Below, piece after piece: positions 1 through 57,864 of a stretch of 57,864 bases of DNA. The translations under genes were made by a program, and so were the position numbers. This DNA is from an uncultured Rhizobiaceae group bacterium. GTDB taxonomy: Bacteria; Pseudomonadota; Alphaproteobacteria; Rhizobiales; Rhizobiaceae. How positions within the stretch are numbered: position 1 is the first letter of the stretch; each line of letters starts with the position of its first letter. The notes below the pieces were generated by a model that was not told the DNA's origin, did not search any database, and saw only the letters and a program-made list of their open reading frames with translations. Location of the stretch: positions 1-57,864 of the forward strand of contig CANMVS010000027.1 in the NCBI GenBank assembly GCA_947501445.1, read 5' to 3'.

Positions 1-79
1 GAATTGGACACAGCCGCATGAAAATGCAATCACAAACAAGCTAACTCAGAAATGGCTCTAACTTTGGGAGAGGGTCGTT

Positions 80-186
80 CGCAGCACCCGCTGCCATCCC
101 GCATGGCACTCAAACAGGCCGCGACTGCGGCCCGGCCGATAGGCCGCCCCCATGGAGGCAGGCGCGCAAGCGCCGGTGCGCCGTGA
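80..186 (+). repeat. Family 2 structured repeat, left copy
   Basis: About 105 bp that recur in the same orientation at 57680-57790. Three hairpins can be read in order. The first is GGCCGC/GCGGCC at 117-132 with loop GACT. The second, immediately adjacent, is CGGCC/GGCCG at 133-146 with loop GATA. The third is GGCGC/GCGCC at 161-174 with a GCAA tetraloop. Differences from the right copy keep the stems paired. No convincing gene covers it. It could be a REP-like element or part of a structured RNA. The rest of positions 1-265 shows nothing else recognisable. Confidence 0.75.
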
Positions 187-265
187 ATGGAAATAATCAA
201 CCCCGCCAGCCAAACCCACGTGTTCACAGGAACGCTCATCTGCGCTGCACCCCGATCACTGATCG

Positions 266-715
266 TTATGTATTAATATCCCCACCCCGTATCGCCGCAT
301 CCACGCGATCAATTTCAGCTTCGTACCATGCAATAGTCCCCAGCGGATCGCTTTGATAGGCCTTGGCAAATGATGTGGGTGCTTCGGTGTGTTTGTCATA
401 CTTCGTCGACCAAACCATCATTGCGATAAGAGCGGGAAGAAGGTCACGGGCCATTCTGGTGGGGAAATAGCAGACCCTGCTTGCCTTTCGCGGGTCAATT
501 ATCCGCTCCAGCATGCCCACCGCCTCGAGCCGCGACAGACGGTCTGCGAGAATATTGGTAGATATACCCTCCGGTGATGCCAGAAATTCACTGTATGTGC
601 GTTTTGCGTGCAGTAAGGCGTCCCGCAGGATCAAAAAACACCACCTGTCGCCAAATATTCCCGCCGCATAGCGGGTCGGGCAGCCGTCCCAGGTGATTTT
701 GCGTGTTCCAGTCAT
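266..715 (-). CDS. HxlR-family winged-helix transcriptional regulator
   Basis: A 149-residue DNA-binding regulator. The HxlR signature runs from Cys12-Pro13 (DGCPTRYAAGIFGDRWCFLI) through the recognition-helix region ISTNILADRLSRLEAVGMLER and covers about residues 12-100. The C-terminal tail after residue 105 is not conserved. I start it at the ATG at 715, because the 26 upstream in-frame codons precede the conserved domain and cross the putative operator. It is divergently transcribed from a VOC-family gene at 806, the usual arrangement for HxlR proteins that control a neighbouring redox or aldehyde-stress enzyme. Autoregulation through the palindrome at 742-758 is inferred. The effector is unknown. 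Confidence 0.88.
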   Translation of the reverse strand: MTGTRKITWDGCPTRYAAGIFGDRWCFLILRDALLHAKRTYSEFLASPEGISTNILADRLSRLEAVGMLERIIDPRKASRVCYFPTRMARDLLPALIAMMVWSTKYDKHTEAPTSFAKAYQSDPLGTIAWYEAEIDRVDAAIRGGDINT

Positions 716-741
716 AGGCACTACATAACACGGAATATTGC

Positions 742-758
742 ACTTGCAATATGCAAGT
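742..758. promoter_or_regulatory. Putative HxlR operator palindrome
   Basis: A perfect inverted repeat, ACTTGCA-ATA-TGCAAGT, lies in the 90-bp divergent space between the HxlR gene and the VOC gene. A second half-site, ACTTGCA, follows at 780-786. The palindrome is 27 bp upstream of the HxlR start and 47 bp upstream of the VOC start, so one bound dimer could control both promoters. The symmetry is seen directly; the function is inferred. Confidence 0.5.
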
Positions 759-805
759 AGATCATCTATCAAAAAAGCACTTGCAAAAAACAAGAGGAAA
801 TTCCG

Positions 806-1156
806 ATGGCATCACCTTTCGTCTGGTTTGACAATATTGGCGAGGATCGAACAGCAACGACAGACTTTTTGAACAATACCTTCGGTTGGGCTGCAAATGA
901 TATTGGCCCCATGACCTTTCTGACGGCACCAGAACAGGACATGCCCTTCGCTGCAACCTGTGATGCCATGGACGGAATTTCAGGCTGGGTTCCCTATTTC
1001 GAAGTCGAGGATCTAGCGCAAGCGGTGGAAAATGCCTGCAAACACGGCGCGCAAATCATAGCGGAAAACCTGAAAGGCCCGGCAGGGGATGCGAGTTTCA
1101 TTCGTGACCCAGGCGGCAGTCCGATGGCGTTGTGGAAGCGCGCGGCAAAGGTTTAG
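806..1156 (+). CDS. VOC (glyoxalase/bleomycin-resistance) family protein
   Basis: A 116-residue single-module VOC protein. It opens with SPFVWFDNIGEDRTATTDFL, has a central VPYFEVEDLAQAVENACKHGAQ and ends in the typical FIRDPGGSPMALWK strand, as in COG3324-type glyoxalase-like proteins. These bind a metal and a small electrophile or lipid-like ligand. The ligand here cannot be read from sequence. The ATG at 806 follows an AAGAGG ribosome-binding site. It diverges from the HxlR regulator, its likely controller, and is followed 10 bp later by a small membrane-protein gene, probably in the same transcript. Confidence 0.85.
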   Translation: MASPFVWFDNIGEDRTATTDFLNNTFGWAANDIGPMTFLTAPEQDMPFAATCDAMDGISGWVPYFEVEDLAQAVENACKHGAQIIAENLKGPAGDASFIRDPGGSPMALWKRAAKV

Positions 1157-1166
1157 GGGCAGATCA

Positions 1167-1568
1167 TTGAAGCAGATTTTGTTGGTAGCGGCAGGCTATA
1201 TCGTAATCGTTTTTCCTTTGGCACTCATCTGGCATTTGGGCCTGTTCAAGGAGAAATACCATTCCTTTGGCTACTTTTCCGGTGAGCCCAATATACCGGT
1301 TGGCCTGATGACAATTGCTATTCAGGGACTGGCTCTGGCCTGTATCTATCCGTATTTCCACACGGGAAGCGGCGGGTTTGTCAGGAGTTTTCAATTTGTC
1401 TCGCTGATAGGCGTGTTTTTCTGGACGTCACATGTCCTTGCGCTCGTTGCGAAACAGAATGTACCCAATGCGCCTGCTTTCATTGTGATGGAAACCGGCT
1501 ATCTTGTCATGCAATTCGCGTTCACAGCGCTATTGCTTGGAGCGGTCTACCGGGGCGTTGAGCAATAA
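1167..1568 (+). CDS. Small four-helix membrane protein, unknown function
   Basis: A 133-residue protein with four hydrophobic segments: about residues 4-22, 47-65, 76-96 and 109-128. A conserved-looking periplasmic or cytosolic loop, LFKEKYHSFGYFSGEP, lies between helices 1 and 2. A TTG start at 1167 is preceded by AGGGG with good spacing. A longer reading from 1089 would run inside the VOC gene in another frame and is rejected. It resembles DUF1761-type small integral membrane proteins, but I cannot assign the family with confidence. It probably shares a transcript with the upstream VOC gene and so may belong to the same HxlR-controlled response. The 285 bp after it, before the TctC gene, hold no recognisable gene. 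Confidence 0.65.
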   Translation: MKQILLVAAGYIVIVFPLALIWHLGLFKEKYHSFGYFSGEPNIPVGLMTIAIQGLALACIYPYFHTGSGGFVRSFQFVSLIGVFFWTSHVLALVAKQNVPNAPAFIVMETGYLVMQFAFTALLLGAVYRGVEQ

Positions 1569-1853
1569 TACTCAGCTCAATGTGCGTGGTGTGTAGTGGG
1601 CAATATCTGAATACCCATCCTCTCAATGAAGTTTTGTCCTGCGCAATTGAGCCAGTGGTTATGGCGGCAATCACAAAAGCAATAATCTGACGTTCTCTGA
1701 TACACATTACGTATCGGTTGATCGATTATGAAGATTGGACGAGTATCAATCACCCGGTTATTTTTCTGTTGTATACGCGCATTACTCCAACATAGGTTGT
1801 GCATTTGGCGCATGATCATGTTGCTGTTCAGAGCGTAATAATGGGAGGAATCT

Positions 1854-2801
1854 ATGTATCCGATCTTCAAGATGACCATGGCATTGCTAATTGCGCTTCC
1901 GATGATTTCAAACAGTGCTCGCGCCGAGCAATGGCCGCAGCAGCCGGTTAAAATCGTCGTTCCATTCAACCCCGGTGGTGATACGGACTTCAATGCCCGT
2001 TTGCTTGCCAAGTACCTTGAGCCGGAACTTGGCACGTCCATGCCGATTATCAATGTCAGTGGTGCTGGTGGCAGTATAGGTGCCAGGCAGGTTTATGGCG
2101 CTGATCCGGACGGTCAGACAGTTCTGTTTTTTCACTCAGCCATGCTGGTCAATACGGCCTCAGGCATCGCTGATTTTTCGTTTCATGACATGGATATTGT
2201 TGCCATTGTTGGACGTGAACCAGGTGGCGTAATCGTCGTAAACAAGGATGCGCCGTGGCAGTCCATCGAAGAGTTGATGAAAGCATCTGCCGCCGATGCC
2301 GGATCAATTGATCTGACGACAAATGTAGGCGCCACCACGTATTTGATCGGTTCGCTGATCAACAACGCCGGCGGTGAATTCAATTTTGTTGACGTGGGTG
2401 GATCTTCAAATCGACTTACCGCTGTTCTGGGTGGAAATGTTGACGTCTCGCAAAATCCATTGGGGCAGATACTACCCTATGTTGAATCAGGTGAACTGCG
2501 CGCATTGGCAACAGTCGCAACCAATGCAAATGAAGCGCTGCCCGGTGTGCCGACTTTCGTGGAGGCCGGTTATGATGGTGTCCAGTTTCAGTACGTCTAT
2601 TTCCTTGCATTTCCCAAGGGCACTGATCCTGAAATCATAGCGACACTTTCTGCAGCTGCAGGCAAGGTCATTTCCGAAAATCAGGATTATGCGAATGAAC
2701 TCAAAACCACCTATCGGCAGGAGCCGCATTATCTCGATACGAATGAGGCCATTGGCTTTCTTACAAATGAAGAGAAGATCATCAACGGTATCGAATTCTA
2801 G
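1854..2801 (+). CDS. Tripartite tricarboxylate transporter substrate-binding protein (TctC/Bug family)
   Basis: The periplasmic receptor of a TTT-type secondary transporter, 315 residues. The signal peptide spans residues 1-24, with predicted cleavage after ARA. The mature protein begins with the Bug-family strand VKIVVPFNPGGDTDFNARLL. The middle FVDVGGSSNRLTAVLGGNVDV and the later LRALATVATNANEALPGVPTFVEAG are also typical. Bug proteins bind carboxylates (citrate, glutarate, terephthalate and others). The ligand here is unknown, but the UxaA- and DapA-family genes downstream suggest a sugar acid. GGGAGG sits 5 bp before the ATG. It is first in the tctC-tctB-tctA order, about 150 bp ahead of the TctB gene. 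Confidence 0.93.
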   Translation: MYPIFKMTMALLIALPMISNSARAEQWPQQPVKIVVPFNPGGDTDFNARLLAKYLEPELGTSMPIINVSGAGGSIGARQVYGADPDGQTVLFFHSAMLVNTASGIADFSFHDMDIVAIVGREPGGVIVVNKDAPWQSIEELMKASAADAGSIDLTTNVGATTYLIGSLINNAGGEFNFVDVGGSSNRLTAVLGGNVDVSQNPLGQILPYVESGELRALATVATNANEALPGVPTFVEAGYDGVQFQYVYFLAFPKGTDPEIIATLSAAAGKVISENQDYANELKTTYRQEPHYLDTNEAIGFLTNEEKIINGIEF

Positions 2802-2959
2802 GTTGGAGTAGCGGCGTCAGGGGATGCATCCTGCCAGGGTGTGTCCCTCCTGCGCGATTTGGCTGGAACCAGGCGTTACAGGACCAGAACTGCGGGAAAC
2901 GTGGAGAATTGGCACATACGACAACCCGGATGTGGATTGGTGAGTAATGGAGGGTGGAG

Positions 2960-3436
2960 ATGTGGACCGGTAAAAAGGACGTCGTATCGGGTATTTTTTT
3001 GCTGGTGCTGTCGTGTGCCATTTATCTGAGCGCCAGACAGATACCGACGCGGTTGCGCATTGGCGTGGATTCCGGATTTCTTCCCGAAATTGTCTCGGCC
3101 GCGCTTGGTGTGCTCGCCGTGATCATAATCTGGCAGGGCATGAGAAGCAGCAGCGCGGCTGAAACACCTCAAGATGGGGAAGTTCAGTCCGCAGTTCCTG
3201 TCGTGCAATCGCTGATTTTGATCGTGGCCTATGGCTTCGCCATCACAATTGTTGGTTTTATTCCAGCCACGATTGTTTTTCTGATCGCACAGTTTTTTAT
3301 TCTTGCGCCTCGCGATGAACGCCGCCCGGCTTCCTTTGTTGTCGTAGCTGTTATTGCCGCAGTGACAAGTTTTGCAATTTTTACCTATGGATTTGGTGTC
3401 ATATTGCCATCCACAAACCTTTGGCAGGGGCTTTAA
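2960..3436 (+). CDS. Tripartite tricarboxylate transporter small membrane subunit (TctB family)
   Basis: A 158-residue protein with four hydrophobic segments, the size and layout of TctB, the poorly conserved small subunit that pairs with TctA. It starts WTGKKDVVSGIFLLVLSCAIYLSA and has the typical second half LILIVAYGFAITIVGFIPAT. The ATG at 2960 is best supported, with GGAGGG five bases upstream; an in-frame GTG two codons earlier is less likely. Its stop abuts the TctA start, so translation of the two is probably coupled. Confidence 0.87.
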   Translation: MWTGKKDVVSGIFLLVLSCAIYLSARQIPTRLRIGVDSGFLPEIVSAALGVLAVIIIWQGMRSSSAAETPQDGEVQSAVPVVQSLILIVAYGFAITIVGFIPATIVFLIAQFFILAPRDERRPASFVVVAVIAAVTSFAIFTYGFGVILPSTNLWQGL

Positions 3437-4927
3437 ATGGACCTGTGGCTCTCCGGTGTATCCCAGATATTTTCATTTTATCCGCTGGCTGCAATCATCA
3501 TGGGTGTGACGGTTGGCATCATATTCGGCTCCATTCCGGGTATGAGTGCAACAATGGCGATTGCCCTTTGTCTGCCAATGACATTCGGGCTTGATCCGGT
3601 CATCAGTCTGGCACTTCTGGTTGCATTGTTTGTTGGTGGCATTTCCGGTGGGCTCATCACCGCCATATTGATCAATATTCCCGGCACACCATCATCTATA
3701 GCCACGACCTTTGATGGTTACCCGATGACACAAAGCGGACAGGCCGGAAAAGCTCTGGGTGTTGGCATCCTGTTTTCATTTCTCGGGTCAATACTGGGAT
3801 GTCTTGTATTGTTTTTTCTGGCACCGTCCCTGGCTAGATTTGCATTGCGTTTCGGGACCTATGAATATTTCTCCATATCGGTGTTTGCGCTTACGCTCGT
3901 TGCCGGCCTGTCAGGAAAAAGCCTGGCCAAGGGGGTCGCAAGCGCCGCTATCGGCCTGCTTGTCGCCATGGTGGGTGTTGCACCGATTGACGGCTATAAA
4001 CGTTTCACATTCGAGTTCAGTCAATTTGATGCCGGCGTTGCTCTCCTTCCGGTCCTTTTGGGTCTGTTTGCGGTTTCAGAGGTACTGAAGGAATCGGAAA
4101 ACGCCTTTAAAAAACACCGGGCGAAATTCCCCAGTTTTGCCATGCCAAAATTTTTTGGCATCAGCATGCGCGAATTCATGGGGCAAATTGTCAATCTGTT
4201 TCGTTCCAGCGCCATTGGTATCGGCATCGGACTGCTCCCCGGCATCGGCTCTGGTACATCCAATTTGCTGGCTTATCTTGCCGCCAAGAACAGTTCAAAG
4301 ACACCTGAAAAATTTGGAACCGGCGTTGTCGATGGACTGGTGGCAAGTGAATCATCCAACAATGCGGGTATAGGTGCTGCCATGATCCCGTTGATCACAC
4401 TGGGCATACCGGGCGACTCAGTCACCGCCATGCTGCTTGGCGGCTTTCTCATTCATGGCATACAGCCCGGGCCGATGCTGTTTCAGTCAAATGGCTCACT
4501 GGTCTATGCGATTTTTGTCGCGCTGCTCGTGGCAAACCTTGTCATGCTGTTTCTTGAGTATTTCGGTATCAGACTTTTTGTGCGGGTTCTGGCGATCCCC
4601 AAGCACTATCTCTTGTCCATTGTGATGGTAATGGCTGTCATCGGGTCCTTTGCAATCAACAACCGGATGTTTGATGTCTATACGCTGATTGCCTTTGGTG
4701 CATTTGGATACGCAATGATCAAATTCGACTACCCGTTTCCGCCACTGATACTCGGCTTTATACTCGGGCCGATGATTGAGCAGAACATGCGCAGTGCGCT
4801 CATGTCGACGCGCGGCAGTTTCCTGCCGTTTTTTGAGCGTCCCGTCTCGGCGCTGTTCCTTGTGCTTGCCGGCCTCTATGTTCTGATCACAATCTGGAGA
4901 ACCATGAGACCCAACAGGCAGGTCTGA
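3437..4927 (+). CDS. Tripartite tricarboxylate transporter large permease (TctA family)
   Basis: The 496-residue, roughly 12-helix channel subunit that moves the carboxylate delivered by the TctC protein, driven by an ion gradient. The two pseudo-symmetric glycine-proline motifs of the family are visible: GSIPGMSATMAIALCLPMTF near residue 33 and GLLPGIGSGTSNLLAYLAAK near residue 278. Also typical are NIPGTPSS and GIPGDSVTAMLLGGFLIHGI. Length is normal for TctA. The start codon directly follows the TctB stop. A LysR gene follows 105 bp later on the same strand. Confidence 0.96.
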   Translation: MDLWLSGVSQIFSFYPLAAIIMGVTVGIIFGSIPGMSATMAIALCLPMTFGLDPVISLALLVALFVGGISGGLITAILINIPGTPSSIATTFDGYPMTQSGQAGKALGVGILFSFLGSILGCLVLFFLAPSLARFALRFGTYEYFSISVFALTLVAGLSGKSLAKGVASAAIGLLVAMVGVAPIDGYKRFTFEFSQFDAGVALLPVLLGLFAVSEVLKESENAFKKHRAKFPSFAMPKFFGISMREFMGQIVNLFRSSAIGIGIGLLPGIGSGTSNLLAYLAAKNSSKTPEKFGTGVVDGLVASESSNNAGIGAAMIPLITLGIPGDSVTAMLLGGFLIHGIQPGPMLFQSNGSLVYAIFVALLVANLVMLFLEYFGIRLFVRVLAIPKHYLLSIVMVMAVIGSFAINNRMFDVYTLIAFGAFGYAMIKFDYPFPPLILGFILGPMIEQNMRSALMSTRGSFLPFFERPVSALFLVLAGLYVLITIWRTMRPNRQV

Positions 4928-5032
4928 TCGGCTGGTCCACAAACGCGATATCATTGAAATAATATGGCACGGCTTTGTTTCCAGCCTGGGAATTGATACA
5001 AATATTGAATTGCGTTCGCGTGGGGATATCTT

Positions 5033-5947
5033 GTGTTTGAGCTAAATCAACTGCGCAGCTTTGTAACCATCGCCAATGAGATGAGTTTTCGGCGCGCTGC
5101 GAAGACGCTCAACATGACACAACCGCCGCTCACCCGGCAGATTCAGCTTCTTGAGCGCGAGATCGGCGTGCAACTTTTCGATCGCACAGGACGTACGATC
5201 CGATTGACGGCTGCCGGTCAGAGGTTCTTGTCCGAAGCGGAAGACCTGCTGCGTCGGGCGGAAGGCGCTGCACTATCGGCAAAGCGTGCTGACAGCGGCA
5301 TGGAGGGTAGTCTTGTTCTTGGTTTCATTCCAATTGCAGCCCTTGGCCTCTTACCGCAGATCATTGAAACGGTTCGGCAGGTATCACCACGCATTGATCT
5401 TGTGCTGCAGGAAATGTCGACAATCGATCAGGCTGAGGCCCTGCCGGCTGGGCGTATAGATGTTGGCCTGATGCGACCACCGCGTGATCACAGCCGGTTG
5501 CAGCTTACTCAAATTGTCCGCGAACCATTTGCCGTGGCCATCCATCGAGATCATCCTCTGGCAGAGCAAAGGAATTTTGCATTGCAGGATCTCGATGGGC
5601 AGGATTTTATCATGTATTCCCCGTCTGGTGGCGCCTATGGCTATGAAATATTGACCAGCCTGTTCTCCCGGCATGACATTCGCCCACGCATTGTTCAGTT
5701 GATTGGTCAAAGCATCACCATTTTGTCTTTGGTCAATGCAGGGGAAGGGCTGGCTCTGGTGCCTGAATTCTCTCATCAGACAATTCTGCCGAATGTCCTT
5801 CTGAAGCCGGTTCGGTTGCCCGAGAACATAGCAACCGAATATTATCTGGGAATAGCAAAAAGTACGACCGTAAACCCGTTGGTGGAGCGGGTGCACCTCG
5901 CATTGCTGGATCGATTTATTATCAATCAGACGGGCAGTGATACCTGA
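5033..5947 (+). CDS. LysR-family transcriptional regulator
   Basis: A 304-residue LysR protein. The N-terminal winged helix covers residues 1-60 (LNQLRSFVTIANEMSFRRAA, then TQPPLTRQIQLLEREIGVQLF). A periplasmic-binding-like effector domain spans about residues 90-295. The GTG start at 5033 has TGGGGA upstream. It sits between the TctA and UxaA-family genes on the same strand, so it is the natural candidate for controlling this sugar-acid module, with the imported acid or a breakdown product as co-inducer (inference). BenM/CatR-like features (DRTGRTIRLTAAGQ, IDVGLMRPP) place it in the classical LysR group. Confidence 0.93.
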   Translation: MFELNQLRSFVTIANEMSFRRAAKTLNMTQPPLTRQIQLLEREIGVQLFDRTGRTIRLTAAGQRFLSEAEDLLRRAEGAALSAKRADSGMEGSLVLGFIPIAALGLLPQIIETVRQVSPRIDLVLQEMSTIDQAEALPAGRIDVGLMRPPRDHSRLQLTQIVREPFAVAIHRDHPLAEQRNFALQDLDGQDFIMYSPSGGAYGYEILTSLFSRHDIRPRIVQLIGQSITILSLVNAGEGLALVPEFSHQTILPNVLLKPVRLPENIATEYYLGIAKSTTVNPLVERVHLALLDRFIINQTGSDT

Positions 5948-6037
5948 TCGGTATCGGTTAATTGTTAGGTAGCATTGGACTGAACTGACGCCATTTTTTA
6001 CAAATGCTTGTACCGCAAAAGGTGGAAGCTGAGTAGA

Positions 6038-7585
6038 ATGAACAACGATATTTCCGATCCCGGAATGCCTGGCGCAACGCTTCTGCAAATGCACGATGAT
6101 GATGGCGTTGCCATTGCCTGCCAGGTGCTTCCCAAAGGGTCGGCTATTGGCGATATGTTGAAAGCGGTCGATCGAATTCCCGCCGGACACAAAGTGGCTT
6201 TGCGCGCACATGTCAAAGGCGAAAGTGTTCTGCGCTATGGTCAGGTTATCGGATTTGCCAGCATGCCGATTGCTGCCGGGCAACATGTACATATGCATAA
6301 TCTTGAAATTGGGGAAGTGTCTGCTGACTATGCCTTTTGTGAGCGGCGTCGCGCGCAAATGCCGACACAGGTAGGCCCGACATTTATGGGATATCGCCGA
6401 CGAAACGGCAAATCAGGCACCCGGAACTTCATCGGCATACTTACCACGGTCAATTGCTCTGCTCATGTGGCAAATCTGGTTGCCCGTGCCTTTGAGCGCA
6501 ATGCGGCAACGGGACACGATCCACTGGAAGAATACCCGAACGTAGATGGTGTCATCGCGCTTACACACAAGACCGGTTGTGGTATGAGCGCGGGTGAACC
6601 ATTGAATATTCTGCGTCGAACGCTGGAGGGCTTTGCGGCTCACCCGAATTTTTCGCATGTGGTGTTGGTGGGCCTGGGTTGCGAAGTCAATCAGGTCGCT
6701 GGCCTTGCCGCTGATGCTGAAAACTCAAATATCACGCGCATCACGATACAGGGTGAAGGCGGCACGCGCAAAGCGGTTGCCCATATTGTTGCGGCTGTTG
6801 GTGAAATGTTGAAGGAGAGTAACCTTTGCCGCCGCGAGCCTATTTCTGCCAGCGAGCTCAAGCTGGCACTGATTTGCGGTGGTTCAGACAGTTATTCCGG
6901 CATATCGGCCAATCCGGCTCTGGGGGCCGCCAGTGATCTGCTGGTTGGTCATGGCGGTACGGTGATATTGTCTGAAACACCGGAAACCTACGGGGCAGAA
7001 CATCTGCTCACCAGTCGCGCGGCAAATCTGCAGGTCGGAAAAAAACTGGTTGAGCGCATTCAATGGTGGGAGGCCTACGGCGCGTCACAGGGTGTGTCAC
7101 TCAATGCAAATCCAACACCGGGAAACAAAGCCGGTGGTATTACGACAATTCTGGAAAAATCGCTTGGCGCGATCACCAAGGCGGGAAACAGCAATCTGGC
7201 GCAGGTGATTGAATATGCCCAGCCGGCGACCGCGCGCGGGCTCGTATTTATGGATGGGCCTGGTTACGACCCGGTGCAGGTAACAGGACAAATAGCCTCC
7301 GGGGCGAATATTGTTGCCTTCACAACGGGGCGTGGGAGTGTCTTCGGTTCGAAACCGGCGCCAACCGTGAAGCTGGCTTCAAACACACCCATGTACGATC
7401 ACATGTCCGAAGACATGGATATCAACTGTGGGACCATTCTTGACGGTACCGAGAGCGTCGAGGATTGCGGGCAGCGGATATTTGAGTTGCTGCTGGCGGT
7501 TGCCAGTGGCCAGAGCTCAAAGAGCGAAGAGCAGGATTTCGGCAGTTCGGAGTTTGCACCATGGACAATAGGTCCGGTCATCTGA
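6038..7585 (+). CDS. UxaA-family (altronate/galactarate-type) sugar-acid dehydratase
   Basis: A 515-residue cytosolic lyase that removes water from an aldonic or aldaric acid to give a 2-keto-3-deoxy acid. It carries both family parts in one chain: an N-terminal SAF domain (about residues 8-95, LLQMHDDDGVAIACQVLPKG) and the catalytic part, which opens with FMGYRRRNGKSGTRNFIGIL and TVNCSAHVANLV and continues with HKTGCGMSAGEP. Those Cys and His residues are where UxaA/GarD enzymes bind their divalent metal. The ATG at 6038 fits the SAF domain; a start 10 codons earlier adds an unconserved tail. Substrate is not decidable (altronate, galactarate, talarate or another). A repeat copy and a DapA-family gene follow. 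Confidence 0.9.
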   Translation: MNNDISDPGMPGATLLQMHDDDGVAIACQVLPKGSAIGDMLKAVDRIPAGHKVALRAHVKGESVLRYGQVIGFASMPIAAGQHVHMHNLEIGEVSADYAFCERRRAQMPTQVGPTFMGYRRRNGKSGTRNFIGILTTVNCSAHVANLVARAFERNAATGHDPLEEYPNVDGVIALTHKTGCGMSAGEPLNILRRTLEGFAAHPNFSHVVLVGLGCEVNQVAGLAADAENSNITRITIQGEGGTRKAVAHIVAAVGEMLKESNLCRREPISASELKLALICGGSDSYSGISANPALGAASDLLVGHGGTVILSETPETYGAEHLLTSRAANLQVGKKLVERIQWWEAYGASQGVSLNANPTPGNKAGGITTILEKSLGAITKAGNSNLAQVIEYAQPATARGLVFMDGPGYDPVQVTGQIASGANIVAFTTGRGSVFGSKPAPTVKLASNTPMYDHMSEDMDINCGTILDGTESVEDCGQRIFELLLAVASGQSSKSEEQDFGSSEFAPWTIGPVI

Positions 7586-7652
7586 TCCGGCATCCTGTTT
7601 TCGCAATGGCGGGCCGAATTGCCTGACTAAAGCAGGTGTGAACCTGCACAGG

Positions 7653-7752
7653 GCCGCTTTACGTTTCGTCAAAAACGGGACAACGGTGTCGGCCTTTGAA
7701 TATGTAGATGCACTCAGATTTTGCCGATTCCGTCAAAACCTGAGGCGCTCTA
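7653..7752 (+). repeat. Family 1 two-hairpin repeat, copy A (full length)
   Basis: A full-length copy between the UxaA-family and DapA-family genes. Hairpin 1 is degenerate here. Hairpin 2 (CTCAGATTTTG / CAAAACCTGAG) encloses the invariant loop CCGATTCCGT. Its outermost pair is C-G instead of the usual T-A, a compensatory change that keeps the stem. The copy ends 12 bp before the DapA-family ATG. Confidence 0.85.
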
Positions 7753-7764
7753 ACGGGAGAAGAC

Positions 7765-8700
7765 ATGACCATTGAGCGATTGCGCAAAGCCCTTACCGGC
7801 ATCTCGGGTATTCTGGCCACTCCCTTTGATGGAAACGATGCCGTTGACCCGGATCGATTGGGCATCATTGTGGACAGGGCGATCGATGCGGGCGTGCATA
7901 TCCTGGTCAGCAATGGCAATACCGGTGAATTTTACGCCCTTACCACGTGTGAGGCTCAACAGATGGTCACGAAGACCGCTGAGATGATCGCCCAGCGTGT
8001 GCCATTGCTGGCAGGGATCGGGCGTTCGATCAAAGATGCCTGTGTGCTTGCAGAAACATCTTGGCGGGCAGGCGCAAGTGGCTTGATGATCCATCAGCCG
8101 CCAGATCCATTTGTTGCGCCGCGTGGCATGGTTGACTATGTGCGTCAGATCCACCAGGCAGGCGAAGGTCTGCCCATCGTACTATATCTGCGGGACGATG
8201 CGATTGGTCTTGAAACCATCCAGGCGGTTTGCTCCCTTGATGGAGTGGTCGGGGTGAAATGGGCAACGCCCAATCCCTTGAAACTGGCGCAAGCCATTCA
8301 AAACACCGATCCCGAAATCGTCTGGATTGGCGGATTGGCCGAGACATGGGCACCGCCCTTTTATGCGGTCGGCGCACGTGGTTTCACATCCGGTCTTATC
8401 AACGTATGGCCCGAGCACTCGGTGGCCATTCATCAGGCGCTGGAACGCGGCGACTATGTAAGCGCCAATATGCTCATTCAGCGCATGCACGCTTTTGAAG
8501 CAGTACGTGCAGAGGAGCGCAATGGCACCAACGTCACCGGTGTGAAAGCAGCGCTCGCATTGATAGGCCATGATTGCGGGCGAACCCGTCCCCCGGCGGC
8601 CTGGCCTTTGACGCCAGATCAGCAAAGCAGACTGGAAAGATTTATGCACGATGAAGGCCTCATGGGTGCATTGCACACAGGGGGCGACAAGGAGACTTAA
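7765..8700 (+). CDS. Dihydrodipicolinate synthase (DapA) family aldolase/dehydratase
   Basis: A 311-residue class I aldolase-fold enzyme, probably acting on a 2-keto-3-deoxy sugar acid rather than in lysine synthesis. Family marks are GISGILATPFDGNDAVD at the N-terminus, SNGNTGEFYALT in place of the usual GTTGE box, PIVLYLRD carrying the catalytic Tyr, and GVKWATPNP with the Schiff-base Lys. The DapA-like GTTGE and YN motifs are altered, which argues against authentic DapA. The neighbour is a UxaA-family dehydratase, whose product class is the usual substrate of such enzymes. GGGAGA precedes the ATG. A repeat copy lies just upstream. Exact reaction (retro-aldol or dehydration-decarboxylation) is unknown. 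Confidence 0.87.
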   Translation: MTIERLRKALTGISGILATPFDGNDAVDPDRLGIIVDRAIDAGVHILVSNGNTGEFYALTTCEAQQMVTKTAEMIAQRVPLLAGIGRSIKDACVLAETSWRAGASGLMIHQPPDPFVAPRGMVDYVRQIHQAGEGLPIVLYLRDDAIGLETIQAVCSLDGVVGVKWATPNPLKLAQAIQNTDPEIVWIGGLAETWAPPFYAVGARGFTSGLINVWPEHSVAIHQALERGDYVSANMLIQRMHAFEAVRAEERNGTNVTGVKAALALIGHDCGRTRPPAAWPLTPDQQSRLERFMHDEGLMGALHTGGDKET

Positions 8701-8794
8701 GGCACAATTCCTGCGCATTTTGGGCGGCCGGTTATGCGCGCGTGTCAATTCAGAATAGACGATTCGATCAAGTCAGGAGCAGGTAGGCATTCCG

Positions 8795-9814
8795 ATGGAA
8801 ATTGCAAAAAAAATCTCCGATTTCGAACGCAACAACAGCGAATTTGCAGCGCACACACTTGAACGCGCAGATCACTTCGCTTCCGATATTTATGGCTACA
8901 CGATAACCAGTCCACCACAAGACGAAGGTCCTCGCCCCATTTTTGGAGGTGCCTTTGTGCGGATTGATGACATAACATTTGTTGCCCATCGATCGAATCG
9001 CGAATTTGTCAGCACAAGGGAAACTGATGAAGATCAATTTTCTTTGGGTTTTCAGCTTGTCGGCCAAGCGCGTGTTGAAGATACCTACTTTGGTGAAATT
9101 CCGGCCTGCTCACCCCATCATGCAAGGATAATTCGCAATACAATTGGAACCAGATTCAGTGTGCCCGCACAGGATGTCGAAGCCTTTGTCGTTCTTATCC
9201 CGGCCAGGTTTCTTGAGGACCATGCCCGTACCCATTATGGAGATACGCCGGATGCACCCTTGCGGTTTGATCCGCTTTTCGACCTGACAACGCCTCAGGG
9301 GCATATGGTCAAATCATTGATCCACCATCTGATGACACTTCTGAGTTCCTCAGATGGTGTCATCAATGATCTTTGGACAACGCTTATCAAGGAACTAATT
9401 GCTTCAACGCTGATTGCCAACATATCCAGCAATTATAGCAGAACGACAGGCAAGGCTTCAGATAATGCCATTCCCGGCACCATGAGACGTGCTGAGGATT
9501 ATATGCATGCTCATGCCGATGAACCGCTGACAATTGGCGATCTTGCGCGGGAGGCCGGGTGCAGCGGGCGCGCCCTGCAGAACGCATTCAAGTCGTTCCG
9601 CAATACAACACCGATGGCCATGCTGCGCGACATCAGGCTTGATCGGGCACGCAGGGACCTCATGCACTGCGTTGGCAGTGTGACAGATATCGCGTGTCGT
9701 CGGGGGTTTAGCAACACCGGCCGTTTTTCGGCTCTATACAAGCAAAGGTTTGGTGAGCTTCCTTCACAAACCAGACCGCCACCCTTATGTGGATTTGATA
9801 GAAAACATGGTTGA
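8795..9814 (+). CDS. AraC-family transcriptional regulator
   Basis: A 339-residue regulator. The C-terminal double helix-turn-helix covers about residues 235-330 (EPLTIGDLAREAGCSGRALQ, then VTDIACRRGFSNTGRFSALY). The N-terminal part looks like an AraC_binding_2 ligand/dimerisation domain of the kind seen in regulators of aromatic and amine catabolism. The ATG at 8795 follows AGCAGGTAGG. It stands 94 bp after the DapA-family gene on the same strand and may control that module, but its target is not shown by the sequence. Confidence 0.9.
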   Translation: MEIAKKISDFERNNSEFAAHTLERADHFASDIYGYTITSPPQDEGPRPIFGGAFVRIDDITFVAHRSNREFVSTRETDEDQFSLGFQLVGQARVEDTYFGEIPACSPHHARIIRNTIGTRFSVPAQDVEAFVVLIPARFLEDHARTHYGDTPDAPLRFDPLFDLTTPQGHMVKSLIHHLMTLLSSSDGVINDLWTTLIKELIASTLIANISSNYSRTTGKASDNAIPGTMRRAEDYMHAHADEPLTIGDLAREAGCSGRALQNAFKSFRNTTPMAMLRDIRLDRARRDLMHCVGSVTDIACRRGFSNTGRFSALYKQRFGELPSQTRPPPLCGFDRKHG

Positions 9815-9889
9815 ATTTTCTGCCACCTGGAGATTGGCGCACATCTGTTGAGCCATCAAATGGTTCCATTTCAACAGGGCAGGTTCTGG

Positions 9890-9989
9890 ACCGTTTCACG
9901 GTTTGTCTGCAACGGGGCAACGGTGTCGAGCTTTGAACTTGTCGATGCATTCAGCTTTTGCCGATTCCGTCAAAACCTGAATTGCCCTA
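9890..9989 (+). repeat. Family 1 two-hairpin repeat, copy B (full length)
   Basis: A full-length copy between the AraC gene and the nucleotidyltransferase gene. Hairpin 1 is CCGTTTC / GCAACGG. Hairpin 2 is TTCAGCTTTTG / CAAAACCTGAA, with one mismatch, around the invariant loop CCGATTCCGT. It ends ATTGCCCTA, about 50 bp before the next start codon. Confidence 0.88.
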
Positions 9990-10038
9990 AACTGGGTGTT
10001 CATGCTCGAATCATCCATCAGGCACACGGGAGCAACCG

Positions 10039-10659
10039 TTGGATCATCTTCGCTATGCCGGGCTTTCGTTTGAAACCCAGCGTGAAGCCCTGTTTGAGAT
10101 CATGCGCGGTGAGCCGCTGATCCATGACGCGTTGATGACTGCACGCGCGCTGGTTCTACCGCAGTGGCGCATCGTTTCCGGTGCCATCTACAACACGGTG
10201 TGGAATGTATTGACCGGTCGGCCATCGGGGCATGGGATCAAGGATATTGATTTGACCTATTTCGACGACAAGGATGTGTCCTGGTCTGCTGAAGATGACG
10301 TAATCAAACGCGGGCAGGCCGCTTTTGCGCATAGTGCGCTACCCGTGGAGATACGCAATCAGGCGCGGGTGCATCTTTGGTTCAAGCAGCGGTTCGGTCT
10401 TGATTATGCGCCTTTAACCAATGGCGATGAGGCAATGGATCGCTTTGCTTCAAAAACCCATTCCGTGGGTATCAGGCTCGAACCGGATGATTCACTGAGC
10501 CTTTACGCACCTTTTGGTCTGGACGATATGTTTTCCTTCAGACTGGTTCCCAATACCGTATTGGACAACCGTGTGGGTCACCAGACCAAAGGCCTGCGGG
10601 CCAAGGAAGTGTGGCCGGAACTGACTCTTGTGCCATGGCCTGATTGTCCAAAATCCTGA
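10039..10659 (+). CDS. COG3575-type nucleotidyltransferase family protein
   Basis: A 206-residue protein matching the PF06042/COG3575 nucleotidyltransferase-like family. The signature ALVLPQWRIVSGAIYNTVWN leads to GHGIKDIDLTYFDDKDVSW, where the Asp-x-Asp is the expected metal-binding pair. The C-terminal half has HLWFKQRFGLDYAPLTNGDE and GIRLEPDDSLSLYAPFGLDD, both typical. The nucleotide acceptor is unknown. The TTG start at 10039 is preceded by CGGGAGCAACC. It is convergent with the GtrA gene, whose stop lies 20 bp away. Confidence 0.88.
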   Translation: MDHLRYAGLSFETQREALFEIMRGEPLIHDALMTARALVLPQWRIVSGAIYNTVWNVLTGRPSGHGIKDIDLTYFDDKDVSWSAEDDVIKRGQAAFAHSALPVEIRNQARVHLWFKQRFGLDYAPLTNGDEAMDRFASKTHSVGIRLEPDDSLSLYAPFGLDDMFSFRLVPNTVLDNRVGHQTKGLRAKEVWPELTLVPWPDCPKS

Positions 10660-10679
10660 ATTACTCCAGCTGCGAAAAA

Positions 10680-11057
10680 TTACCGACCGAACACGAGTTT
10701 GGCGTAGCCGGTATAGGAAAACACCGTGCCTGTTGCTGATCCGATTGTCAGGGCGACAACCGGTGGCAATTCCGGAACGAAGATCAACAGGCCGGAATAG
10801 ACCAGGTAATTGAGCAGGTTGGCTGCAATCCCAACACCGCCATAACGCATGCCTTCAACAGCTGCGGACCGGTTGCTTTTGCCAAATGTAAATGTGCGGT
10901 TCAGCAACCATGTCACCTGAAGTGCAATGGCAATAGCGATCAGTCTTGCGGTGAACGGATCGATATCCGTCCAGCGCAACAATCCCATCAGGACGCCGAC
11001 GTCAGCCAGAAACCCAAATCCGCCGACCACAACGAAACTCAACAGACGCTTTTTCAT
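10680..11057 (-). CDS. GtrA-family membrane protein
   Basis: A 125-residue protein with four transmembrane helices in the GtrA/DPMS pattern: SFVVVGGFGFLADVGVLMGL at the N-terminus, a conserved basic segment TWLLNRTFTFGK after helix 2, then two more helices. GtrA proteins are thought to assist translocation of lipid-linked sugars for surface polysaccharides. They often sit beside a polyprenyl-phosphate glycosyltransferase, but none is seen here. The start ATG is at 11057. Confidence 0.9.
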   Translation of the reverse strand: MKKRLLSFVVVGGFGFLADVGVLMGLLRWTDIDPFTARLIAIAIALQVTWLLNRTFTFGKSNRSAAVEGMRYGGVGIAANLLNYLVYSGLLIFVPELPPVVALTIGSATGTVFSYTGYAKLVFGR

Positions 11058-11633
11058 TCAGGTATTGGTTTCCCTGGCTTCATGCCACTGTGGCGCTCGA
11101 ATTGGCCGGATGCGCTGGCCCCGCGATTTCCGCGAAAGTCCGGATTACCCATATACAGCATCCTTATGTGTTCTGCACGGCAGAGCAACAAACATTTACC
11201 GGTTAGTGCGTTTTGCATTTATTGTGCACCACAGATCAAAGTCAAAACGCCAGGCAGGAAGCCGGATACAACATCAAACCAACTTAAAAGAGTGTGTGCT
11301 GGTATACAAAGCCCATTTTATCCCAATTCCTGGGTGAGGATATATTCATTGTGGGGATGAACCACAAGTGGGATGCACATGCAACACTTCAGCAACTTCC
11401 ATTTCACAGCGCAGCGCCTGTGCGAACCGACTGATATCATGGCCCATTCGCACGCATCGACCAATTTCTGCCGTGGGGTAATTGGGGCTTGCCCGTGGTA
11501 TGTAACGTCTACATCCATGGATCCATGCAATGGCAGAATTTTATTCAACCTTGGTTACGGGAGCGTAATGAGCTTATTATGGGATGGTTGATTCGACGAT
11601 TGTGGAGCCGACGAGATGAGAAAAGGGAGCGCC
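11058..11633. other. 576-bp intergenic stretch with no recognisable gene
   Basis: This divergent region lies between the GtrA and MepA genes. Several short open frames exist on both strands, but none has a recognisable protein signature or a ribosome-binding site. I see no tRNA or family 1 or 2 repeat. It probably carries the promoters of both genes and may hold a small RNA, which cannot be judged by eye. Confidence 0.4.
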
Positions 11634-12671
11634 ATGAGGCAGTTTTCGCGTCTTTTTACCTTTGTCATGCTGTTGGCTTTTGTTGCAGCGGGCCATGCTG
11701 TGGCGTCGGATACAATTCCGGCCAAAAAGCTATTTGGCGGTAAAAAACTGCCAGCCGCCATGCCAGCACAAGTGCATGGTTTCTATTCCAAAGGGTGTAT
11801 TGCCGGTGGCAAGGCGATTGCCATAGACGGCCCCTATTGGCAAGCCATGCGCCTAACACGTAATCGTCGCTGGGGCCATCCGGAGTTAATCGCGACTGTC
11901 GAACAATTGGCAATAGATGCTGCACAAAAAGATGGCTGGCCGGGCCTTCTTGTCGGTGATCTTTCGCAGCCAAGGGGCGGACCTATGTTGACGGGGCACG
12001 CATCGCATCAGGTCGGTCTGGACGCTGATATCTGGCTGACACCCATGCCTGACAGACGCTTCACCGCTACGGAGCGGGAGGCGACGAGCGCGATTTCCGT
12101 TCTCAGGGCCAAATCGGTTGTCGTAGACCCCAATATCTGGACCGAGGCACATGGGCGATTGATCATGCGTGCGGCAAGCTATCCACAGGTCCAGCGCATT
12201 CTGGTTCATCCCGGTATCAAGAAAAAACTGTGTGACAGCTGGAAGGGTGATCGGTCTGACCTGAATAAAGTCAGACCCTATTATGGCCATCACTATCACA
12301 TGCATATTCGTTTGCGTTGTCCCAAGGGTTCGACAAACTGCAAGGCGCAGAATGCTGTGCCTGCAGACAGTGGGTGCGGCAAGGCGCTCGATTGGTGGTT
12401 TGATGTTGCGCTGAAACCCAAAAAAGCGGTTAAACCAGCAAAGCCCGTGAAGCCGAAAAAACCCAAAAAACCCAGGCATGTCATGTTGAAGGACCTTCCC
12501 AAGGCCTGCGCCGTGGTTCTGGAAGCACCGGAACCGACGTCAGAGCTTGCAGTCACGTCCGTCGCCAGGGGGGTGACGGCCTCTGCCTTTGCGCCAGTGA
12601 AAATGATCCGGTCGCCCTTTTCGCTGCCGGCGCTTGTTCCTGTGCCGCAACCACGGCCGTCTGTGCAATAA
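11634..12671 (+). CDS. mepA: Penicillin-insensitive murein endopeptidase MepA
   Basis: A zinc LAS-family peptidase that cuts D-Ala-mDAP cross-links in peptidoglycan in the periplasm, 345 residues. A signal peptide ends near HAVA in residues 1-25. The metal/catalytic motifs are GPMLTGHASHQVGLDADIWL (His and Asp ligands) and YYGHHYHMHIRLRC near residue 222 (His ligand). The C-terminus after about residue 260 adds a Lys/Pro-rich stretch of PKK and KPK repeats and a Pro-rich end, beyond the usual MepA core. I prefer the ATG at 11634, preceded by AAGGGAG, over one six codons earlier. It is monocistronic, with a candidate terminator downstream. Confidence 0.93.
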   Translation: MRQFSRLFTFVMLLAFVAAGHAVASDTIPAKKLFGGKKLPAAMPAQVHGFYSKGCIAGGKAIAIDGPYWQAMRLTRNRRWGHPELIATVEQLAIDAAQKDGWPGLLVGDLSQPRGGPMLTGHASHQVGLDADIWLTPMPDRRFTATEREATSAISVLRAKSVVVDPNIWTEAHGRLIMRAASYPQVQRILVHPGIKKKLCDSWKGDRSDLNKVRPYYGHHYHMHIRLRCPKGSTNCKAQNAVPADSGCGKALDWWFDVALKPKKAVKPAKPVKPKKPKKPRHVMLKDLPKACAVVLEAPEPTSELAVTSVARGVTASAFAPVKMIRSPFSLPALVPVPQPRPSVQ

Positions 12672-12700
12672 GATTGCAACAATTTTCATTTATTGCCCTA

Positions 12701-12738
12701 CCGAAGCGTATTTCACTTCGGTGGTCGCTTTCTTTTGT
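12701..12738 (+). terminator. Candidate rho-independent terminator after mepA
   Basis: Hairpin ACCGAAG (12701-12707) / CTTCGGT (12717-12723) with a 9-nt loop, followed by a T-rich tract (GCTTTCTTTTGTG). It starts 29 bp after the mepA stop. The stem is short and the T tract interrupted, so confidence is moderate. Confidence 0.5.
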
Positions 12739-12843
12739 GTCGTAATTTTCCTATAGGATGAATTCAAATCGATTTAATACAGCAGAATTGACGGTTTGCC
12801 TGGGGCAATCGGCTTGTAATGCTGAGTTCCGGAGATTGACGAG

Positions 12844-13869
12844 ATGCCCAATATTATGGACCAGGATGCCATCATCCACTTTCCGATCCTGATTGGCGAC
12901 ATTGGGGGCACCAACGCCCGGTTTGCTATTTTGATGGATGCCTTTGCCCAACCGAAGGAATTTCCGGTTCTGGCTACGGCGGATTTCGAAACGCTGGAAG
13001 AGGCGATTCAGATCAATGTTCTAGATAAGACCTCGATCCAGCCAAGATCGGCCATTTTCGCAATCGCCGGTCCGGTGGACGGTGACGAAATTCAACTGAC
13101 AAATTGTCCATGGGTGGTACGCCCAAAGAAAATGATGGCTGTTTTTTGTCTGGATGATGTAATCGTTCTCAATGACTTTGAAGCCCAGGCACTGGCGGCG
13201 GCCTCATTGGATGAACAACATCGCTATGCGATTGGCGGTGGACAGATTGAACCCAATACGTCCCGCGTTGTTCTGGGCCCTGGCACCGGACTTGGTGTTG
13301 CCGGTCTTGTCTATTCCAACCACAATTGGATCCCGGTACCAGGTGAAGGTGGGCACATTGATCTTGGGCCGCGTACCGAACGTGATCTGGCTGTATTTCC
13401 TCACCTTGAACGCATTGGGGGCCGGGTTTCTGCCGAGCAGGTATTGTGTGGAAGTGGCCTGGTTAATCTCTACAATGCCGTATGCAAAGCCGATAAACAC
13501 AAGCCAGCCTATACGGCACCTGCGGAAATTACGGCCGCCGGGCTTGCCGGTACAGATCCGGTCGCCTCGGAAACACTATCCTTGTTTGCAACCTGCCTTG
13601 GCAGGGTAGCGGGCGATCTGGCGCTTGTATTCATGGCGCGGGGCGGGGTGTTTCTTGCCGGAGGTATAGCTCAAAAGATTGTTCCTATTTTGGAAAAACC
13701 TGAGTTTCGCGCAGCTTTTGAAGACAAGGCACCGCATGAAAACCTGTTGCAGTCGGTACCGACATTTGTCATTACACACCCGCTTGCGGCGCTATCCGGC
13801 CTGGCTTCCTATGCCCGTACGCCCATCCGCTTTGGGGTTGCGACAGATGGACGTCGCTGGAGAGCATAG
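12844..13869 (+). CDS. glk: Glucokinase
   Basis: ATP-dependent glucokinase of the ROK-independent Glk family (PF02685), 341 residues, phosphorylating glucose to glucose-6-phosphate in the cytosol. Visible motifs are the ATP-binding phosphate-1 loop [16 protein letters not shown] near residue 15, the catalytic-Asp region [27 protein letters not shown], and the sugar-binding [12 protein letters not shown]. The C-terminal [10 protein letters not shown] is also typical. The ATG follows CCGGAG. It is 60 bp upstream of an MsbA-like exporter gene, in the Hyphomicrobiales-type glk/ABC/dapB/gpmA order. Confidence 0.96.
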
Positions 13870-13929
13870 GCAAAGCACAGCGAAGCGTATATAGAGCCGC
13901 TGTTACTCTTTTCTCGGGAATTACGTGCA

Positions 13930-15753
13930 GTGGTGAAAATACAAAAACCGCGGATTGATCCGGATTCAGTCTTAGGCATGCTGCGACGCATATTGTCGGA
14001 GAATGGGCGCGATTATATCGGCACCTATGCGATTGCCATAGTCTGCCTGATGTCTGTTGCCCTTTCGACGGCCTTCATGGCGTGGATTTTGGGTGACATG
14101 GTCGATGAGGCCTTTGCCAAACAACGCGGCGAAGTTGTCTGGCTTATCTGCGGATCGATATTTTTGGCCTTTTTGCTGCGCGGCCTTGCCTCCTATGGAC
14201 AGGCAGTTGCCCTGGCAAAGATTGGCAATAATATTGTTGCGCGCTATCAAAGAAGGTTGTTCAGCCATCTGATGGAGTTGGGTGTTGGCTTTCTTGGAGA
14301 GACACGTTCAGCCCAGCTCGCATCCCAGATCGGTCAGAATGCCGGTGGCATTCGTGATGTTCTTAATTTGACCATAACATCACTTGCGAAAGATCTATTG
14401 ACACTGGTGGCGCTTGTCGGCGTGATGATCTATCGCGATTGGATGTTAACGGCCGTCGTTTTCCTTGTTGGTCCGCCCATGGTGTTGGCCCTGCGCTACA
14501 TAGCCAAGCGCCTGCGTGCCGTGACGCGGGAAGCCGTTGTCGTCAACAGCCGCGTTTATGGTGTCATGCAGGAGACACTGCAGGGTATCGCCATTGTGAA
14601 AGCATTCACGATGGAAGATCAGCTGCGTGGAAAAATAAACGCACTCGTGACCGATGCGGAAGCCCGATCCAACCGCATTACGCGTCTATCAGAGCGCACC
14701 AGCCCGTTGACGGAAACACTCGCCGGATTGGCCATCTCGGGTGTTCTGTTTTATGCGGCGATCAATACAATCTATTATGATGCGCTGCCGGGTGATTTTA
14801 TCTCCTTTATTGGTGCGCTCCTTCTGGCCTATGATCCGGCGCGCCGATTGGCAAGGCTGCAGGTCAATATGGAACGCGCCGCTGTCAACGCGCGGATGAT
14901 TTACGAAATTCTGGATATCATACCCCATCAACCCGACACACCTGATGCAGAGAAACTGGAGGTCAGCGGGGGTGAAATCCGGCTGGAAAATGTCAGTTTT
15001 GGTTATAGTGCCGTAAGTCCCGTATTGAGCGATGTCAGTTTTGTCGCTGAAGCTGGCAAGACAACGGCGCTTGTCGGGCCATCGGGGGCCGGCAAGACGA
15101 CAATTGTCAATCTGTTGCCGCGGTTTTACGATATTTCGGAAGGGTGTATTCGAATTGATGGCCAGGATATTGCCCGCGTAACCAAACAATCGCTACGCCA
15201 TTCTCTGGCCTACGTATCGCAGCACCCCTATCTGTTTGAGGGCTCTCTGCGCGATAACATCCGTTATGGACGGCCGGAGGCCACCGACGCCGAGGTGGAG
15301 GAAGCGGCCCGTCTGGCCTATGCGCATGATTTCATTCTGGAGCAGCCCAAAGGTTACGATACATTGGTGGGTGAGGGCGGTTCAACCCTTTCCGGTGGCC
15401 AGCGACAACGACTGTCGATTGCCCGTGCGCTGATCCGAAATGCACCGATTTTATTGCTGGATGAGGCAACATCGGCATTGGATACCGAATCTGAAGTTTT
15501 TGTGCAAAAGGCGCTGGACCGGGCGATGAGCGGGCGGACAGTTCTGGTGATTGCGCACCGGCTCTCAACAATAGCAAGGGCAGACAAGATCATCGTTATG
15601 ATGCAGGGAAAAGTTGCCGAAGAGGGGACTCACCAGCAGCTGTCAGCGCTGGAAGATGGCACCTATGCGCGGTTCCTGAAATTGCAGGCGTTGGGGTTGG
15701 ATGAGGGCGACGATCAAAACCTCGAGCTTCTTGCAGGTGGAGAAAAAAAATGA
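13930..15753 (+). CDS. MsbA-like ABC exporter (fused permease and ATPase)
   Basis: A 607-residue half-transporter of the lipid/multidrug exporter type. The six-helix membrane domain spans about residues 30-325 and the nucleotide-binding domain about 345-590. Walker A is GPSGAGKTT near residue 385, the Q-loop is [14 protein letters not shown], the signature is [20 protein letters not shown], Walker B is [12 protein letters not shown], and the switch is IAHRLSTI. It would act as a homodimer in the inner membrane. Substrate is unknown; lipid A precursor or drugs are family possibilities. The start is GTG (13930 or the next codon, also GTG). The stop overlaps dapB by 4 bp. Confidence 0.93.
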
Positions 15754-16571
15754 CGGATATGCGATTGGTTGTTGTCGGCGCGGCAGGGCGTATGGGGCAG
15801 GCCCTGATTAACGCGATCGACGCCGTCGATGGGGCGGTCCTTGCCGCAGCTGTCGAGCGCCAAGGGTCACCGGCACTGGGTCGTGACGCATCACAACTTA
15901 CTGGACTGGGTCCAACTGGTGTCATTATCACGGATGATCCGCAAGCCGCTTTTGCCAGCGCCGATGGTGTGCTGGATTTTACCTCTCCGGCAGCTTCTGT
16001 TGAATTTTCGAAACTGGCGGCAAAACATGGATGTGTTCATGTCATTGGTACGACGGGCATGGAGACAGCACATGATGGCGCGATTGCAGATGCGTCCAGC
16101 AGCGCTGTCATTGTCAAATCGGGCAACATGAGCCTTGGTGTCAATTTGCTGAGTGTATTGGTTCGCCAGGCCGCCAAAGCATTGGAAGCGGCTGATTGGG
16201 ACATCGAAGTTCTTGAGATGCATCACAAGCACAAGGTTGATGCACCGTCCGGAACAGCCCTGTTGCTCGGGCAGGCCGCAGCTACGGGGCGCGATATTGA
16301 TTTGCAAAACAACAGCGTACGGGTGCGGGACGGCCAAACGGGCCCGCGCGAAGAAGGCACGATAGGCTTTGCGACGCTGCGTGGTGGTTCAGTGGTCGGT
16401 GAACATACGGTCATGCTCGCCGGTGAAGGTGAGATGGTTGAACTGACCCACCGGGCGCTTGATCGCTCAATTTTTGCCCGTGGGGCTGTCAAGGCTGCGC
16501 TATGGGCACGCGGCCGCCAGCCGGGCCTATATTCAATGCTCGATGTTCTCGGGCTATCGCAAAACCAATAG
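15750..16571 (+). CDS. dapB: 4-hydroxy-tetrahydrodipicolinate reductase
   Basis: The second committed step of lysine/diaminopimelate synthesis, NAD(P)H-dependent, in the cytosol. It has 273 residues, the usual length. The nucleotide-binding loop is [14 protein letters not shown] at the N-terminus. The family signature [20 protein letters not shown] near residue 155 carries the catalytic His and Lys and the substrate-binding GT. The ATGA overlap with the exporter upstream shows translational coupling. gpmA follows 20 bp later. Confidence 0.97.
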
Positions 16572-16591
16572 ATAGACGAAAGGCACTCATT

Positions 16592-17227
16592 ATGTCGGGA
16601 ACGCTTGTACTCGTGCGCCACGGCCAGTCCGATTGGAACCTCAAGAACCTGTTTACCGGGTGGAAAAACCCTGATTTGACCGAGCAGGGCCTCGCCGAAG
16701 CCATTGCGGGTGGTGTGGCGCTGCGTGACTACGGCATTCGCTTTGATATTGCCTTTACCTCAGTTCTGGTGCGCGCCGAGCGCACCTGCCAGATCATTCT
16801 TGACGGCATTGGCCAGCCGGACCTGGAAACGATACATGATCAGGCGCTCAACGAGCGTGATTACGGTGATCTGGCAGGTCTGAACAAGGATGATGCGCGG
16901 GAAAAATGGGGCGAAGATCAGGTGCATATCTGGCGTCGGTCCTATGATGTTCCGCCACCCGGTGGAGAAAGCCTCAAAGATACGGGCGCGCGCGTGTGGC
17001 CCTACTATATGAGCGAAATTCTGCCACGGGTTTTGCGCGGCGAGAATGTTCTGGTTGCCGCACACGGCAATTCACTGCGTTCGCTGGTCATGGTGCTTGA
17101 TCGTTTGAGTGAAAAGGAAATTACCGGCCTCAATCTGGCGACCGGGGTCCCCATGGTTTATAAACTCAAGGCGGATTCAACGGCTCAATCCAAGGAAGTT
17201 CTCGGAGATATGTCCAAGGCCCACTGA
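16592..17227 (+). CDS. gpmA: 2,3-bisphosphoglycerate-dependent phosphoglycerate mutase
   Basis: A glycolytic enzyme interconverting 3- and 2-phosphoglycerate, 211 residues. The active-site phosphohistidine is in [20 protein letters not shown]. The second catalytic His is in [14 protein letters not shown] near residue 155, and the catalytic Glu is in [12 protein letters not shown]. The ATG at 16592 is chosen because the family begins right there and AAGG precedes it; the open frame extending back into dapB is not real. It belongs to the glk-exporter-dapB-gpmA run and is followed 3 bp later by a GNAT gene. Confidence 0.96.
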
Positions 17228-17230
17228 ACA

Positions 17231-17704
17231 ATGAGTGATGATATCACCATACGTCTGGCGCTGCACAATGAGGCGAAGGCTTTGTCTTCGCTTTGCTGGC
17301 GCTCCAAGGCCCACTGGGGCTATGACGCACAGTTCATGGAACTCAGTCGTGAAGCCTTAACCGTTGCACCGGACTGGATTGCTGCGGGGCAGGTTATCGT
17401 CGCGGAGCAGGGTGGCATTGTTGCGGGTGTTGCTGCTCTGGCTGCGGATGAAAATCGCTACGAGCTGGCGGTGTTCTTCGTTGAGCCTGCCATGATGGGG
17501 CGCGGCGTGGGGGCGAAGCTCTACACGGCGATCATTGATCTGGCCCGTCGGAAAAACGTAGATCATCTGCATATTCTGGCGGACCCCAATGCGGCTTCGT
17601 TCTACGAAAAGATGGGCGCAAAAGCTGCCGGTACCGCGCCTTCTGATACGATACCAGGTCGCAGACTTCCGGTTTATACGGTTGGTGTAACAAGCCAGAC
17701 CTGA
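17231..17704 (+). CDS. GNAT-family N-acetyltransferase
   Basis: A 157-residue acetyl-CoA-dependent acyltransferase. The GNAT fold is shown by the N-terminal IRLALHNEAKALSSLCWRSK, the central strand GIVAGVAALAADENRYELAV, the acetyl-CoA pyrophosphate loop VEPAMMGRGVGAKLY (Q/R-x-x-G-x-G/A type) and the late FYEKMGAKAAGT. The acceptor cannot be inferred. It starts 3 bp after the gpmA stop and is probably co-transcribed. Confidence 0.9.
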   Translation: MSDDITIRLALHNEAKALSSLCWRSKAHWGYDAQFMELSREALTVAPDWIAAGQVIVAEQGGIVAGVAALAADENRYELAVFFVEPAMMGRGVGAKLYTAIIDLARRKNVDHLHILADPNAASFYEKMGAKAAGTAPSDTIPGRRLPVYTVGVTSQT

Positions 17705-17721
17705 CCGTTGTGTCATCATAT

Positions 17722-17747
17722 CAGGCAATTTGACTGAGAATTGTCTG
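17722..17747. promoter_or_regulatory. Putative Lrp/AsnC operator upstream of its regulator gene
   Basis: A 9-bp inverted repeat with one mismatch, CAGGCAATT-(8 bp)-AATTGTCTG, lies 73 bp before the Lrp/AsnC start. A further GACAATT half-site follows at 17765-17771. The same half-site, AATTGTCT, appears upstream of the ornithine cyclodeaminase gene at about 20500-20508. This suggests the regulator binds both places (inference). Confidence 0.45.
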
Positions 17748-17819
17748 AATCGTCATCCCTTTTTGACAATTTGCAGAAAGATGTTCAGTTTTCGCATGTG
17801 ATTCATGCGGGGTAATTTG

Positions 17820-18263
17820 ATGGCGAACACAGAACCAAAGCACGTCTATGACAGCGTTGATCGGGAGTTGATATCGCTTTTGCGCAATGACGGGCGAGCC
17901 CCTTTGTCCAAACTGGCGCAGATCATGCGCGTATCGCGTGGCACGATCCAGAATCGGTTGGATCGCCTGTTGGAATCGGGCACGCTTCTTGGTTTTACCA
18001 TTCGTGTGCGTGAGGATTATGATCTGGAATCGATCCGCGCAATCATGACAATTGAGGTGGCGGGAAAATCAACAACCCAGGTTATTCGCAAACTGCGTGG
18101 AATGCCTGAACTGCAAAAACTGCATACCACCAATGGGTCGTGGGATCTGGTTGCTGAAATTCTTACGTCAAATCTCTCGGAATTTGATCGTGTGTTGCGT
18201 GAAGTGCGGATGATCGATGGCATTATGAACAGCCAGACCAGTATTTTACTAAGTTCGGTTTAA
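17820..18263 (+). CDS. Lrp/AsnC-family transcriptional regulator
   Basis: A 147-residue feast/famine regulator. The helix-turn-helix covers about residues 10-60 (DRELISLLRNDGRAPLSKLA, SRGTIQNRLDRLLESG). A RAM effector-binding domain covers about residues 65-140 (IMTIEVAGKSTTQVIRKLRG, VAEILTSNLSEFDRVLREV). The ATG at 17820 with GGGG upstream is preferred over one five codons earlier. It faces the ctlX/ornithine cyclodeaminase operon tail-to-tail, with stops 48 bp apart, so it is the likely regulator of that arginine/ornithine pathway, with an amino acid as effector. Confidence 0.93.
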   Translation: MANTEPKHVYDSVDRELISLLRNDGRAPLSKLAQIMRVSRGTIQNRLDRLLESGTLLGFTIRVREDYDLESIRAIMTIEVAGKSTTQVIRKLRGMPELQKLHTTNGSWDLVAEILTSNLSEFDRVLREVRMIDGIMNSQTSILLSSV

Positions 18264-18311
18264 TCTACGCAGCACCGGTCATCCGCCGGTTCATTAAAAC
18301 CCAAAGGTCGG

Positions 18312-19247
18312 CTATCGGGCGGCCAGATGAATCCCCGCCATCATGCAACGTACAGAGCCACCCGCCAGCTCTATCGTGGGGACGTTGATTGGCACCGGTA
18401 TGGCGCTGGCTTCAATTGTTTTGATTTGCGCTTTTGTCAGGGCGCTGAATGCCCGTTTGGAAAGTGCCAGGATACGGCCTTGTGAACCCTGCAATTCAAT
18501 GGCGTTACCGGCAAAATTACCAATTTGATCTTCACTGAGCGCAATCACGTCTTTGCCCGATGCTTCAAGGCGTTCAATAATCTGCTGTTTGCGCATGTCA
18601 TCGTCAATCATATCAAGGCAGATCAGAACAAAATTTGTAGCGATGCACATCAGGACATTGGTGTGATAGATGGCCTTTGCGTTGCGGTCACGGGCTTCGA
18701 AAACCATGGGTTCATAATTGAAATGGGTACAGAACCTCTCCAGCGCGACAGGATCTGTTCGATTTGACTGAACAGCATAGGCGACCCGGTCGATGTGATC
18801 GAGAACCATGGCGCCGGTGCCTTCAAGGTACAAGCCATCGTGTTCAAGTCCAGAATAATCAATGACATCCTGAACGCGGTAGTTGGATTTAAGCATATCG
18901 ATAACATCTGCGCGGCGTTCTCTGCGCCGGTTTGATGCATACATTGGGTAATTCGCCACATGTCCACCGACATGGGTTGAGAACCAGTTGTTCGGAAAAA
19001 CAGCGTCCGGTGTATCAACGGTTTCATCCTCAAAAACATGGGTTCTGATCCCATATCTGTTGAGTATATCGCTGGCACCGGTGACTTCGGCATAGGCGTT
19101 TTTGGCGACCATGACCGGATCACCGATCGGATCGGCCTGAAAAGCATTGTCGCTGGCTGTTTGCGCATTGGGCGAAAAGCGATGAGGTCTGATCATGACG
19201 ATGGATGATGGCGCCTGCGCACTATGCCTGAACGATCCGACGGGCAT
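18312..19247 (-). CDS. ctlX: CtlX-type amidinotransferase-fold hydrolase (citrulline/arginine utilisation)
   Basis: A 311-residue member of the guanidino-group-modifying (arginine deiminase/amidinotransferase) superfamily, COG4874 type. The N-terminal segment SSIVMIRPHRFSPNAQTA and TPDAVFPNNWFSTH (catalytic Asp) are characteristic. The catalytic His is in AKAIYHTNVLMCIATNF, and the nucleophilic Cys is near the end in LAGGSVRCMMAGIHL. CtlX proteins are linked to citrulline or arginine breakdown to ornithine. Here the gene directly follows an ornithine cyclodeaminase gene, 6 bp apart on the same strand, so the pair would take the amino acid on to proline (inference). Confidence 0.88.
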   Translation of the reverse strand: MPVGSFRHSAQAPSSIVMIRPHRFSPNAQTASDNAFQADPIGDPVMVAKNAYAEVTGASDILNRYGIRTHVFEDETVDTPDAVFPNNWFSTHVGGHVANYPMYASNRRRERRADVIDMLKSNYRVQDVIDYSGLEHDGLYLEGTGAMVLDHIDRVAYAVQSNRTDPVALERFCTHFNYEPMVFEARDRNAKAIYHTNVLMCIATNFVLICLDMIDDDMRKQQIIERLEASGKDVIALSEDQIGNFAGNAIELQGSQGRILALSKRAFSALTKAQIKTIEASAIPVPINVPTIELAGGSVRCMMAGIHLAAR

Positions 19248-19253
19248 ATTGAA

Positions 19254-20330
19254 TTACACCTTGTCGGCGGCGCGTAACAGCATTCCAAAAAGGTCCCGCG
19301 GCTCATCAGGATCAGCAATCATATCAAGGTTGGCGAAGTGGCCGGTCGTCGAGAGCTGGTCACGAATGTAGCGCAATGCCGAAAAGTCCTCGATGGCAAA
19401 GCCGACGCTATCAAACAGTGTGACCTGTTCTGCAGATACGCGGCCCGGAACTTCACCGCGCATCACCTGCCACAGTTCAACAACCGGGTGGTTATCATCC
19501 AATTGCTGTATCTCGCCCTCTATGCGGGTTTGAGGCGGGTACTCAACAAAAATGGTGGAGCGATGCAGGATGTCTGCGTGCAGTTCGGTTTTACCCGGGC
19601 AGTCGCCGCCAACCGCATTGATATGGACGCCCGAGCCGACCATATTGTCGGTCAATATGGTGGCATTTTGCTTGTCTGCCGTGCAGGTCGTAATGATGTG
19701 TGCACCCTCAACCGCTTCTTGCGGTGAGTTGCACAGTTCAATTTGAAAAGAGCGATCAGCAAGATTGCGGGCACATTTTTGTGTTGCCTGCGGGTCTATA
19801 TCATAGAGGCGAATCCTGTTGATGCCGGTGATCGCCTGAAAGGCCAGTGCCTGAAATTCCGACTGTGCGCCATTACCGATGATCGCCATGCAATCGGCGC
19901 CACGTGGCGCCAGATATTTGGCCGCCATCGCGGATGTGGCTGCGGTCCGCAGGGCGGTTAATATTGTCATTTCGGACAGAAGCACCGGATAGCCACTGGC
20001 AACCTGTGACAATACGCCAAAGGCGGTAACCGTCTGCAGGCCTTCTTTCATGTTTTTGGGGTGACCATTGACGTATTTGAACCCATAGACATCGCCATCA
20101 CTTGTTGGCATCAGCTCAATGACACCCTCAGCGGAATGTGATGCAACGCGCGGAGTTTTATCAAACAGGGCCCATCGCTTGAAATCACTCTCCAGATAGT
20201 CAGCCATGCCTTTCAGGACGTTCTCAATGCCGATTTGCAATACGATTTTCATCATGTCGTCAACGCTGACGAATGGAACGATGCTGAGATTTTGCTTTGT
20301 CTGGTTGAGCATTTGAACGCCGCCTGCCAT
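19254..20330 (-). CDS. Ornithine cyclodeaminase
   Basis: Converts L-ornithine to L-proline plus ammonia, NAD-dependent, in the cytosol. This is the long form of the family, about 358 residues. Visible are VPFVSVDDMMKIVLQIGIEN, the substrate-side GFKYVNGHPKN, the helix LTALRTAATSAMAAKYLAPR, the Rossmann loop MAIIGNGAQSEFQALAF and the catalytic-Asp region INAVGGDCPGKTELH. The start is uncertain: ATG at 20330, a TTG at 20342 that sits close to GAGGA, or an ATG at 20312. It is first in a two-gene operon with ctlX. A family 1 repeat and a palindrome lie upstream. Confidence 0.92.
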   Translation of the reverse strand: MAGGVQMLNQTKQNLSIVPFVSVDDMMKIVLQIGIENVLKGMADYLESDFKRWALFDKTPRVASHSAEGVIELMPTSDGDVYGFKYVNGHPKNMKEGLQTVTAFGVLSQVASGYPVLLSEMTILTALRTAATSAMAAKYLAPRGADCMAIIGNGAQSEFQALAFQAITGINRIRLYDIDPQATQKCARNLADRSFQIELCNSPQEAVEGAHIITTCTADKQNATILTDNMVGSGVHINAVGGDCPGKTELHADILHRSTIFVEYPPQTRIEGEIQQLDDNHPVVELWQVMRGEVPGRVSAEQVTLFDSVGFAIEDFSALRYIRDQLSTTGHFANLDMIADPDEPRDLFGMLLRAADKV

Positions 20331-20351
20331 GAATGTTGCCAAGTTTCCTCA

Positions 20352-20450
20352 ACCGTTTCACGTTTTTTCAGAAACGGGACAACGGTGCCGGTCTTTGCTT
20401 TTGTTGATGCATTCAGGTTCTGCCGATTCCGTCAAAACCTGAATTGCTCC
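20352..20450 (+). repeat. Family 1 two-hairpin repeat, copy C (full length)
   Basis: A full-length copy in the upstream region of the ornithine cyclodeaminase gene, which reads leftward. Hairpin 1 is a perfect CCGTTTC / GAAACGG. Hairpin 2 is TTCAGGTTCTG / CAAAACCTGAA, with one mismatch, around the invariant loop CCGATTCCGT. If the promoter lies beyond it, at about 20460-20600, the repeat would be transcribed in the 5' leader. Confidence 0.9.
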
Positions 20451-20511
20451 GGTATCAGGCAGGAATGATAGATTATAGCGTCGCCAACAAAAATGGCAAA
20501 ATTGTCTAAAG

Positions 20512-20532
20512 ATCGATAGATATTCTATCGAT
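20512..20532. promoter_or_regulatory. Palindrome upstream of the ornithine cyclodeaminase operon
   Basis: A perfect inverted repeat, ATCGATAG-(5 bp)-CTATCGAT, in the space between hemW and the ornithine cyclodeaminase gene. An AATTGTCT half-site like the one at 17739-17747 is next to it. It may be a regulator-binding site or an AT-rich hairpin. Function is inferred only. Confidence 0.4.
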
Positions 20533-20600
20533 TTTACAGCATGAACTGTGCAAATTCACAAATTGAACGAGGTTGGCACACCCACAATCGTCTTTTGCTG

Positions 20601-21779
20601 TCAGGCTGCCAGATCCGCAACAACAGCGTCAAGAACCAGCATACCGGACGGGGTGCAGCGCAAACGCGCATTGCCGAGACGTTCAATCAAGCCGTGGGAA
20701 ATCAGAAAAGCTTCCTTTTCCGGGTCAAGTGAACGTTCGGACAAGGCGTGCCATCGGGTAAGATCCATGCCTTCGCGCAGGCGCAGACCCATCAGCATCA
20801 GTTCATCGGCCTGCGCATCCGGGTCAAGGTGTTCCGTCGTTTCAACACCATGGCCGCGGGCTTCCACATGGCTAATCCATTGTTCCGGATTGCGCCAGTT
20901 CGCTGTGCCGGTTTTGCCGTTGTTGCTGAGTATGCGACCATGGGCACCTGCACCAAGCCCAACATAATCACCGTAACGCCAGTAGGTCAGGTTATGACGG
21001 CTTTCTGCACCCGGTACCGCATGATTGGACACTTCATAGGCCGGCAGTCCGTGCTGGCTGGTAAGGGCTTGTGTTGCCTGGTAAAGATCGGCTGACAGAT
21101 CACCGTCGGGAACAACCAGTTTGCCGCTGGCATGCAGACCAAAAAATGGTGTGCCCTGCTCGATCGTCAATTGGTACAACGACAGATGATCAGCCGAATA
21201 GGCAATGGCGCGAGCCAATTCACGCTCCCATTCCGTGACGGTTTGATTGGGCCGGGCATAAATCAGATCAAAAGACAGGCGTGGAAAAATTTCCCGGGCA
21301 AGGTCGATGGCCTTAACGGCTTCGTCAGCCGAATGCATGCGGCCGAGAACCTTGAGGTCGCGGTCATTGAGCGCCTGTACGCCCAAGGAAACCCTGTTCA
21401 CACCGGCGCTTCGATAGCCATGAAACCGGTTTGCCTCAACACTGGTTGGATTTGCCTCAAGCGTAATCTCTATTCCATCCGGCGCATGCCAGGCACTGGC
21501 GATGGCCTGAAGTATGGCATCCACGGTTTCGGGTTCCATGAGTGATGGCGTGCCGCCGCCAAAAAATACACTGGTGATTTCGCGTGGGCCGGTCATGGCG
21601 CGCATATGGGCAATTTCCCGGCGGAAAGCTGCGACAAAACGCGGTTGATCGATCGGTTTGTGGCGCACATGACTGTTGAAATCACAATAGGGGCATTTAG
21701 CGGCACAAAAGGGCCAGTGTACATAAATGCCAAACCCCGGCTCGTCGCTGGAACCGGAATTTATGCTTGCAATATTCAT
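20601..21779 (-). CDS. hemW: Radical SAM heme chaperone HemW
   Basis: A 392-residue radical SAM protein of the HemW type, which delivers heme to respiratory enzymes. It was formerly annotated as oxygen-independent coproporphyrinogen oxidase. The cluster motif [17 protein letters not shown] (Cys-x3-Cys-x2-Cys) is near residue 25. [19 protein letters not shown] and [15 protein letters not shown] are also typical, as is the C-terminal HemN_C domain. It lacks the N-terminal extension of true HemN. The ATG overlaps the rdgB stop by 4 bp, so the two are translationally coupled. Confidence 0.93.
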
Positions 21780-22411
21780 GCTGATTTCTTTTCAAGGCAC
21801 TTTTCGGCAAATAGTTTAAATGCCCGGGCCCGATGGGAAAGAGCCATGTCCTGACCGTGGGACCAGCCGTGTTTTTCATCGCTGCTCATCTCACCAAAGG
21901 TGCGATCATAGCCATCGGGCAGAAAGACCGGATCATAACCAAAGCCCTGTTCGCCGCGCGGTGGCCAGACGATCACCCCTTCGACCTCGCCACGAAAAAA
22001 TTCCACATGGCGGTCTGGCCATGCAAGGCAGATGACCGAAACAAAACGCGCCTGACGATTATTTCTCTGCGTTGCCCGCAGTTCGTCATCAACCCGTTTC
22101 ATTGCCAGCTGAAAGTCTCTTTCAGGCCCGCCCCAACGGGCAGAATAGATGCCCGGTGCACCGTCAAGCCCATCCACAACCAGGCCTGAATCATCCGAAA
22201 GTGCCGGCATGTTGGATGCGGTTGCGGCGGCCACCGCCTTCAGTTCCGCATTGGCTTCAAACGTCAGACCTGTTTCTTCCGGTTCTTCAAGATCAAGTTC
22301 TGCAGCTGTACTCAATTGGTAACCAAGCGGATCCAACAGCGCGCGCAACTCGCGGATTTTGCCTTGATTGTGACTGGCGATGACCAGCGCTCTTTCAGTC
22401 AGTTTTCTCAA
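21776..22411 (-). CDS. rdgB: RdgB/HAM1 non-canonical purine NTP pyrophosphatase
   Basis: Cleans the nucleotide pool by hydrolysing ITP, dITP and XTP to monophosphates. It has 211 residues. Motifs are [17 protein letters not shown] at the N-terminus (substrate loop), the catalytic [37 protein letters not shown], and the end SHRARAF. The start is a TTG at 22411, preceded by GGATGGATGGG; the only nearby ATG in that sequence is followed by a stop in its own frame. It lies in the leftward rph-VOC-rdgB-hemW block typical of Hyphomicrobiales. Confidence 0.95.
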
Positions 22412-22443
22412 TTACCCATCCATCCTGTGCGCTATTTGTTCAG

Positions 22444-22881
22444 TCAAATCTGATTGTCAGTGAACCCCCACATGCGGGGTTCTCCAAATTCGATACTATT
22501 GCCAGCCGGGTCACGCACATACAAAGAGCGTGCACCATTTGGCCAGCAAAAATCCGCTTCGATCTCAATACCGTTATCGTGCATTTTTTGTTTTATTGAC
22601 GGCAATCTGTCGGCCGATACGGCAAAACACGCATGCCCGGCGCCGCTTGCGCCGTGGGATGGAACCGGCATGGTTGTGCTGCCAGCCGGTTTTATGGTTT
22701 CATTTGGGTTGAAAATCAGCACCATACCGGGCCCGCAGCGAAAAAAAACATGGCGGTTGCCAGCACGCGAAACCTTTTCAAGTGCCAAAATACCGCCATA
22801 AAAATCCTCTGCCGCATCAAGATCATCGGCATAGAGGGCCGTTTCCAGTATCGACTGAATTTCCTGCAGGTTGCCGGACAT
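22444..22881 (-). CDS. VOC-family (glyoxalase/fosfomycin-resistance-like) protein
   Basis: A 145-residue VOC protein. ILETALYADDLDAAEDFYGG opens the first beta-alpha-beta module, and VFFRCGPGMVLIFNP closes it. The second module has GHACFAVSADRLPSIKQKM and ends SLYVRDPAGNSIEFGEP, with the Glu typical of the metal-binding set. The role is unknown. The ATG at 22881 is preceded by GGGG; the longer frame to 22914 would take in the family 1 repeat and is rejected. It lies between rph and rdgB on the same strand. The upstream 120 bp is repeat copy D, so it may be read from the rph transcript. Confidence 0.88.
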   Translation of the reverse strand: MSGNLQEIQSILETALYADDLDAAEDFYGGILALEKVSRAGNRHVFFRCGPGMVLIFNPNETIKPAGSTTMPVPSHGASGAGHACFAVSADRLPSIKQKMHDNGIEIEADFCWPNGARSLYVRDPAGNSIEFGEPRMWGFTDNQI

Positions 22882-22904
22882 GATGCCAACCCCGTTCGGT
22901 TTAG

Positions 22905-23004
22905 GCCGTTTCACGTTTTACTAGAAACGGGACAACGGTATCGGCCTTTGATTTTGTTGGTGCATTCAGGCTTTGCCGATTCCGTCAAAACCTGAATTGC
23001 GCTA
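22905..23004 (+). repeat. Family 1 two-hairpin repeat, copy D (full length)
   Basis: A full-length copy filling the gap between rph and the VOC gene. Hairpin 1 is a perfect CCGTTTC / GAAACGG. Hairpin 2 is TTCAGGCTTTG / CAAAACCTGAA, with one mismatch, around the invariant loop CCGATTCCGT. Its right edge, ATTGCGCTA, contains the rph stop codon (TAG read leftward). Confidence 0.9.
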
Positions 23005-23718
23005 GGCGGTCACCTGTTTTTGCATGCCGACAAGATCGCTGATGCCGGATTTGGCAAGGCCAAGCAGTGCAGCAAATTCTTCTTCGCTGAATGGTTTGCC
23101 TTCTGCCGTCCCCTGAATTTCAACAATGCCGCCAGAACCTGTCATGACAAAATTGGCATCTGTTTCTGCAGATGAATCTTCTGCATAATCCAGATCAAGA
23201 ACCGTCTGATTAAGGAAAATACCACAGGAAATAGCAGCAATATGGTCTTTCAGAACTTTGTCTGCTTTGACCATCTGCCGCGCTTCCATCCACTTCAGAC
23301 AATCGTGCAATGCCACCCAGGCACCGGTAATAGCCGCTGTTCGGGTGCCGCCATCGGCCTGAAGTACATCGCAGTCGATCGAAATCTGACGTTCGCCAAG
23401 TGCTTCAAGATCCACAACTGCGCGCAGTGACCGACCGATCAGCCGCTGAATCTCCTGGGTTCTGCCACTTTGCTTACCGGCAGAGGCCTCGCGCCGCATA
23501 CGGTCTCCGGTGGCGCGCGGCAACATGCCGTATTCGGCTGTAACCCATCCCTTGCCGGCATTGCGCAGCCACGGTGGCACACGTTCTTCCAGACTGGCTG
23601 TGCACAGCACATGTGTATCGCCGAATTTGACGAGGCACGAGCCTTCTGCGTGTTTGGAAAATCCCCGCTCAAATGAGACGGCCCGCATCTGGTCGATCTG
23701 TCTGCCTGATGGGCGCAT
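23002..23718 (-). CDS. rph: Ribonuclease PH
   Basis: A phosphate-dependent 3'-5' exoribonuclease that trims tRNA 3' ends and structured RNAs. It has 238 residues. The family start [20 protein letters not shown] is present, then [37 protein letters not shown] (phosphate-binding and oligomer contacts) and [20 protein letters not shown] with the catalytic Asp residues. AGGAG precedes the ATG. It diverges from hrcA across a 466-bp gap. The stop codon TAG lies inside repeat copy D, so the extreme C-terminus abuts the repeat. Confidence 0.97.
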
Positions 23719-24184
23719 ATGTAAACTCCTGTTGATTTAGCGGGGTTCTAGTGCGTTTCATCGTTATATTCAAGCAATTGATGATATCCGTCAGGAACAT
23801 CGGGCTGAAAGCCTGGGCACGCAATTTGGTGTTGTTCCATTTTTCAATATCAACCCATTTTCCCGTGATGATATGCATTATTGATATCTGCAGTGTGCCG
23901 CAGTTTCCCAAGATGAAAAGCCATCGGAGTTCTGGCCAATAATACAGTATCATCAGCCCGAAACAGGGAATGACGAAACAAAAAACCGCGCTCTGATTCC
24001 ACACCTGTTGTTCTGGGACAGGCACGGGCGAATTGAGCGATAAACCGGCACAAATCGCATCCGGGGCGGTGTTGGGCTGCCAGATTGACAAAAACTACCT
24101 ATATATAGAACAGTCAACTTGCATTTACCCGGTCAGACGGACCAAAGTAAATGATGAGTACGCCGCAGCTATGAGTCGTTATGA
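23719..24184. other. 466-bp divergent region between rph and hrcA
   Basis: No recognisable gene. A leftward open frame (23669-24091) encodes a partly hydrophobic 140-residue product, but it overlaps the rph start, has no family signature and no clear ribosome-binding site, so I treat it as probably non-coding. A TTGACA box lies at 24085-24090 before hrcA, without a convincing partner at standard spacing. I saw no CIRCE-type inverted repeat here. Confidence 0.4.
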
Positions 24185-25261
24185 ATGAACAGCAATCCTG
24201 GCCCTGATTATGGGAAAACCGTGCCGCTGGATGAGCGCACCAGAGAGATATTTCGCCGCATAGTCGAACTGTATCTTGATTCAGGTGATCCGGTGGGCTC
24301 GCGCAATCTGTCGCGTATATTACCCATGGCGCTTTCAGCCGCCTCGGTGCGCAACGTGATGAGTGATCTGGAAGAGCTGGGATTGATTTATGCGCCTCAT
24401 ATAAGCGCCGGTCGGTTGCCGACCCAGCAGGGACTGCGTTTTTTTGTTGATGCCTTTATGGAGTCTGGCGATCTGTCACATGATGAACGCGACATGATTG
24501 AACGACAGGTCAGCGGTATTGAGCGCAACCCGTCTGTTGAGACGCTTTTGACCGAGGCAAGTCAATTGCTGTCTGGCATGTCACGCGGTGCAGGACTGGT
24601 TATTACAAACAAGAACGATGCAGTTGTTAAACACATCGAATTTGTACGGCTTGAGCCGTCTCGCGCACTTGTGGTGCTGGTGGCGGAAAACGATCAGGTC
24701 GAAAACCGTATCATTGACCTGCCTGCCGGTGTGACGGCATCGCAATTGACGGAAGCCGGTAATTTTCTCAACGCCAATCTGGCTGGCCGCACGCTGGATG
24801 AACTGCACGGTGAACTGACACGCCTGAAAGAAAACATTGGTCGCGAGCTGGATGAATTGTCCCAAACCTTGGTCGAACGGGGTGTTGCCATATGGTCCGG
24901 CAGCGCAGAAGGTCAGCCCGCCAGGCTTATCGTACGTGGTCGGGCCAATTTGCTGGAAACGATTTCGGATGCAGAAGAAATTGAGCGGCTGCGTCTGCTG
25001 TTTGATGATCTGGAAAAGAAAGATGGCCTTATCGAGCTGCTGGAATTGGCGGAATCGGGCTCGGGCGTGCGGATTTTTATCGGCTCGGAAAACAAACTTT
25101 TCTCCTTGTCAGGCTCATCCTTGATTGTCGCTCCTTATCGTGACAGTGAAGAGCGGGTTATCGGTGCAGTGGGTGTCATTGGTCCCACGAGGCTCAATTA
25201 TGCGCGCATCGTACCGATGGTTGACTATACTGCGCAGATGGTTTCGCGGATGATACGCTAG
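24185..25261 (+). CDS. hrcA: Heat-inducible transcription repressor HrcA
   Basis: The repressor of class I heat-shock genes, which binds CIRCE elements, usually before groESL. It has 358 residues. The N-terminal winged helix contains [40 protein letters not shown] and [20 protein letters not shown]. The dimerisation/GAF-like part ends with [20 protein letters not shown] and [19 protein letters not shown]. grpE follows 77 bp later, the common alphaproteobacterial pairing. The ATG at 24185 was taken, although another ATG in a different frame lies four bases upstream. Confidence 0.97.
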
Positions 25262-25338
25262 TATCTCTTGATTTTTTCTGCTGAAACCTCGATATGCGGT
25301 GCAACAAATCAAAATTAGTGTGAAGGATATGTCGCGTC

Positions 25339-25974
25339 ATGACCGATGAGACAAAAAAAACCGGCGTTGACGAGGAAATCGCAGCAAAGGCTTTTGAAGC
25401 AGACTTAAGCGAAGAAGCGTCCATGGAAGAGGCTGAGATCGATCCGGCAGCGCCAACGCCACTGGATATGATGATCGCTGAACGCGATGAAATGAAAGAT
25501 AAATATCTGCGCCTGGCAGCAGAGATGGACAATTTGCGCCGCCGCACCGCCCGTGATGTGCGCGACGCCAAATCCTATTCCGTGGCAAATTTTGCCCGCG
25601 ATATGCTTGCTGTCTCGGACAACCTGCGCCGAGCGCTGGATGCCGTACCGGAAGATTCCGGTGAAGCAGACAATGCTGGCCTCAAAGCGCTGGTTGAAGG
25701 TGTTGAAATGACCGAGCGGTCAATGCTGTCCGCACTGGAGCGCCATGGTGTGAAAAAACTCACGCCGTCCGGGCAAAAATTCGACCCGAATTTCCATCAG
25801 GCCATGTTCGAAGTACCCAATCCTGAGGTGCCCAACAACACAGTGGTGGAAGTGGTCCAGGATGGATACATTATCGGCGAGCGCGTATTGCGCCCGGCCA
25901 TGGTTGGTGTTGCAAAGGGCGGCCCCAAGCAATCTGCCGAGACAGTTGAAACCGAGGCTGAAGCCACGAAGTAA
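25339..25974 (+). CDS. grpE: Nucleotide exchange factor GrpE
   Basis: Co-chaperone that releases ADP from DnaK, 211 residues. An acidic, disordered N-terminus (residues 1-45) leads into the long coiled coil ([39 protein letters not shown]). The C-terminal beta wing has [20 protein letters not shown] and the signature [20 protein letters not shown]. It lies downstream of hrcA. dnaK and dnaJ are not in this window. Confidence 0.97.
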
Positions 25975-26072
25975 CGGGTTCGCTGGCTGATCGTGTCGGC
26001 AGCCCATGGATCGTCACCTGGGGTTTCGGTTGCAACAGTATCCGGCACTCTCCAATGGTAGGTTGATAGGCT

Positions 26073-26708
26073 GTGACATTCCTCGCGTGGCTTGATTACA
26101 CCGGTATCATCGTTTTTGCCGCGACCGGCGCCCTGGCCGCATCACGCAAACAGCTCGATCTGATCGGTTTTTTGTTTCTGGCGGCCATCACCGGTGTTGG
26201 TGGTGGCACATTGCGTGACCTGGTGCTTGGTCTGACGCCGGTGTTTTGGGTTCGAGAACCCCTCTATCTGCTGCTTTGCAGTGTGGTCGCCGTCGTGATA
26301 TTTTTTACCGCACACCGGTTGGAGTCCCGCTACAGGTTTCTCCTTTGGCTGGATGCGGCCGGCCTTGCCGTCTTTTCCGTTATGGGCGCTGCGACAGGGC
26401 TTGCCGCGACCGGTTCGCCGACGATTGCAATTGTAACAGGTGTTTTGACAGCAACCTTCGGCGGTGTCCTGCGTGATCTCATTTCCTCTGAGCCATCGGT
26501 TTTGATGCGCCGGGAGATTTACGTCACTGCTGCCCTGTTTGGGGCCAGTGCCTTCGTCCTGTGTGACTGGTTTGGTGTTGGGACGGATATGGCTTCTGTT
26601 GCAGCCTTCGGCGTTGCCTTTGTCGTTCGCGGTGGTGCGTTGCGATTTGGCTGGCGTATGCCATCCTACAAGAGCGCACCCGGCCGCCCGCCGGAGGACA
26701 TTTTCTAG
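26073..26708 (+). CDS. TRIC/UPF0126-family cation channel
   Basis: A 211-residue inner-membrane protein with about seven helices built from two repeated three-helix units, as in bacterial TRIC channels (YicG/UPF0126). The repeat signature is GVGGGTLRDLVLGLTPVFWV in the first half and TATFGGVLRDLISSEPSVLM in the second; the paired Gly-Gly and Arg-Asp are diagnostic. It probably conducts monovalent cations. The GTG start at 26073 is the first codon fitting the family N-terminus. It is a single gene between grpE and a leftward TetR gene. Confidence 0.92.
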   Translation: MTFLAWLDYTGIIVFAATGALAASRKQLDLIGFLFLAAITGVGGGTLRDLVLGLTPVFWVREPLYLLLCSVVAVVIFFTAHRLESRYRFLLWLDAAGLAVFSVMGAATGLAATGSPTIAIVTGVLTATFGGVLRDLISSEPSVLMRREIYVTAALFGASAFVLCDWFGVGTDMASVAAFGVAFVVRGGALRFGWRMPSYKSAPGRPPEDIF

Positions 26709-26797
26709 TGCACCGATTTTGATCAAGGTCCAATTTGAGACACACAAGGTTAAAGGTAGACTTAGTGCAATACGAAGTGCTGTCAGCAAAATCGAGA

Positions 26798-27391
26798 CTA
26801 TTTCTTCCAGGAATCAATAGTTGCGTTGGCAGTTTCAACGTAACTTTTGGCAGCTGTCACATCTGCAGCATCACGGCTTAGCAGGCCGATAGCCATCAAT
26901 GCGCCGACGATGAAATCCCCGGCCGCCTTGCCGTCGACATTGTTTCTTACCTCGCCACTGATCTTTGTGCGTTCGATCAAACCGGCCGTTGCTTCGCGCA
27001 CATCGTTGAAATGGCCGTCTGTCAACTTCTTGGCTTCAGCAATGTTCAGCGCCGCGTTTTCGACAATCGTGTTTACAAAAAAACAGCCAAAATGCCCCCT
27101 GCTGCCCTCACACGGTGTCACATTGGCATTCAGCAGTTCCTTTAAAGCAGCGAGATTGTCCGCTCGATCGATCGGCGCAATAACAAATTGCCTGCCGCGT
27201 TCGCGATAGACCTTCAATGCTTCGATAAACAGGCCTTCCTTGCCGTTGAATTCGGTGCGTATGGCAAACCGACCTAAGCCGACAGTCTTTTCAATTGCTC
27301 GAATACTGAGCGCCTTGTAGCCAAAGCGCCAGAATGCATAGCAGGCGTCTTCGATCGCCTTCTCGCGCAAGTAATTTTTCTGTCTGGCCAA
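26798..27391 (-). CDS. TetR/AcrR-family transcriptional regulator
   Basis: A 197-residue repressor. The N-terminal helix-turn-helix is YLREKAIEDACYAFWRFGYK through SIRAIEKTVGLGRFAIRTEF. The all-helical C-terminal ligand domain is of the type with HFGCFFVNTIVENA (a Cys in the ligand region, as in many small-TetR proteins). It diverges from a DUF1330 gene across about 107 bp that contains a perfect palindrome (27471-27486), the likely operator. The ligand is unknown. Confidence 0.92.
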   Translation of the reverse strand: MARQKNYLREKAIEDACYAFWRFGYKALSIRAIEKTVGLGRFAIRTEFNGKEGLFIEALKVYRERGRQFVIAPIDRADNLAALKELLNANVTPCEGSRGHFGCFFVNTIVENAALNIAEAKKLTDGHFNDVREATAGLIERTKISGEVRNNVDGKAAGDFIVGALMAIGLLSRDAADVTAAKSYVETANATIDSWKK

Positions 27392-27435
27392 ACTTCACAT
27401 TCCTTTTGCCGGCTGTGGTGCATTGCTAATACGAG

Positions 27436-27486
27436 TTGACAAAATAACACTTCTGTCGTAGGGATTCAAACACTACAAACGTAGTG
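27436..27486 (+). promoter_or_regulatory. Promoter and putative TetR operator before the DUF1330 gene
   Basis: A TTGACA -35 box at 27436-27441 is followed, at about the right distance, by a weak -10 near 27459-27464. A perfect inverted repeat CACTAC-AAAC-GTAGTG follows at 27471-27486, where transcription would start. The palindrome's position next to a divergent TetR gene makes it the likely operator (inference). Confidence 0.5.
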
Positions 27487-27498
27487 AAAAGTAGAAAC

Positions 27499-27900
27499 AT
27501 GCCAAAAACAACTTTTTCTGTACTGAAAACCGTTCGCTCAAAGACAGCCATGACCCTGTATGCGATTGTCCTTGCCATACCGGTGTTTAGCATCAACGCT
27601 TTCGCCACCGACACGGTTACGGTCGCGATTTTGGCGACACCATCGGCGGATGGTGCACAGGCACGTAAGCAATTCAGCGAAAAGATAAACCCGCTCGGCA
27701 TAAAGGCGGGAATCACCAATATCAACGGTATCCGAGCCGCCGGATCGCTGGTTGGCAACTCCGACTATGGCAGCGTGTTCATGTTGGACTTTGCCTCCAG
27801 GGGCGATGCCGAGGCATTTTTTGAAAGTACTGAATATAAGGCGTTAATCCCGCTCAGAGACGCCGGCTATGACAAATATGACGTGTTGATCGGCCAGTAA
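27499..27900 (+). CDS. Exported DUF1330-like protein
   Basis: About 133 residues. The N-terminal 36 residues form a signal peptide (charged start, hydrophobic TAMTLYAIVLAIPVFSI, then NAFA). The mature part looks like a ferredoxin-fold DUF1330 domain, with GSVFMLDFASRGDAEAFFES followed by TEYKALIPLRDAGY. DUF1330 proteins are usually cytosolic and under 100 residues, so an exported version is unusual. Biochemical role is unknown. The ATG at 27499 is preferred over a GTG five codons earlier, which overlaps the operator. A DUF4345 gene follows 76 bp later, probably in the same TetR-controlled transcript. Confidence 0.78.
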   Translation: MPKTTFSVLKTVRSKTAMTLYAIVLAIPVFSINAFATDTVTVAILATPSADGAQARKQFSEKINPLGIKAGITNINGIRAAGSLVGNSDYGSVFMLDFASRGDAEAFFESTEYKALIPLRDAGYDKYDVLIGQ

Positions 27901-27976
27901 TTTTGGTCAGTGCCGTCGAATGGCGAGACGAGCGTAATGCCACATCCATTCGGTGAGCATTGGAAAGGACAGTAAG

Positions 27977-28396
27977 ATGAAAGATGTCAAACTGCTGGCC
28001 GTGCGCGCCGGAACCGGTTTTTTTGCCCTGATTGCGATCGCAACTGGCATAAAGCAGCTCTACAATGGTGCCGTCGGTGCATTGGGGGACACTGCAGCTG
28101 GACTGGCGACCGCACAGGAGTTAGCCGGTCTCGATAATGATTTGCGGTTTCTGGCGATGGGATGGCTTATCATCGGCATTGCCATGGCGGTGGGTGCCTT
28201 GCTACCGCGTCGATATCCGGATTTTATTCTCCTGGGACTATCCGTAGTCGTTTTTGGTGGCTTTGCCCGTCTTTACGGGTTTACCGAATTTGGACCTATC
28301 CCGGGTGAATACGCACCAATTGCGATCGAATTCATAATTGGAACGCCGCTTCTGATTATGCATTTGCTGTGGAGGCGGCAACCAGAGAGTGAATAG
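27977..28396 (+). CDS. DUF4345-family membrane protein
   Basis: A 139-residue protein with four transmembrane helices, matching the DUF4345 layout. A short helix 1 (LLAVRAGTGFFALIAIATGI) is followed by a loop, and then by DNDLRFLAMGWLIIGIAMAV, where Asp-Asn/Arg-Phe and the Gly-Trp pair are typical. GFARLYGFTEFGPIPGEYAP precedes the last helix. No biochemical function is known. The ATG at 27977, with GGAAAGGACAG upstream, is better than a start eight codons earlier. It is probably co-regulated with the DUF1330 gene. Confidence 0.83.
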   Translation: MKDVKLLAVRAGTGFFALIAIATGIKQLYNGAVGALGDTAAGLATAQELAGLDNDLRFLAMGWLIIGIAMAVGALLPRRYPDFILLGLSVVVFGGFARLYGFTEFGPIPGEYAPIAIEFIIGTPLLIMHLLWRRQPESE

Positions 28397-28790
28397 CCGA
28401 CAGCGGGAATGGACGCCACGCCGGTGCATCCCAGATTTGCTGACGATTGTCCAGTGACCGCAAAGTCCCGCAACCCATTCATTCGAAACGATTTGAGATG
28501 GCGGGGTGTGCCGGAAGCGTTTGACCCGCACAAGACACGCCATGATCGCGTCGTTTGCTTGTCACGAACGGGTGGGTTTGATCGTAATCCCGGTGCTTGG
28601 TGGCTTATCGTGACGAGCCGGACACCTGATAGACAATATGGTTGAAAAGTTGCAAAGCTGTCGATGTTTCGCAACCATTTCTGACGACTGTGCCCATACA
28701 TTCATGTCGGTAATCTGAATCGCAGCGACTGTGATCTTCTGGATCAATCAATTGGTTCTGACCCTGATCTTTGAGTGTGCGCAGATGCAT
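28397..28790. other. 394-bp intergenic stretch with no recognisable gene
   Basis: This stretch lies between the stop codons of the convergent DUF4345 and PfkB genes. Short open frames on both strands have no recognisable family. I see no strong terminator hairpin and no family 1 or 2 repeat. Given the size, it may contain gene debris, but nothing can be named. Confidence 0.35.
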
Positions 28791-29789
28791 TCAGGCGCTG
28801 ATCAACCCCGCATCGATGCCCTGTTGTTTCAGGGAATGATGTGGGCGGGGGCCGATTTGCTGGATCACCAGCCCGGCGGCAAGGCTGCCAAGTTTTGCAC
28901 AGTCTTCCAGGGACCTGTCATTGGTATATCCGTAGAGAAAACCGGAAGCATAAAGGTCACCTGCACCAGTCGTATCCACCAGTTCACTGATGTCGATGGC
29001 ACAAACCTGTACCCGTTCGCCCTTGCGCGCGACAATTGAGCCACGTTCGCCCAGCGTGATGATGGCCAGTTTGCAATCGGCCTCCATCGCATCGATGGCC
29101 GCTTCAAGCGATGAAGTCTGGTATAACGACATGGCCTCATGCTCATTGGCAAAGACAATATCCACAGTACCGCTGCGCATCAATTGCAGGAATTCGTCCC
29201 GGTAGCGATCCACACAGAATGGATCTGAAAGGGTCATTGAAACCTCCCGGCCATTCTCATGGGCAATGCGCGCGCAAGTGCGGATGGCTTCTTTTGCCCT
29301 TGGCGGGTCCCACAGATAGCCTTCAAAATAGGTGACCCTGGCAGCAGCCACGATGTCGGCATCAACATCCTCTGGCCCAAGTTCCACGCAGGCACCCAGA
29401 TAGGTATTCATTGACCGCTCACCATCGGGCGTCACAAAGATCATGGAGCGTGCCGTTGGCGGAGGACCATCCAGAGGTTCGGTTTTGAAGATCACACCCT
29501 GTGCCGTGATGTCGTGTTCATAGATTGTGCCCAGCTGATCACGGGCAACCTTGCCAAAATAGGCTGAACGGCCACCAAAACTGGCAATGCCGGCAGCTGT
29601 ATTGCCAGCGCTGCCACCCGAGGCTTCAATGGCCGGGCCCATGCGGCTGTACAATAGCTCAGCCCGTTCGGCATCAATGAGATTCATTGCGGCTTTGGTG
29701 ATGTCATTGTCGATCAGAAAACGATCTTCGCAGCGGGCGATAATATCGACAATGGCATTGCCAATGCAAAGAACATCAAGTTCGGCCAT
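28791..29789 (-). CDS. PfkB-family carbohydrate/nucleoside kinase (adenosine-kinase-like)
   Basis: A 332-residue ribokinase-fold kinase. The N-terminal GNAIVDIIARCEDRFL, the glycine-rich lid GGSAGNTAAGIASFGGRSAY and the C-terminal signature VDTTGAGDLYASGFLYGY (anion hole and catalytic Asp) are clear. The spacing and the IEASGGSAGNTA substrate segment resemble the alphaproteobacterial adenosine-kinase-like group more than fructokinases, but substrate is not proven. It is a single gene divergent from the CysZ-like gene. Confidence 0.9.
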   Translation of the reverse strand: MAELDVLCIGNAIVDIIARCEDRFLIDNDITKAAMNLIDAERAELLYSRMGPAIEASGGSAGNTAAGIASFGGRSAYFGKVARDQLGTIYEHDITAQGVIFKTEPLDGPPPTARSMIFVTPDGERSMNTYLGACVELGPEDVDADIVAAARVTYFEGYLWDPPRAKEAIRTCARIAHENGREVSMTLSDPFCVDRYRDEFLQLMRSGTVDIVFANEHEAMSLYQTSSLEAAIDAMEADCKLAIITLGERGSIVARKGERVQVCAIDISELVDTTGAGDLYASGFLYGYTNDRSLEDCAKLGSLAAGLVIQQIGPRPHHSLKQQGIDAGLISA

Positions 29790-30006
29790 GGGTGTGCGGG
29801 CTCCGGTTTATTTTACCACGCCCACGGTCCTAGAACATGTTCTTTGCAATTGAAACCACTGTATGCGGAAAATGACGGCAACCGTCATGCGCGCTCGTAC
29901 AGTTGTTGTCGAATTGGTGGCAAACCGGCGGGTTATTGCGCTCCACCGCGTTGAATCTGCCAATTCGATCACTATGTGGATTGAATGAGCGAGCGGGAAT
30001 ATATCT

Positions 30007-30723
30007 ATGATCATTGAGGCAGCGCGTCTGGCGGGACGCAACCTATTGGCACAGGATACGCGTTCAGCGTTCTGGAAAATTCTTGGCATAACCCTATTGA
30101 TGCTTGTGGGCATGTGGATGTTGTTGCGCAACATATTCATGACCTATGCATGGCCATGGGTGGAGCAGCTGCTGCCCGGTATCCCCGATTGGGCCGGGTG
30201 GTTGGGCTTTCTATTCGGGCTGTTTGCCAGTCTTGGACTGGCGGCCGGGCTGGCGTTGCTCATCGCGCCCACCACTGCCGTTGTTGCCGGTTTCTTCCTT
30301 GATGGCGTTGCTGAAATTATAGAAAAACGTGATTATCCGCAGGACCGGCCAGGTGTTGCCATGCCCGTTGGGCAAGCGATTATCTACACGCTGAAATTTC
30401 TTGGCGTGATCATCGTCGGAAATATTTTTGCATTGTTGCTGCTGCTTATTCCGGGCGTCAACATAGTCGCATTTTTGTTGGTCAATGGTTACCTGTTTGG
30501 CCGCGAGTTTTTCGAATTCGCTGCCCTGCGGTATCGCAGTCAGGACGAAGTACGCCAGATGCGCTCAAAATACCGTGCCAGAATATTTCTGGCAGGCCTG
30601 CTGATCGCTGCCTTTCTGTCTGTGCCGCTGCTCAACCTGTTAACACCCCTGTTTGCTGCCGGGCTCATGGTGCATCTGCACAAGATGTTGTCAGCAAATG
30701 ATCAGGCTTTCGCCTTGCGCTAG
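30007..30723 (+). CDS. EI24/CysZ-family membrane protein
   Basis: A 238-residue inner-membrane protein with several long hydrophobic segments. The EI24/CysZ pattern is seen in APTTAVVAGFFLDGVAEIIE and in LLLIPGVNIVAFLLVNGYLF followed by GREFFEFAALRYR. CysZ proteins transport sulfate for cysteine synthesis, but alphaproteobacterial members are often annotated only by family. No sulfur-assimilation genes are nearby, so the substrate is open. The ATG at 30007 fits the amphipathic N-terminus. Confidence 0.87.
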   Translation: MIIEAARLAGRNLLAQDTRSAFWKILGITLLMLVGMWMLLRNIFMTYAWPWVEQLLPGIPDWAGWLGFLFGLFASLGLAAGLALLIAPTTAVVAGFFLDGVAEIIEKRDYPQDRPGVAMPVGQAIIYTLKFLGVIIVGNIFALLLLLIPGVNIVAFLLVNGYLFGREFFEFAALRYRSQDEVRQMRSKYRARIFLAGLLIAAFLSVPLLNLLTPLFAAGLMVHLHKMLSANDQAFALR

Positions 30724-30888
30724 TGGACCCGAAGGGCGGGTTTACAGGCCCACCGGATGCGTTGCGCGATGTTTGTGATGAAAATAACGGCACATCACGC
30801 GCCTACCCGGATGAACCTGCAAATCCGTCTATGGGCATCATCTGTCTCGATCAATCCACTAGGAAGGCAATGCCGTAGAAAGAGGGCT

Positions 30889-31863
30889 CTACCGGTTATC
30901 ATCTATCGTGATAACAAGTTTACCCAGAGCCCGTCCCCCGCCAAGGCTTTTCAGCGCAACCGGAGCTTCGCTCAACGTGTAGGTCCTGTCGATGACGGGG
31001 GATATTCGCCCTTCGACGATCAAGTCTGCGACCTCATTAAGGTGCTGGCGATTTTGCTGCACGGCAAGAATGCCGATGGTCTGCTTTGTAAACATTGTGC
31101 GGGCAGTACCAAGGCTTGCCACCTGAAGAATGGCCGACATTTTTCCGCCGACAAGCAAATACGTGCCGCTGGGCCGCATTGCACGCCGGCAATCGAATAC
31201 CGACCGGGTGGCTACCAGATCGATGATGAGATCATATTGCTTTTGATCCCTTGTGAAATCCTGTCTGGTATAATCAATGACATGGTCAGCACCCAAGGTC
31301 TCAAGTGTGCTCAGTTTTGCCGCACTATCGACGCCTGTCACCTCTGCGCCCAGCATTTTGGCAATTTGAACGGCAAATGTGCCTGCACCACCACCTGCCC
31401 CATTGATGAGAACTGTTTGTCCTGGCTGCAGATTGCCCTTGTCGCGAATGGCCTGCAGGGCAATGGTGCCAGCCTGGGGGGCAGCGGCTGCTTCCACAAA
31501 AGTCATGCCCGCCGGTTTATGCGTCAGAACGCTCTCGGGCACACTTGCATAATCGGCCAGACCGCCCATGTGATCGAAAATATCTCCGAACACCGCATCA
31601 CCCGGATTGAACGCTTTGACATTGCTTCCCACAGCCTCGACGGTGCCGGCGATATCAGAGCCCAATATTGACCGCCTTGGGGAAAAAAGCCCGAAAATGC
31701 GAGTATAGAGTGGCTTGCCGGTCAACAGCTCGAAGTCCGATGCGTTTAAAGACACCGTATGAATTTTCACCAGCACCTCATCGTTTTTTGGAACCGGTTT
31801 GGCCACGTCCTCCAGCTTCAAAACATCCGGTGCGCCGTATTGATGATAAGTAACAGCTCTCAT
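30889..31863 (-). CDS. Zinc-independent MDR-family NAD(P)H oxidoreductase (quinone-oxidoreductase-like)
   Basis: A 324-residue medium-chain dehydrogenase/reductase. It begins MRAVTYHQYGAPDVLKLEDV and has VLVKIHTVSLNASDFELLTG, LGSDIAGTVEAVGSNVKAFN and the NAD(P)-binding VLINGAGGGAGTFAVQIAKM. The structural and catalytic zinc ligands of alcohol dehydrogenases are absent, so it belongs to the quinone reductase/enone reductase branch. The substrate is unknown. It is 88 bp upstream of the GntR gene on the same strand, with no clear functional tie. Confidence 0.9.
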   Translation of the reverse strand: MRAVTYHQYGAPDVLKLEDVAKPVPKNDEVLVKIHTVSLNASDFELLTGKPLYTRIFGLFSPRRSILGSDIAGTVEAVGSNVKAFNPGDAVFGDIFDHMGGLADYASVPESVLTHKPAGMTFVEAAAAPQAGTIALQAIRDKGNLQPGQTVLINGAGGGAGTFAVQIAKMLGAEVTGVDSAAKLSTLETLGADHVIDYTRQDFTRDQKQYDLIIDLVATRSVFDCRRAMRPSGTYLLVGGKMSAILQVASLGTARTMFTKQTIGILAVQQNRQHLNEVADLIVEGRISPVIDRTYTLSEAPVALKSLGGGRALGKLVITIDDNR

Positions 31864-31951
31864 ATTCTGCTCCGGGCAGATTGAAGTATGGTTCTTCCCG
31901 TCGGGCCGAAACCTGCAGAAAGGTCTGTTGCACTTTCAAAGGCACAGATAA

Positions 31952-32671
31952 TCAGCTGGCGCCAAGAATGCTTGCCAGGTCGTCCAGCGGTGGTTTGCGG
32001 ACATCCATATTCAGGCCATTTTGAATATGATTCAGGTGCGTAATCACAAGGCTTTCGGCGCGTTCGGGGTCATGATCGTGTATTGCGTCAAGAATTTTCG
32101 CATGTTCATCATCGGGACAGCTGGCGTTTCCTGATGAGCCGAACAGGCCAACAATCAATGAAGTGCGGGTGACCAGCTCGTGCATCACACGTGATATCAC
32201 CACATTGCCGGAGGCCTGCGCGAGCTTGACGTGAAATTCTCCCGACAGCCGGATTACCTCGGTCCGTTCATTCCCTTGACGCGCGGAATCTTCCAGCGCG
32301 ATATGTTCTGACAGAATCTGAAGTCCCGCATCTCCCGCGCGCCCGGCCAATAGCCGAACCAGCGGCGGCTCAATCAACATGCGTGCTTCAAAAACATCAT
32401 TGGCTTCGGACTTGTCCGGACAGGACACATAGGCCCCGCGGTTTGATTGAAGGTCTATGATTCCCTGACTGGACAGCAGCAAAAGCGCTCGGCGCACCCG
32501 CATTCGGCCAACACCAAATGTTTCGCACAGCCTCGCCTCACTTAATTTGGTGTTTGGCGCCAGGCGTTGTTCCATGACGGCTTTGTAAATCCGTTCGACA
32601 ATCATTTTTTCATCCGGGTCAGACGAAAATTTCGTTTCATTGTCTTTGCTTAACTGTGTTTTGCTGCCCAC
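31952..32671 (-). CDS. GntR-family (FCD) transcriptional regulator
   Basis: A 239-residue regulator. The winged helix covers about residues 22-90 (RIYKAVMEQRLAPNTKLSEA, FGVGRMRVRRALLLLSSQGI). The FCD effector domain covers about residues 95-225 (DVFEARMLIEPPLVRLLAGR, SGEFHVKLAQASGN, with DDEHAKILDAIHDHD bringing the metal-ligand His). I prefer the GTG at 32671, preceded by GGAAGG; the open frame extends further to 32740. It diverges from the Liv-type ABC operon. A perfect 14-bp palindrome between the two is its probable operator, making it the likely local repressor. Confidence 0.92.
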   Translation of the reverse strand: MGSKTQLSKDNETKFSSDPDEKMIVERIYKAVMEQRLAPNTKLSEARLCETFGVGRMRVRRALLLLSSQGIIDLQSNRGAYVSCPDKSEANDVFEARMLIEPPLVRLLAGRAGDAGLQILSEHIALEDSARQGNERTEVIRLSGEFHVKLAQASGNVVISRVMHELVTRTSLIVGLFGSSGNASCPDDEHAKILDAIHDHDPERAESLVITHLNHIQNGLNMDVRKPPLDDLASILGAS

Positions 32672-32787
32672 AATAACACCTTCCGGTACTGTCCTGATAT
32701 TCAATCCTGTAGCTTCTGATATCGCGCAAACCGCAGGCAATTGTAAGGACTAAAATTAATTTTTGTTGTCAAAATAATTAAAAACTG

Positions 32788-32816
32788 TTGACATAGATTG
32801 TTAACAATCGTGAAAT
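32788..32816 (+). promoter_or_regulatory. Promoter with embedded GntR operator for the Liv-type operon
   Basis: A -35 box TTGACA at 32788-32793 and a -10-like TGAAAT at 32811-32816 are 17 bp apart. Between them lies the perfect 14-bp palindrome GATTGTTAACAATC (32796-32809), which fits the GntR-type pattern TTGT-AACAA. An operator inside the promoter spacer would block RNA polymerase. The sequences are seen directly; regulation is inferred. Confidence 0.6.
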
Positions 32817-32904
32817 GCCTGGGCGGCAGGAATGGATGTTCCATCAAACTGCCTGCCAAAAAAGGGCACAAAGCGTCCCATTCGAATTCAACAGGAGGTT
32901 AGGA

Positions 32905-34092
32905 ATGCTACGAAGAACACTTATTAAAGCGACTTTGACTGCTGCGGCCGTCAGTGCGCTACTGACAACCACCGCCCTTGCGGAAAATCCAATACTGAAA
33001 ATTGGCTTTGTCGGCGTAACAAGTGGTCCGGCGGCCTCTTGGGGAATTTCTAACCAGCGCTCGATGGAAACACGCGCAGCCTGGATCAATGAGACCGGTG
33101 GCTACAAAATCGGTGACACAACCTACGATATTGAAATCGTATCCTTCGACGATCAAAAGGACCCCAAGCGGGCGATCGCCGGTATGGAGAAAATGGCTCA
33201 GGAGGGTATTCACTACGTTGTTGGTCCCAATGTGGATGATGGTGCCGCAGCCGTTCGTCCGGTGGCAGAGGCAAATGGAATTATGTATTTTCCATATGCG
33301 TTCCCCAAAAGCCTCTATCAGGCACCCGCGTCAAACGCGGTCCTTGGTATGGTGGCCAATTATCAATCCGGTCCGGCGATCTACCAGTATCTGAAGGACA
33401 AGGAAGGCGTTAAGACGGTTGCATTCATCGCTGCCAATGAATCTGACCCGCTGAGCCAGCGCGATGGCGGTGTGGCTGCTGCTAAGGCGCTTGGCCTTGA
33501 AGTTGTATCCGACAATGTGACCTATCAGGTCGATACGACAGATTTTACGCCGGTTTTGACACCTGTCATGCGCGCGCGTCCCGATCTGCTGGTCCTTTCG
33601 GGGGTGTCACCTGCCAATGCACCACAATTGATCCGCTCCGCCCGTGAGTTGGGCTTTCAGGGGCTTATTTCCACAGAGACGGCGCAGGACGCTGGTGTTC
33701 TGTCTGAAGGAGCCGGGGACCTGGCAAACGGATTTATCTCCGTTGGCGGCGCCTCAACACCCGAGCTCGCATCGCCCATGATGAACGAATTCGTCAAGCG
33801 CTATACAGATATGTTTGGTGAGTATAATGACGAATCCAATACCAAGGTCTACGCGCTGGAATATATCCTTGAAACGCTCAAGGCCAATCCATCCGGGCTT
33901 ACTGACGTGAGTGCTTTCCAGTCGACAATGGACACATTCGAAGCGCCAAACCCCTATATGAACGGGGATGCAAAAATGCGCTATGTTGGAATGACGTCAT
34001 TTGGTCAACGCCGACAGGTTGCAGTGCCGCTGGTCGTTAACGTTTATAACGACGGTGCCTTTGAAACGCTTTTCATTGCTGAAGTAGACTGA
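32905..34092 (+). CDS. Liv/urea-type ABC transporter substrate-binding protein
   Basis: A periplasmic receptor of the type I LivK/AmiC family, 395 residues. Its signal peptide spans residues 1-26 (LLTTTALA before the mature start ENPILKIGFVG). The mature part has VTSGPAASWGISNQRSMETR, FDDQKDPKRAIAGMEKMAQE, GPNVDDGAAAVRPVAEANGI and VLSGVSPANAPQLIRSAREL, all usual for branched-chain amino acid, amide or aromatic-acid receptors. Start chosen at 32905, with AGGAGG 6 bp before. It is first gene of a full five-gene transporter; the racemase at the operon end hints at a chiral amide or amino-acid-like ligand (inference). Confidence 0.93.
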   Translation: MLRRTLIKATLTAAAVSALLTTTALAENPILKIGFVGVTSGPAASWGISNQRSMETRAAWINETGGYKIGDTTYDIEIVSFDDQKDPKRAIAGMEKMAQEGIHYVVGPNVDDGAAAVRPVAEANGIMYFPYAFPKSLYQAPASNAVLGMVANYQSGPAIYQYLKDKEGVKTVAFIAANESDPLSQRDGGVAAAKALGLEVVSDNVTYQVDTTDFTPVLTPVMRARPDLLVLSGVSPANAPQLIRSARELGFQGLISTETAQDAGVLSEGAGDLANGFISVGGASTPELASPMMNEFVKRYTDMFGEYNDESNTKVYALEYILETLKANPSGLTDVSAFQSTMDTFEAPNPYMNGDAKMRYVGMTSFGQRRQVAVPLVVNVYNDGAFETLFIAEVD

Positions 34093-34133
34093 GCCTTCCC
34101 TGTCGGCACACAGGCTATAATCGGATGGCAAAT

Positions 34134-34154
34134 CCCGGGCTGTCGAGGCCCGGG
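34134..34154 (+). terminator. Intercistronic hairpin between receptor and permease genes
   Basis: A perfect 7-bp GC stem, CCCGGGC / GCCCGGG, with a 7-nt loop, followed by TTCATTTTT. It sits 42 bp after the substrate-binding protein stop and 25 bp before the permease start. Such hairpins stabilise or terminate the receptor mRNA so that receptor is made in excess of membrane subunits. The structure is seen directly; the effect is inferred. Confidence 0.6.
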
Positions 34155-34178
34155 TTCATTTTTCGGAAGAAAGAACCA

Positions 34179-35048
34179 ATGGAACAGATACTGGCGAATG
34201 GCGTCTATCTGGGGTCCCAATATGCGATGATCGCACTTGGACTGACCTTGATCTTCGCACTTATGAATGTCCTCAATTTTGCCCATGGTCAGATGTATGT
34301 GATCGGTGGTTTTGTAACCTATACGTTTTACGGTCAATGGGGTGTGCCGTTTATACTCGCACTGGTGATGTCCTGCGTCACCCTGGCGATTCTGGGCGCA
34401 TTGATCGAAAAGCTGCTGTTTGCGCCTGTCATAAAGGGATCTGCACGAGAAGAAAGCACGATGCTTCTTGCCGCCGGCATCGCATTTTTGCTGGATGCTT
34501 TGATCCTGCTGATCTTTGGTGAAAAACAGCGCGGCGTGCCGAAAATCATCGACGGTGTGTTCAATTGGGATTTCCGGTTGATCATGCCCTATGACCGTAT
34601 CCTGATCTGCGTATTGGCGATCCTGTCGATCGTCGGTTTTATCGGATTCATGCAATATTCCAAGACCGGTCGCGCCTTGCGCGCTTTGGCGCAGGATCGC
34701 ACCGCCGCGCAGCTCATGGGTGTCAATGTGGACCGTTATTCCATGATCGGCTTTGCGCTGGGTGCAATGCTCGCCGGACTTGTCGGCGGTCTTCTGGTGA
34801 CCATAACCGGGGTTAACCTGGGGATGGGTGGGCCGACCTCGATCAAGGCCTTCATGATGGTCATGATTGGTGGTGCAGGCGTTATCTCCGGGGCCATCGC
34901 CGGCGGTATCATTCTGGGCTTCATGGAAGCTATCGGACTGGCCGTTCTGTCTCAATACGGCGATATCACCTACCTGCTCATTTTTGTTTCACTGATGATT
35001 TTTCTAGCCATTCGGCCGCAGGGCCTGATGGGCAAGCCCTGGGGTTGA
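34179..35048 (+). CDS. Liv-type ABC transporter permease (LivH-like)
   Basis: A 289-residue inner-membrane permease with eight or so helices. It opens MEQILANGVYLGSQYAMIAL, then FALMNVLNFAHGQMYVIGGF, the LivH hallmark. The cytoplasmic coupling segment YSKTGRALRALAQDRTAAQL, followed by MGVNVDRYSMIGFALGA, contacts the ATPases. The frame extends back to 34125, but GGAAGAAAG points to the ATG at 34179. It pairs with the LivM-like protein encoded 4 bp downstream. Confidence 0.94.
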   Translation: MEQILANGVYLGSQYAMIALGLTLIFALMNVLNFAHGQMYVIGGFVTYTFYGQWGVPFILALVMSCVTLAILGALIEKLLFAPVIKGSAREESTMLLAAGIAFLLDALILLIFGEKQRGVPKIIDGVFNWDFRLIMPYDRILICVLAILSIVGFIGFMQYSKTGRALRALAQDRTAAQLMGVNVDRYSMIGFALGAMLAGLVGGLLVTITGVNLGMGGPTSIKAFMMVMIGGAGVISGAIAGGIILGFMEAIGLAVLSQYGDITYLLIFVSLMIFLAIRPQGLMGKPWG

Positions 35049-35052
35049 TCTG

Positions 35053-36033
35053 ATGAACAAAACATCTTCAAAACAGCTTCTCGGCGTCGCAATATTCCTC
35101 ATCGCAATATTCATAGGCGTGCCATTGGCCATCAGCCTGACAGGGCGTTGGGACTTTTATTTCACGCTGACATCGGTTGCCTTGCTGGCCATTGCCAGTG
35201 CCGGGGTCTGGCTGACGTTCTATATAGGCCGCATCAATATCGGACAGGGCGCCTTTGCATTGATCGGGGCTTATGTCTCGGCAATTCTTGTTGTCAAAGG
35301 TGGTATATCGTTCTGGATTTCGCTGCCGGCGGCAGGAATATTCGCAGCGATCGTGGCTGTTATAATCGGCCTGCCGATCCTGAGGCTTCGCGGCGTTTAT
35401 TTCGCAATGATCACACTGGTTCTGACCCAGGTCGTTACGCTGACGGCACTCGCCCTGCCAATCACCAATGGTGCCAAGGGCATCTCATCCATTCCACTGC
35501 CTTCCGGGGTGTCACTCTTCGGAATTCCGATCATTCCGGAATTTGCAGCGATGGAAAACACCAAACTGGCGTTTTATTATACCGCCTGCATCCTGATGGT
35601 CGTGACCTATGCGGCATTGTACCGGTTGGTCAATTCCCGTCTTGGGCACCTGTGCCGGTCGATGCAGCAAAACGAAGAGCTGGCCAGTTCTATCGGTGTG
35701 AACATTGCCCACATCCGCATTGTGATATTTGCAATTTCGTCCTTCTTTGGCGGCATCGGTGGCGCGATGTTCGGCTCCATTGCACAATCGGTCTACCCTT
35801 CCAGTTTTCAGGTGGCGGATTCTGTAAATTTCATGCTGAATTGCTTTCTGGGTGGCCTGGGCTACGTGTTTGGTCCGATGCTCGGTACGCTCGTGCTCTA
35901 TTTCGGATGGGACCTTCTGTTCGAACTCGGCAAATACCAATTGCTGATCTATTCCATCATCCTGATTGCCGTGATCCGCTTTCTGCCCAATGGCTTGCTG
36001 AGCCTGCGCATTGGCAAGGGAGGTCAATCATGA
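35053..36033 (+). CDS. Liv-type ABC transporter permease (LivM-like)
   Basis: A 326-residue second permease. LivM marks are VWLTFYIGRINIGQGAFALI, IIGLPILRLRGVYFAMITLV and the coupling helix LVNSRLGHLCRSMQQNEELA followed by SSIGVNIAHIRIVIFAISSF. The late GSIAQSVYPSSFQVADSVNF and PNGLLSLR are also typical. The stop overlaps the start of the next gene by 4 bp. The downstream ATPase frame stays open right through this gene, which is coincidental. Confidence 0.94.
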   Translation: MNKTSSKQLLGVAIFLIAIFIGVPLAISLTGRWDFYFTLTSVALLAIASAGVWLTFYIGRINIGQGAFALIGAYVSAILVVKGGISFWISLPAAGIFAAIVAVIIGLPILRLRGVYFAMITLVLTQVVTLTALALPITNGAKGISSIPLPSGVSLFGIPIIPEFAAMENTKLAFYYTACILMVVTYAALYRLVNSRLGHLCRSMQQNEELASSIGVNIAHIRIVIFAISSFFGGIGGAMFGSIAQSVYPSSFQVADSVNFMLNCFLGGLGYVFGPMLGTLVLYFGWDLLFELGKYQLLIYSIILIAVIRFLPNGLLSLRIGKGGQS

Positions 36034-36812
36034 GCACCCTTTTACAGGTCAAAAATGTCACCAAGAAATATGGCGGGCTGATTGCCAATAACGATATCAG
36101 CTTCGATGTGTCACAAAATGAAATCCTGTCGGTGATTGGCCCAAATGGCGCCGGCAAATCAACTTTGTTTAAAATGATATCGTCCTTTGTTCCGACAACC
36201 TCGGGCGAAGTGCTGTATCGCGGTGAACGTATCTCCAACCTCAAGCCGCACATTGTGGCGCGCAAGGGGATCGTACGAACGTTTCAGGAAACCACGATCT
36301 TCAAAAGCATGACCGTGCGTGAAAGCGTGGTCGTGGCGCAGCATCTGCGCGCCACGGCATCGCTCGCCGGATATTTTTGGGGCTCCAGTGCCGCCAAAAA
36401 AGATGTGGTTGCCTTTGGCAATTATGCCGATGAACTGCTGGAGTTTCTCGGCATGTCCGCGATCAGCAATGAGCTTGCCAGCAATCTTCCGCAAGGCAAT
36501 TTACGGGCACTTGGCATTGCCATCGGTCTGGCAACCGACCCAAAGGTATTGCTGCTTGATGAACCTTTTGCCGGCATGAACCACGATGAAACCATGCAGA
36601 TGGTTGATCTGGTTCGTCTGGTGCGGGATGAACGCGGGGTGACCGTGTTACTTGTCGAGCACGACATGCCGGCTGTGATGAATATTTCCGACCGTATTGT
36701 GGTGCTGAACTTTGGTGAAAAGATTGCCGAAGGCACGCCATCACAAATCCAGAACAATGAGAAAGTCATCGAGGCCTATCTGGGCAGCGCCGATGATGAG
36801 ATCGGGATGTAG
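36030..36812 (+). CDS. Liv-type ABC transporter ATP-binding protein (LivG-like)
   Basis: A 260-residue ATPase. Walker A is GPNGAGKST near residue 39, Walker B VLLLDEPFAGMNHDET, and the H-loop is VTVLLVEHDMPAVMNISDRI. The signature loop is LPQGNLRALGIAIGLATDPK rather than canonical LSGGQ, as is usual for LivG. The BCA-type C-terminal extension is present (AEGTPSQIQNNEKVIEAYLG). The ATG at 36030 (ATGA overlap with the LivM-like gene) is the true start; the much longer open frame to 35148 is not. Confidence 0.95.
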   Translation: MSTLLQVKNVTKKYGGLIANNDISFDVSQNEILSVIGPNGAGKSTLFKMISSFVPTTSGEVLYRGERISNLKPHIVARKGIVRTFQETTIFKSMTVRESVVVAQHLRATASLAGYFWGSSAAKKDVVAFGNYADELLEFLGMSAISNELASNLPQGNLRALGIAIGLATDPKVLLLDEPFAGMNHDETMQMVDLVRLVRDERGVTVLLVEHDMPAVMNISDRIVVLNFGEKIAEGTPSQIQNNEKVIEAYLGSADDEIGM

Positions 36813-36815
36813 GCC

Positions 36816-37538
36816 ATGACAAACATGTTGGATTTCAAGGATGTTGAGCTTTACTACGATCACGTTTATGCCCTCAAGGGCGTCTCCCTGACACTTGATC
36901 AGGGAGAAACCGTCGCACTGATTGGCGCGAATGGTGCCGGTAAATCATCCATTCTGCGTGCCATTACCGGGCTGGCCAAGCCGGTCAAAGGGTCCGTGAC
37001 ATTTGAAAACGCCCGCATCGATGGCACGGCCCCTTCCGACATTGTCAGGCGGGGGATTGCCATGGTGCCGGAGGGCAGGCGCGTCTTTCCCTATATGTCT
37101 GTCAAGGACAACCTGATGATGGGTGCCTTTACACGCAGCGACAAGGCCGGCATTCAACAAACGCTGGACAGTATCCTGACGCGTTTTCCGCGGTTGAAAG
37201 AGCGTTATAAACAGGCGGCGGCCACATTATCCGGCGGCGAACAGCAGATGATGGTGATTGGCCGGGCATTGATGGCCAAGCCCAAACTGCTGCTGCTGGA
37301 TGAACCCAGCCTCGGGATTGCGCCCAAACTGGTTCAGGACATCGCGCGCTCAATTGTGGCGATCAACCGTGATGAAGGCGTATCGGTACTGTTGGTCGAG
37401 CAAAACTCCCGCATGGCGCTCAGCATCTCCCACCGCGCCTACGCAATGGCGACAGGCAGTGTGGTGATTGAGGGGAATTCCAAAGAACTGCTGCATGACG
37501 ACAGGATCAAGGCCGCATATCTTGGGGGTGAGGTATAA
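36816..37538 (+). CDS. Liv-type ABC transporter ATP-binding protein (LivF-like)
   Basis: A 240-residue ATPase, partner of the LivG-like protein. Walker A is GANGAGKSSI, the signature ATLSGGEQQMMVIGRALMAK, Walker B is LLLLDEPSLGIAP, and the LivF-typical MVPEGRRVFPYMSVKDNLMM and SVLLVEQNSRMALSISHRAY are present. It starts 3 bp after the LivG-like gene. The racemase gene follows 4 bp after its stop, so that enzyme belongs to the operon. Confidence 0.95.
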   Translation: MTNMLDFKDVELYYDHVYALKGVSLTLDQGETVALIGANGAGKSSILRAITGLAKPVKGSVTFENARIDGTAPSDIVRRGIAMVPEGRRVFPYMSVKDNLMMGAFTRSDKAGIQQTLDSILTRFPRLKERYKQAAATLSGGEQQMMVIGRALMAKPKLLLLDEPSLGIAPKLVQDIARSIVAINRDEGVSVLLVEQNSRMALSISHRAYAMATGSVVIEGNSKELLHDDRIKAAYLGGEV

Positions 37539-37542
37539 AAGC

Positions 37543-38229
37543 ATGACGAAAATCCTTGTCATCAATCCCAATACGACAACCTCAATGACAGACAAGATCG
37601 CCGCTGCCGCACGGTCCGTCGCACGACCTGATACACAGATTGTGGCCGCCAACTCGAAGAGTGGTCCCGTCAGTATTCAGGGTTATCTCGACGTCGCGAC
37701 CTGCATTCCCGGTGCACTTGCAGAGGTCGCAAATCACCCGGATGTCGATGCAATCGTTATTGCCTGTTTCGATGATACCGGTCTGGATGCCCTGCGCTGC
37801 ATGGTGTCAGTGCCGGTGCTTGGGATTGGTGAGGCGGCCTATCATGCAGCCAGCATGATCGCGACCAAATTCAGTGTTGTAACCACATTATCGCGCTCGG
37901 TACCGGGATTGGAAAACAATCTCCAGCGCTACGGCCTGGCGCAAAAATGCGTGCGCGTTCGGGCAACAGATATCCCGGTTCTGAAACTTGAAGAAGGTGA
38001 CCAGGAATCACTCGACAAAATTCGCGCTGAAATTCGCGATGCGATAGCCCGGGATCGCGCCGAGGCCATTGTTCTTGGCTGTGCCGGCATGGCAAATCTG
38101 ATGAAACAGCTCAGCGATGAATTCGGTTTGCCGGTAATCGATGGCGTCGCGGCAGGCATCACGCTGGCAGAGGCCCTGGTTAACAGCGGTTTGAAAACAT
38201 CAAAAATTGGTGCCTATTCGGTGTCTTGA
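37543..38229 (+). CDS. Asp/Glu/hydantoin racemase-family protein
   Basis: A 228-residue cofactor-independent racemase-fold protein. It begins MTKILVINPNTTTSMTDKIA, the hydantoin racemase N-terminus. The two catalytic cysteines are seen in VDAIVIACFDDTGLDALRCM and AEAIVLGCAGMANLMKQL, and VPVLGIGEAAYHAASMIATK is typical. The family also includes maleate isomerases and arylmalonate decarboxylases. With both Cys retained, racemisation or epimerisation is the best guess. It lies 4 bp after the LivF-like gene; the ATG at 37543 follows GTGAGG. Substrate is likely the ligand of the transporter or a derivative. Confidence 0.9.
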   Translation: MTKILVINPNTTTSMTDKIAAAARSVARPDTQIVAANSKSGPVSIQGYLDVATCIPGALAEVANHPDVDAIVIACFDDTGLDALRCMVSVPVLGIGEAAYHAASMIATKFSVVTTLSRSVPGLENNLQRYGLAQKCVRVRATDIPVLKLEEGDQESLDKIRAEIRDAIARDRAEAIVLGCAGMANLMKQLSDEFGLPVIDGVAAGITLAEALVNSGLKTSKIGAYSVS

Positions 38230-38257
38230 ACCGGTTTCAGGCGGTGCAGTTTGACTG

Positions 38258-38354
38258 GAGCAATTCAGGTTTTGACGGAATCGGCAAAACCTGAATGCAT
38301 AAACAAAATCAACGGCCAACACCATTGTCCCGTTTCTGGCAAACGTGAAACGGT
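38258..38354 (-). repeat. Family 1 two-hairpin repeat, copy E (full length, reverse orientation)
   Basis: A full-length copy between the racemase and LysR genes. Read on the minus strand, both hairpins are perfect: CCGTTTC / GAAACGG, and TTCAGGTTTTG / CAAAACCTGAA with loop CCGATTCCGT. This is the best representative of the consensus. It could also act as the end of the Liv operon transcript, although no T-run follows. Confidence 0.92.
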
Positions 38355-38411
38355 CTATTGAAGATCGAGCCGGGGCTTGCTGTTTTGTCTTTAGCGGTGC
38401 TAAAGGCAATC

Positions 38412-39314
38412 ATGGTCATTCGCTTGCAGGAACTTCATACATTCTTTGTGGTGGCACGCGCTGGCGCCATGCAAAAAGCTGCCAGTGAGCTTGGTGTAAC
38501 GCCCGGTGCCATCAGCCAGCGCATCAGCGCCATTGAACGCCAGCATGGCAAACGACTGTTTGTCCGCAGCCGCAATGGCATCGCCCTGACGGCGGCAGGT
38601 GAAGCGCTGTGGCGTGATGTGGAAACAGAATTTTCAAACATCGAGGCTGCCCGTAATCGCCACTTCCGCGGTGAACTGGAAACCCACATTCGCATCAGCG
38701 CTGCACCGACATTTGCCCATGCCTGTCTTGTTCCACAGCTTGGAACATTCAGCAAAATGCATCCCCATATCAAAATAACCATTGAAACGGATCAGCGGCT
38801 TGTTGATTTGAAGAGCGAACCCATTGATCTGGCCATCCGCCATGGTCTTGGCAATTATGCCGGATGCCGGTCACAATGGCTGAGCTCACCTGAACTCATT
38901 GTTGTGGCAAGCCCGGACCTGCTGCGCAGCGGTGAGGTCATCGACAATGCGGAGGATTGCCTGTCCTATCTTCTGCTGCAGGATTCCAACGCGGTATGTT
39001 CCGATTGGCAATTATGGTGTCAGGCCCGTGGCCTCGACGAAAGCAGAGCGCGCTTCGGGCCGGCGTTCAGGGACGATTTTCTTATTGTCAAAGCCGCCGT
39101 CGCCGGACAGGGGCTCGCCCTGTTGCACGACATATATGTGCGTGATGAATTGAGCAGCGGCCAATTGGTCAAAGCCTGCAACGCCGCCTGGCCAACAAAA
39201 TTTGCCTATTATGCGGTCGCTCAGCCCGCCACTTTCAAACGCCCCGCCATCAGGCAATTTGTCGCCTGGCTGAAATCAGTGTCGGGCAATGAGCTGGAGC
39301 AATTCGGGTTTTGA
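38412..39314 (+). CDS. LysR-family transcriptional regulator (GcvA-like)
   Basis: A 300-residue LysR protein. The winged helix is LQELHTFFVVARAGAMQKAA, TPGAISQRISAIERQHGKRL and RNGIALTAAGEALWRDVETE. The effector domain has the GcvA-like LVDLKSEPIDLAIRHGLGNY and AAVAGQGLALLHDIYVRDEL. The ATG at 38412 is chosen; the frame upstream enters repeat copy E. Its C-terminus runs into copy F: the last five residues (EQFGF) and the stop are encoded by repeat sequence, so the native end may have been replaced. Target genes are unknown; it follows the Liv/racemase operon on the same strand. Confidence 0.9.
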   Translation: MVIRLQELHTFFVVARAGAMQKAASELGVTPGAISQRISAIERQHGKRLFVRSRNGIALTAAGEALWRDVETEFSNIEAARNRHFRGELETHIRISAAPTFAHACLVPQLGTFSKMHPHIKITIETDQRLVDLKSEPIDLAIRHGLGNYAGCRSQWLSSPELIVVASPDLLRSGEVIDNAEDCLSYLLLQDSNAVCSDWQLWCQARGLDESRARFGPAFRDDFLIVKAAVAGQGLALLHDIYVRDELSSGQLVKACNAAWPTKFAYYAVAQPATFKRPAIRQFVAWLKSVSGNELEQFGF

Positions 39315-39360
39315 CGGAATCGGCAATATCTGAATGCATCAATTAAATCAAAGGCCGGTA
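39296..39360 (-). repeat. Family 1 repeat, copy F (partial, reverse orientation)
   Basis: A 65-bp partial copy holding hairpin 2 (degenerate stem TTCAGATATTG / CAAAACCCGAA) with the invariant loop CCGATTCCGT, plus the GGCCTTTGATTT spacer. Hairpin 1 is missing. It overlaps the 3' ends of two convergent frames: the LysR gene on the plus strand and the SWIM-protein fragment on the minus strand. Both stop codons lie inside it. Confidence 0.85.
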
Positions 39361-39662
39361 GGCAACTTTCGATTGAGCAATTGCGCAAGAAAAAATGGAT
39401 TGTCGACTATTGCAGCCAGAATATCTTTTTTGTGTTTTTCGGTAAACTTTGGCAGGGATATTGTTACATCGTACGGGGACGGCCTGGAACCCCTTACCCG
39501 TGCCCTGATCTGACCGGCAGACAGCGTCAGCTTCTTTACCGCGCCTTTGCGGGCATATGTTTTGCCTCTTGGCAATCTGTTCGCGTAATCAATGCCCGAT
39601 AGCGCATCCAGCCATTTGCCACCCCACCAGGTATTACCAAAATCGACTGCAGCCATGTGCAT
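39348..39662 (-). pseudogene. SWIM zinc-finger family protein, N-terminal fragment
   Basis: A 104-residue frame matching only the N-terminal part of bacterial SWIM zinc-finger proteins: VDFGNTWWGGKWLDALSGID, NRLPRGKTYARKGAVKKLTL, and RARVRGSRPSPYDVTISLPK. The family normally continues for more than 150 residues, including the Cys/His SWIM motif, and often sits beside a SNF2 helicase gene. Here the frame breaks off in repeat copy F and the zinc ligands are absent. It is therefore probably a remnant left by a deletion whose end point is the repeat. It follows the UPF0158 remnant by 13 bp. Confidence 0.75.
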
Positions 39663-39675
39663 AAGCAGTTATCTG

Positions 39676-40125
39676 CTATTTGTCAGAATATTTGAGTTTA
39701 TTGGCATCCAGAAACTCCCTGACAATAGGTTTGATGGAATTGAGTCTGAACTCAAACCAGACGTCCTGGATTCCCTCTTCATAAACAGTTTTTTTGAAAC
39801 GCTGAAAGGAGCCACGGCCATCAATTGCCGCAAGCAGTCTCTCTTGAACACTTTCATTTTCCATGAAGAAACAAAACCTCTCCATGATTTTGTATTCGAC
39901 ACTGCTGTCGAGCTCGGGCAGCATGATGAAGTCATCGTCTGCCTACACACGCCTGGCATGGGCGACAACTTCTTTTTGCCAGTCCGGGAGTTCTATCCCA
40001 TCCATTGGCTCGTCAAATTCGGCAAGATCATCCTCGCCTACCAATGCAAGTTCGCCGGTTGATCGATGGACATAGGCTCTCACCTCATCATTCGACAGAT
40101 CCATCAAGGCAAGTGCCTTTGGCAC
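39676..40125 (-). pseudogene. UPF0158-family gene interrupted by an in-frame amber codon
   Basis: The two halves of a UPF0158 protein lie in the same frame on the minus strand. The N-terminal half (about 60 residues, LSNDEVRAYVHRSTGELALV to ELPDWQKEVVAHARRV) ends in TAG at 39943-39945. The frame then continues ADDDFIMLPELDSSVEYKIM, ERFCFFMENESVQERLLAAI and GRGSFQRFKKTVYEEGIQDV to a stop at 39676. The break falls where relatives read straight through, so a single C-to-T change of a CAG codon explains it. The function of UPF0158 is not known. A start is not certain; GTG at 40125 is the first option. Confidence 0.8.
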
Positions 40126-40401
40126 ATTACAGGCTTTTGGCCTGTGGTGCGCAAATGGAGGCCAAAACCAGGTTGGATTTTATGCCTTATATGTTCTGCC
40201 TGGGTTCGAAACCAGATCGGCATTTCGACCCAATAGATCGCCATGCGGCTTGACGTGTGACGGGCTTAACAGGTGAATTGGCAGCGTTTTTTTGCGGACA
40301 CATTCAATGTACGAAAGAGTATGATGGGTTTCGCATAGTTTTTTCGAATGTGAAATTGATATACATTTAATCCTGATATCAATTGATCCGGGGAGAACAC
40401 T

Positions 40402-41322
40402 GTGAATTTGCGTCAACTTGAGGCGTTTCGCGCCACCATGCGCAGTGGTTCCATCACCGAAGCTGCCCAGATGCTGCATATCTCGCAGCCGAGTGTGAGC
40501 CGACTGATCTCCGATCTGGAGCGCTCCGTCGGATTTGAGTTGTTTACCCGTGTCGGGCGCGGCCTTGCCCCCACGGTTGAAGCCCGGACCTTTTATGGTG
40601 GTGTGGAGGGCATGTTTGTCGGGATTGATCGGTTGCAGGAACTGGCGACATCAATCCGTACGACAACCGGGGGTGAAATCTCCATCGGAACCATTCAGTC
40701 CATTGCCACGATTGAACTGCCCAAGACAATCAACCAGCTCTACCGGCAATATGCGGATATCCGCTTCATGATTCATTCCCGCAATACACCGGCCATATTG
40801 GACGCTGTCCAGTTGCACCAGTTTGATTTGGGAATTGTCGGCCGACAACCGCCCTATGCCGGTGTCGAAGTTCTCTTTCAGGCAAGCGCTCCCTACGTCT
40901 GTCTGATGCCGGAAGAACATCCGCTTGTCGGGGAGGCGGGCAGTGTTGATTTGGCGCAATTGGTCAACCACGAGCGTTTTGTGACCTTTGGCGGTGCTTA
41001 CCCGGATGAAATGATGTCGATGGATAGTGAGCTTTCCAACGAAATGCAGCGCCGGTCGCGCCTGTCAGCCACCAATATGCCGGTGGCGGCCTCGCTGGTG
41101 CGTGATACCGGTGTTTTCGCTATCGCTGATCCGTTTTCGGCGGAACAGGCCGTCCGGTTGGGCGGCGTTGCATTCAGGCCCATCAAGCAGAACCTGAAGT
41201 ATCACGTGGCAATTGTGGCTTCGGGCCGCGAGCGCCTGTCCAAACATGCCCTGGAGTTTGTTGATTTGCTGTCTCAGCAACTGCAGAACAGACTGGAAGA
41301 GATCAGCCGTTATTCAGACTAG
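40402..41322 (+). CDS. LysR-family transcriptional regulator
   Basis: A 306-residue LysR protein. The helix-turn-helix region is LRQLEAFRATMRSGSITEAA and LHISQPSVSRLISDLERSVG. The effector domain has GGEISIGTIQSIATIELPKT, QFDLGIVGRQPPYAGVEVLF and PVAASLVRDTGVFAIADPFS, a pattern seen in regulators of amino-acid or opine catabolism (NocR/OccR-like). The GTG start at 40402 follows GGGGAGA. It is convergent with the old yellow enzyme gene, and stands at the edge of the catabolic cluster it may control. Confidence 0.92.
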   Translation: MNLRQLEAFRATMRSGSITEAAQMLHISQPSVSRLISDLERSVGFELFTRVGRGLAPTVEARTFYGGVEGMFVGIDRLQELATSIRTTTGGEISIGTIQSIATIELPKTINQLYRQYADIRFMIHSRNTPAILDAVQLHQFDLGIVGRQPPYAGVEVLFQASAPYVCLMPEEHPLVGEAGSVDLAQLVNHERFVTFGGAYPDEMMSMDSELSNEMQRRSRLSATNMPVAASLVRDTGVFAIADPFSAEQAVRLGGVAFRPIKQNLKYHVAIVASGRERLSKHALEFVDLLSQQLQNRLEEISRYSD

Positions 41323-41380
41323 ACCGGAAAACAGGCCGCACCCCTTTTGCAGGGAGCGCGGCTGAACAAAGACCCGGGAA

Positions 41381-42490
41381 TTACGACCCCGCATGGGCGC
41401 TGAAAAACGCATTTGCCGTTTGAAGGTCTGCCAGCGGTGCGAACATGTCCAGGTCAAAGGCCCGCCGCATCCGTCCATTTTGGACCTTTTCGGGCCAATC
41501 CTGCGCGGCAAGCGCATCTTTGCCAATCGCAACAAAGTCACAATGCCCCTTGGCAAGCATCCGTTGCGCCACAGCAGGATCACCCAATTTGCCATTGGCA
41601 ATAACCGGCAGATTGGTGAATTTTTTTGCAAGTGCGGCCAACGAAGCACCAGTGTGGAAAGCCGGCGCCTCCGCTGCGTGCTCGGTTGTGTGAATGTAGT
41701 CAGCGCCACTTGTTTCGACTGCAGCAAAGATAACCCTGGCACTATCAGCTTGTCCCGACCATTTGTGGTCGAAATCATTCACTTTACCCTGGGAAAGACG
41801 CACACCTACCGTGAATTCAGATCCCACGGCTTCGCGCACCCGCTCGATCACCTGGCATGTCAGTAGAATTCGGCCTTCAACACCCTGGCCATATTGGTCG
41901 CTGCGCTGGTTGGTATAGTCAGTCAGGAATTGATCCAGAAGATAGCCGTTTGCCCCGTGTATTTCGACCCCGTCTGCGCCTGAATCCTGGGCTCGTTTTG
42001 CCGCGTCAGCAAAGCCGGCAATTGCGGTTTCAATTTCCGCCGGTGTCATTTCAAAAGGCTGCCGATAGGCGCCGTTTCCCCTGTACTCCGCCATTTGATC
42101 GCCTTTGGGCTGTACCGCAGACGGTCCGCGGGTCTGGCTGCTGAAGCGATTGAACTGCGAAAGCGCGCCCGCGTGCATCAGTTGCATGATTACCTTTGCA
42201 CCGGTTGCCTGCATGGCGCCAATGACCGGTGCCCAGCTTGCGGCTTGTGTCTTATCCGTGATCCCGGGCTGGAACCTGTATCCCTGACTGAAGTCCTGGT
42301 CGGTATAGACGCCTTCTGTGATGATTGCACCAAAGCCTCCTGTGCCGAACCGCTGATAATAGGAGCACATCAAGGGGCCAACAGTGCCCACATCATTGGC
42401 GCTGACACGCGTCATCGGCGCGACAATCGTGCGGTTGCGGAGTTTGATTTTTCCAAGCGTAGCGCTGTCGAATAAATTGGATTGGGACAT
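41381..42490 (-). CDS. Old yellow enzyme-family NADH:flavin oxidoreductase
   Basis: A 369-residue FMN enzyme with a TIM barrel. SATLGKIKLRNRTIVAPMTR carries the FMN contact, VIMQLMHAGALSQ the Gln/His region, and DGVEIHGANGYLLDQFLTDY (substrate-side His and Asn) is followed by TNQRSDQYG. The C-terminus has NLPVIANGKLGDPAVAQRML and CDFVAIGKDALA. OYEs reduce activated C=C bonds or oxidise related compounds; substrate is open. It diverges from the LysR gene at 42587 across 96 bp, a typical regulator/target pair. Confidence 0.92.
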   Translation of the reverse strand: MSQSNLFDSATLGKIKLRNRTIVAPMTRVSANDVGTVGPLMCSYYQRFGTGGFGAIITEGVYTDQDFSQGYRFQPGITDKTQAASWAPVIGAMQATGAKVIMQLMHAGALSQFNRFSSQTRGPSAVQPKGDQMAEYRGNGAYRQPFEMTPAEIETAIAGFADAAKRAQDSGADGVEIHGANGYLLDQFLTDYTNQRSDQYGQGVEGRILLTCQVIERVREAVGSEFTVGVRLSQGKVNDFDHKWSGQADSARVIFAAVETSGADYIHTTEHAAEAPAFHTGASLAALAKKFTNLPVIANGKLGDPAVAQRMLAKGHCDFVAIGKDALAAQDWPEKVQNGRMRRAFDLDMFAPLADLQTANAFFSAHAGS

Positions 42491-42586
42491 GGTATCTCCA
42501 TTTATGGTTCATGTTCCACTATATCTTTTCCAAATTGTTTGATAATAAACTCGAATGATAAAGAACCTTGTCTGTTTCATCGCATA

Positions 42587-43489
42587 ATGCCTGGAGATAA
42601 TCTTTCTGATTTACTCCGTATATTCAGGTCGGTCGCCGATACCGGCAGCTTTTCGGCCGCCGGACGCAATCTCAATATGTCGCCTGCCTGGGTTGCCAAA
42701 CAGGTCACCCGGCTTGAAGGCTCTTTGGGCGCGGCCTTGCTGATCCGTTCGACACGTGCCCTGCGGCTCACGGATGCCGGCCGGGAATCTTATCAGACCG
42801 CCGGTACGGTGGCCGATGAGCTTGCCGTGTTGAAAGACAAGCTCAGTGCTGATTCAAAAATGATTGTGGGCACCGTGCGCCTCAATGTGCCATCCATCAT
42901 CGCTCAGGAAATTCTGGCGCGGCACCTTACGGAATTTCAAACCAAATATCCGAACCTGAGACTGGACATCGATGTATCCGAAAGTTTTGCCGAGATCCTG
43001 AATGAGGAGATAGACATCGCTTTTCGTGTGACCCGTGCGCTCGACGACAGCCAGGCAATCGCAGAGCGAATTTCAAGTGTGCCAAGGATCCTGTGTGCCT
43101 CGAAGGACTATCTTTCGCGCATGCCGGAAATCGAGAATATTCAGGACATCAAACACCACAAGGCTCTTGCTTTTACCGGCCTTCAGGGACCATCCAGCTG
43201 GTTTTTACGCAGTCACGGGTCTGAAGAACGGATCACACCAAATGTCGTTGTGCACGCCAACAACAGCTTCGTATTGAAACAGGCGGCAATCGATGGTGCG
43301 GGCATTGCTTTTTTGCCCAAAGTGATTGTCGAGGATGCACTCAGGTCCGGTCAGCTTGTACATTTGCCGCAAATTGAGGATGCTGATCCGTTCAATCTGT
43401 TCCTGATGCGCGCGCCCCGAACACACCTTCCCATTCGCATTCAGGTTGCCTGGCGTTATTTTGCAAAAGTCTGCAAATCCAATACATGA
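42587..43489 (+). CDS. LysR-family transcriptional regulator
   Basis: A 300-residue LysR protein. The DNA-binding part is LLRIFRSVADTGSFSAAGRN and SPAWVAKQVTRLEGSLGAAL, then RSTRALRLTDAGRESYQTAG. The effector domain has VGTVRLNVPSIIAQEILARH and QAAIDGAGIAFLPKVIVEDA. The frame is open back to 42482, but the family N-terminus points to the ATG at 42587. It is divergent from the OYE gene and directly upstream of the FMN dehydrogenase gene, so it may regulate either side. Confidence 0.92.
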   Translation: MPGDNLSDLLRIFRSVADTGSFSAAGRNLNMSPAWVAKQVTRLEGSLGAALLIRSTRALRLTDAGRESYQTAGTVADELAVLKDKLSADSKMIVGTVRLNVPSIIAQEILARHLTEFQTKYPNLRLDIDVSESFAEILNEEIDIAFRVTRALDDSQAIAERISSVPRILCASKDYLSRMPEIENIQDIKHHKALAFTGLQGPSSWFLRSHGSEERITPNVVVHANNSFVLKQAAIDGAGIAFLPKVIVEDALRSGQLVHLPQIEDADPFNLFLMRAPRTHLPIRIQVAWRYFAKVCKSNT

Positions 43490-43642
43490 TGTGCCGGTCA
43501 GCATCTCAAATTCATAGGTTTTCCAAATAGGTCTCCATTTTTTTTCAATTGGAGGCGGTTGCGCCATTCAAAGTAGGTTGACCCAAACAACGGCAACCAT
43601 CCTGTTTGGGGCACCAATATCGCTTATCCGTCAGAAAACCCT

Positions 43643-44827
43643 GTCAAAGCCAGCAGAAAGATCTTTGCAACCGAGGACGCGCGCAATCTGGCCCGCAAGC
43701 GGCTTCCCCGGCTGATTTTTGACTTTGTTGATGGCGCTGCAGGCAAAGAGGCTGCTGCGGCCCGCAATCTGTCAAGTTTTGATAAAACGCTCCTGCAGCC
43801 ACGGGTGATGGAAGACGTAAGCCAGCGCTCGCTGGCAACCCGGTTCCTGGGCAAGGATTATGATTTGCCGTTTGGTGTTGCCCCTATGGGCATGTGCAAT
43901 CTCATATGGCCCGGATCAGACAAGTTGCTGGCAGAGGCATCGCGCATCCACAATATCCCAGTGTGTCTGTCGTCGGCTGCGTCCAGTTCGCTGGAGGATA
44001 TGCGCCAATGGGCGGGAGACAATGCCTGGTTTCAGCTTTATGTGGGTCAGTCGGTTGATGCGTCTCTTGAAATGGTCGAACGGGCCAAACGGGCTGGTTA
44101 CCAGACCCTGATTCTGACGGTCGATGTCCCACAGGTATCGCGGCGTCCGCGTGATCAGAAAAATGGATTTGATGTTCCGTTTCGAATGGGGCCCAAACAG
44201 CTGTTTGATTTTGCCACGCACCCGGTCTGGTCATTGACAAGTCTTGTACATGGCGTGCCGAAGCCGCAAAATTTTCGCTCTGAAGACGGCAATGTCAAAT
44301 TTGAACGACGTGCCAGCAGAGCAGGCGCCGACTGGCAGTTTCTCGACCGGTTGCGGGAGATATGGCCGCATCATCTGATTGTAAAGGGTGTCATGTCGGC
44401 GGACGATGCGGTACGCATTCAACGCAGCGGAGCAGATGCAATCTATGTATCAAACCATGGCGGGCGGCAACTCGACAGTGCACCATCAGCCCTCAGTATG
44501 CTTCCGCTGATACGAGCGGCCGTTGGCCCCGACTTTCCGCTGATTATCGACAGTGGCATTCGCTGTGGTGAAGACGTTGTCAAGGCATTGGCATTGGGCG
44601 CTGACCTGGTGATGCTTGGCCGGCCGATACTCTATGCGCTCGGTGCGCAGGGCCGCATTGGACTGAACGCACTTATCAGATTTTTTGCCGAAGACATGAG
44701 CCTGGCAATGGCTCAGGTCGGTGTCTGCAACGTTGATGGCATTAGTAAGAACATTTTGCATGTTCCAGCTGGTGCAATTGACGAGAGACCGGGTACTTCG
44801 CTCCATATAGCAAGCAAACAGGCCTGA
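43643..44827 (+). CDS. FMN-dependent 2-hydroxyacid dehydrogenase (LldD/mandelate dehydrogenase-like), start codon unclear
   Basis: Oxidises a 2-hydroxy acid to the 2-oxo acid with FMN. The conserved N-terminus ARNLARKRLPRLIFDFVDGA and the later PFGVAPMGMCNLIWPGSDKL, TLILTVDVPQVSRRPRDQKN, the FMN/base motif IYVSNHGGRQLDSAPSALSM (catalytic His) and IIDSGIRCGEDVVKALALGA are all present. However, between the in-frame stop at 43574 and a GTG at 43805 there is no ATG, GTG or TTG in this frame. Starting at 43805 would delete about 50 conserved residues. I give an approximate 5' end. Either a non-standard codon (such as ATC at 43661) is used or the gene start is damaged. A ThDP enzyme gene follows 18 bp later. 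Confidence 0.82.
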   Translation, partial: VKASRKIFATEDARNLARKRLPRLIFDFVDGAAGKEAAAARNLSSFDKTLLQPRVMEDVSQRSLATRFLGKDYDLPFGVAPMGMCNLIWPGSDKLLAEASRIHNIPVCLSSAASSSLEDMRQWAGDNAWFQLYVGQSVDASLEMVERAKRAGYQTLILTVDVPQVSRRPRDQKNGFDVPFRMGPKQLFDFATHPVWSLTSLVHGVPKPQNFRSEDGNVKFERRASRAGADWQFLDRLREIWPHHLIVKGVMSADDAVRIQRSGADAIYVSNHGGRQLDSAPSALSMLPLIRAAVGPDFPLIIDSGIRCGEDVVKALALGADLVMLGRPILYALGAQGRIGLNALIRFFAEDMSLAMAQVGVCNVDGISKNILHVPAGAIDERPGTSLHIASKQA

Positions 44828-44845
44828 CGGTCTGAGGAGACAACA

Positions 44846-46582
44846 TTGGACATGTCAGTTGAACCGAAAATTCGCGGTGGTGCGCTGTTGGCACGCGCGC
44901 TCAAGGAAAAGGGCGTGGACCATGCGTTCACGCTGGCCGGCGGTTTTTGTAACCCGGCGCTCGAGGGTTTCATGGAATGCCAGATGCCGATCATCAACTG
45001 CCCGCATGAGCAGATTGCCGGTCATCTGGCAGATGGCCATTCACGCATAACCCGAAAGCCGTCGATCTGTCTGGTCGGACCTGAAGGTTTTACCAATGCC
45101 GTGCCAGCCATGCTGGAAGCATGGGGAGAGCGCTCGCCGGTTATTTTCATTACAGGGTCTTCCACCCTGAAACGCCAGGGTAGTGGTGGCTTCAAGGAAA
45201 TTGACGATGTTGCAATCGCCGCCCCGCTGACGAAATATTCTGTCCAGATTACCGATGGAACCCGTATCAGTGAATTTGTTGATCGGGCATGGAAGGCGGC
45301 CACGACAGGCTATCCGGGACCGGTTCATCTGAGCCTCCCGGTCGACATAATGTTTTCCTCATTTGCTGAAGATGCGGGCCTCGATGAACGGCCATTTGAT
45401 CGCACACAACAGCCAATTCCAAGGGCCTGGCCGGACCCCGCACAGCTTGAGAGCGTTTTGGAGGTTGTGCGTCATGCCCGGCGGCCCCTGATCATTGGCG
45501 GGCATGGTATTTGGTGGTCACGCAGTGAAGACAGGCTCGAAGCGGTTGGAAAAGAGCTGCGCATTCCTGTTTTCAATGTGCCATATCACCAAAAACTCCT
45601 GGGTGAAGAATGTGAAGCCTACATGGGGCTTGCTGACTTTCACCAGTATCATCCTTCCAGGGAAGCGATACATGAGGCCGATGTCATCCTCATGATTGGC
45701 GGACGTCTGGATAACCAGATGAATTTTGGCAACCCGCCGTTTTTCCTCGAAGGCACGCGGTTGATCTGCGTGAACGCAAGCCATGAGGAGCTGGATTATA
45801 ATCATGCCGCTGACATGGCCCTGCTGTCGGATCCGAGTGCCTTTCTGGATGCGTTGCTGAACGTCGGCAGGTCCTGGTCTGAATGGTTTGATCTGCAATG
45901 TAAACGCAGAGCCGAATGGGTGGCTGAGTGGATGGCGCATATTGCGGCCGAAACGGCGCAGGATGAAGCCCAGGATCGAAAAATGCATCCGCTGCAGTTG
46001 TCATTGGATGTGCAAACGCAAATGGGTGATGAAGACTGGCTGGTATTTGACGGCGGCAACACCCATTTCTGGAACGAGATTGCTGTTAATCTGGCGGGTT
46101 GGGAAGGGCGCAAACTTGGCGGCATCATGCATCCGGGTAATTATAGTCTGCTTGGTGTTGGTGTTTCATTTGCACTGGCAGCAAAAAATACCCACCCCGA
46201 CAAAAATGTTGTTCTGATTACCGGTGATGGTGCATTCCTGTCCGGCGGTCTATCCATAGAGGCCGCATTCCAGGAAAACCTGCCGATTGTCGTCGTTGTC
46301 GATAACAACAATGGACTGGACTGTATTTCGCAGCAGCAGGAACGTCTGTTCAGCAGTGGTCAGCACTATGCTACAGATTTTCGCGATATCCCGTTTCATG
46401 CAATGTTTGAAGGGCTGGGCGGCCATGGTGAGCTTGTCACAAAACGGCACGAACTTGCCCCGGCATTGAAGCGGGCGATGGCCAGTGGAAAAACCGCCTG
46501 CGTCAATGTTAAATGCCGTGGTGTGATCAGTCCAATCGTGGCTGCAACATCCGACAAACGCGACAAGGCGTCGATTGAATAA
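44846..46582 (+). CDS. Thiamine-diphosphate-dependent enzyme (2-oxoacid decarboxylase/acetolactate-synthase-like)
   Basis: A 578-residue ThDP enzyme with the three usual domains. The N-terminal domain has the cofactor-activating Glu in NCPHEQIAGHLADGHSRITR, and GPEGFTNAVPAMLEAWGERS. The middle domain has ARRPLIIGGHGIWWSR and LMIGGRLDNQMNF. The C-terminal domain has the metal-binding ITGDGAFLSGGLSIEAAFQE ending in VVVVDNN. Coming straight after a 2-hydroxyacid dehydrogenase, it could decarboxylate or carboligate the 2-oxo acid product, as benzoylformate decarboxylase does after mandelate dehydrogenase (analogy). TTG at 44846, with GAGGAG seven bases upstream, is the likely start; an ATG follows two codons later. 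Its stop overlaps the next start by one base. Confidence 0.88.
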   Translation: MDMSVEPKIRGGALLARALKEKGVDHAFTLAGGFCNPALEGFMECQMPIINCPHEQIAGHLADGHSRITRKPSICLVGPEGFTNAVPAMLEAWGERSPVIFITGSSTLKRQGSGGFKEIDDVAIAAPLTKYSVQITDGTRISEFVDRAWKAATTGYPGPVHLSLPVDIMFSSFAEDAGLDERPFDRTQQPIPRAWPDPAQLESVLEVVRHARRPLIIGGHGIWWSRSEDRLEAVGKELRIPVFNVPYHQKLLGEECEAYMGLADFHQYHPSREAIHEADVILMIGGRLDNQMNFGNPPFFLEGTRLICVNASHEELDYNHAADMALLSDPSAFLDALLNVGRSWSEWFDLQCKRRAEWVAEWMAHIAAETAQDEAQDRKMHPLQLSLDVQTQMGDEDWLVFDGGNTHFWNEIAVNLAGWEGRKLGGIMHPGNYSLLGVGVSFALAAKNTHPDKNVVLITGDGAFLSGGLSIEAAFQENLPIVVVVDNNNGLDCISQQQERLFSSGQHYATDFRDIPFHAMFEGLGGHGELVTKRHELAPALKRAMASGKTACVNVKCRGVISPIVAATSDKRDKASIE

Positions 46583-46938
46583 TGGTAAAGCTCTCATCGC
46601 ATTTGCTTGACAGCACCAATGGCACCCATGCCAGCGGCATCGCCGTATCACTTGCCCACCTGAAGGCTGATGGGGCGCGAACAATTGTGTTTGAGGCGCA
46701 AACGGATGCGGGTGGTCGCCTGGTGCGGGACATCGATCTGGACGGATTTGATCCCGGCGACGTTTTCGAACTCGTATTTGAGACCGGACCCTATTGGGAC
46801 GCTCACAACATCAATCGCGATCAGGCGCAGATTATCAGCCAGATCGTTCACCGGCTGACCATGGCAGACCATGATGGGTTCTATCATCTGCCGATCATCA
46901 TATCACCCAATGGATATTCATGCTGGTGGTCGGGTTAA
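46582..46938 (+). CDS. Transthyretin/5-hydroxyisourate hydrolase-like protein with altered C-terminus
   Basis: A 118-residue protein of the HIUase/transthyretin family. The first signature KLSSHLLDSTNGTHASGIAV carries the catalytic His, and FEAQTDAGGRLVRDID the catalytic Arg. FETGPYWDAHNI and FYHLPIIISPNGYS (second His) follow the family too. The enzyme's terminal tetrapeptide Tyr-Arg-Gly-Ser, part of the active site, is replaced by WWSG. True HIUases act in uric-acid breakdown, but no other purine gene is nearby. It overlaps the ThDP gene by one base, so it is made together with it. A different hydrolytic substrate, or a binding role, is likely (inference). Confidence 0.85.
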   Translation: MVKLSSHLLDSTNGTHASGIAVSLAHLKADGARTIVFEAQTDAGGRLVRDIDLDGFDPGDVFELVFETGPYWDAHNINRDQAQIISQIVHRLTMADHDGFYHLPIIISPNGYSCWWSG

Positions 46939-47184
46939 CGCGCCAGATTGGCGTGATCCCTGTCCGGTGTTCTGAAACACCCTCGGCGCACCTATAGGGT
47001 TTTCAAATAAGTCAGATAATAATTGCTCATTGTTGGGCGCATGGCAGGTGAATAGGTTTGTTACTGATCGATAAAATCCGGGCGGCATAAGCCGCTTTGC
47101 AAGGTCAGGCGGTGATCGGGAGTTAGCCGTCCAACACAGCCAATTCCTCATCAGTGAGAATTGACGGGGTAAAGGGAGGAATGA

Positions 47185-48225
47185 ATGAAGAATTCATCCA
47201 TACGAACAATAAAGCGTAACGTGGTGGGGAAGATGTTCGCCAGCCTGCTTGTTGGCGGCCTGATGACCATCCAGGCATTGCCCAGCTCGGCTGAGGAAAT
47301 TGTAGCGCGCATGTCTGTGCATTGGGGGCCAACCCATCACAGTGCCATCCACGCGCAAATGTTTGTTGACGAGGTCAATAAACGGGCAGAAGGCCGGCTG
47401 CGGATAGATTTTTTCCCGTCGGGTCAGCTTTTCGGCATACGGGAACAGCTTGGCGCCCTGACGTCCGGCGCTATTGAAATCGGCGGGATCGTGCCGATTG
47501 TCAGCTTCCCGCCGGTCAACAAGAACTATAATGTTGCAGCCTATCCGGGCCTGTTTAACTCCTATGAGCAGCAGCGTGATTTTTTCCTGAATACAAAAGC
47601 CGGACAGGAAATCTGGAACGATATCACGAAAAAATCCGATACGACCCTGCTGATGTTTGATCCGGTTGGTCCGGTGATGACATTCAGTGCGGCGCGGGCG
47701 CTGGACAGCGTCGCGGCGATGGAAGGGTTGAAAGCGCGTGCTTTGATCCGCAGCGAGCGGCCCCTGTGGGAAGCTTTTGGCGCCAATACGGTGTCCCTGC
47801 CCACGCGTGAGGTCTATACGGCGCTTCAAACCGGCATGGTCGACACGATCAACAGTCCACCAGGCAGTATCCGATCCTATAGCTGGTGGGAATATCTGCA
47901 GTTTGGGCAATTGCCGTATCAATATTTCTCGGACGCTTATCTGATGGCCAATTCGCAATGGTTTGATGGTTTGCCTGAAGATCTGCAGCAACTACTATTG
48001 GAGGTTGGCCGTGAGGTTGGCATGATTTCAACGGCGACAATCCTGAAAACCGGCGAGGATACGCTTGCTCAGTTCAAGGAACGTGGCGGGGTGGTGACAG
48101 TGCTCGAAGGCGACACAAAAGCACAGTTTGATGCGCTCATTGCCGAAGAGGTTCTGCCTGCCATGGCTGAACTGATTGACCCGCCGGTGCTGGAAGCAGC
48201 GCAGGCCTATGTAGCGCAACAGTAA
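47185..48225 (+). CDS. TRAP transporter substrate-binding protein (DctP family)
   Basis: Periplasmic receptor for a TRAP carboxylate transporter, 346 residues. A signal peptide spans residues 1-36 (cleavage near SSA-EE). The body has MSVHWGPTHHSAIHAQMFVD, EGRLRIDFFPSGQLFGIREQ, LGALTSGAIEIGG and the conserved ligand-binding REVYTALQTGMVDTINSPPG. The conserved Arg that binds the substrate carboxylate is expected in the segment GLKARALIRSERPLWEAFGA. GGGAGG precedes the ATG. The 246 bp before it have no gene. A strong hairpin separates it from the small permease gene. Confidence 0.93.
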   Translation: MKNSSIRTIKRNVVGKMFASLLVGGLMTIQALPSSAEEIVARMSVHWGPTHHSAIHAQMFVDEVNKRAEGRLRIDFFPSGQLFGIREQLGALTSGAIEIGGIVPIVSFPPVNKNYNVAAYPGLFNSYEQQRDFFLNTKAGQEIWNDITKKSDTTLLMFDPVGPVMTFSAARALDSVAAMEGLKARALIRSERPLWEAFGANTVSLPTREVYTALQTGMVDTINSPPGSIRSYSWWEYLQFGQLPYQYFSDAYLMANSQWFDGLPEDLQQLLLEVGREVGMISTATILKTGEDTLAQFKERGGVVTVLEGDTKAQFDALIAEEVLPAMAELIDPPVLEAAQAYVAQQ

Positions 48226-48240
48226 AATCGTTGTCTGAAT

Positions 48241-48270
48241 ATGGCGGTTGCCTTTCGGGGCAACCGCCAT
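48241..48270 (+). terminator. Intercistronic hairpin between TRAP receptor and permease genes
   Basis: A perfect 12-bp stem, ATGGCGGTTGCC / GGCAACCGCCAT, with a 6-nt loop starts 15 bp after the DctP-like stop and is followed by AATTTTAAAA. It probably limits read-through or protects the receptor mRNA 3' end. The T-run is weak, so it may be a stabiliser rather than a full terminator. Confidence 0.65.
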
Positions 48271-48310
48271 AATTTTAAAATCCTCAAAGCACAGAACCAG
48301 GATTGCGCCA

Positions 48311-48844
48311 ATGTCAGCCGCCCTTTCCGTCCTGCGTGCCTTCAACAATGTGCTCGCACGCATGGCCACAATAATAGCAATGTTGATCGTTGCGATTATG
48401 GTTGCTGCCCTGACGGCGAGCGCTGTAACGCGCTTTGTTTCGGGCACCGGCTATGACTGGCTCATCGAGCTTCCTCCAGCGCTTGTACCCTGGCTGGTGT
48501 TTCCGCTGCTTGGCCCGCTTTTGCGGAACGGCGAACACATTCAGGTTGATTTATTGCCGACATTTCTGCGACCGCGCCCGGCGCTCTATCTGTCCCTCTT
48601 CACCTATAGCGTTATGCTGGTCGGGGCCGTTATTTTCATGCTTGCCGGCGAAGAGGCGGTGGCACTGTTCAGAAGACTTGGGCAGATCATGGAACTGGAG
48701 TTCGAAATTCCGATCTGGTGGATGTATCTGGCATTTCCGGTTGGATTTGGAATGCTCGCACTTTTTGCCGTTGAAATGATACTGACAACATTGCAGGCCC
48801 TGCTTTCAGGCTCGCAATCTGATGACGAGCGTCAATCAGCATGA
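48311..48844 (+). CDS. TRAP transporter small permease (DctQ family)
   Basis: A 177-residue membrane protein with four helices in the DctQ pattern. NVLARMATIIAMLIVAIMVA is helix 1, LPPALVPWLVFPLLGPLLRN helix 2 with the typical NGEHIQVDLLPTFL after it, and PIWWMYLAFPVGFGMLALFA the last helix. It starts at the ATG at 48311; the frame upstream overlaps the hairpin and lacks family features. The stop overlaps the large permease gene by 4 bp. Confidence 0.92.
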   Translation: MSAALSVLRAFNNVLARMATIIAMLIVAIMVAALTASAVTRFVSGTGYDWLIELPPALVPWLVFPLLGPLLRNGEHIQVDLLPTFLRPRPALYLSLFTYSVMLVGAVIFMLAGEEAVALFRRLGQIMELEFEIPIWWMYLAFPVGFGMLALFAVEMILTTLQALLSGSQSDDERQSA

Positions 48845-50109
48845 ATATTCTGGCCATAGTCTTATCCATATTTCTGCTGGTGTTATCACTGCCAATCTTT
48901 ATGGTTTTCGGCCTGGGCAGCTCGGTAACAGCGATCTGGGGAATGAACCTGCCCTGGTCAACGCTCATCCAGGTCGCCTTTGGCTCGATGACCAAACATG
49001 TGCTGATCGCCGTTCCGCTTTTCATCTTTACCGGCATGGTGATGTTGCGTGGCGGTGCCGCCCACCGTCTGGTTGCATTCGCCACGGCTTTGGTTGGGCA
49101 CTGGCCTGGCGGGCTTGGCATTGCGATGGTTCTGGCGATGGGATTTTTTGCCGCGTTTTGCGGATCAATTCTTGCTGCGATCACGGCTGTTGGTACAATC
49201 ATGATGCCGAAGATGGTGGAGCAGGGCTATCCAAAGCCATTTGTCATCGTGCTTGCAGCATCGGCTGCGTTTCTGGAATCTCTTATACCGCCCTCCAACG
49301 CTGCAATCCTTTTCAGTGCATTGACCGATGTGCCGGTTTCGCGCACCTTTGCCGCCGGGTTTATTCCCGGATTGGTGCTGCTGGTCTTATTGACCGCAGT
49401 GGTGAGTTGGCGCTGCCGTGACCTGCGCAGCCCCGTCAAGGCAACCCCGACGCAAAAATTGACGGCGCTCTGGGTATCGCTGCCCGGTCTGTTCACACCT
49501 GTTATCATCCTGGGTGGCATTTACGCTGGCCTTTTGACCCCTTCGGAATCCGCAGCCGTGGCCGGCGTATGGGCGATGCTGATCGGCTTCTTCATTTACA
49601 GGGAACTCACCTTGAAAGGGGTGATGGATTGTTTGCGGCAGACAGCGATGATTACCGCTGTGATATTTGCAATCATTGCCATGGCCACATTTCTCAGTGT
49701 TGTTCTCACCTACTCGCAGGCACCGCAAAGAATAATCAGTTTCTTCACCGAAATGGGCGGCACACCGATGATGTTCTGGTTCGCGGTGGCGATCATCTGC
49801 CTGATCCTCGGCACATTTGTGGAAATCGTTCCGGTTTTCTATCTGACCGTGCCGATCTTTGCCGCACTTGCGCTGTCCCTCAATCTCGACATTCTGCATC
49901 TCTATATCGTCTTTGTTGCCTTCGCCGGAATTGGAATGATCACGCCGCCTGTCTGCGTCGGGGTCTATACGGCTGCCAGCGTGGCAAAAGAGAGCCCGGA
50001 AAAAGCATTTCGGGAGGTGCCGCTCTTTGTCGGGGTTGGTATTGTCTTTGGCCTGTTGATGATTTTCTTCCCGGCGGCGGCCACCTGGCTTCCGTCTGTC
50101 CTGCAATAG
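48841..50109 (+). CDS. TRAP transporter large permease (DctM family)
   Basis: The 422-residue ion-coupled transport subunit with about 12 helices. DctM features include VPLFIFTGMVMLRGGAAHRL, GFFAAFCGSILAAITAVGTI, IPPSNAAILFSALTDVPVSR, LLTPSESAAVAGVWAMLIGF and the C-terminal FAGIGMITPPVCVGVYTAAS. The two halves with PP-S/P motifs match the inverted-repeat fold of the family. It is translationally coupled to the small subunit. The molybdopterin enzyme gene begins 9 bp after its stop, so transport and reduction are probably co-expressed. Confidence 0.95.
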   Translation: MNILAIVLSIFLLVLSLPIFMVFGLGSSVTAIWGMNLPWSTLIQVAFGSMTKHVLIAVPLFIFTGMVMLRGGAAHRLVAFATALVGHWPGGLGIAMVLAMGFFAAFCGSILAAITAVGTIMMPKMVEQGYPKPFVIVLAASAAFLESLIPPSNAAILFSALTDVPVSRTFAAGFIPGLVLLVLLTAVVSWRCRDLRSPVKATPTQKLTALWVSLPGLFTPVIILGGIYAGLLTPSESAAVAGVWAMLIGFFIYRELTLKGVMDCLRQTAMITAVIFAIIAMATFLSVVLTYSQAPQRIISFFTEMGGTPMMFWFAVAIICLILGTFVEIVPVFYLTVPIFAALALSLNLDILHLYIVFVAFAGIGMITPPVCVGVYTAASVAKESPEKAFREVPLFVGVGIVFGLLMIFFPAAATWLPSVLQ

Positions 50110-50118
50110 GATCCGCCC

Positions 50119-52431
50119 GTGTCTCATGATCAATTGCCACTGACCAGCACCCACTGGGGGACGTACCATGTCGAGGTGACGGATGGTAAACTTGAGGCGC
50201 TTCATGCCTTCGGCGAAGATCCGGACCCGTCACCAATCGGCCATGGGCTTGTCGATGTGCTGGATGGGCCGACACGCATCAGACAACCCATGATCCGCAA
50301 GAGCTGGCTGGATCATGGTCCCGGCGCCTGTCCGCATTTGCGTGGCAAGGACCCATTTGTCCCGGTCGATTGGGGCCGCGCCGAGGGTCTGGTTGCACAG
50401 GAACTTGAGCGGGTGCGCACAGCTCATGGCAACAGTGCTATTTACGGTGGTTCCTATGGCTGGGCATCGGCCGGCCGTTTCCATCATGCGCAAAGCCAGG
50501 TGCACCGGTTTTTAAATTGCATTGGTGGCTATACCAGATCGCTCAATACCTACAGCTTTGCTGCTGCCGAAGTTGCGGTGCCGCATATTCTGGGCGGATT
50601 CAGAGAATTCGTGAATTCGGTCACCAGCTGGAGTTCCATCATAGGAAACACAGAACTGTTTGTGGCATTTGGCGGAATACCGACAAAAAACGGTCAGATA
50701 GAAAATGGCGGTGTTGGCCAGCATGGCCAGTTTTCCTCGGTTGTATTAGCCGCTGAATCAGGGACATCTTTTGTCAATATAAGCCCAAACCGGTCGTCGT
50801 TGCCCTGCGAGGCCAATGCCGAATGGCTGGCTCCGCGACCCTGCAGCGATGTGGCGGTTCTGTTGGGGATTGCCCATGTCCTTGTCGATGAGGGGCTGGC
50901 GGACCACGCATTCCTGGATCGCTATACGGTTGGTTTTGACGCGGTCTCTGACTATTTGAAGGGCCACAAGGACGGTATTGTCAAATCTGCGCGGTGGGCT
51001 GCCGGTATCAGCGGACTTTCCGAGGACGACATTCGCACGCTGGCGATCAGGATGGCCAGCGCACGCACGATGATTTCAGTCAGTTGGTCTTTGACCAGAC
51101 AGCAATATGGAGAACAGCCCTATTGGGCTGCGATCACTGTTGCTGCCATGCTCGGTCAGATTGGTCAGCCCGGCGGCGGTATCGGATTTGGCTATAGCGC
51201 GACCAACGGAATTGGTGCCCAATACCAACGGTTGAACTATGCATCCTTGCCGCAAGGTGAAAATGCGGTATCCGATTTCATTCCGGTCGCCCGGATAGCG
51301 GATATGTTGATGAACCCCAATGGCATGTTTGATTACAACGGCGGCAAACATATCTATCCCGACATCAGGCTGATTTACTGGGCGGGTGGCAATCCCTTCC
51401 ACCATCATCAGGACCTTGGCCGTTTGCTACAGGCCTGGCGTAAACCCGATACGATCATTGCCCATGAGTGGTGTTGGACTGCAACGGCCAGACATTGTGA
51501 TATTGTTCTTCCCTGTACCACGCATGTCGAACGCAATGACATCGCGCTTTCCCCACGCAATGCCTATGTCGTCGCCATGCAAAAGGCTGTTGAGCCAGTG
51601 GGATTGGCCCGCAATGACTATGCGATTTTTACCGGTATTGCCCGGGCGATGGGCGTTGAGAAGGCGTTTACACAAGGCCGCTCGGAAGAGGACTGGTTGC
51701 AGTGGATATTTGATGGTTCCAGACACAATCTGGCGCAGAGCGGGCTTGCGATACCGCCCCTTGATACGTTGCGCGAACGCGGTTGGTTCAAGATTGCAAT
51801 GGAGGATCGGCCGACCATCATGATGGAGGCTTTCATCAAGGACCCGGATGCAGCGCCACTTGCCACGCCATCGGGCAAAATTGAGCTATATTCAGACACT
51901 GTCGCCGGATTTGAATATTCGGACTGCCCGGGTCACGCGGTCTGGCTGGAACCGGAAGAATGGCTGGGTGCAAAAAACGTCGGCAGCCAGCTGCATCTGA
52001 TCTGCGTGCAACCGGCAAACAAGCTGCACTCGCAACTGGATCATGGTGCCCACAGCCAGAAGGACAAGGTTGCTGGCCGCGAAAAAATCAGACTTTCTCC
52101 GGCTGATGCGCACAAACGCGGCATTGTGCAGGGTGCGCATGTTCGGGTGTTTAACGCCCGTGGAAGCTGTCTGGCTATTGCAGACATTGATACCGCGCTA
52201 CGGGCGGATGTTGTGGAGATGAATACGGGTGCATGGTTTGATCCGGCACTGCTGGATGATGAGCGCCCAATGTGCAAGGCGGGCAACCCGAATGTGCTGA
52301 CCCCGGACAAGGGCACATCGGCGATGGCCCAGGGCCCGGCCGCTCACACCTGTCTGGTTGATGTGGAACTGATGCCGGATGAGCCCGAAACTGCAACAGC
52401 CTACGAGCCGCCGAAATTGTACGCCGATTAA
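50119..52431 (+). CDS. Molybdopterin oxidoreductase, DMSO-reductase family (BisC/biotin sulfoxide reductase-like)
   Basis: A 770-residue molybdenum bis-MGD enzyme, family type III. The N-terminal domain lacks an iron-sulfur cluster motif and starts RIRQPMIRKSWLDHGPGACP. The Mo-ligand segment is YGGSYGWASAGRFHHAQSQV, where Ser is the expected protein ligand. Cofactor-binding segments include GAQYQRLNYASLPQGENAVS, YWAGGNPFHHHQDLGRLLQA and AHEWCWTATARHCDIVLPCT. The C-terminal domain has LSPADAHKRGIVQGAHVRVF. There is no Tat signal, so it is cytosolic like BisC. Probably an S- or N-oxide reductase; substrate is likely imported by the adjacent TRAP system (inference). The start is a GTG. Confidence 0.92.
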   Translation: MSHDQLPLTSTHWGTYHVEVTDGKLEALHAFGEDPDPSPIGHGLVDVLDGPTRIRQPMIRKSWLDHGPGACPHLRGKDPFVPVDWGRAEGLVAQELERVRTAHGNSAIYGGSYGWASAGRFHHAQSQVHRFLNCIGGYTRSLNTYSFAAAEVAVPHILGGFREFVNSVTSWSSIIGNTELFVAFGGIPTKNGQIENGGVGQHGQFSSVVLAAESGTSFVNISPNRSSLPCEANAEWLAPRPCSDVAVLLGIAHVLVDEGLADHAFLDRYTVGFDAVSDYLKGHKDGIVKSARWAAGISGLSEDDIRTLAIRMASARTMISVSWSLTRQQYGEQPYWAAITVAAMLGQIGQPGGGIGFGYSATNGIGAQYQRLNYASLPQGENAVSDFIPVARIADMLMNPNGMFDYNGGKHIYPDIRLIYWAGGNPFHHHQDLGRLLQAWRKPDTIIAHEWCWTATARHCDIVLPCTTHVERNDIALSPRNAYVVAMQKAVEPVGLARNDYAIFTGIARAMGVEKAFTQGRSEEDWLQWIFDGSRHNLAQSGLAIPPLDTLRERGWFKIAMEDRPTIMMEAFIKDPDAAPLATPSGKIELYSDTVAGFEYSDCPGHAVWLEPEEWLGAKNVGSQLHLICVQPANKLHSQLDHGAHSQKDKVAGREKIRLSPADAHKRGIVQGAHVRVFNARGSCLAIADIDTALRADVVEMNTGAWFDPALLDDERPMCKAGNPNVLTPDKGTSAMAQGPAAHTCLVDVELMPDEPETATAYEPPKLYAD

Positions 52432-52439
52432 TCCAGGGT

Positions 52440-52490
52440 CTGTTGATACATTCAGTTTTTGCCGATTCCGTCGATATCTGAATTACTCTA
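52440..52490 (+). repeat. Family 1 repeat, copy G (partial)
   Basis: A 51-bp partial copy holding the second half of the element: TTCAGTTTTTG / CGATATCTGAA around the loop CCGATTCCGT, then ATTACTCTA. The right arm differs from the consensus, so the stem is weak. It fills the gap between the convergent BisC-like and nth genes; the nth stop codon TAA lies within it. Confidence 0.83.
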
Positions 52491-53253
52491 TCGGAACCAG
52501 TGCTGCGGGCACGTCACAGGTTTTTTCCTGTGACCTGCAGATGTCGGCCAAAACGCAGGCCGGACAATCTGGTTTGCGGGCCTTGCACACATAGCGTCCC
52601 TGTAAAATAAGCCAGTGATGTCCGTGGAACAGATAGTCGGCCGGAATTACCCGCAACAGGTTTTCTTCCACATCATCGACGGTTTTGCCGGGTGCGAGTT
52701 TCATTCTGTTGGCAATACGAAAAATATGCGTATCCACGGCCATGGTCGGGTGACCAAAAGCCATATTCAGCACCACATTGGCTGTTTTGCGTCCAACGCC
52801 CGGCAATTTGACCATCGCATCCCGGTCGTCAGGGACCTCGCCGCCATGATTTTCAATCAGCATGCGTGACAGCAGGATAACGTTTTTTGCCTTGTTTCGG
52901 TAAAGACCGATGGTGCGGATATGTTCGCGTACGGCGTCTTCGCCCAGCGCCAGCATTTTTTGTGGCGTATCAGCCTTTGCAAAAAGTGCACGTGTTGCCT
53001 TGTTGACACCAACATCGGTTGCCTGCGCTGAAAGCACGACCGCAACCAGCAATGTGAAGGCATTGACGTGCTCAAGCTCACCCTTTGGTTCCGGACGTTG
53101 AACTGAAAACCGTCGGAATATCTCGGTGATTTCTGCCGGTGAATAGGCGCTTTTCGGCAGCCTTTTGCGTTGTTTGCGGGCAGCCGCAGGCTTCTTTTTG
53201 GCTGCGATTGCCGGTGACGGGGCAGTTTTCGATTTGGCCTTTTCCATATTCAT
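52483..53253 (-). CDS. nth: Endonuclease III
   Basis: DNA glycosylase/AP lyase for oxidised pyrimidines, about 256 residues. A basic Ala/Lys-rich N-terminal extension (residues 1-40) precedes the catalytic fold. The helix-hairpin-helix with catalytic Lys is LPGVGRKTANVVLNMAFG, the catalytic Asp is in VDTHIFRIANRM, and the 4Fe-4S ligands are in CKARKPDCPACVLADIC (Cys-x6-Cys-x2-Cys-x5-Cys). The ATG at 53253 (or 53247) is likely; the frame runs back to 53283, into the DUF2244 gene. The stop codon lies in repeat copy G. Confidence 0.96.
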   Translation of the reverse strand: MNMEKAKSKTAPSPAIAAKKKPAAARKQRKRLPKSAYSPAEITEIFRRFSVQRPEPKGELEHVNAFTLLVAVVLSAQATDVGVNKATRALFAKADTPQKMLALGEDAVREHIRTIGLYRNKAKNVILLSRMLIENHGGEVPDDRDAMVKLPGVGRKTANVVLNMAFGHPTMAVDTHIFRIANRMKLAPGKTVDDVEENLLRVIPADYLFHGHHWLILQGRYVCKARKPDCPACVLADICRSQEKTCDVPAALVPIE

Positions 53254-53269
53254 TCTATATTCTGCGTTG

Positions 53270-53815
53270 ATGAACAAAGGCAATGGTAAATCAGCCGTTC
53301 AGGCGGTCCGGGATATGCGGCAGCAAAAAGGCGATAAGGCCTATGCCAATGATGCTCCGGTTTTTGAAGCGCTTTTGACACCGCACCGATCGCTCGGACG
53401 GTCCGGATTTATTGTACTGATGGGCTTGATCACGGTGATGACAATTGCCCCTGGCATAGTCTTTGTTGCTGCCGGTGCATGGCCGGTAACCGCTTTTTTT
53501 GGTCTCGATCTGTTTTTAATATTTGGTGCCTTCTGGCTCAGCTACCGTTCTGCCAGATCGCGGGAATTTGTCAGTGTGTCGCGTACGCAGCTATCCGTGT
53601 TCAAACGCACCCCTTCGGGCAGAACAACCGATTTTCGGTTCAATCCGTTCTGGGCGCGCTTTGATGTTGCCCGCCATGAGGAAATTGGCATTACCGGCAT
53701 GCAAATATCGGGAAACGGCACGTCCACGGATGTAGGCTCGTTCCTCAATCCGGACGACCGGGAGAGTTTTGCCAGTGCATTTGCCGGAGCTCTGGCGACC
53801 GTGCGAAGAAAATAG
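53270..53815 (+). CDS. DUF2244-family membrane protein
   Basis: A 181-residue protein with two closely spaced transmembrane helices (about residues 45-65 and 68-90) in FIVLMGLITVMTIAPGIVFV and ITAFFGLD-type context, followed by a cytosolic domain with SYRSARSREFVSVSRTQLSV and FNPFWARFDVARHEEIGI, typical of DUF2244. GSFLNPDDRESFASAFAGAL ends it. No function is known. The neighbourhood, back to back with nth, is a recurring alphaproteobacterial pairing. Only 16 bp separate the two start codons. A GCGACC/GGTCGC hairpin overlaps its stop. Confidence 0.88.
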   Translation: MNKGNGKSAVQAVRDMRQQKGDKAYANDAPVFEALLTPHRSLGRSGFIVLMGLITVMTIAPGIVFVAAGAWPVTAFFGLDLFLIFGAFWLSYRSARSREFVSVSRTQLSVFKRTPSGRTTDFRFNPFWARFDVARHEEIGITGMQISGNGTSTDVGSFLNPDDRESFASAFAGALATVRRK

Positions 53816-54009
53816 CGACCGGCAACAGGTCGCCAGACACAATGCCGGGCAAGAAACGGGTGGCAATTGCGACGGTTCCCCCATTAAACATGGTGTGATC
53901 CAAATTGAGCGCCTATCCACATGGGGTGTCACAATTTTGTTTTGGGTGGCCGCCATGAACACCTGACATGACCACCCGATATTTGGGATAATATTTCGGA
54001 ACCTGAACA

Positions 54010-54897
54010 ATGAATATCAACCAAGCCACGCCAGTGACAAACCACCAGATGACCACAGATCCCGACTATGAGATCGTGCGTGAAGCGCTGGAACTCATCA
54101 CCAACAACTACCGCCGACAGCCGGGATTGGAAGAAATAGCCGCCCGCCTTGGCCAATCGCCAACGCAATTGCAGAAGGTTTTCACCCGTTGGTCCGGCCT
54201 CAGTCCCAAGAGCTTTTTGCAGGCCGTGACACTGGATCATGCCAAGCGGCTGCTGGGACAGGAAGGTTTGCCCTTGCTGGAAACAAGCCTTGAGGTTGGG
54301 CTTTCCGGGCCCAGTCGTCTGCATGATTTATTTGTGACACATGAGGCTGTTTCGCCGGGTATCTGGAAGGCCAAGGGTGCAGGCCTGACCATACGGTATG
54401 GCTTCCACACCTGTCCCTTTGGCATTGCTCTGATCATGGCAACCGAGCGCGGACTTGCGGGCATGGCTTTTTGCGATCCGGGTGGTGAGCGGGCGGCGCT
54501 TGATGACATGTCGGCACGCTGGCCACGGGCGCAATATGTGCATGATCAGGTGGCCACGCAAAATTTTGCACAGGCATCTTTTCAAAGTGAGCAATGGCGT
54601 GAAGACCAGCCATTGCGTGTGGTTCTGATCGGAACTGATTTTCAGATCAGAGTGTGGGAAGCACTGCTTGAAATTCCGCTCGGCGCAGCCATGACCTATT
54701 CGTCGATTGCCAGAAAAATAGGCAAACCATCGGCATCACGCGCGGTCGGTGCCGCCGTTGGACGCAACCCGATATCCTTTGTTGTGCCCTGCCACAGGGC
54801 CATCGGAACATCCGGAGCACTGACAGGCTACCATTGGGGCGTGACCCGAAAACGCGCCATGCTTGGCTGGGAGGCAGGTCATCTATCCGATGACTAG
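54010..54897 (+). CDS. Ada-like AraC-type HTH and methylated-DNA-cysteine methyltransferase fusion
   Basis: A 295-residue repair protein. An AraC-type helix-turn-helix covers about residues 20-110 (PGLEEIAARLGQSPTQLQKV, SPKSFLQAVTLDHAKRLLGQ). A suicide methyltransferase domain covers about residues 130-290, with the active Cys in NPISFVVPCHRAIGTSGALT. The N-terminal Ada domain with its zinc-bound methyl-accepting Cys is missing, so methylphosphotriester sensing is not expected; this is the common bifunctional form in alphaproteobacteria. The ATG at 54010 was chosen. It is convergent with the LppC-like gene, and the gap between the stops is repeat copy H. Confidence 0.93.
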   Translation: MNINQATPVTNHQMTTDPDYEIVREALELITNNYRRQPGLEEIAARLGQSPTQLQKVFTRWSGLSPKSFLQAVTLDHAKRLLGQEGLPLLETSLEVGLSGPSRLHDLFVTHEAVSPGIWKAKGAGLTIRYGFHTCPFGIALIMATERGLAGMAFCDPGGERAALDDMSARWPRAQYVHDQVATQNFAQASFQSEQWREDQPLRVVLIGTDFQIRVWEALLEIPLGAAMTYSSIARKIGKPSASRAVGAAVGRNPISFVVPCHRAIGTSGALTGYHWGVTRKRAMLGWEAGHLSDD

Positions 54898-54964
54898 CCC
54901 GTTTCACGTTTGTCAGAAACGGGACAACGGTGTCGGCCGTTGATTTTGTTGATGCATTCAGGTT
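54898..54964 (+). repeat. Family 1 repeat, copy H (partial, first half)
   Basis: A 67-bp partial copy with a perfect hairpin 1 (CCGTTTC / GAAACGG) and the spacer through GATGCATTCAGGTT; hairpin 2 is missing. It fills exactly the gap between the convergent Ada-like and LppC-like genes: it starts on the base after one stop codon and overlaps the other by two bases. Confidence 0.87.
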
Positions 54965-56195
54965 ACCGGTTAGCGGTGAATGTATCAAAATACAGTTTTG
55001 CCGGATCAACGACGATCACCTGACCTTCCTGCACCTGATAGACAGACAGACCACGCTGTGTGCCGCCATCGGCCATGAAGCGAAACAGGCCGGTCGTGCC
55101 GTGAAATCCGCTGGGTTTTTCAAGGTTATGCCGGGACAGGGCGGTGGGGCTGCCGGTTGCCAGCTGTTCTGCAACCAGTGTCACAGCGTCGTATCCGAGA
55201 CCGGCATTGACGGAAGGTTCGGTGCCGAATTTTTCCTTGTAGCGGATTTTGAAAGGCTCAAAGCCGGTCTGATCCATGTCAGCGAATATTGCGCCCTGCA
55301 AAAACGGCGAAGAAAGGTTGGACGAACGCCACTGACCGGTGCCGATCAGGCGTTTGTCGCGCAGTTTGACGCCTTCGCTCTGGAGTACGCGCGCGATGGC
55401 AATCGGTGCGGTACCGCCATCAGGAATAAAGATGGCGTCGGATTGTTCCACCGCAGGCAGGGCTTCCTGCACCGCTGCCACAACGGAATCATTATTATAA
55501 TCGTAGCGTGTTACGCCATTAAGGATGGCGCCTTTTTCTGCCAGAGTTTTGCGCAACTGACCTTCCACCAAAGAGCCATAGGCACCATTTGGCAGGATGG
55601 CCGTATAGGTTTGCAGACCAATGCCCGTTGCATAGGAAACTGTTCGCTCAACGATCTGGCCGGGCAGAAATGACATGAGAAATACACCATCCGAAGCGGC
55701 GGAGGAATCGGAGGAAAAGGCAATCATGATTCTGTTATTGGGACGGGCAACGGACACAGCCGAGGTGACACTGCCGGAAAATACCGGCCCCAGAATAATA
55801 GCCGAACCTTCGCGAATTGCCTCTTCGGTGCGTGCAATGGCCCCTTGCGCCGTTCCGCCGGTGTCCTTGATAACCAGTTCCATCGATTGCTCGCCATGGG
55901 TGGCGATCGCCAGTTCGGCGGCATTGCGGTATTGCTCAGCTATCGCTGCGCCATTTCCCGGCGCGCTCACGGGCAACAACAGGGCCACGCGGGTCTGTCC
56001 GGTGCCCATCACCTGACCGGCCGCAGGGCCGGTTTTTACCGCAAGGGTTTTTTCAACAAATGTTGGATTTGCGCTGTTTCCACCCTTTGGCAGACCATAA
56101 TCAACCGCCTGACAGGCCGATAGCGCAAGCATGGCCAGCGCCACAAACGGGTATTGAACATGGGTACGGACATTGAATTTCATTGTGGTTCTCAT
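54963..56195 (-). CDS. LppC/LpoA-type penicillin-binding protein activator lipoprotein
   Basis: A 410-residue lipoprotein with a lipobox at LALSAC (Cys near residue 28). The mature part is a periplasmic-binding-protein-like type I fold: RVALLLPVSAPGNGAAIAEQ, IRNAAELAI-type helices, EGSAIILGPVFSGSVTSAVS, and GLGYDAVTLVAEQLATGSPT. LpoA-type proteins activate cell-wall synthases, but alphaproteobacterial members are mostly known by family only. The start is the ATG at 56195; a second ATG at 56183 is possible. It diverges from rsmI across 185 bp, the classic arrangement. The stop overlaps repeat copy H. Confidence 0.88.
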   Translation of the reverse strand: MRTTMKFNVRTHVQYPFVALAMLALSACQAVDYGLPKGGNSANPTFVEKTLAVKTGPAAGQVMGTGQTRVALLLPVSAPGNGAAIAEQYRNAAELAIATHGEQSMELVIKDTGGTAQGAIARTEEAIREGSAIILGPVFSGSVTSAVSVARPNNRIMIAFSSDSSAASDGVFLMSFLPGQIVERTVSYATGIGLQTYTAILPNGAYGSLVEGQLRKTLAEKGAILNGVTRYDYNNDSVVAAVQEALPAVEQSDAIFIPDGGTAPIAIARVLQSEGVKLRDKRLIGTGQWRSSNLSSPFLQGAIFADMDQTGFEPFKIRYKEKFGTEPSVNAGLGYDAVTLVAEQLATGSPTALSRHNLEKPSGFHGTTGLFRFMADGGTQRGLSVYQVQEGQVIVVDPAKLYFDTFTANR

Positions 56196-56380
56196 CCGCT
56201 ACCCGGCTTCCCCCGAATATGATTGTGTGGCATGTGACGTATGGCGCGTACATATTGCCTAATGACTTGCGGGTAAAGAGCAAGCGGCAGCGACACGCGC
56301 CCCACAGAAATATTACGGATGGAACCTGGTTTCCCGTTTAAAAGGGGCTTTGGCCACCGACAGGCAAATGGCAGTAGATT

Positions 56381-57265
56381 ATGCAGGCTTCATATCAGAT
56401 AGGGACACAGCAACATGTCGCCCGCCCTCAGGATCCGGCGTTGTATCTGGTGGCAACACCGATTGGCAATCTTGGCGATATTACGCTCAGGGCACTTGAA
56501 ACGCTGGCAGCGGCCGATGTGCTTGCCTGTGAGGATACAAGGGTCACCCGGGTTTTGCTCAATCGGTATGGCATCACAACACGCCCATTTGCCTATCATG
56601 AGCATAATGCTGAGCGGGCCGGCCCCAAACTGTTGGCAGCCCTTGGTGAAGGAAAGAGCGTGGCGCTTGTCAGCGATGCCGGTACACCGCTTGTTTCAGA
56701 TCCGGGGTTTCGGCTTGTTGAGCAGGCCCTTGCTGCCGGTTATCGGGTCGTGCCTATTCCAGGCGCCTCGGCTCCCATGGCCGCGCTCGTGGCCTGTGGC
56801 CTGCCCAGCGACAGTTTTTTCTTTGGCGGCTTTCTACCAAACAAGGACAAGGCACGACGGGACCGGTTGTCACAGGTTGAACAAATGCCGGCAACCCTGA
56901 TGTTTTTTGAATCGCCCCGCCGATTGAGAGATACGCTGAGTGCCTGTGTGGATGTTATGGGTGGAGAACGAAAAGCTGCGGTATGCCGTGAACTGACAAA
57001 AGCCTTCGAGGAAATTCGCCGTGGTGATCTGGCAACCTTGTCGGATCATTATGCGAGCGTTGACACCGTCAAGGGAGAAGTCGTTCTCGTTATTGAGCCA
57101 CCTTTGGAAAAAGTGGTCGATATTGATGATGCAGACACCATTTTGCGACAGCTGCTCGAAACATTGTCTCCGGCCAGGGCGGCAAGTGAAGCCGCCCGCC
57201 AAACGGGCCTGCCGCGCAAGGAACTATACAACCGTCTGCTGACCATGAAGGGTGACAGCGCGTGA
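56381..57265 (+). CDS. rsmI: 16S rRNA (cytidine(1402)-2'-O)-methyltransferase
   Basis: SAM-dependent methyltransferase for C1402 of 16S rRNA, 294 residues. The tetrapyrrole-methylase fold is clear: ALYLVATPIGNLGDITLRAL near residue 21, VLACEDTRVTRVLLNRYGI, SVALVSDAGTPLVSDPGFRL, and VVPIPGASAPMAALVACGLP with FFFGGFLPNKDKARR. GEVVLVIEPP precedes the C-terminal region. The stop overlaps yraN by 4 bp. Confidence 0.97.
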   Translation: MQASYQIGTQQHVARPQDPALYLVATPIGNLGDITLRALETLAAADVLACEDTRVTRVLLNRYGITTRPFAYHEHNAERAGPKLLAALGEGKSVALVSDAGTPLVSDPGFRLVEQALAAGYRVVPIPGASAPMAALVACGLPSDSFFFGGFLPNKDKARRDRLSQVEQMPATLMFFESPRRLRDTLSACVDVMGGERKAAVCRELTKAFEEIRRGDLATLSDHYASVDTVKGEVVLVIEPPLEKVVDIDDADTILRQLLETLSPARAASEAARQTGLPRKELYNRLLTMKGDSA

Positions 57266-57636
57266 CAGGGCGCAATTCAGACAGTCATTCAAGACGTTTG
57301 AAAGCCTATCGCAAGGGGCATGTGTCAGAGTTCCTTGCTGCTATCGCTCTGATGTTCGAGGGCTACCGGATTGTTCAACGACGGTTCAAAACCAAACAGG
57401 GCGAAATCGACCTCATCGCCCGCCGGGGTGATCTCATCGTGCTGGTTGAAGTCAAGGCGCGCGCGTCACAGGACGCTGCAGTGAATGCAGTAACAAGCAC
57501 CGCTGCCCGGCGGATCGAAGCCGCCGGGGACATTTGGCTCGCACGGCAAAAGGATGCCTCACGCCTTTCCATTCGGCGCGATATTGTTGCTGTTATGCCA
57601 TGGCGCTGGCCACGGCATTTCCCCGATGCTTTCTGA
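57262..57636 (+). CDS. yraN: YraN-family (UPF0102) nuclease-like protein
   Basis: A 124-residue protein with the restriction-endonuclease-like fold of UPF0102. The core is KGHVSEFLAAIALMFEGYRI, RRFKTKQGEIDLIARRGDLI and VLVEVKAR, where Glu, Asp and Glu-x-Lys are the conserved nuclease-like residues. Activity is not established for the family. The GTG start in the GTGA overlap with rsmI shows coupling. The family 2 repeat follows 44 bp after its stop. Confidence 0.93.
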   Translation: MTGRNSDSHSRRLKAYRKGHVSEFLAAIALMFEGYRIVQRRFKTKQGEIDLIARRGDLIVLVEVKARASQDAAVNAVTSTAARRIEAAGDIWLARQKDASRLSIRRDIVAVMPWRWPRHFPDAF

Positions 57637-57679
57637 TTTTGCGCCGTGCTGCCCGGGGATGTGACAACGCGCACGGTTT

Positions 57680-57790
57680 GCAGCACCCGGTGACACCCTG
57701 CATGGCACTCAAACAGGTCGCGACCGCGGCCCGGCCAATAATTTGGCCGCCCCCTATGGAGGCAGGCGCGAAAGCGCCGGTACGGCATGA
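57680..57790 (+). repeat. Family 2 structured repeat, right copy
   Basis: A direct copy of the element at 80-186. Hairpins are GGTCGC/GCGGCC at 57716-57731 (one G-T pair, loop GACC), CGGCCAA/TTGGCCG at 57732-57749 (two pairs longer than the left copy, loop TAAT) and GGCGC/GCGCC at 57765-57778 with a GAAA tetraloop. An open frame crosses it, but the match to the left copy breaks in-frame continuity, so coding is unlikely. It lies 44 bp after the yraN stop. Confidence 0.75.
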
Positions 57791-57864
57791 GTATCTGTCT
57801 TAGTCAAGCATTGATTTCATTCCATTTACGATTGTCTCTCAAAAGTGCGTTGGCGGTTATGAGA

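Follow-up and report, generated by a model that had tools for sequence, protein, structure and literature searches.

The window, i.e. the whole stretch of 57,864 nucleotides that was analysed, contains five full and three partial copies of a short repeat, several of which touch the ends of predicted genes (Table 1). All eight places listed in the first-pass annotation were recovered by blastn with two copies as queries as well as by a profile, and the E-values between the full copies (1e-22 to 1e-27) reflect a similarity far above chance. While the places were correct, the starts given there lay two to four bases inside the true ends, because the terminal dinucleotides had been omitted. At the Rfam gathering score, no match was obtained in the window or in five loci with the repeat or a related repeat. 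The window was also said to lack a transposase, and a Pfam scan of 40 of its 59 predicted genes indeed showed no such domain. Along 12 kb of its length, the window matches plasmids of Ruegeria, Shinella and Sinorhizobium at 72-78%.

With the terminal TA counted, the repeat unit comprises 103 bp and consists of a left hairpin (hairpin 1), a linker and a right hairpin (hairpin 2). The loop of hairpin 2 carries GATTC, a GANTC motif, which was present in all five full window copies; GANTC also occurs in this loop in 19 of 27 A3 rows. The terminal inverted repeats formed by the two ends (TAGACCGTTTCACGTTTTG and TAGAGCAATTCAGGTTTTG) are imperfect, with 15 of 19 bases alike. Without the TA, 13 of 17 bases are alike, a value reached by one of 20000 shuffles.

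Table 1. Repeat copies in the window, hairpins of copy 4 and end sequences of the repeat
Feature	Position	Strand	Description
Full copy 1	7650..7752	+	103 bp with terminal dinucleotides; left AG, right TA
Full copy 2	9887..9989	+	left dinucleotide TG, right TA
Full copy 3	20349..20451	+	
Full copy 4	22902..23004	+	right-end CTA is the TAG stop of gene 23002-23718 (-)
Hairpin 1 of copy 4	22906..22930	+	CCGTTTC ... GAAACGG
Hairpin 2 of copy 4	22964..22997	+	GATTC (GANTC) in loop
Full copy 5	38256..38357	-	
Partial copy, right part (model 40-102)	39296..39358	-	overlaps end of LysR-type gene 38358-39314
Partial copy, right part (model 49-102)	52436..52489	+	
Partial copy, left two thirds	54895..54964	+	interrupted in the 5' arm of hairpin 2; predicted gene 54010-54897 stops at its left TAG
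Repeat-end sequences for matching to IS ends			TAGACCGTTTCACG, TAGAGCAATTCAGG

Abundance and probable insertion sites

A first scan of the host genome gave 658 candidates, of which all 40 that were scored showed 97-100% identity; at least 40 host copies lie at 97-100% to the consensus. The covariance model accepted 150 of 150 scored candidates among 5521 in the host genome. In 20 stretches of 20 kb each, which were positioned irrespective of copies, 23 full and 9 partial copies were counted, and from these the host genome was estimated to contain about 392 full copies (95% CI 248-588), or about 546 copies when partial ones are included. The hundreds of copies per genome predicted from the window alone are thus borne out by unbiased stretches. 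The mean identity of 122 full host copies to the consensus was 93.4% (range 81-99%), with 40 of the 61 stretches from the host, and all of the first 20 from the distant congener G002, picked around known copies.

According to the gene calls in the host sample, which were made with a home-made gene caller, 2 of the 122 full copies lie mostly within a predicted gene, the sampled sequence being 86% coding. The description of the copies as lying between genes or across gene ends therefore mostly holds. Convergent gaps contain 47 of 118 classifiable copies and divergent gaps 8. The rarity of copies in genes and promoters probably results from loss by selection.

The flanks of the 122 host copies follow the consensus CTA|G...C|TAG and the sites are YTAR-like. 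The terminal dinucleotide is TA in 63 copies on the left and in 64 on the right, while CA, TG or CG account for another 51 copies on the left and 43 on the right; most non-TA ends differ from TA by one or two transitions. For CTAG, an observed/expected ratio of 0.39 was determined in the host. On the left end, 25 of 68 CTAG-type contexts retain TA compared to 38 of 54 other contexts (p 0.0003); on the right end, 16 of 51 do so compared to 48 of 71 (p 0.0001). This context effect was not visible in 27 copies of G002 (left 10/16 versus 7/11, right 10/14 versus 8/13). A fall of TA with copy age was observed for the left end only. The left and right dinucleotides are uncorrelated (TA-TA 36 times, about 33 expected, Fisher p 0.36), and a plain 2-bp duplication with matched target site duplications at both ends was dropped for this reason. 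Accordingly, the case for a TA duplication rests on sequence context and stop codons and not on matched repeats.

Among 40 gene ends on or in a full copy, the TAG or TAA at the junction serves as the stop codon in 35, and 5 end deeper inside the repeat. If a ready-made TA had entered coding DNA in any frame, only about one third junction stops would be expected. It is possible that selection against extended proteins contributes to this bias as well. Landing on stop codons suggests a possible route by which the repeat spreads with little damage.

Distribution among congeners

The site of copy 4 is empty in all seven congeners, whose divergence from the host does not allow empty sites to be defined to the base. 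In four of them (G001, G002, G003 and G004) the codon that is the stop in the host is a TAA stop, while in the other three a TGA follows one or two codons further on. Loci lacking the copy, proposed as a check on the first reading, were thus found for this one site. In comparisons of this kind at L108 and L101 the proteins end nearly equally, and some sites had no usable orthologue. Among the host paralogues no empty site was counted; apart from one on a partial copy (L127), the spanning matches coincided with the copies used as queries or adjoined them.

G002 has the same 103-base majority consensus as the host, and five listed gene blocks of the two genomes are 67-77% identical. G003, the sister of G002, gave no match, and at this similarity the repeat was not found in six of the eight genus members. 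The occurrence of one consensus in two non-sister species suggests a horizontal spread. In three other genera, compensatory changes have preserved the hairpins of related elements. A search of 72,556 plasmid records gave no match to the host consensus or to two related forms, and viral contigs contained no exact match to the 28-base core.

Possible modes of spread

Taking these observations together, it is likely that the repeat is a non-autonomous, MITE-like mobile element of the CIR (CcrM-associated intergenic repeat) class which inserts at TA in YTAR. It probably represents a very abundant new subfamily of CIR-like kind, probably recently active, that behaves as a TA-inserting MITE. In the proposed mechanism, the repeat would have arrived horizontally, as a cassette of 103 bp that is bounded by imperfect terminal inverted repeats and contains two hairpins, and would be mobilised in trans by a DDE transposase from a source since lost or not found. 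It would insert at TA in YTAR, often at the TA of a TAG or TAA stop codon. Most likely the insertion would duplicate the TA, so that a gene hit at its stop codon would keep its stop, and the resident copies would then decay largely neutrally. An autonomous copy, recognisable by paired partial ends facing outward, was found neither in 1.26 Mb sampled from G000 nor in 0.4 Mb from G002, and none of the IS630 loci nor the IS427-like copy examined comprised a transposase with ends matching the repeat.

IS711 is a member of the IS5/IS427-type group, and an origin of the repeat as a MITE of such an insertion sequence is conceivable but doubtful. YTAR corresponds to the target taste of IS711, which is reported to duplicate its TA (PMC2266754). 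DUF4096-type transposase matches were detected in all eight genus genomes, but these include the element-free congeners, and G002 contains fragments only (one 37-position match above the cut-off and one below). Furthermore, the ends of the one host insertion sequence for which they were resolved (GGGCCTGTGGACATT) are unlike the repeat ends. It abuts the CTAG border of a repeat copy, so that the repeat seems to serve as a target for this IS427-like element. Conceivably, some right-half copies incorporate ends of the IS427 type.

Mobilisation in trans as a RUP-type MITE by an IS630/Tc1-mariner transposase is unlikely. The TA target and the length agree with RUP as described in PMC2229807, and DDE_3 matches occur in the carriers G002 (two) and G232 (one). 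However, no DDE_3 match was obtained in the host or in five other carriers (G365, G396, G165, G146 and G272, two of these five being less than 90% complete), and the host yielded no IS630 parent of the RUP style. The three DDE_3 loci showed neither element-like ends nor TA-flanked inverted repeats, and two of them are short (1.9 and 2.3 kb).

Another explanation would be a resident RNA or DNA regulatory element under selection, acting as an mRNA 3'-end hairpin or as a CcrM methylation site, for which spread is secondary. We consider this improbable, although the hairpins covary between subfamilies, with compensatory changes at 10 of 17 pairs, a value reached by none of 500 shuffles. In hairpin 2 within the host, 10 compensated double changes were seen compared to 2.7 expected (maximum of 8 in 300 shuffles). 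The preference for convergent gaps and gene ends also agrees with a resident function, as does the loop GANTC, which occurs in several genera and is intact in 24 of 27 copies of G002. On the other hand, 76 of 122 copies retain it in the host, where the GANTC bases diverge by 12.7% compared to 6.2% elsewhere. Both the terminal CTAG and the loop GANTC rank with the parts of the repeat that change fastest in the host, a pattern that was not visible in the smaller G002 sample. Moreover, 118 single changes in host hairpin 2 break a pair, compared to 23 that still pair and the 10 compensated ones, and the stems diverge by 4.4-5.0%, about two thirds of the 7.3% of the linker. The lack of a match in most genus members also argues against a resident function.

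It is quite improbable, too, that methylation gates the spread, in which case the CcrM site of hairpin 2 would restrict cutting or copying to a replication-linked hemimethylated or single-stranded state and the cell-cycle methylase would time the process. Such gating would account for the conservation of the loop GCCGATTCCGT across subfamilies from different genera, in which the stems show compensatory change, and also for its fast change in resident host copies, which the smaller G002 sample does not show. Since G002 shows neither the CTAG-context effect nor the fast loop decay, its data give less weight to the MITE and to the gating and more to a resident function.

That the repeat is of the REPIN/BIME type and is mobilised by a RAYT (Y1 tyrosine transposase) is hardly tenable, since the two inverted hairpins, the length of about 100 bp, the extragenic position and the hundreds of copies would fit, but a search for PF01797 revealed no intact RAYT in the host (one weak match with an internal stop) or in G002 (no match), yet one to seven in each of five of the six element-free congeners, and the ends are TA in YTAR and not the GTAG/CGTC tags described for REP/REPIN elements in PMC3733652.

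Relation to known repeat families

The first-pass annotation recognised no described family and likened the organisation to REP/BIME or RUP-type elements. The likeness to RUP is justified by the TA ends, the length of about 100 bp and the hairpins, whereas that to REP/BIME fails on RAYT and end motif. A literature search by title yielded none recognised as describing this consensus.

RUP of Streptococcus pneumoniae, described as intergenic, with a TA target, 107 bp and 108 copies (PMC2229807), resembles the repeat in target, length and position, but has one stem between its 5' and 3' ends, whereas the repeat has two separate arms. ERIC and Correia/NEMIS are likewise small and non-coding with TA termini and strong secondary structure, but belong to other bacterial groups and have another arm layout, and the account of them in PMC2229807 describes no GANTC loop. 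The palindromic Bru-RS1 (103 bp) and Bru-RS2 (106 bp) of Brucella (PMC10800456) are similar in length and are reported as insertion sites of IS711 (PMC2266754), as one host copy seems to be for the IS427-like insertion sequence. A related rhizobial repeat, maybe of the Bru-RS or RIME (rhizobia) kind, both likened by description, has only the right 36 bp in common with the repeat, at 86%.

The CIR, a class that the first-pass annotation had not considered, are known but poorly understood, and at most about two dozen copies have been described in Caulobacter. The anatomy of the repeat fits this class, to which it was likened by the review description and not by the sequences of CIR1-CIR4. As described in PMC2229807, CIR of Caulobacter, Brucella and other alphaproteobacteria are intergenic, about 110 bp long, with two inverted-repeat arms and a linker, GANTC in one terminal loop and TA termini. 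The repeat shares the two-arm and linker layout, a length close to that of the class, the loop GANTC, the TA ends and the intergenic position. It differs in its about 392 full copies, at least 40 of them at 97-100% to the consensus, and in its documented placement at TA/YTAR and stop codons. As the family has so many nearly identical copies, and as one genus comprises both carriers and non-carriers, the target choice, the duplication, the source and the part played by the methylation site become testable. Altogether, the data on this repeat constitute evidence that CIR-type repeats are mobile.

Repeat unit and copy number

The positions of the eight copies that the first-pass annotation had placed in the window were borne out, five of them being full and three partial. 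The repeat unit comprises 103 bp (TAGACCGTTTCACGTTTTGTCAGAAACGGGACAACGGTGTCGGCCTTTGATTTTGTTGATGCATTCAGGTTTTGCCGATTCCGTCAAAACCTGAATTGCTCTA) with two hairpins, the first formed by CCGTTTC/GAAACGG and the second by TTCAGGTTTTG/CAAAACCTGAA, and its two ends form an imperfect inverted repeat with 15 of 19 bases alike. The expectation of many more copies elsewhere in the genome also held. A first scan of the host genome (6.82 Mb in 110 contigs, the window being contig 27) gave 658 candidates, 40 of which were scored, all showing 97-100% identity, and in a covariance-model search all 150 scored among 5521 candidates passed.

In 61 stretches of the host genome, amounting to 1,257,864 bases, 122 full and 36 partial copies were determined. 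Known copies determined the choice of 40 of these stretches, and another is the window itself; the copy density was therefore based on the remaining 20 (400 kb), which contain 23 full and 9 partial copies. Extrapolated from these 400 kb, the host genome would comprise about 392 full copies (95% CI 248-588). The 122 full copies showed a mean identity to the consensus of 93.4%, with a range of 81-99%. The repeat family is real, and it was probably recently mobile.

A C-to-A variant at position 91 was found in 19 of the 122 host copies, including several near-identical ones, and in 0 of 27 copies from G002, the second carrier in the genus; the copies with this variant are perhaps a host-specific recent subfamily. 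Among the 36 partial copies of the host sample, 11 of the 19 left-end partials are broken at model positions 65-77, which belong to hairpin 2 (its 5' arm and its loop), as for example at window position 54964. Close tandem neighbours also occur (see table); in L126, the first copy ends in its CTA and is followed immediately by a second right part.

Coordinates of repeat-associated features
Feature	Location	Ends
IS427-like IS, two ORFs	L167:1403-2350 (host contig 2, ~146.3-147.2 kb)	GGGCCTGTGGACATT/GGGCCCGTGGACATT
Right-half copies with similar foreign left part	L106:9393-9485; L093 near 4517-4610; L125 near 631-690	
Close tandem neighbours	L126:3285-3432; L122:10547 and 10672	
Related repeat, 105-107 bp	G015 loci L065, L069, L073, L077, L080, L083; L286, L287	

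Probable insertion site and genomic placement

The left-end dinucleotide of the 122 host copies was TA in 63 cases and CA, TG or CG in 51, and the right-end dinucleotide was TA in 64 and CA, TG or CG in 43, with the outside flanking base being a pyrimidine at 93% of the left ends and a purine at 84% of the right ends. Left and right dinucleotides are uncorrelated (Fisher p 0.36); therefore, a matched duplication is not readable from the ends. In the host, the loss of TA is context-dependent: TA was kept at 25 of 68 left ends in a CTAG context compared to 38 of 54 in other contexts (p 0.0003), and at 16 of 51 right ends compared to 48 of 71 (p 0.0001). The left-end TA also becomes rarer with age, being present in 21 of 30 copies of the youngest quartile compared to 10 of 31 of the oldest, whereas a clear trend was not seen at the right end (18 of 30 vs 16 of 31). 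In the host sample, CTAG is underrepresented at 0.39 of expectation. Among the 27 G002 copies, the context effect was visible neither on the left (10 of 16 vs 7 of 11) nor on the right (10 of 14 vs 8 of 13). The simplest reading is that the repeat inserts at TA in YTAR and that, in the host, CTAG then changes to CCAG or CTGG.

Forty gene ends lie on or in a full copy. In 35 of them the TAG or TAA of the junction is the stop codon, and the remaining five lie deeper inside the copy. Supposing that the TA entered coding DNA together with the repeat, the expectation for the stop register would be about one third, and the bias could be increased by selection against the extension of proteins. At window positions 22902-23004, the repeat is absent in all seven congeners; in G001, G002, G003 and G004, the gene at this site has a TAA stop at the same codon, and in G005, G006 and G007 it stops with TGA one or two codons later. 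As read by eye, with no gene called there, one G002 copy creates a TAA where the aligned codon of the sister genome G003 is TGA; the left flank of this copy matches G003 about 4 kb away. At other sites compared, the protein ends were near-equal at a resolution short of exact.

Genes were predicted with a home-made caller, which gave 1109 genes and a coding share of 86%. On this basis, 2 of the 122 full copies are mostly intragenic, while 63 lie in tandem gaps, 47 in convergent gaps, 8 in divergent gaps and 2 at stretch edges. Convergent gaps account for about 20% of the intergenic length vs 40% of the 118 classifiable copies.

Distribution, hairpins and the GANTC loop

Among the eight genus genomes (up to 14 candidates scored in each), matches at E <=0.001 were restricted to the host and G002, and a family-wide search (two candidates scored per genome) gave a match at 1e-8 in 8 of 394 genomes spanning four genera, divergent relatives beneath these thresholds being possibly overlooked. 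A model search of the six non-genus carriers resulted in 3-44 matches each. At all 103 positions, the majority consensus derived from 27 full copies of G002 is the same as that of the host, a similarity favoured by picking the G002 stretches around good matches; between both genomes, the identity of the five gene blocks listed is only 67-77%. A two-protein tree (397 columns) placed G002 as sister to G003 with a support of 99, and the repeat was found in G003 neither by the genus search (E 0.001) nor by a profile search of 60 kb.

The cross-genus alignment A3 contains 27 copies from eight genomes and four genera, comprising three genus copies and 24 of 27 newly found loci; it omits L192, L201, L204 and four carrier loci from the family-wide search. 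Both hairpins hold, with 93% of the cells paired and both-sided changes at 10 of 17 pairs, counts biased towards the structure by the search model for the 24 loci, which held the same structure. None of 500 shuffles was as good for paired cells, both-sided changes or covariation, and 7 of 500 were for further pair types. Within the host, hairpin 2 showed 118 single pair-breaking changes and 23 single changes still pairing. Its double changes were compensated in 10 cases, compared to 2.7 expected and a maximum of 8 in 300 shuffles, and uncompensated in 5. Taken together, the structure seems to matter to the spreading lineage and only weakly to a resident copy.

All five full window copies carry GANTC, the CcrM-type site, in the loop of hairpin 2, and so do 76 of the 122 copies in the host, 24 of the 27 in G002 and 19 of the 27 A3 rows. 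GANTC is scarce in the host sample (1760 sites vs 4881 expected from base composition), and 93 of these sites fall in repeats. Its four fixed bases showed a divergence of 12.7% in the host vs 6.2% at the other positions, ranking second among 95 windows, whereas the G002 loop is not unusually divergent (3.7% vs 6.7% in the linker). This difference argues against loop decay being a general rule, and a methylation-gated mobility is accordingly less favoured.

Candidate mobilisers and known relatives

The search for a RAYT-type transposase, which the first-pass annotation had suggested, had no match in G002 and a single weak one, interrupted by a stop, in the host. RAYT genes occur in five of the six element-free congeners with 1-7 each, namely in G001 and G003-G006, and are missing or broken in both genus carriers; this contrast may be due to chance. 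An IS630 DDE_3 gene was not found in the host, and three matches in two other carriers had no matching ends within the stretches examined. DUF4096-type (IS427-like) genes are present in all eight genus genomes, in G002 as fragments only. The IS427-like IS in L167 has ends differing from those of the repeat and adjoins the right-end CTAG of a full copy, so that it seems to have used the border of the repeat as a target. This is reminiscent of IS711 inserting into Bru-RS, as mentioned in PMC2266754. The right-half copies in L106, L093 and L125 carry a similar foreign left part, CAGGGTCT(G/A)TTGAGG(A/C)TCAGG or its end, which suggests that they are a hybrid subfamily or that IS ends have become fused with the repeat.

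A related repeat was found at 1152 places in 388 plasmid records, the majority from rhizobia. It matches a repeat of G015, which shares the right 36 bp with the host repeat at 86% and has a similar layout. Matches occur on plasmids of Rhizobium, Sinorhizobium, Agrobacterium, Shinella and Ochrobactrum; in Ochrobactrum CP061774, its start likewise coincides with the stop of the annotated gene before it.

CcrM-associated intergenic repeats (CIRs) are described in a review (PMC2229807) as intergenic elements of about 110 bp with two arms, a linker, TA ends and GANTC at the loop of one arm, occurring in Caulobacter, Brucella and relatives, their mobility mechanism not being ascertained there. By its anatomy, the repeat would belong to the CIR class as described there. 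It would be a new, very abundant subfamily of a known kind, and the new aspect is the evidence for the way in which repeats of this kind may move.
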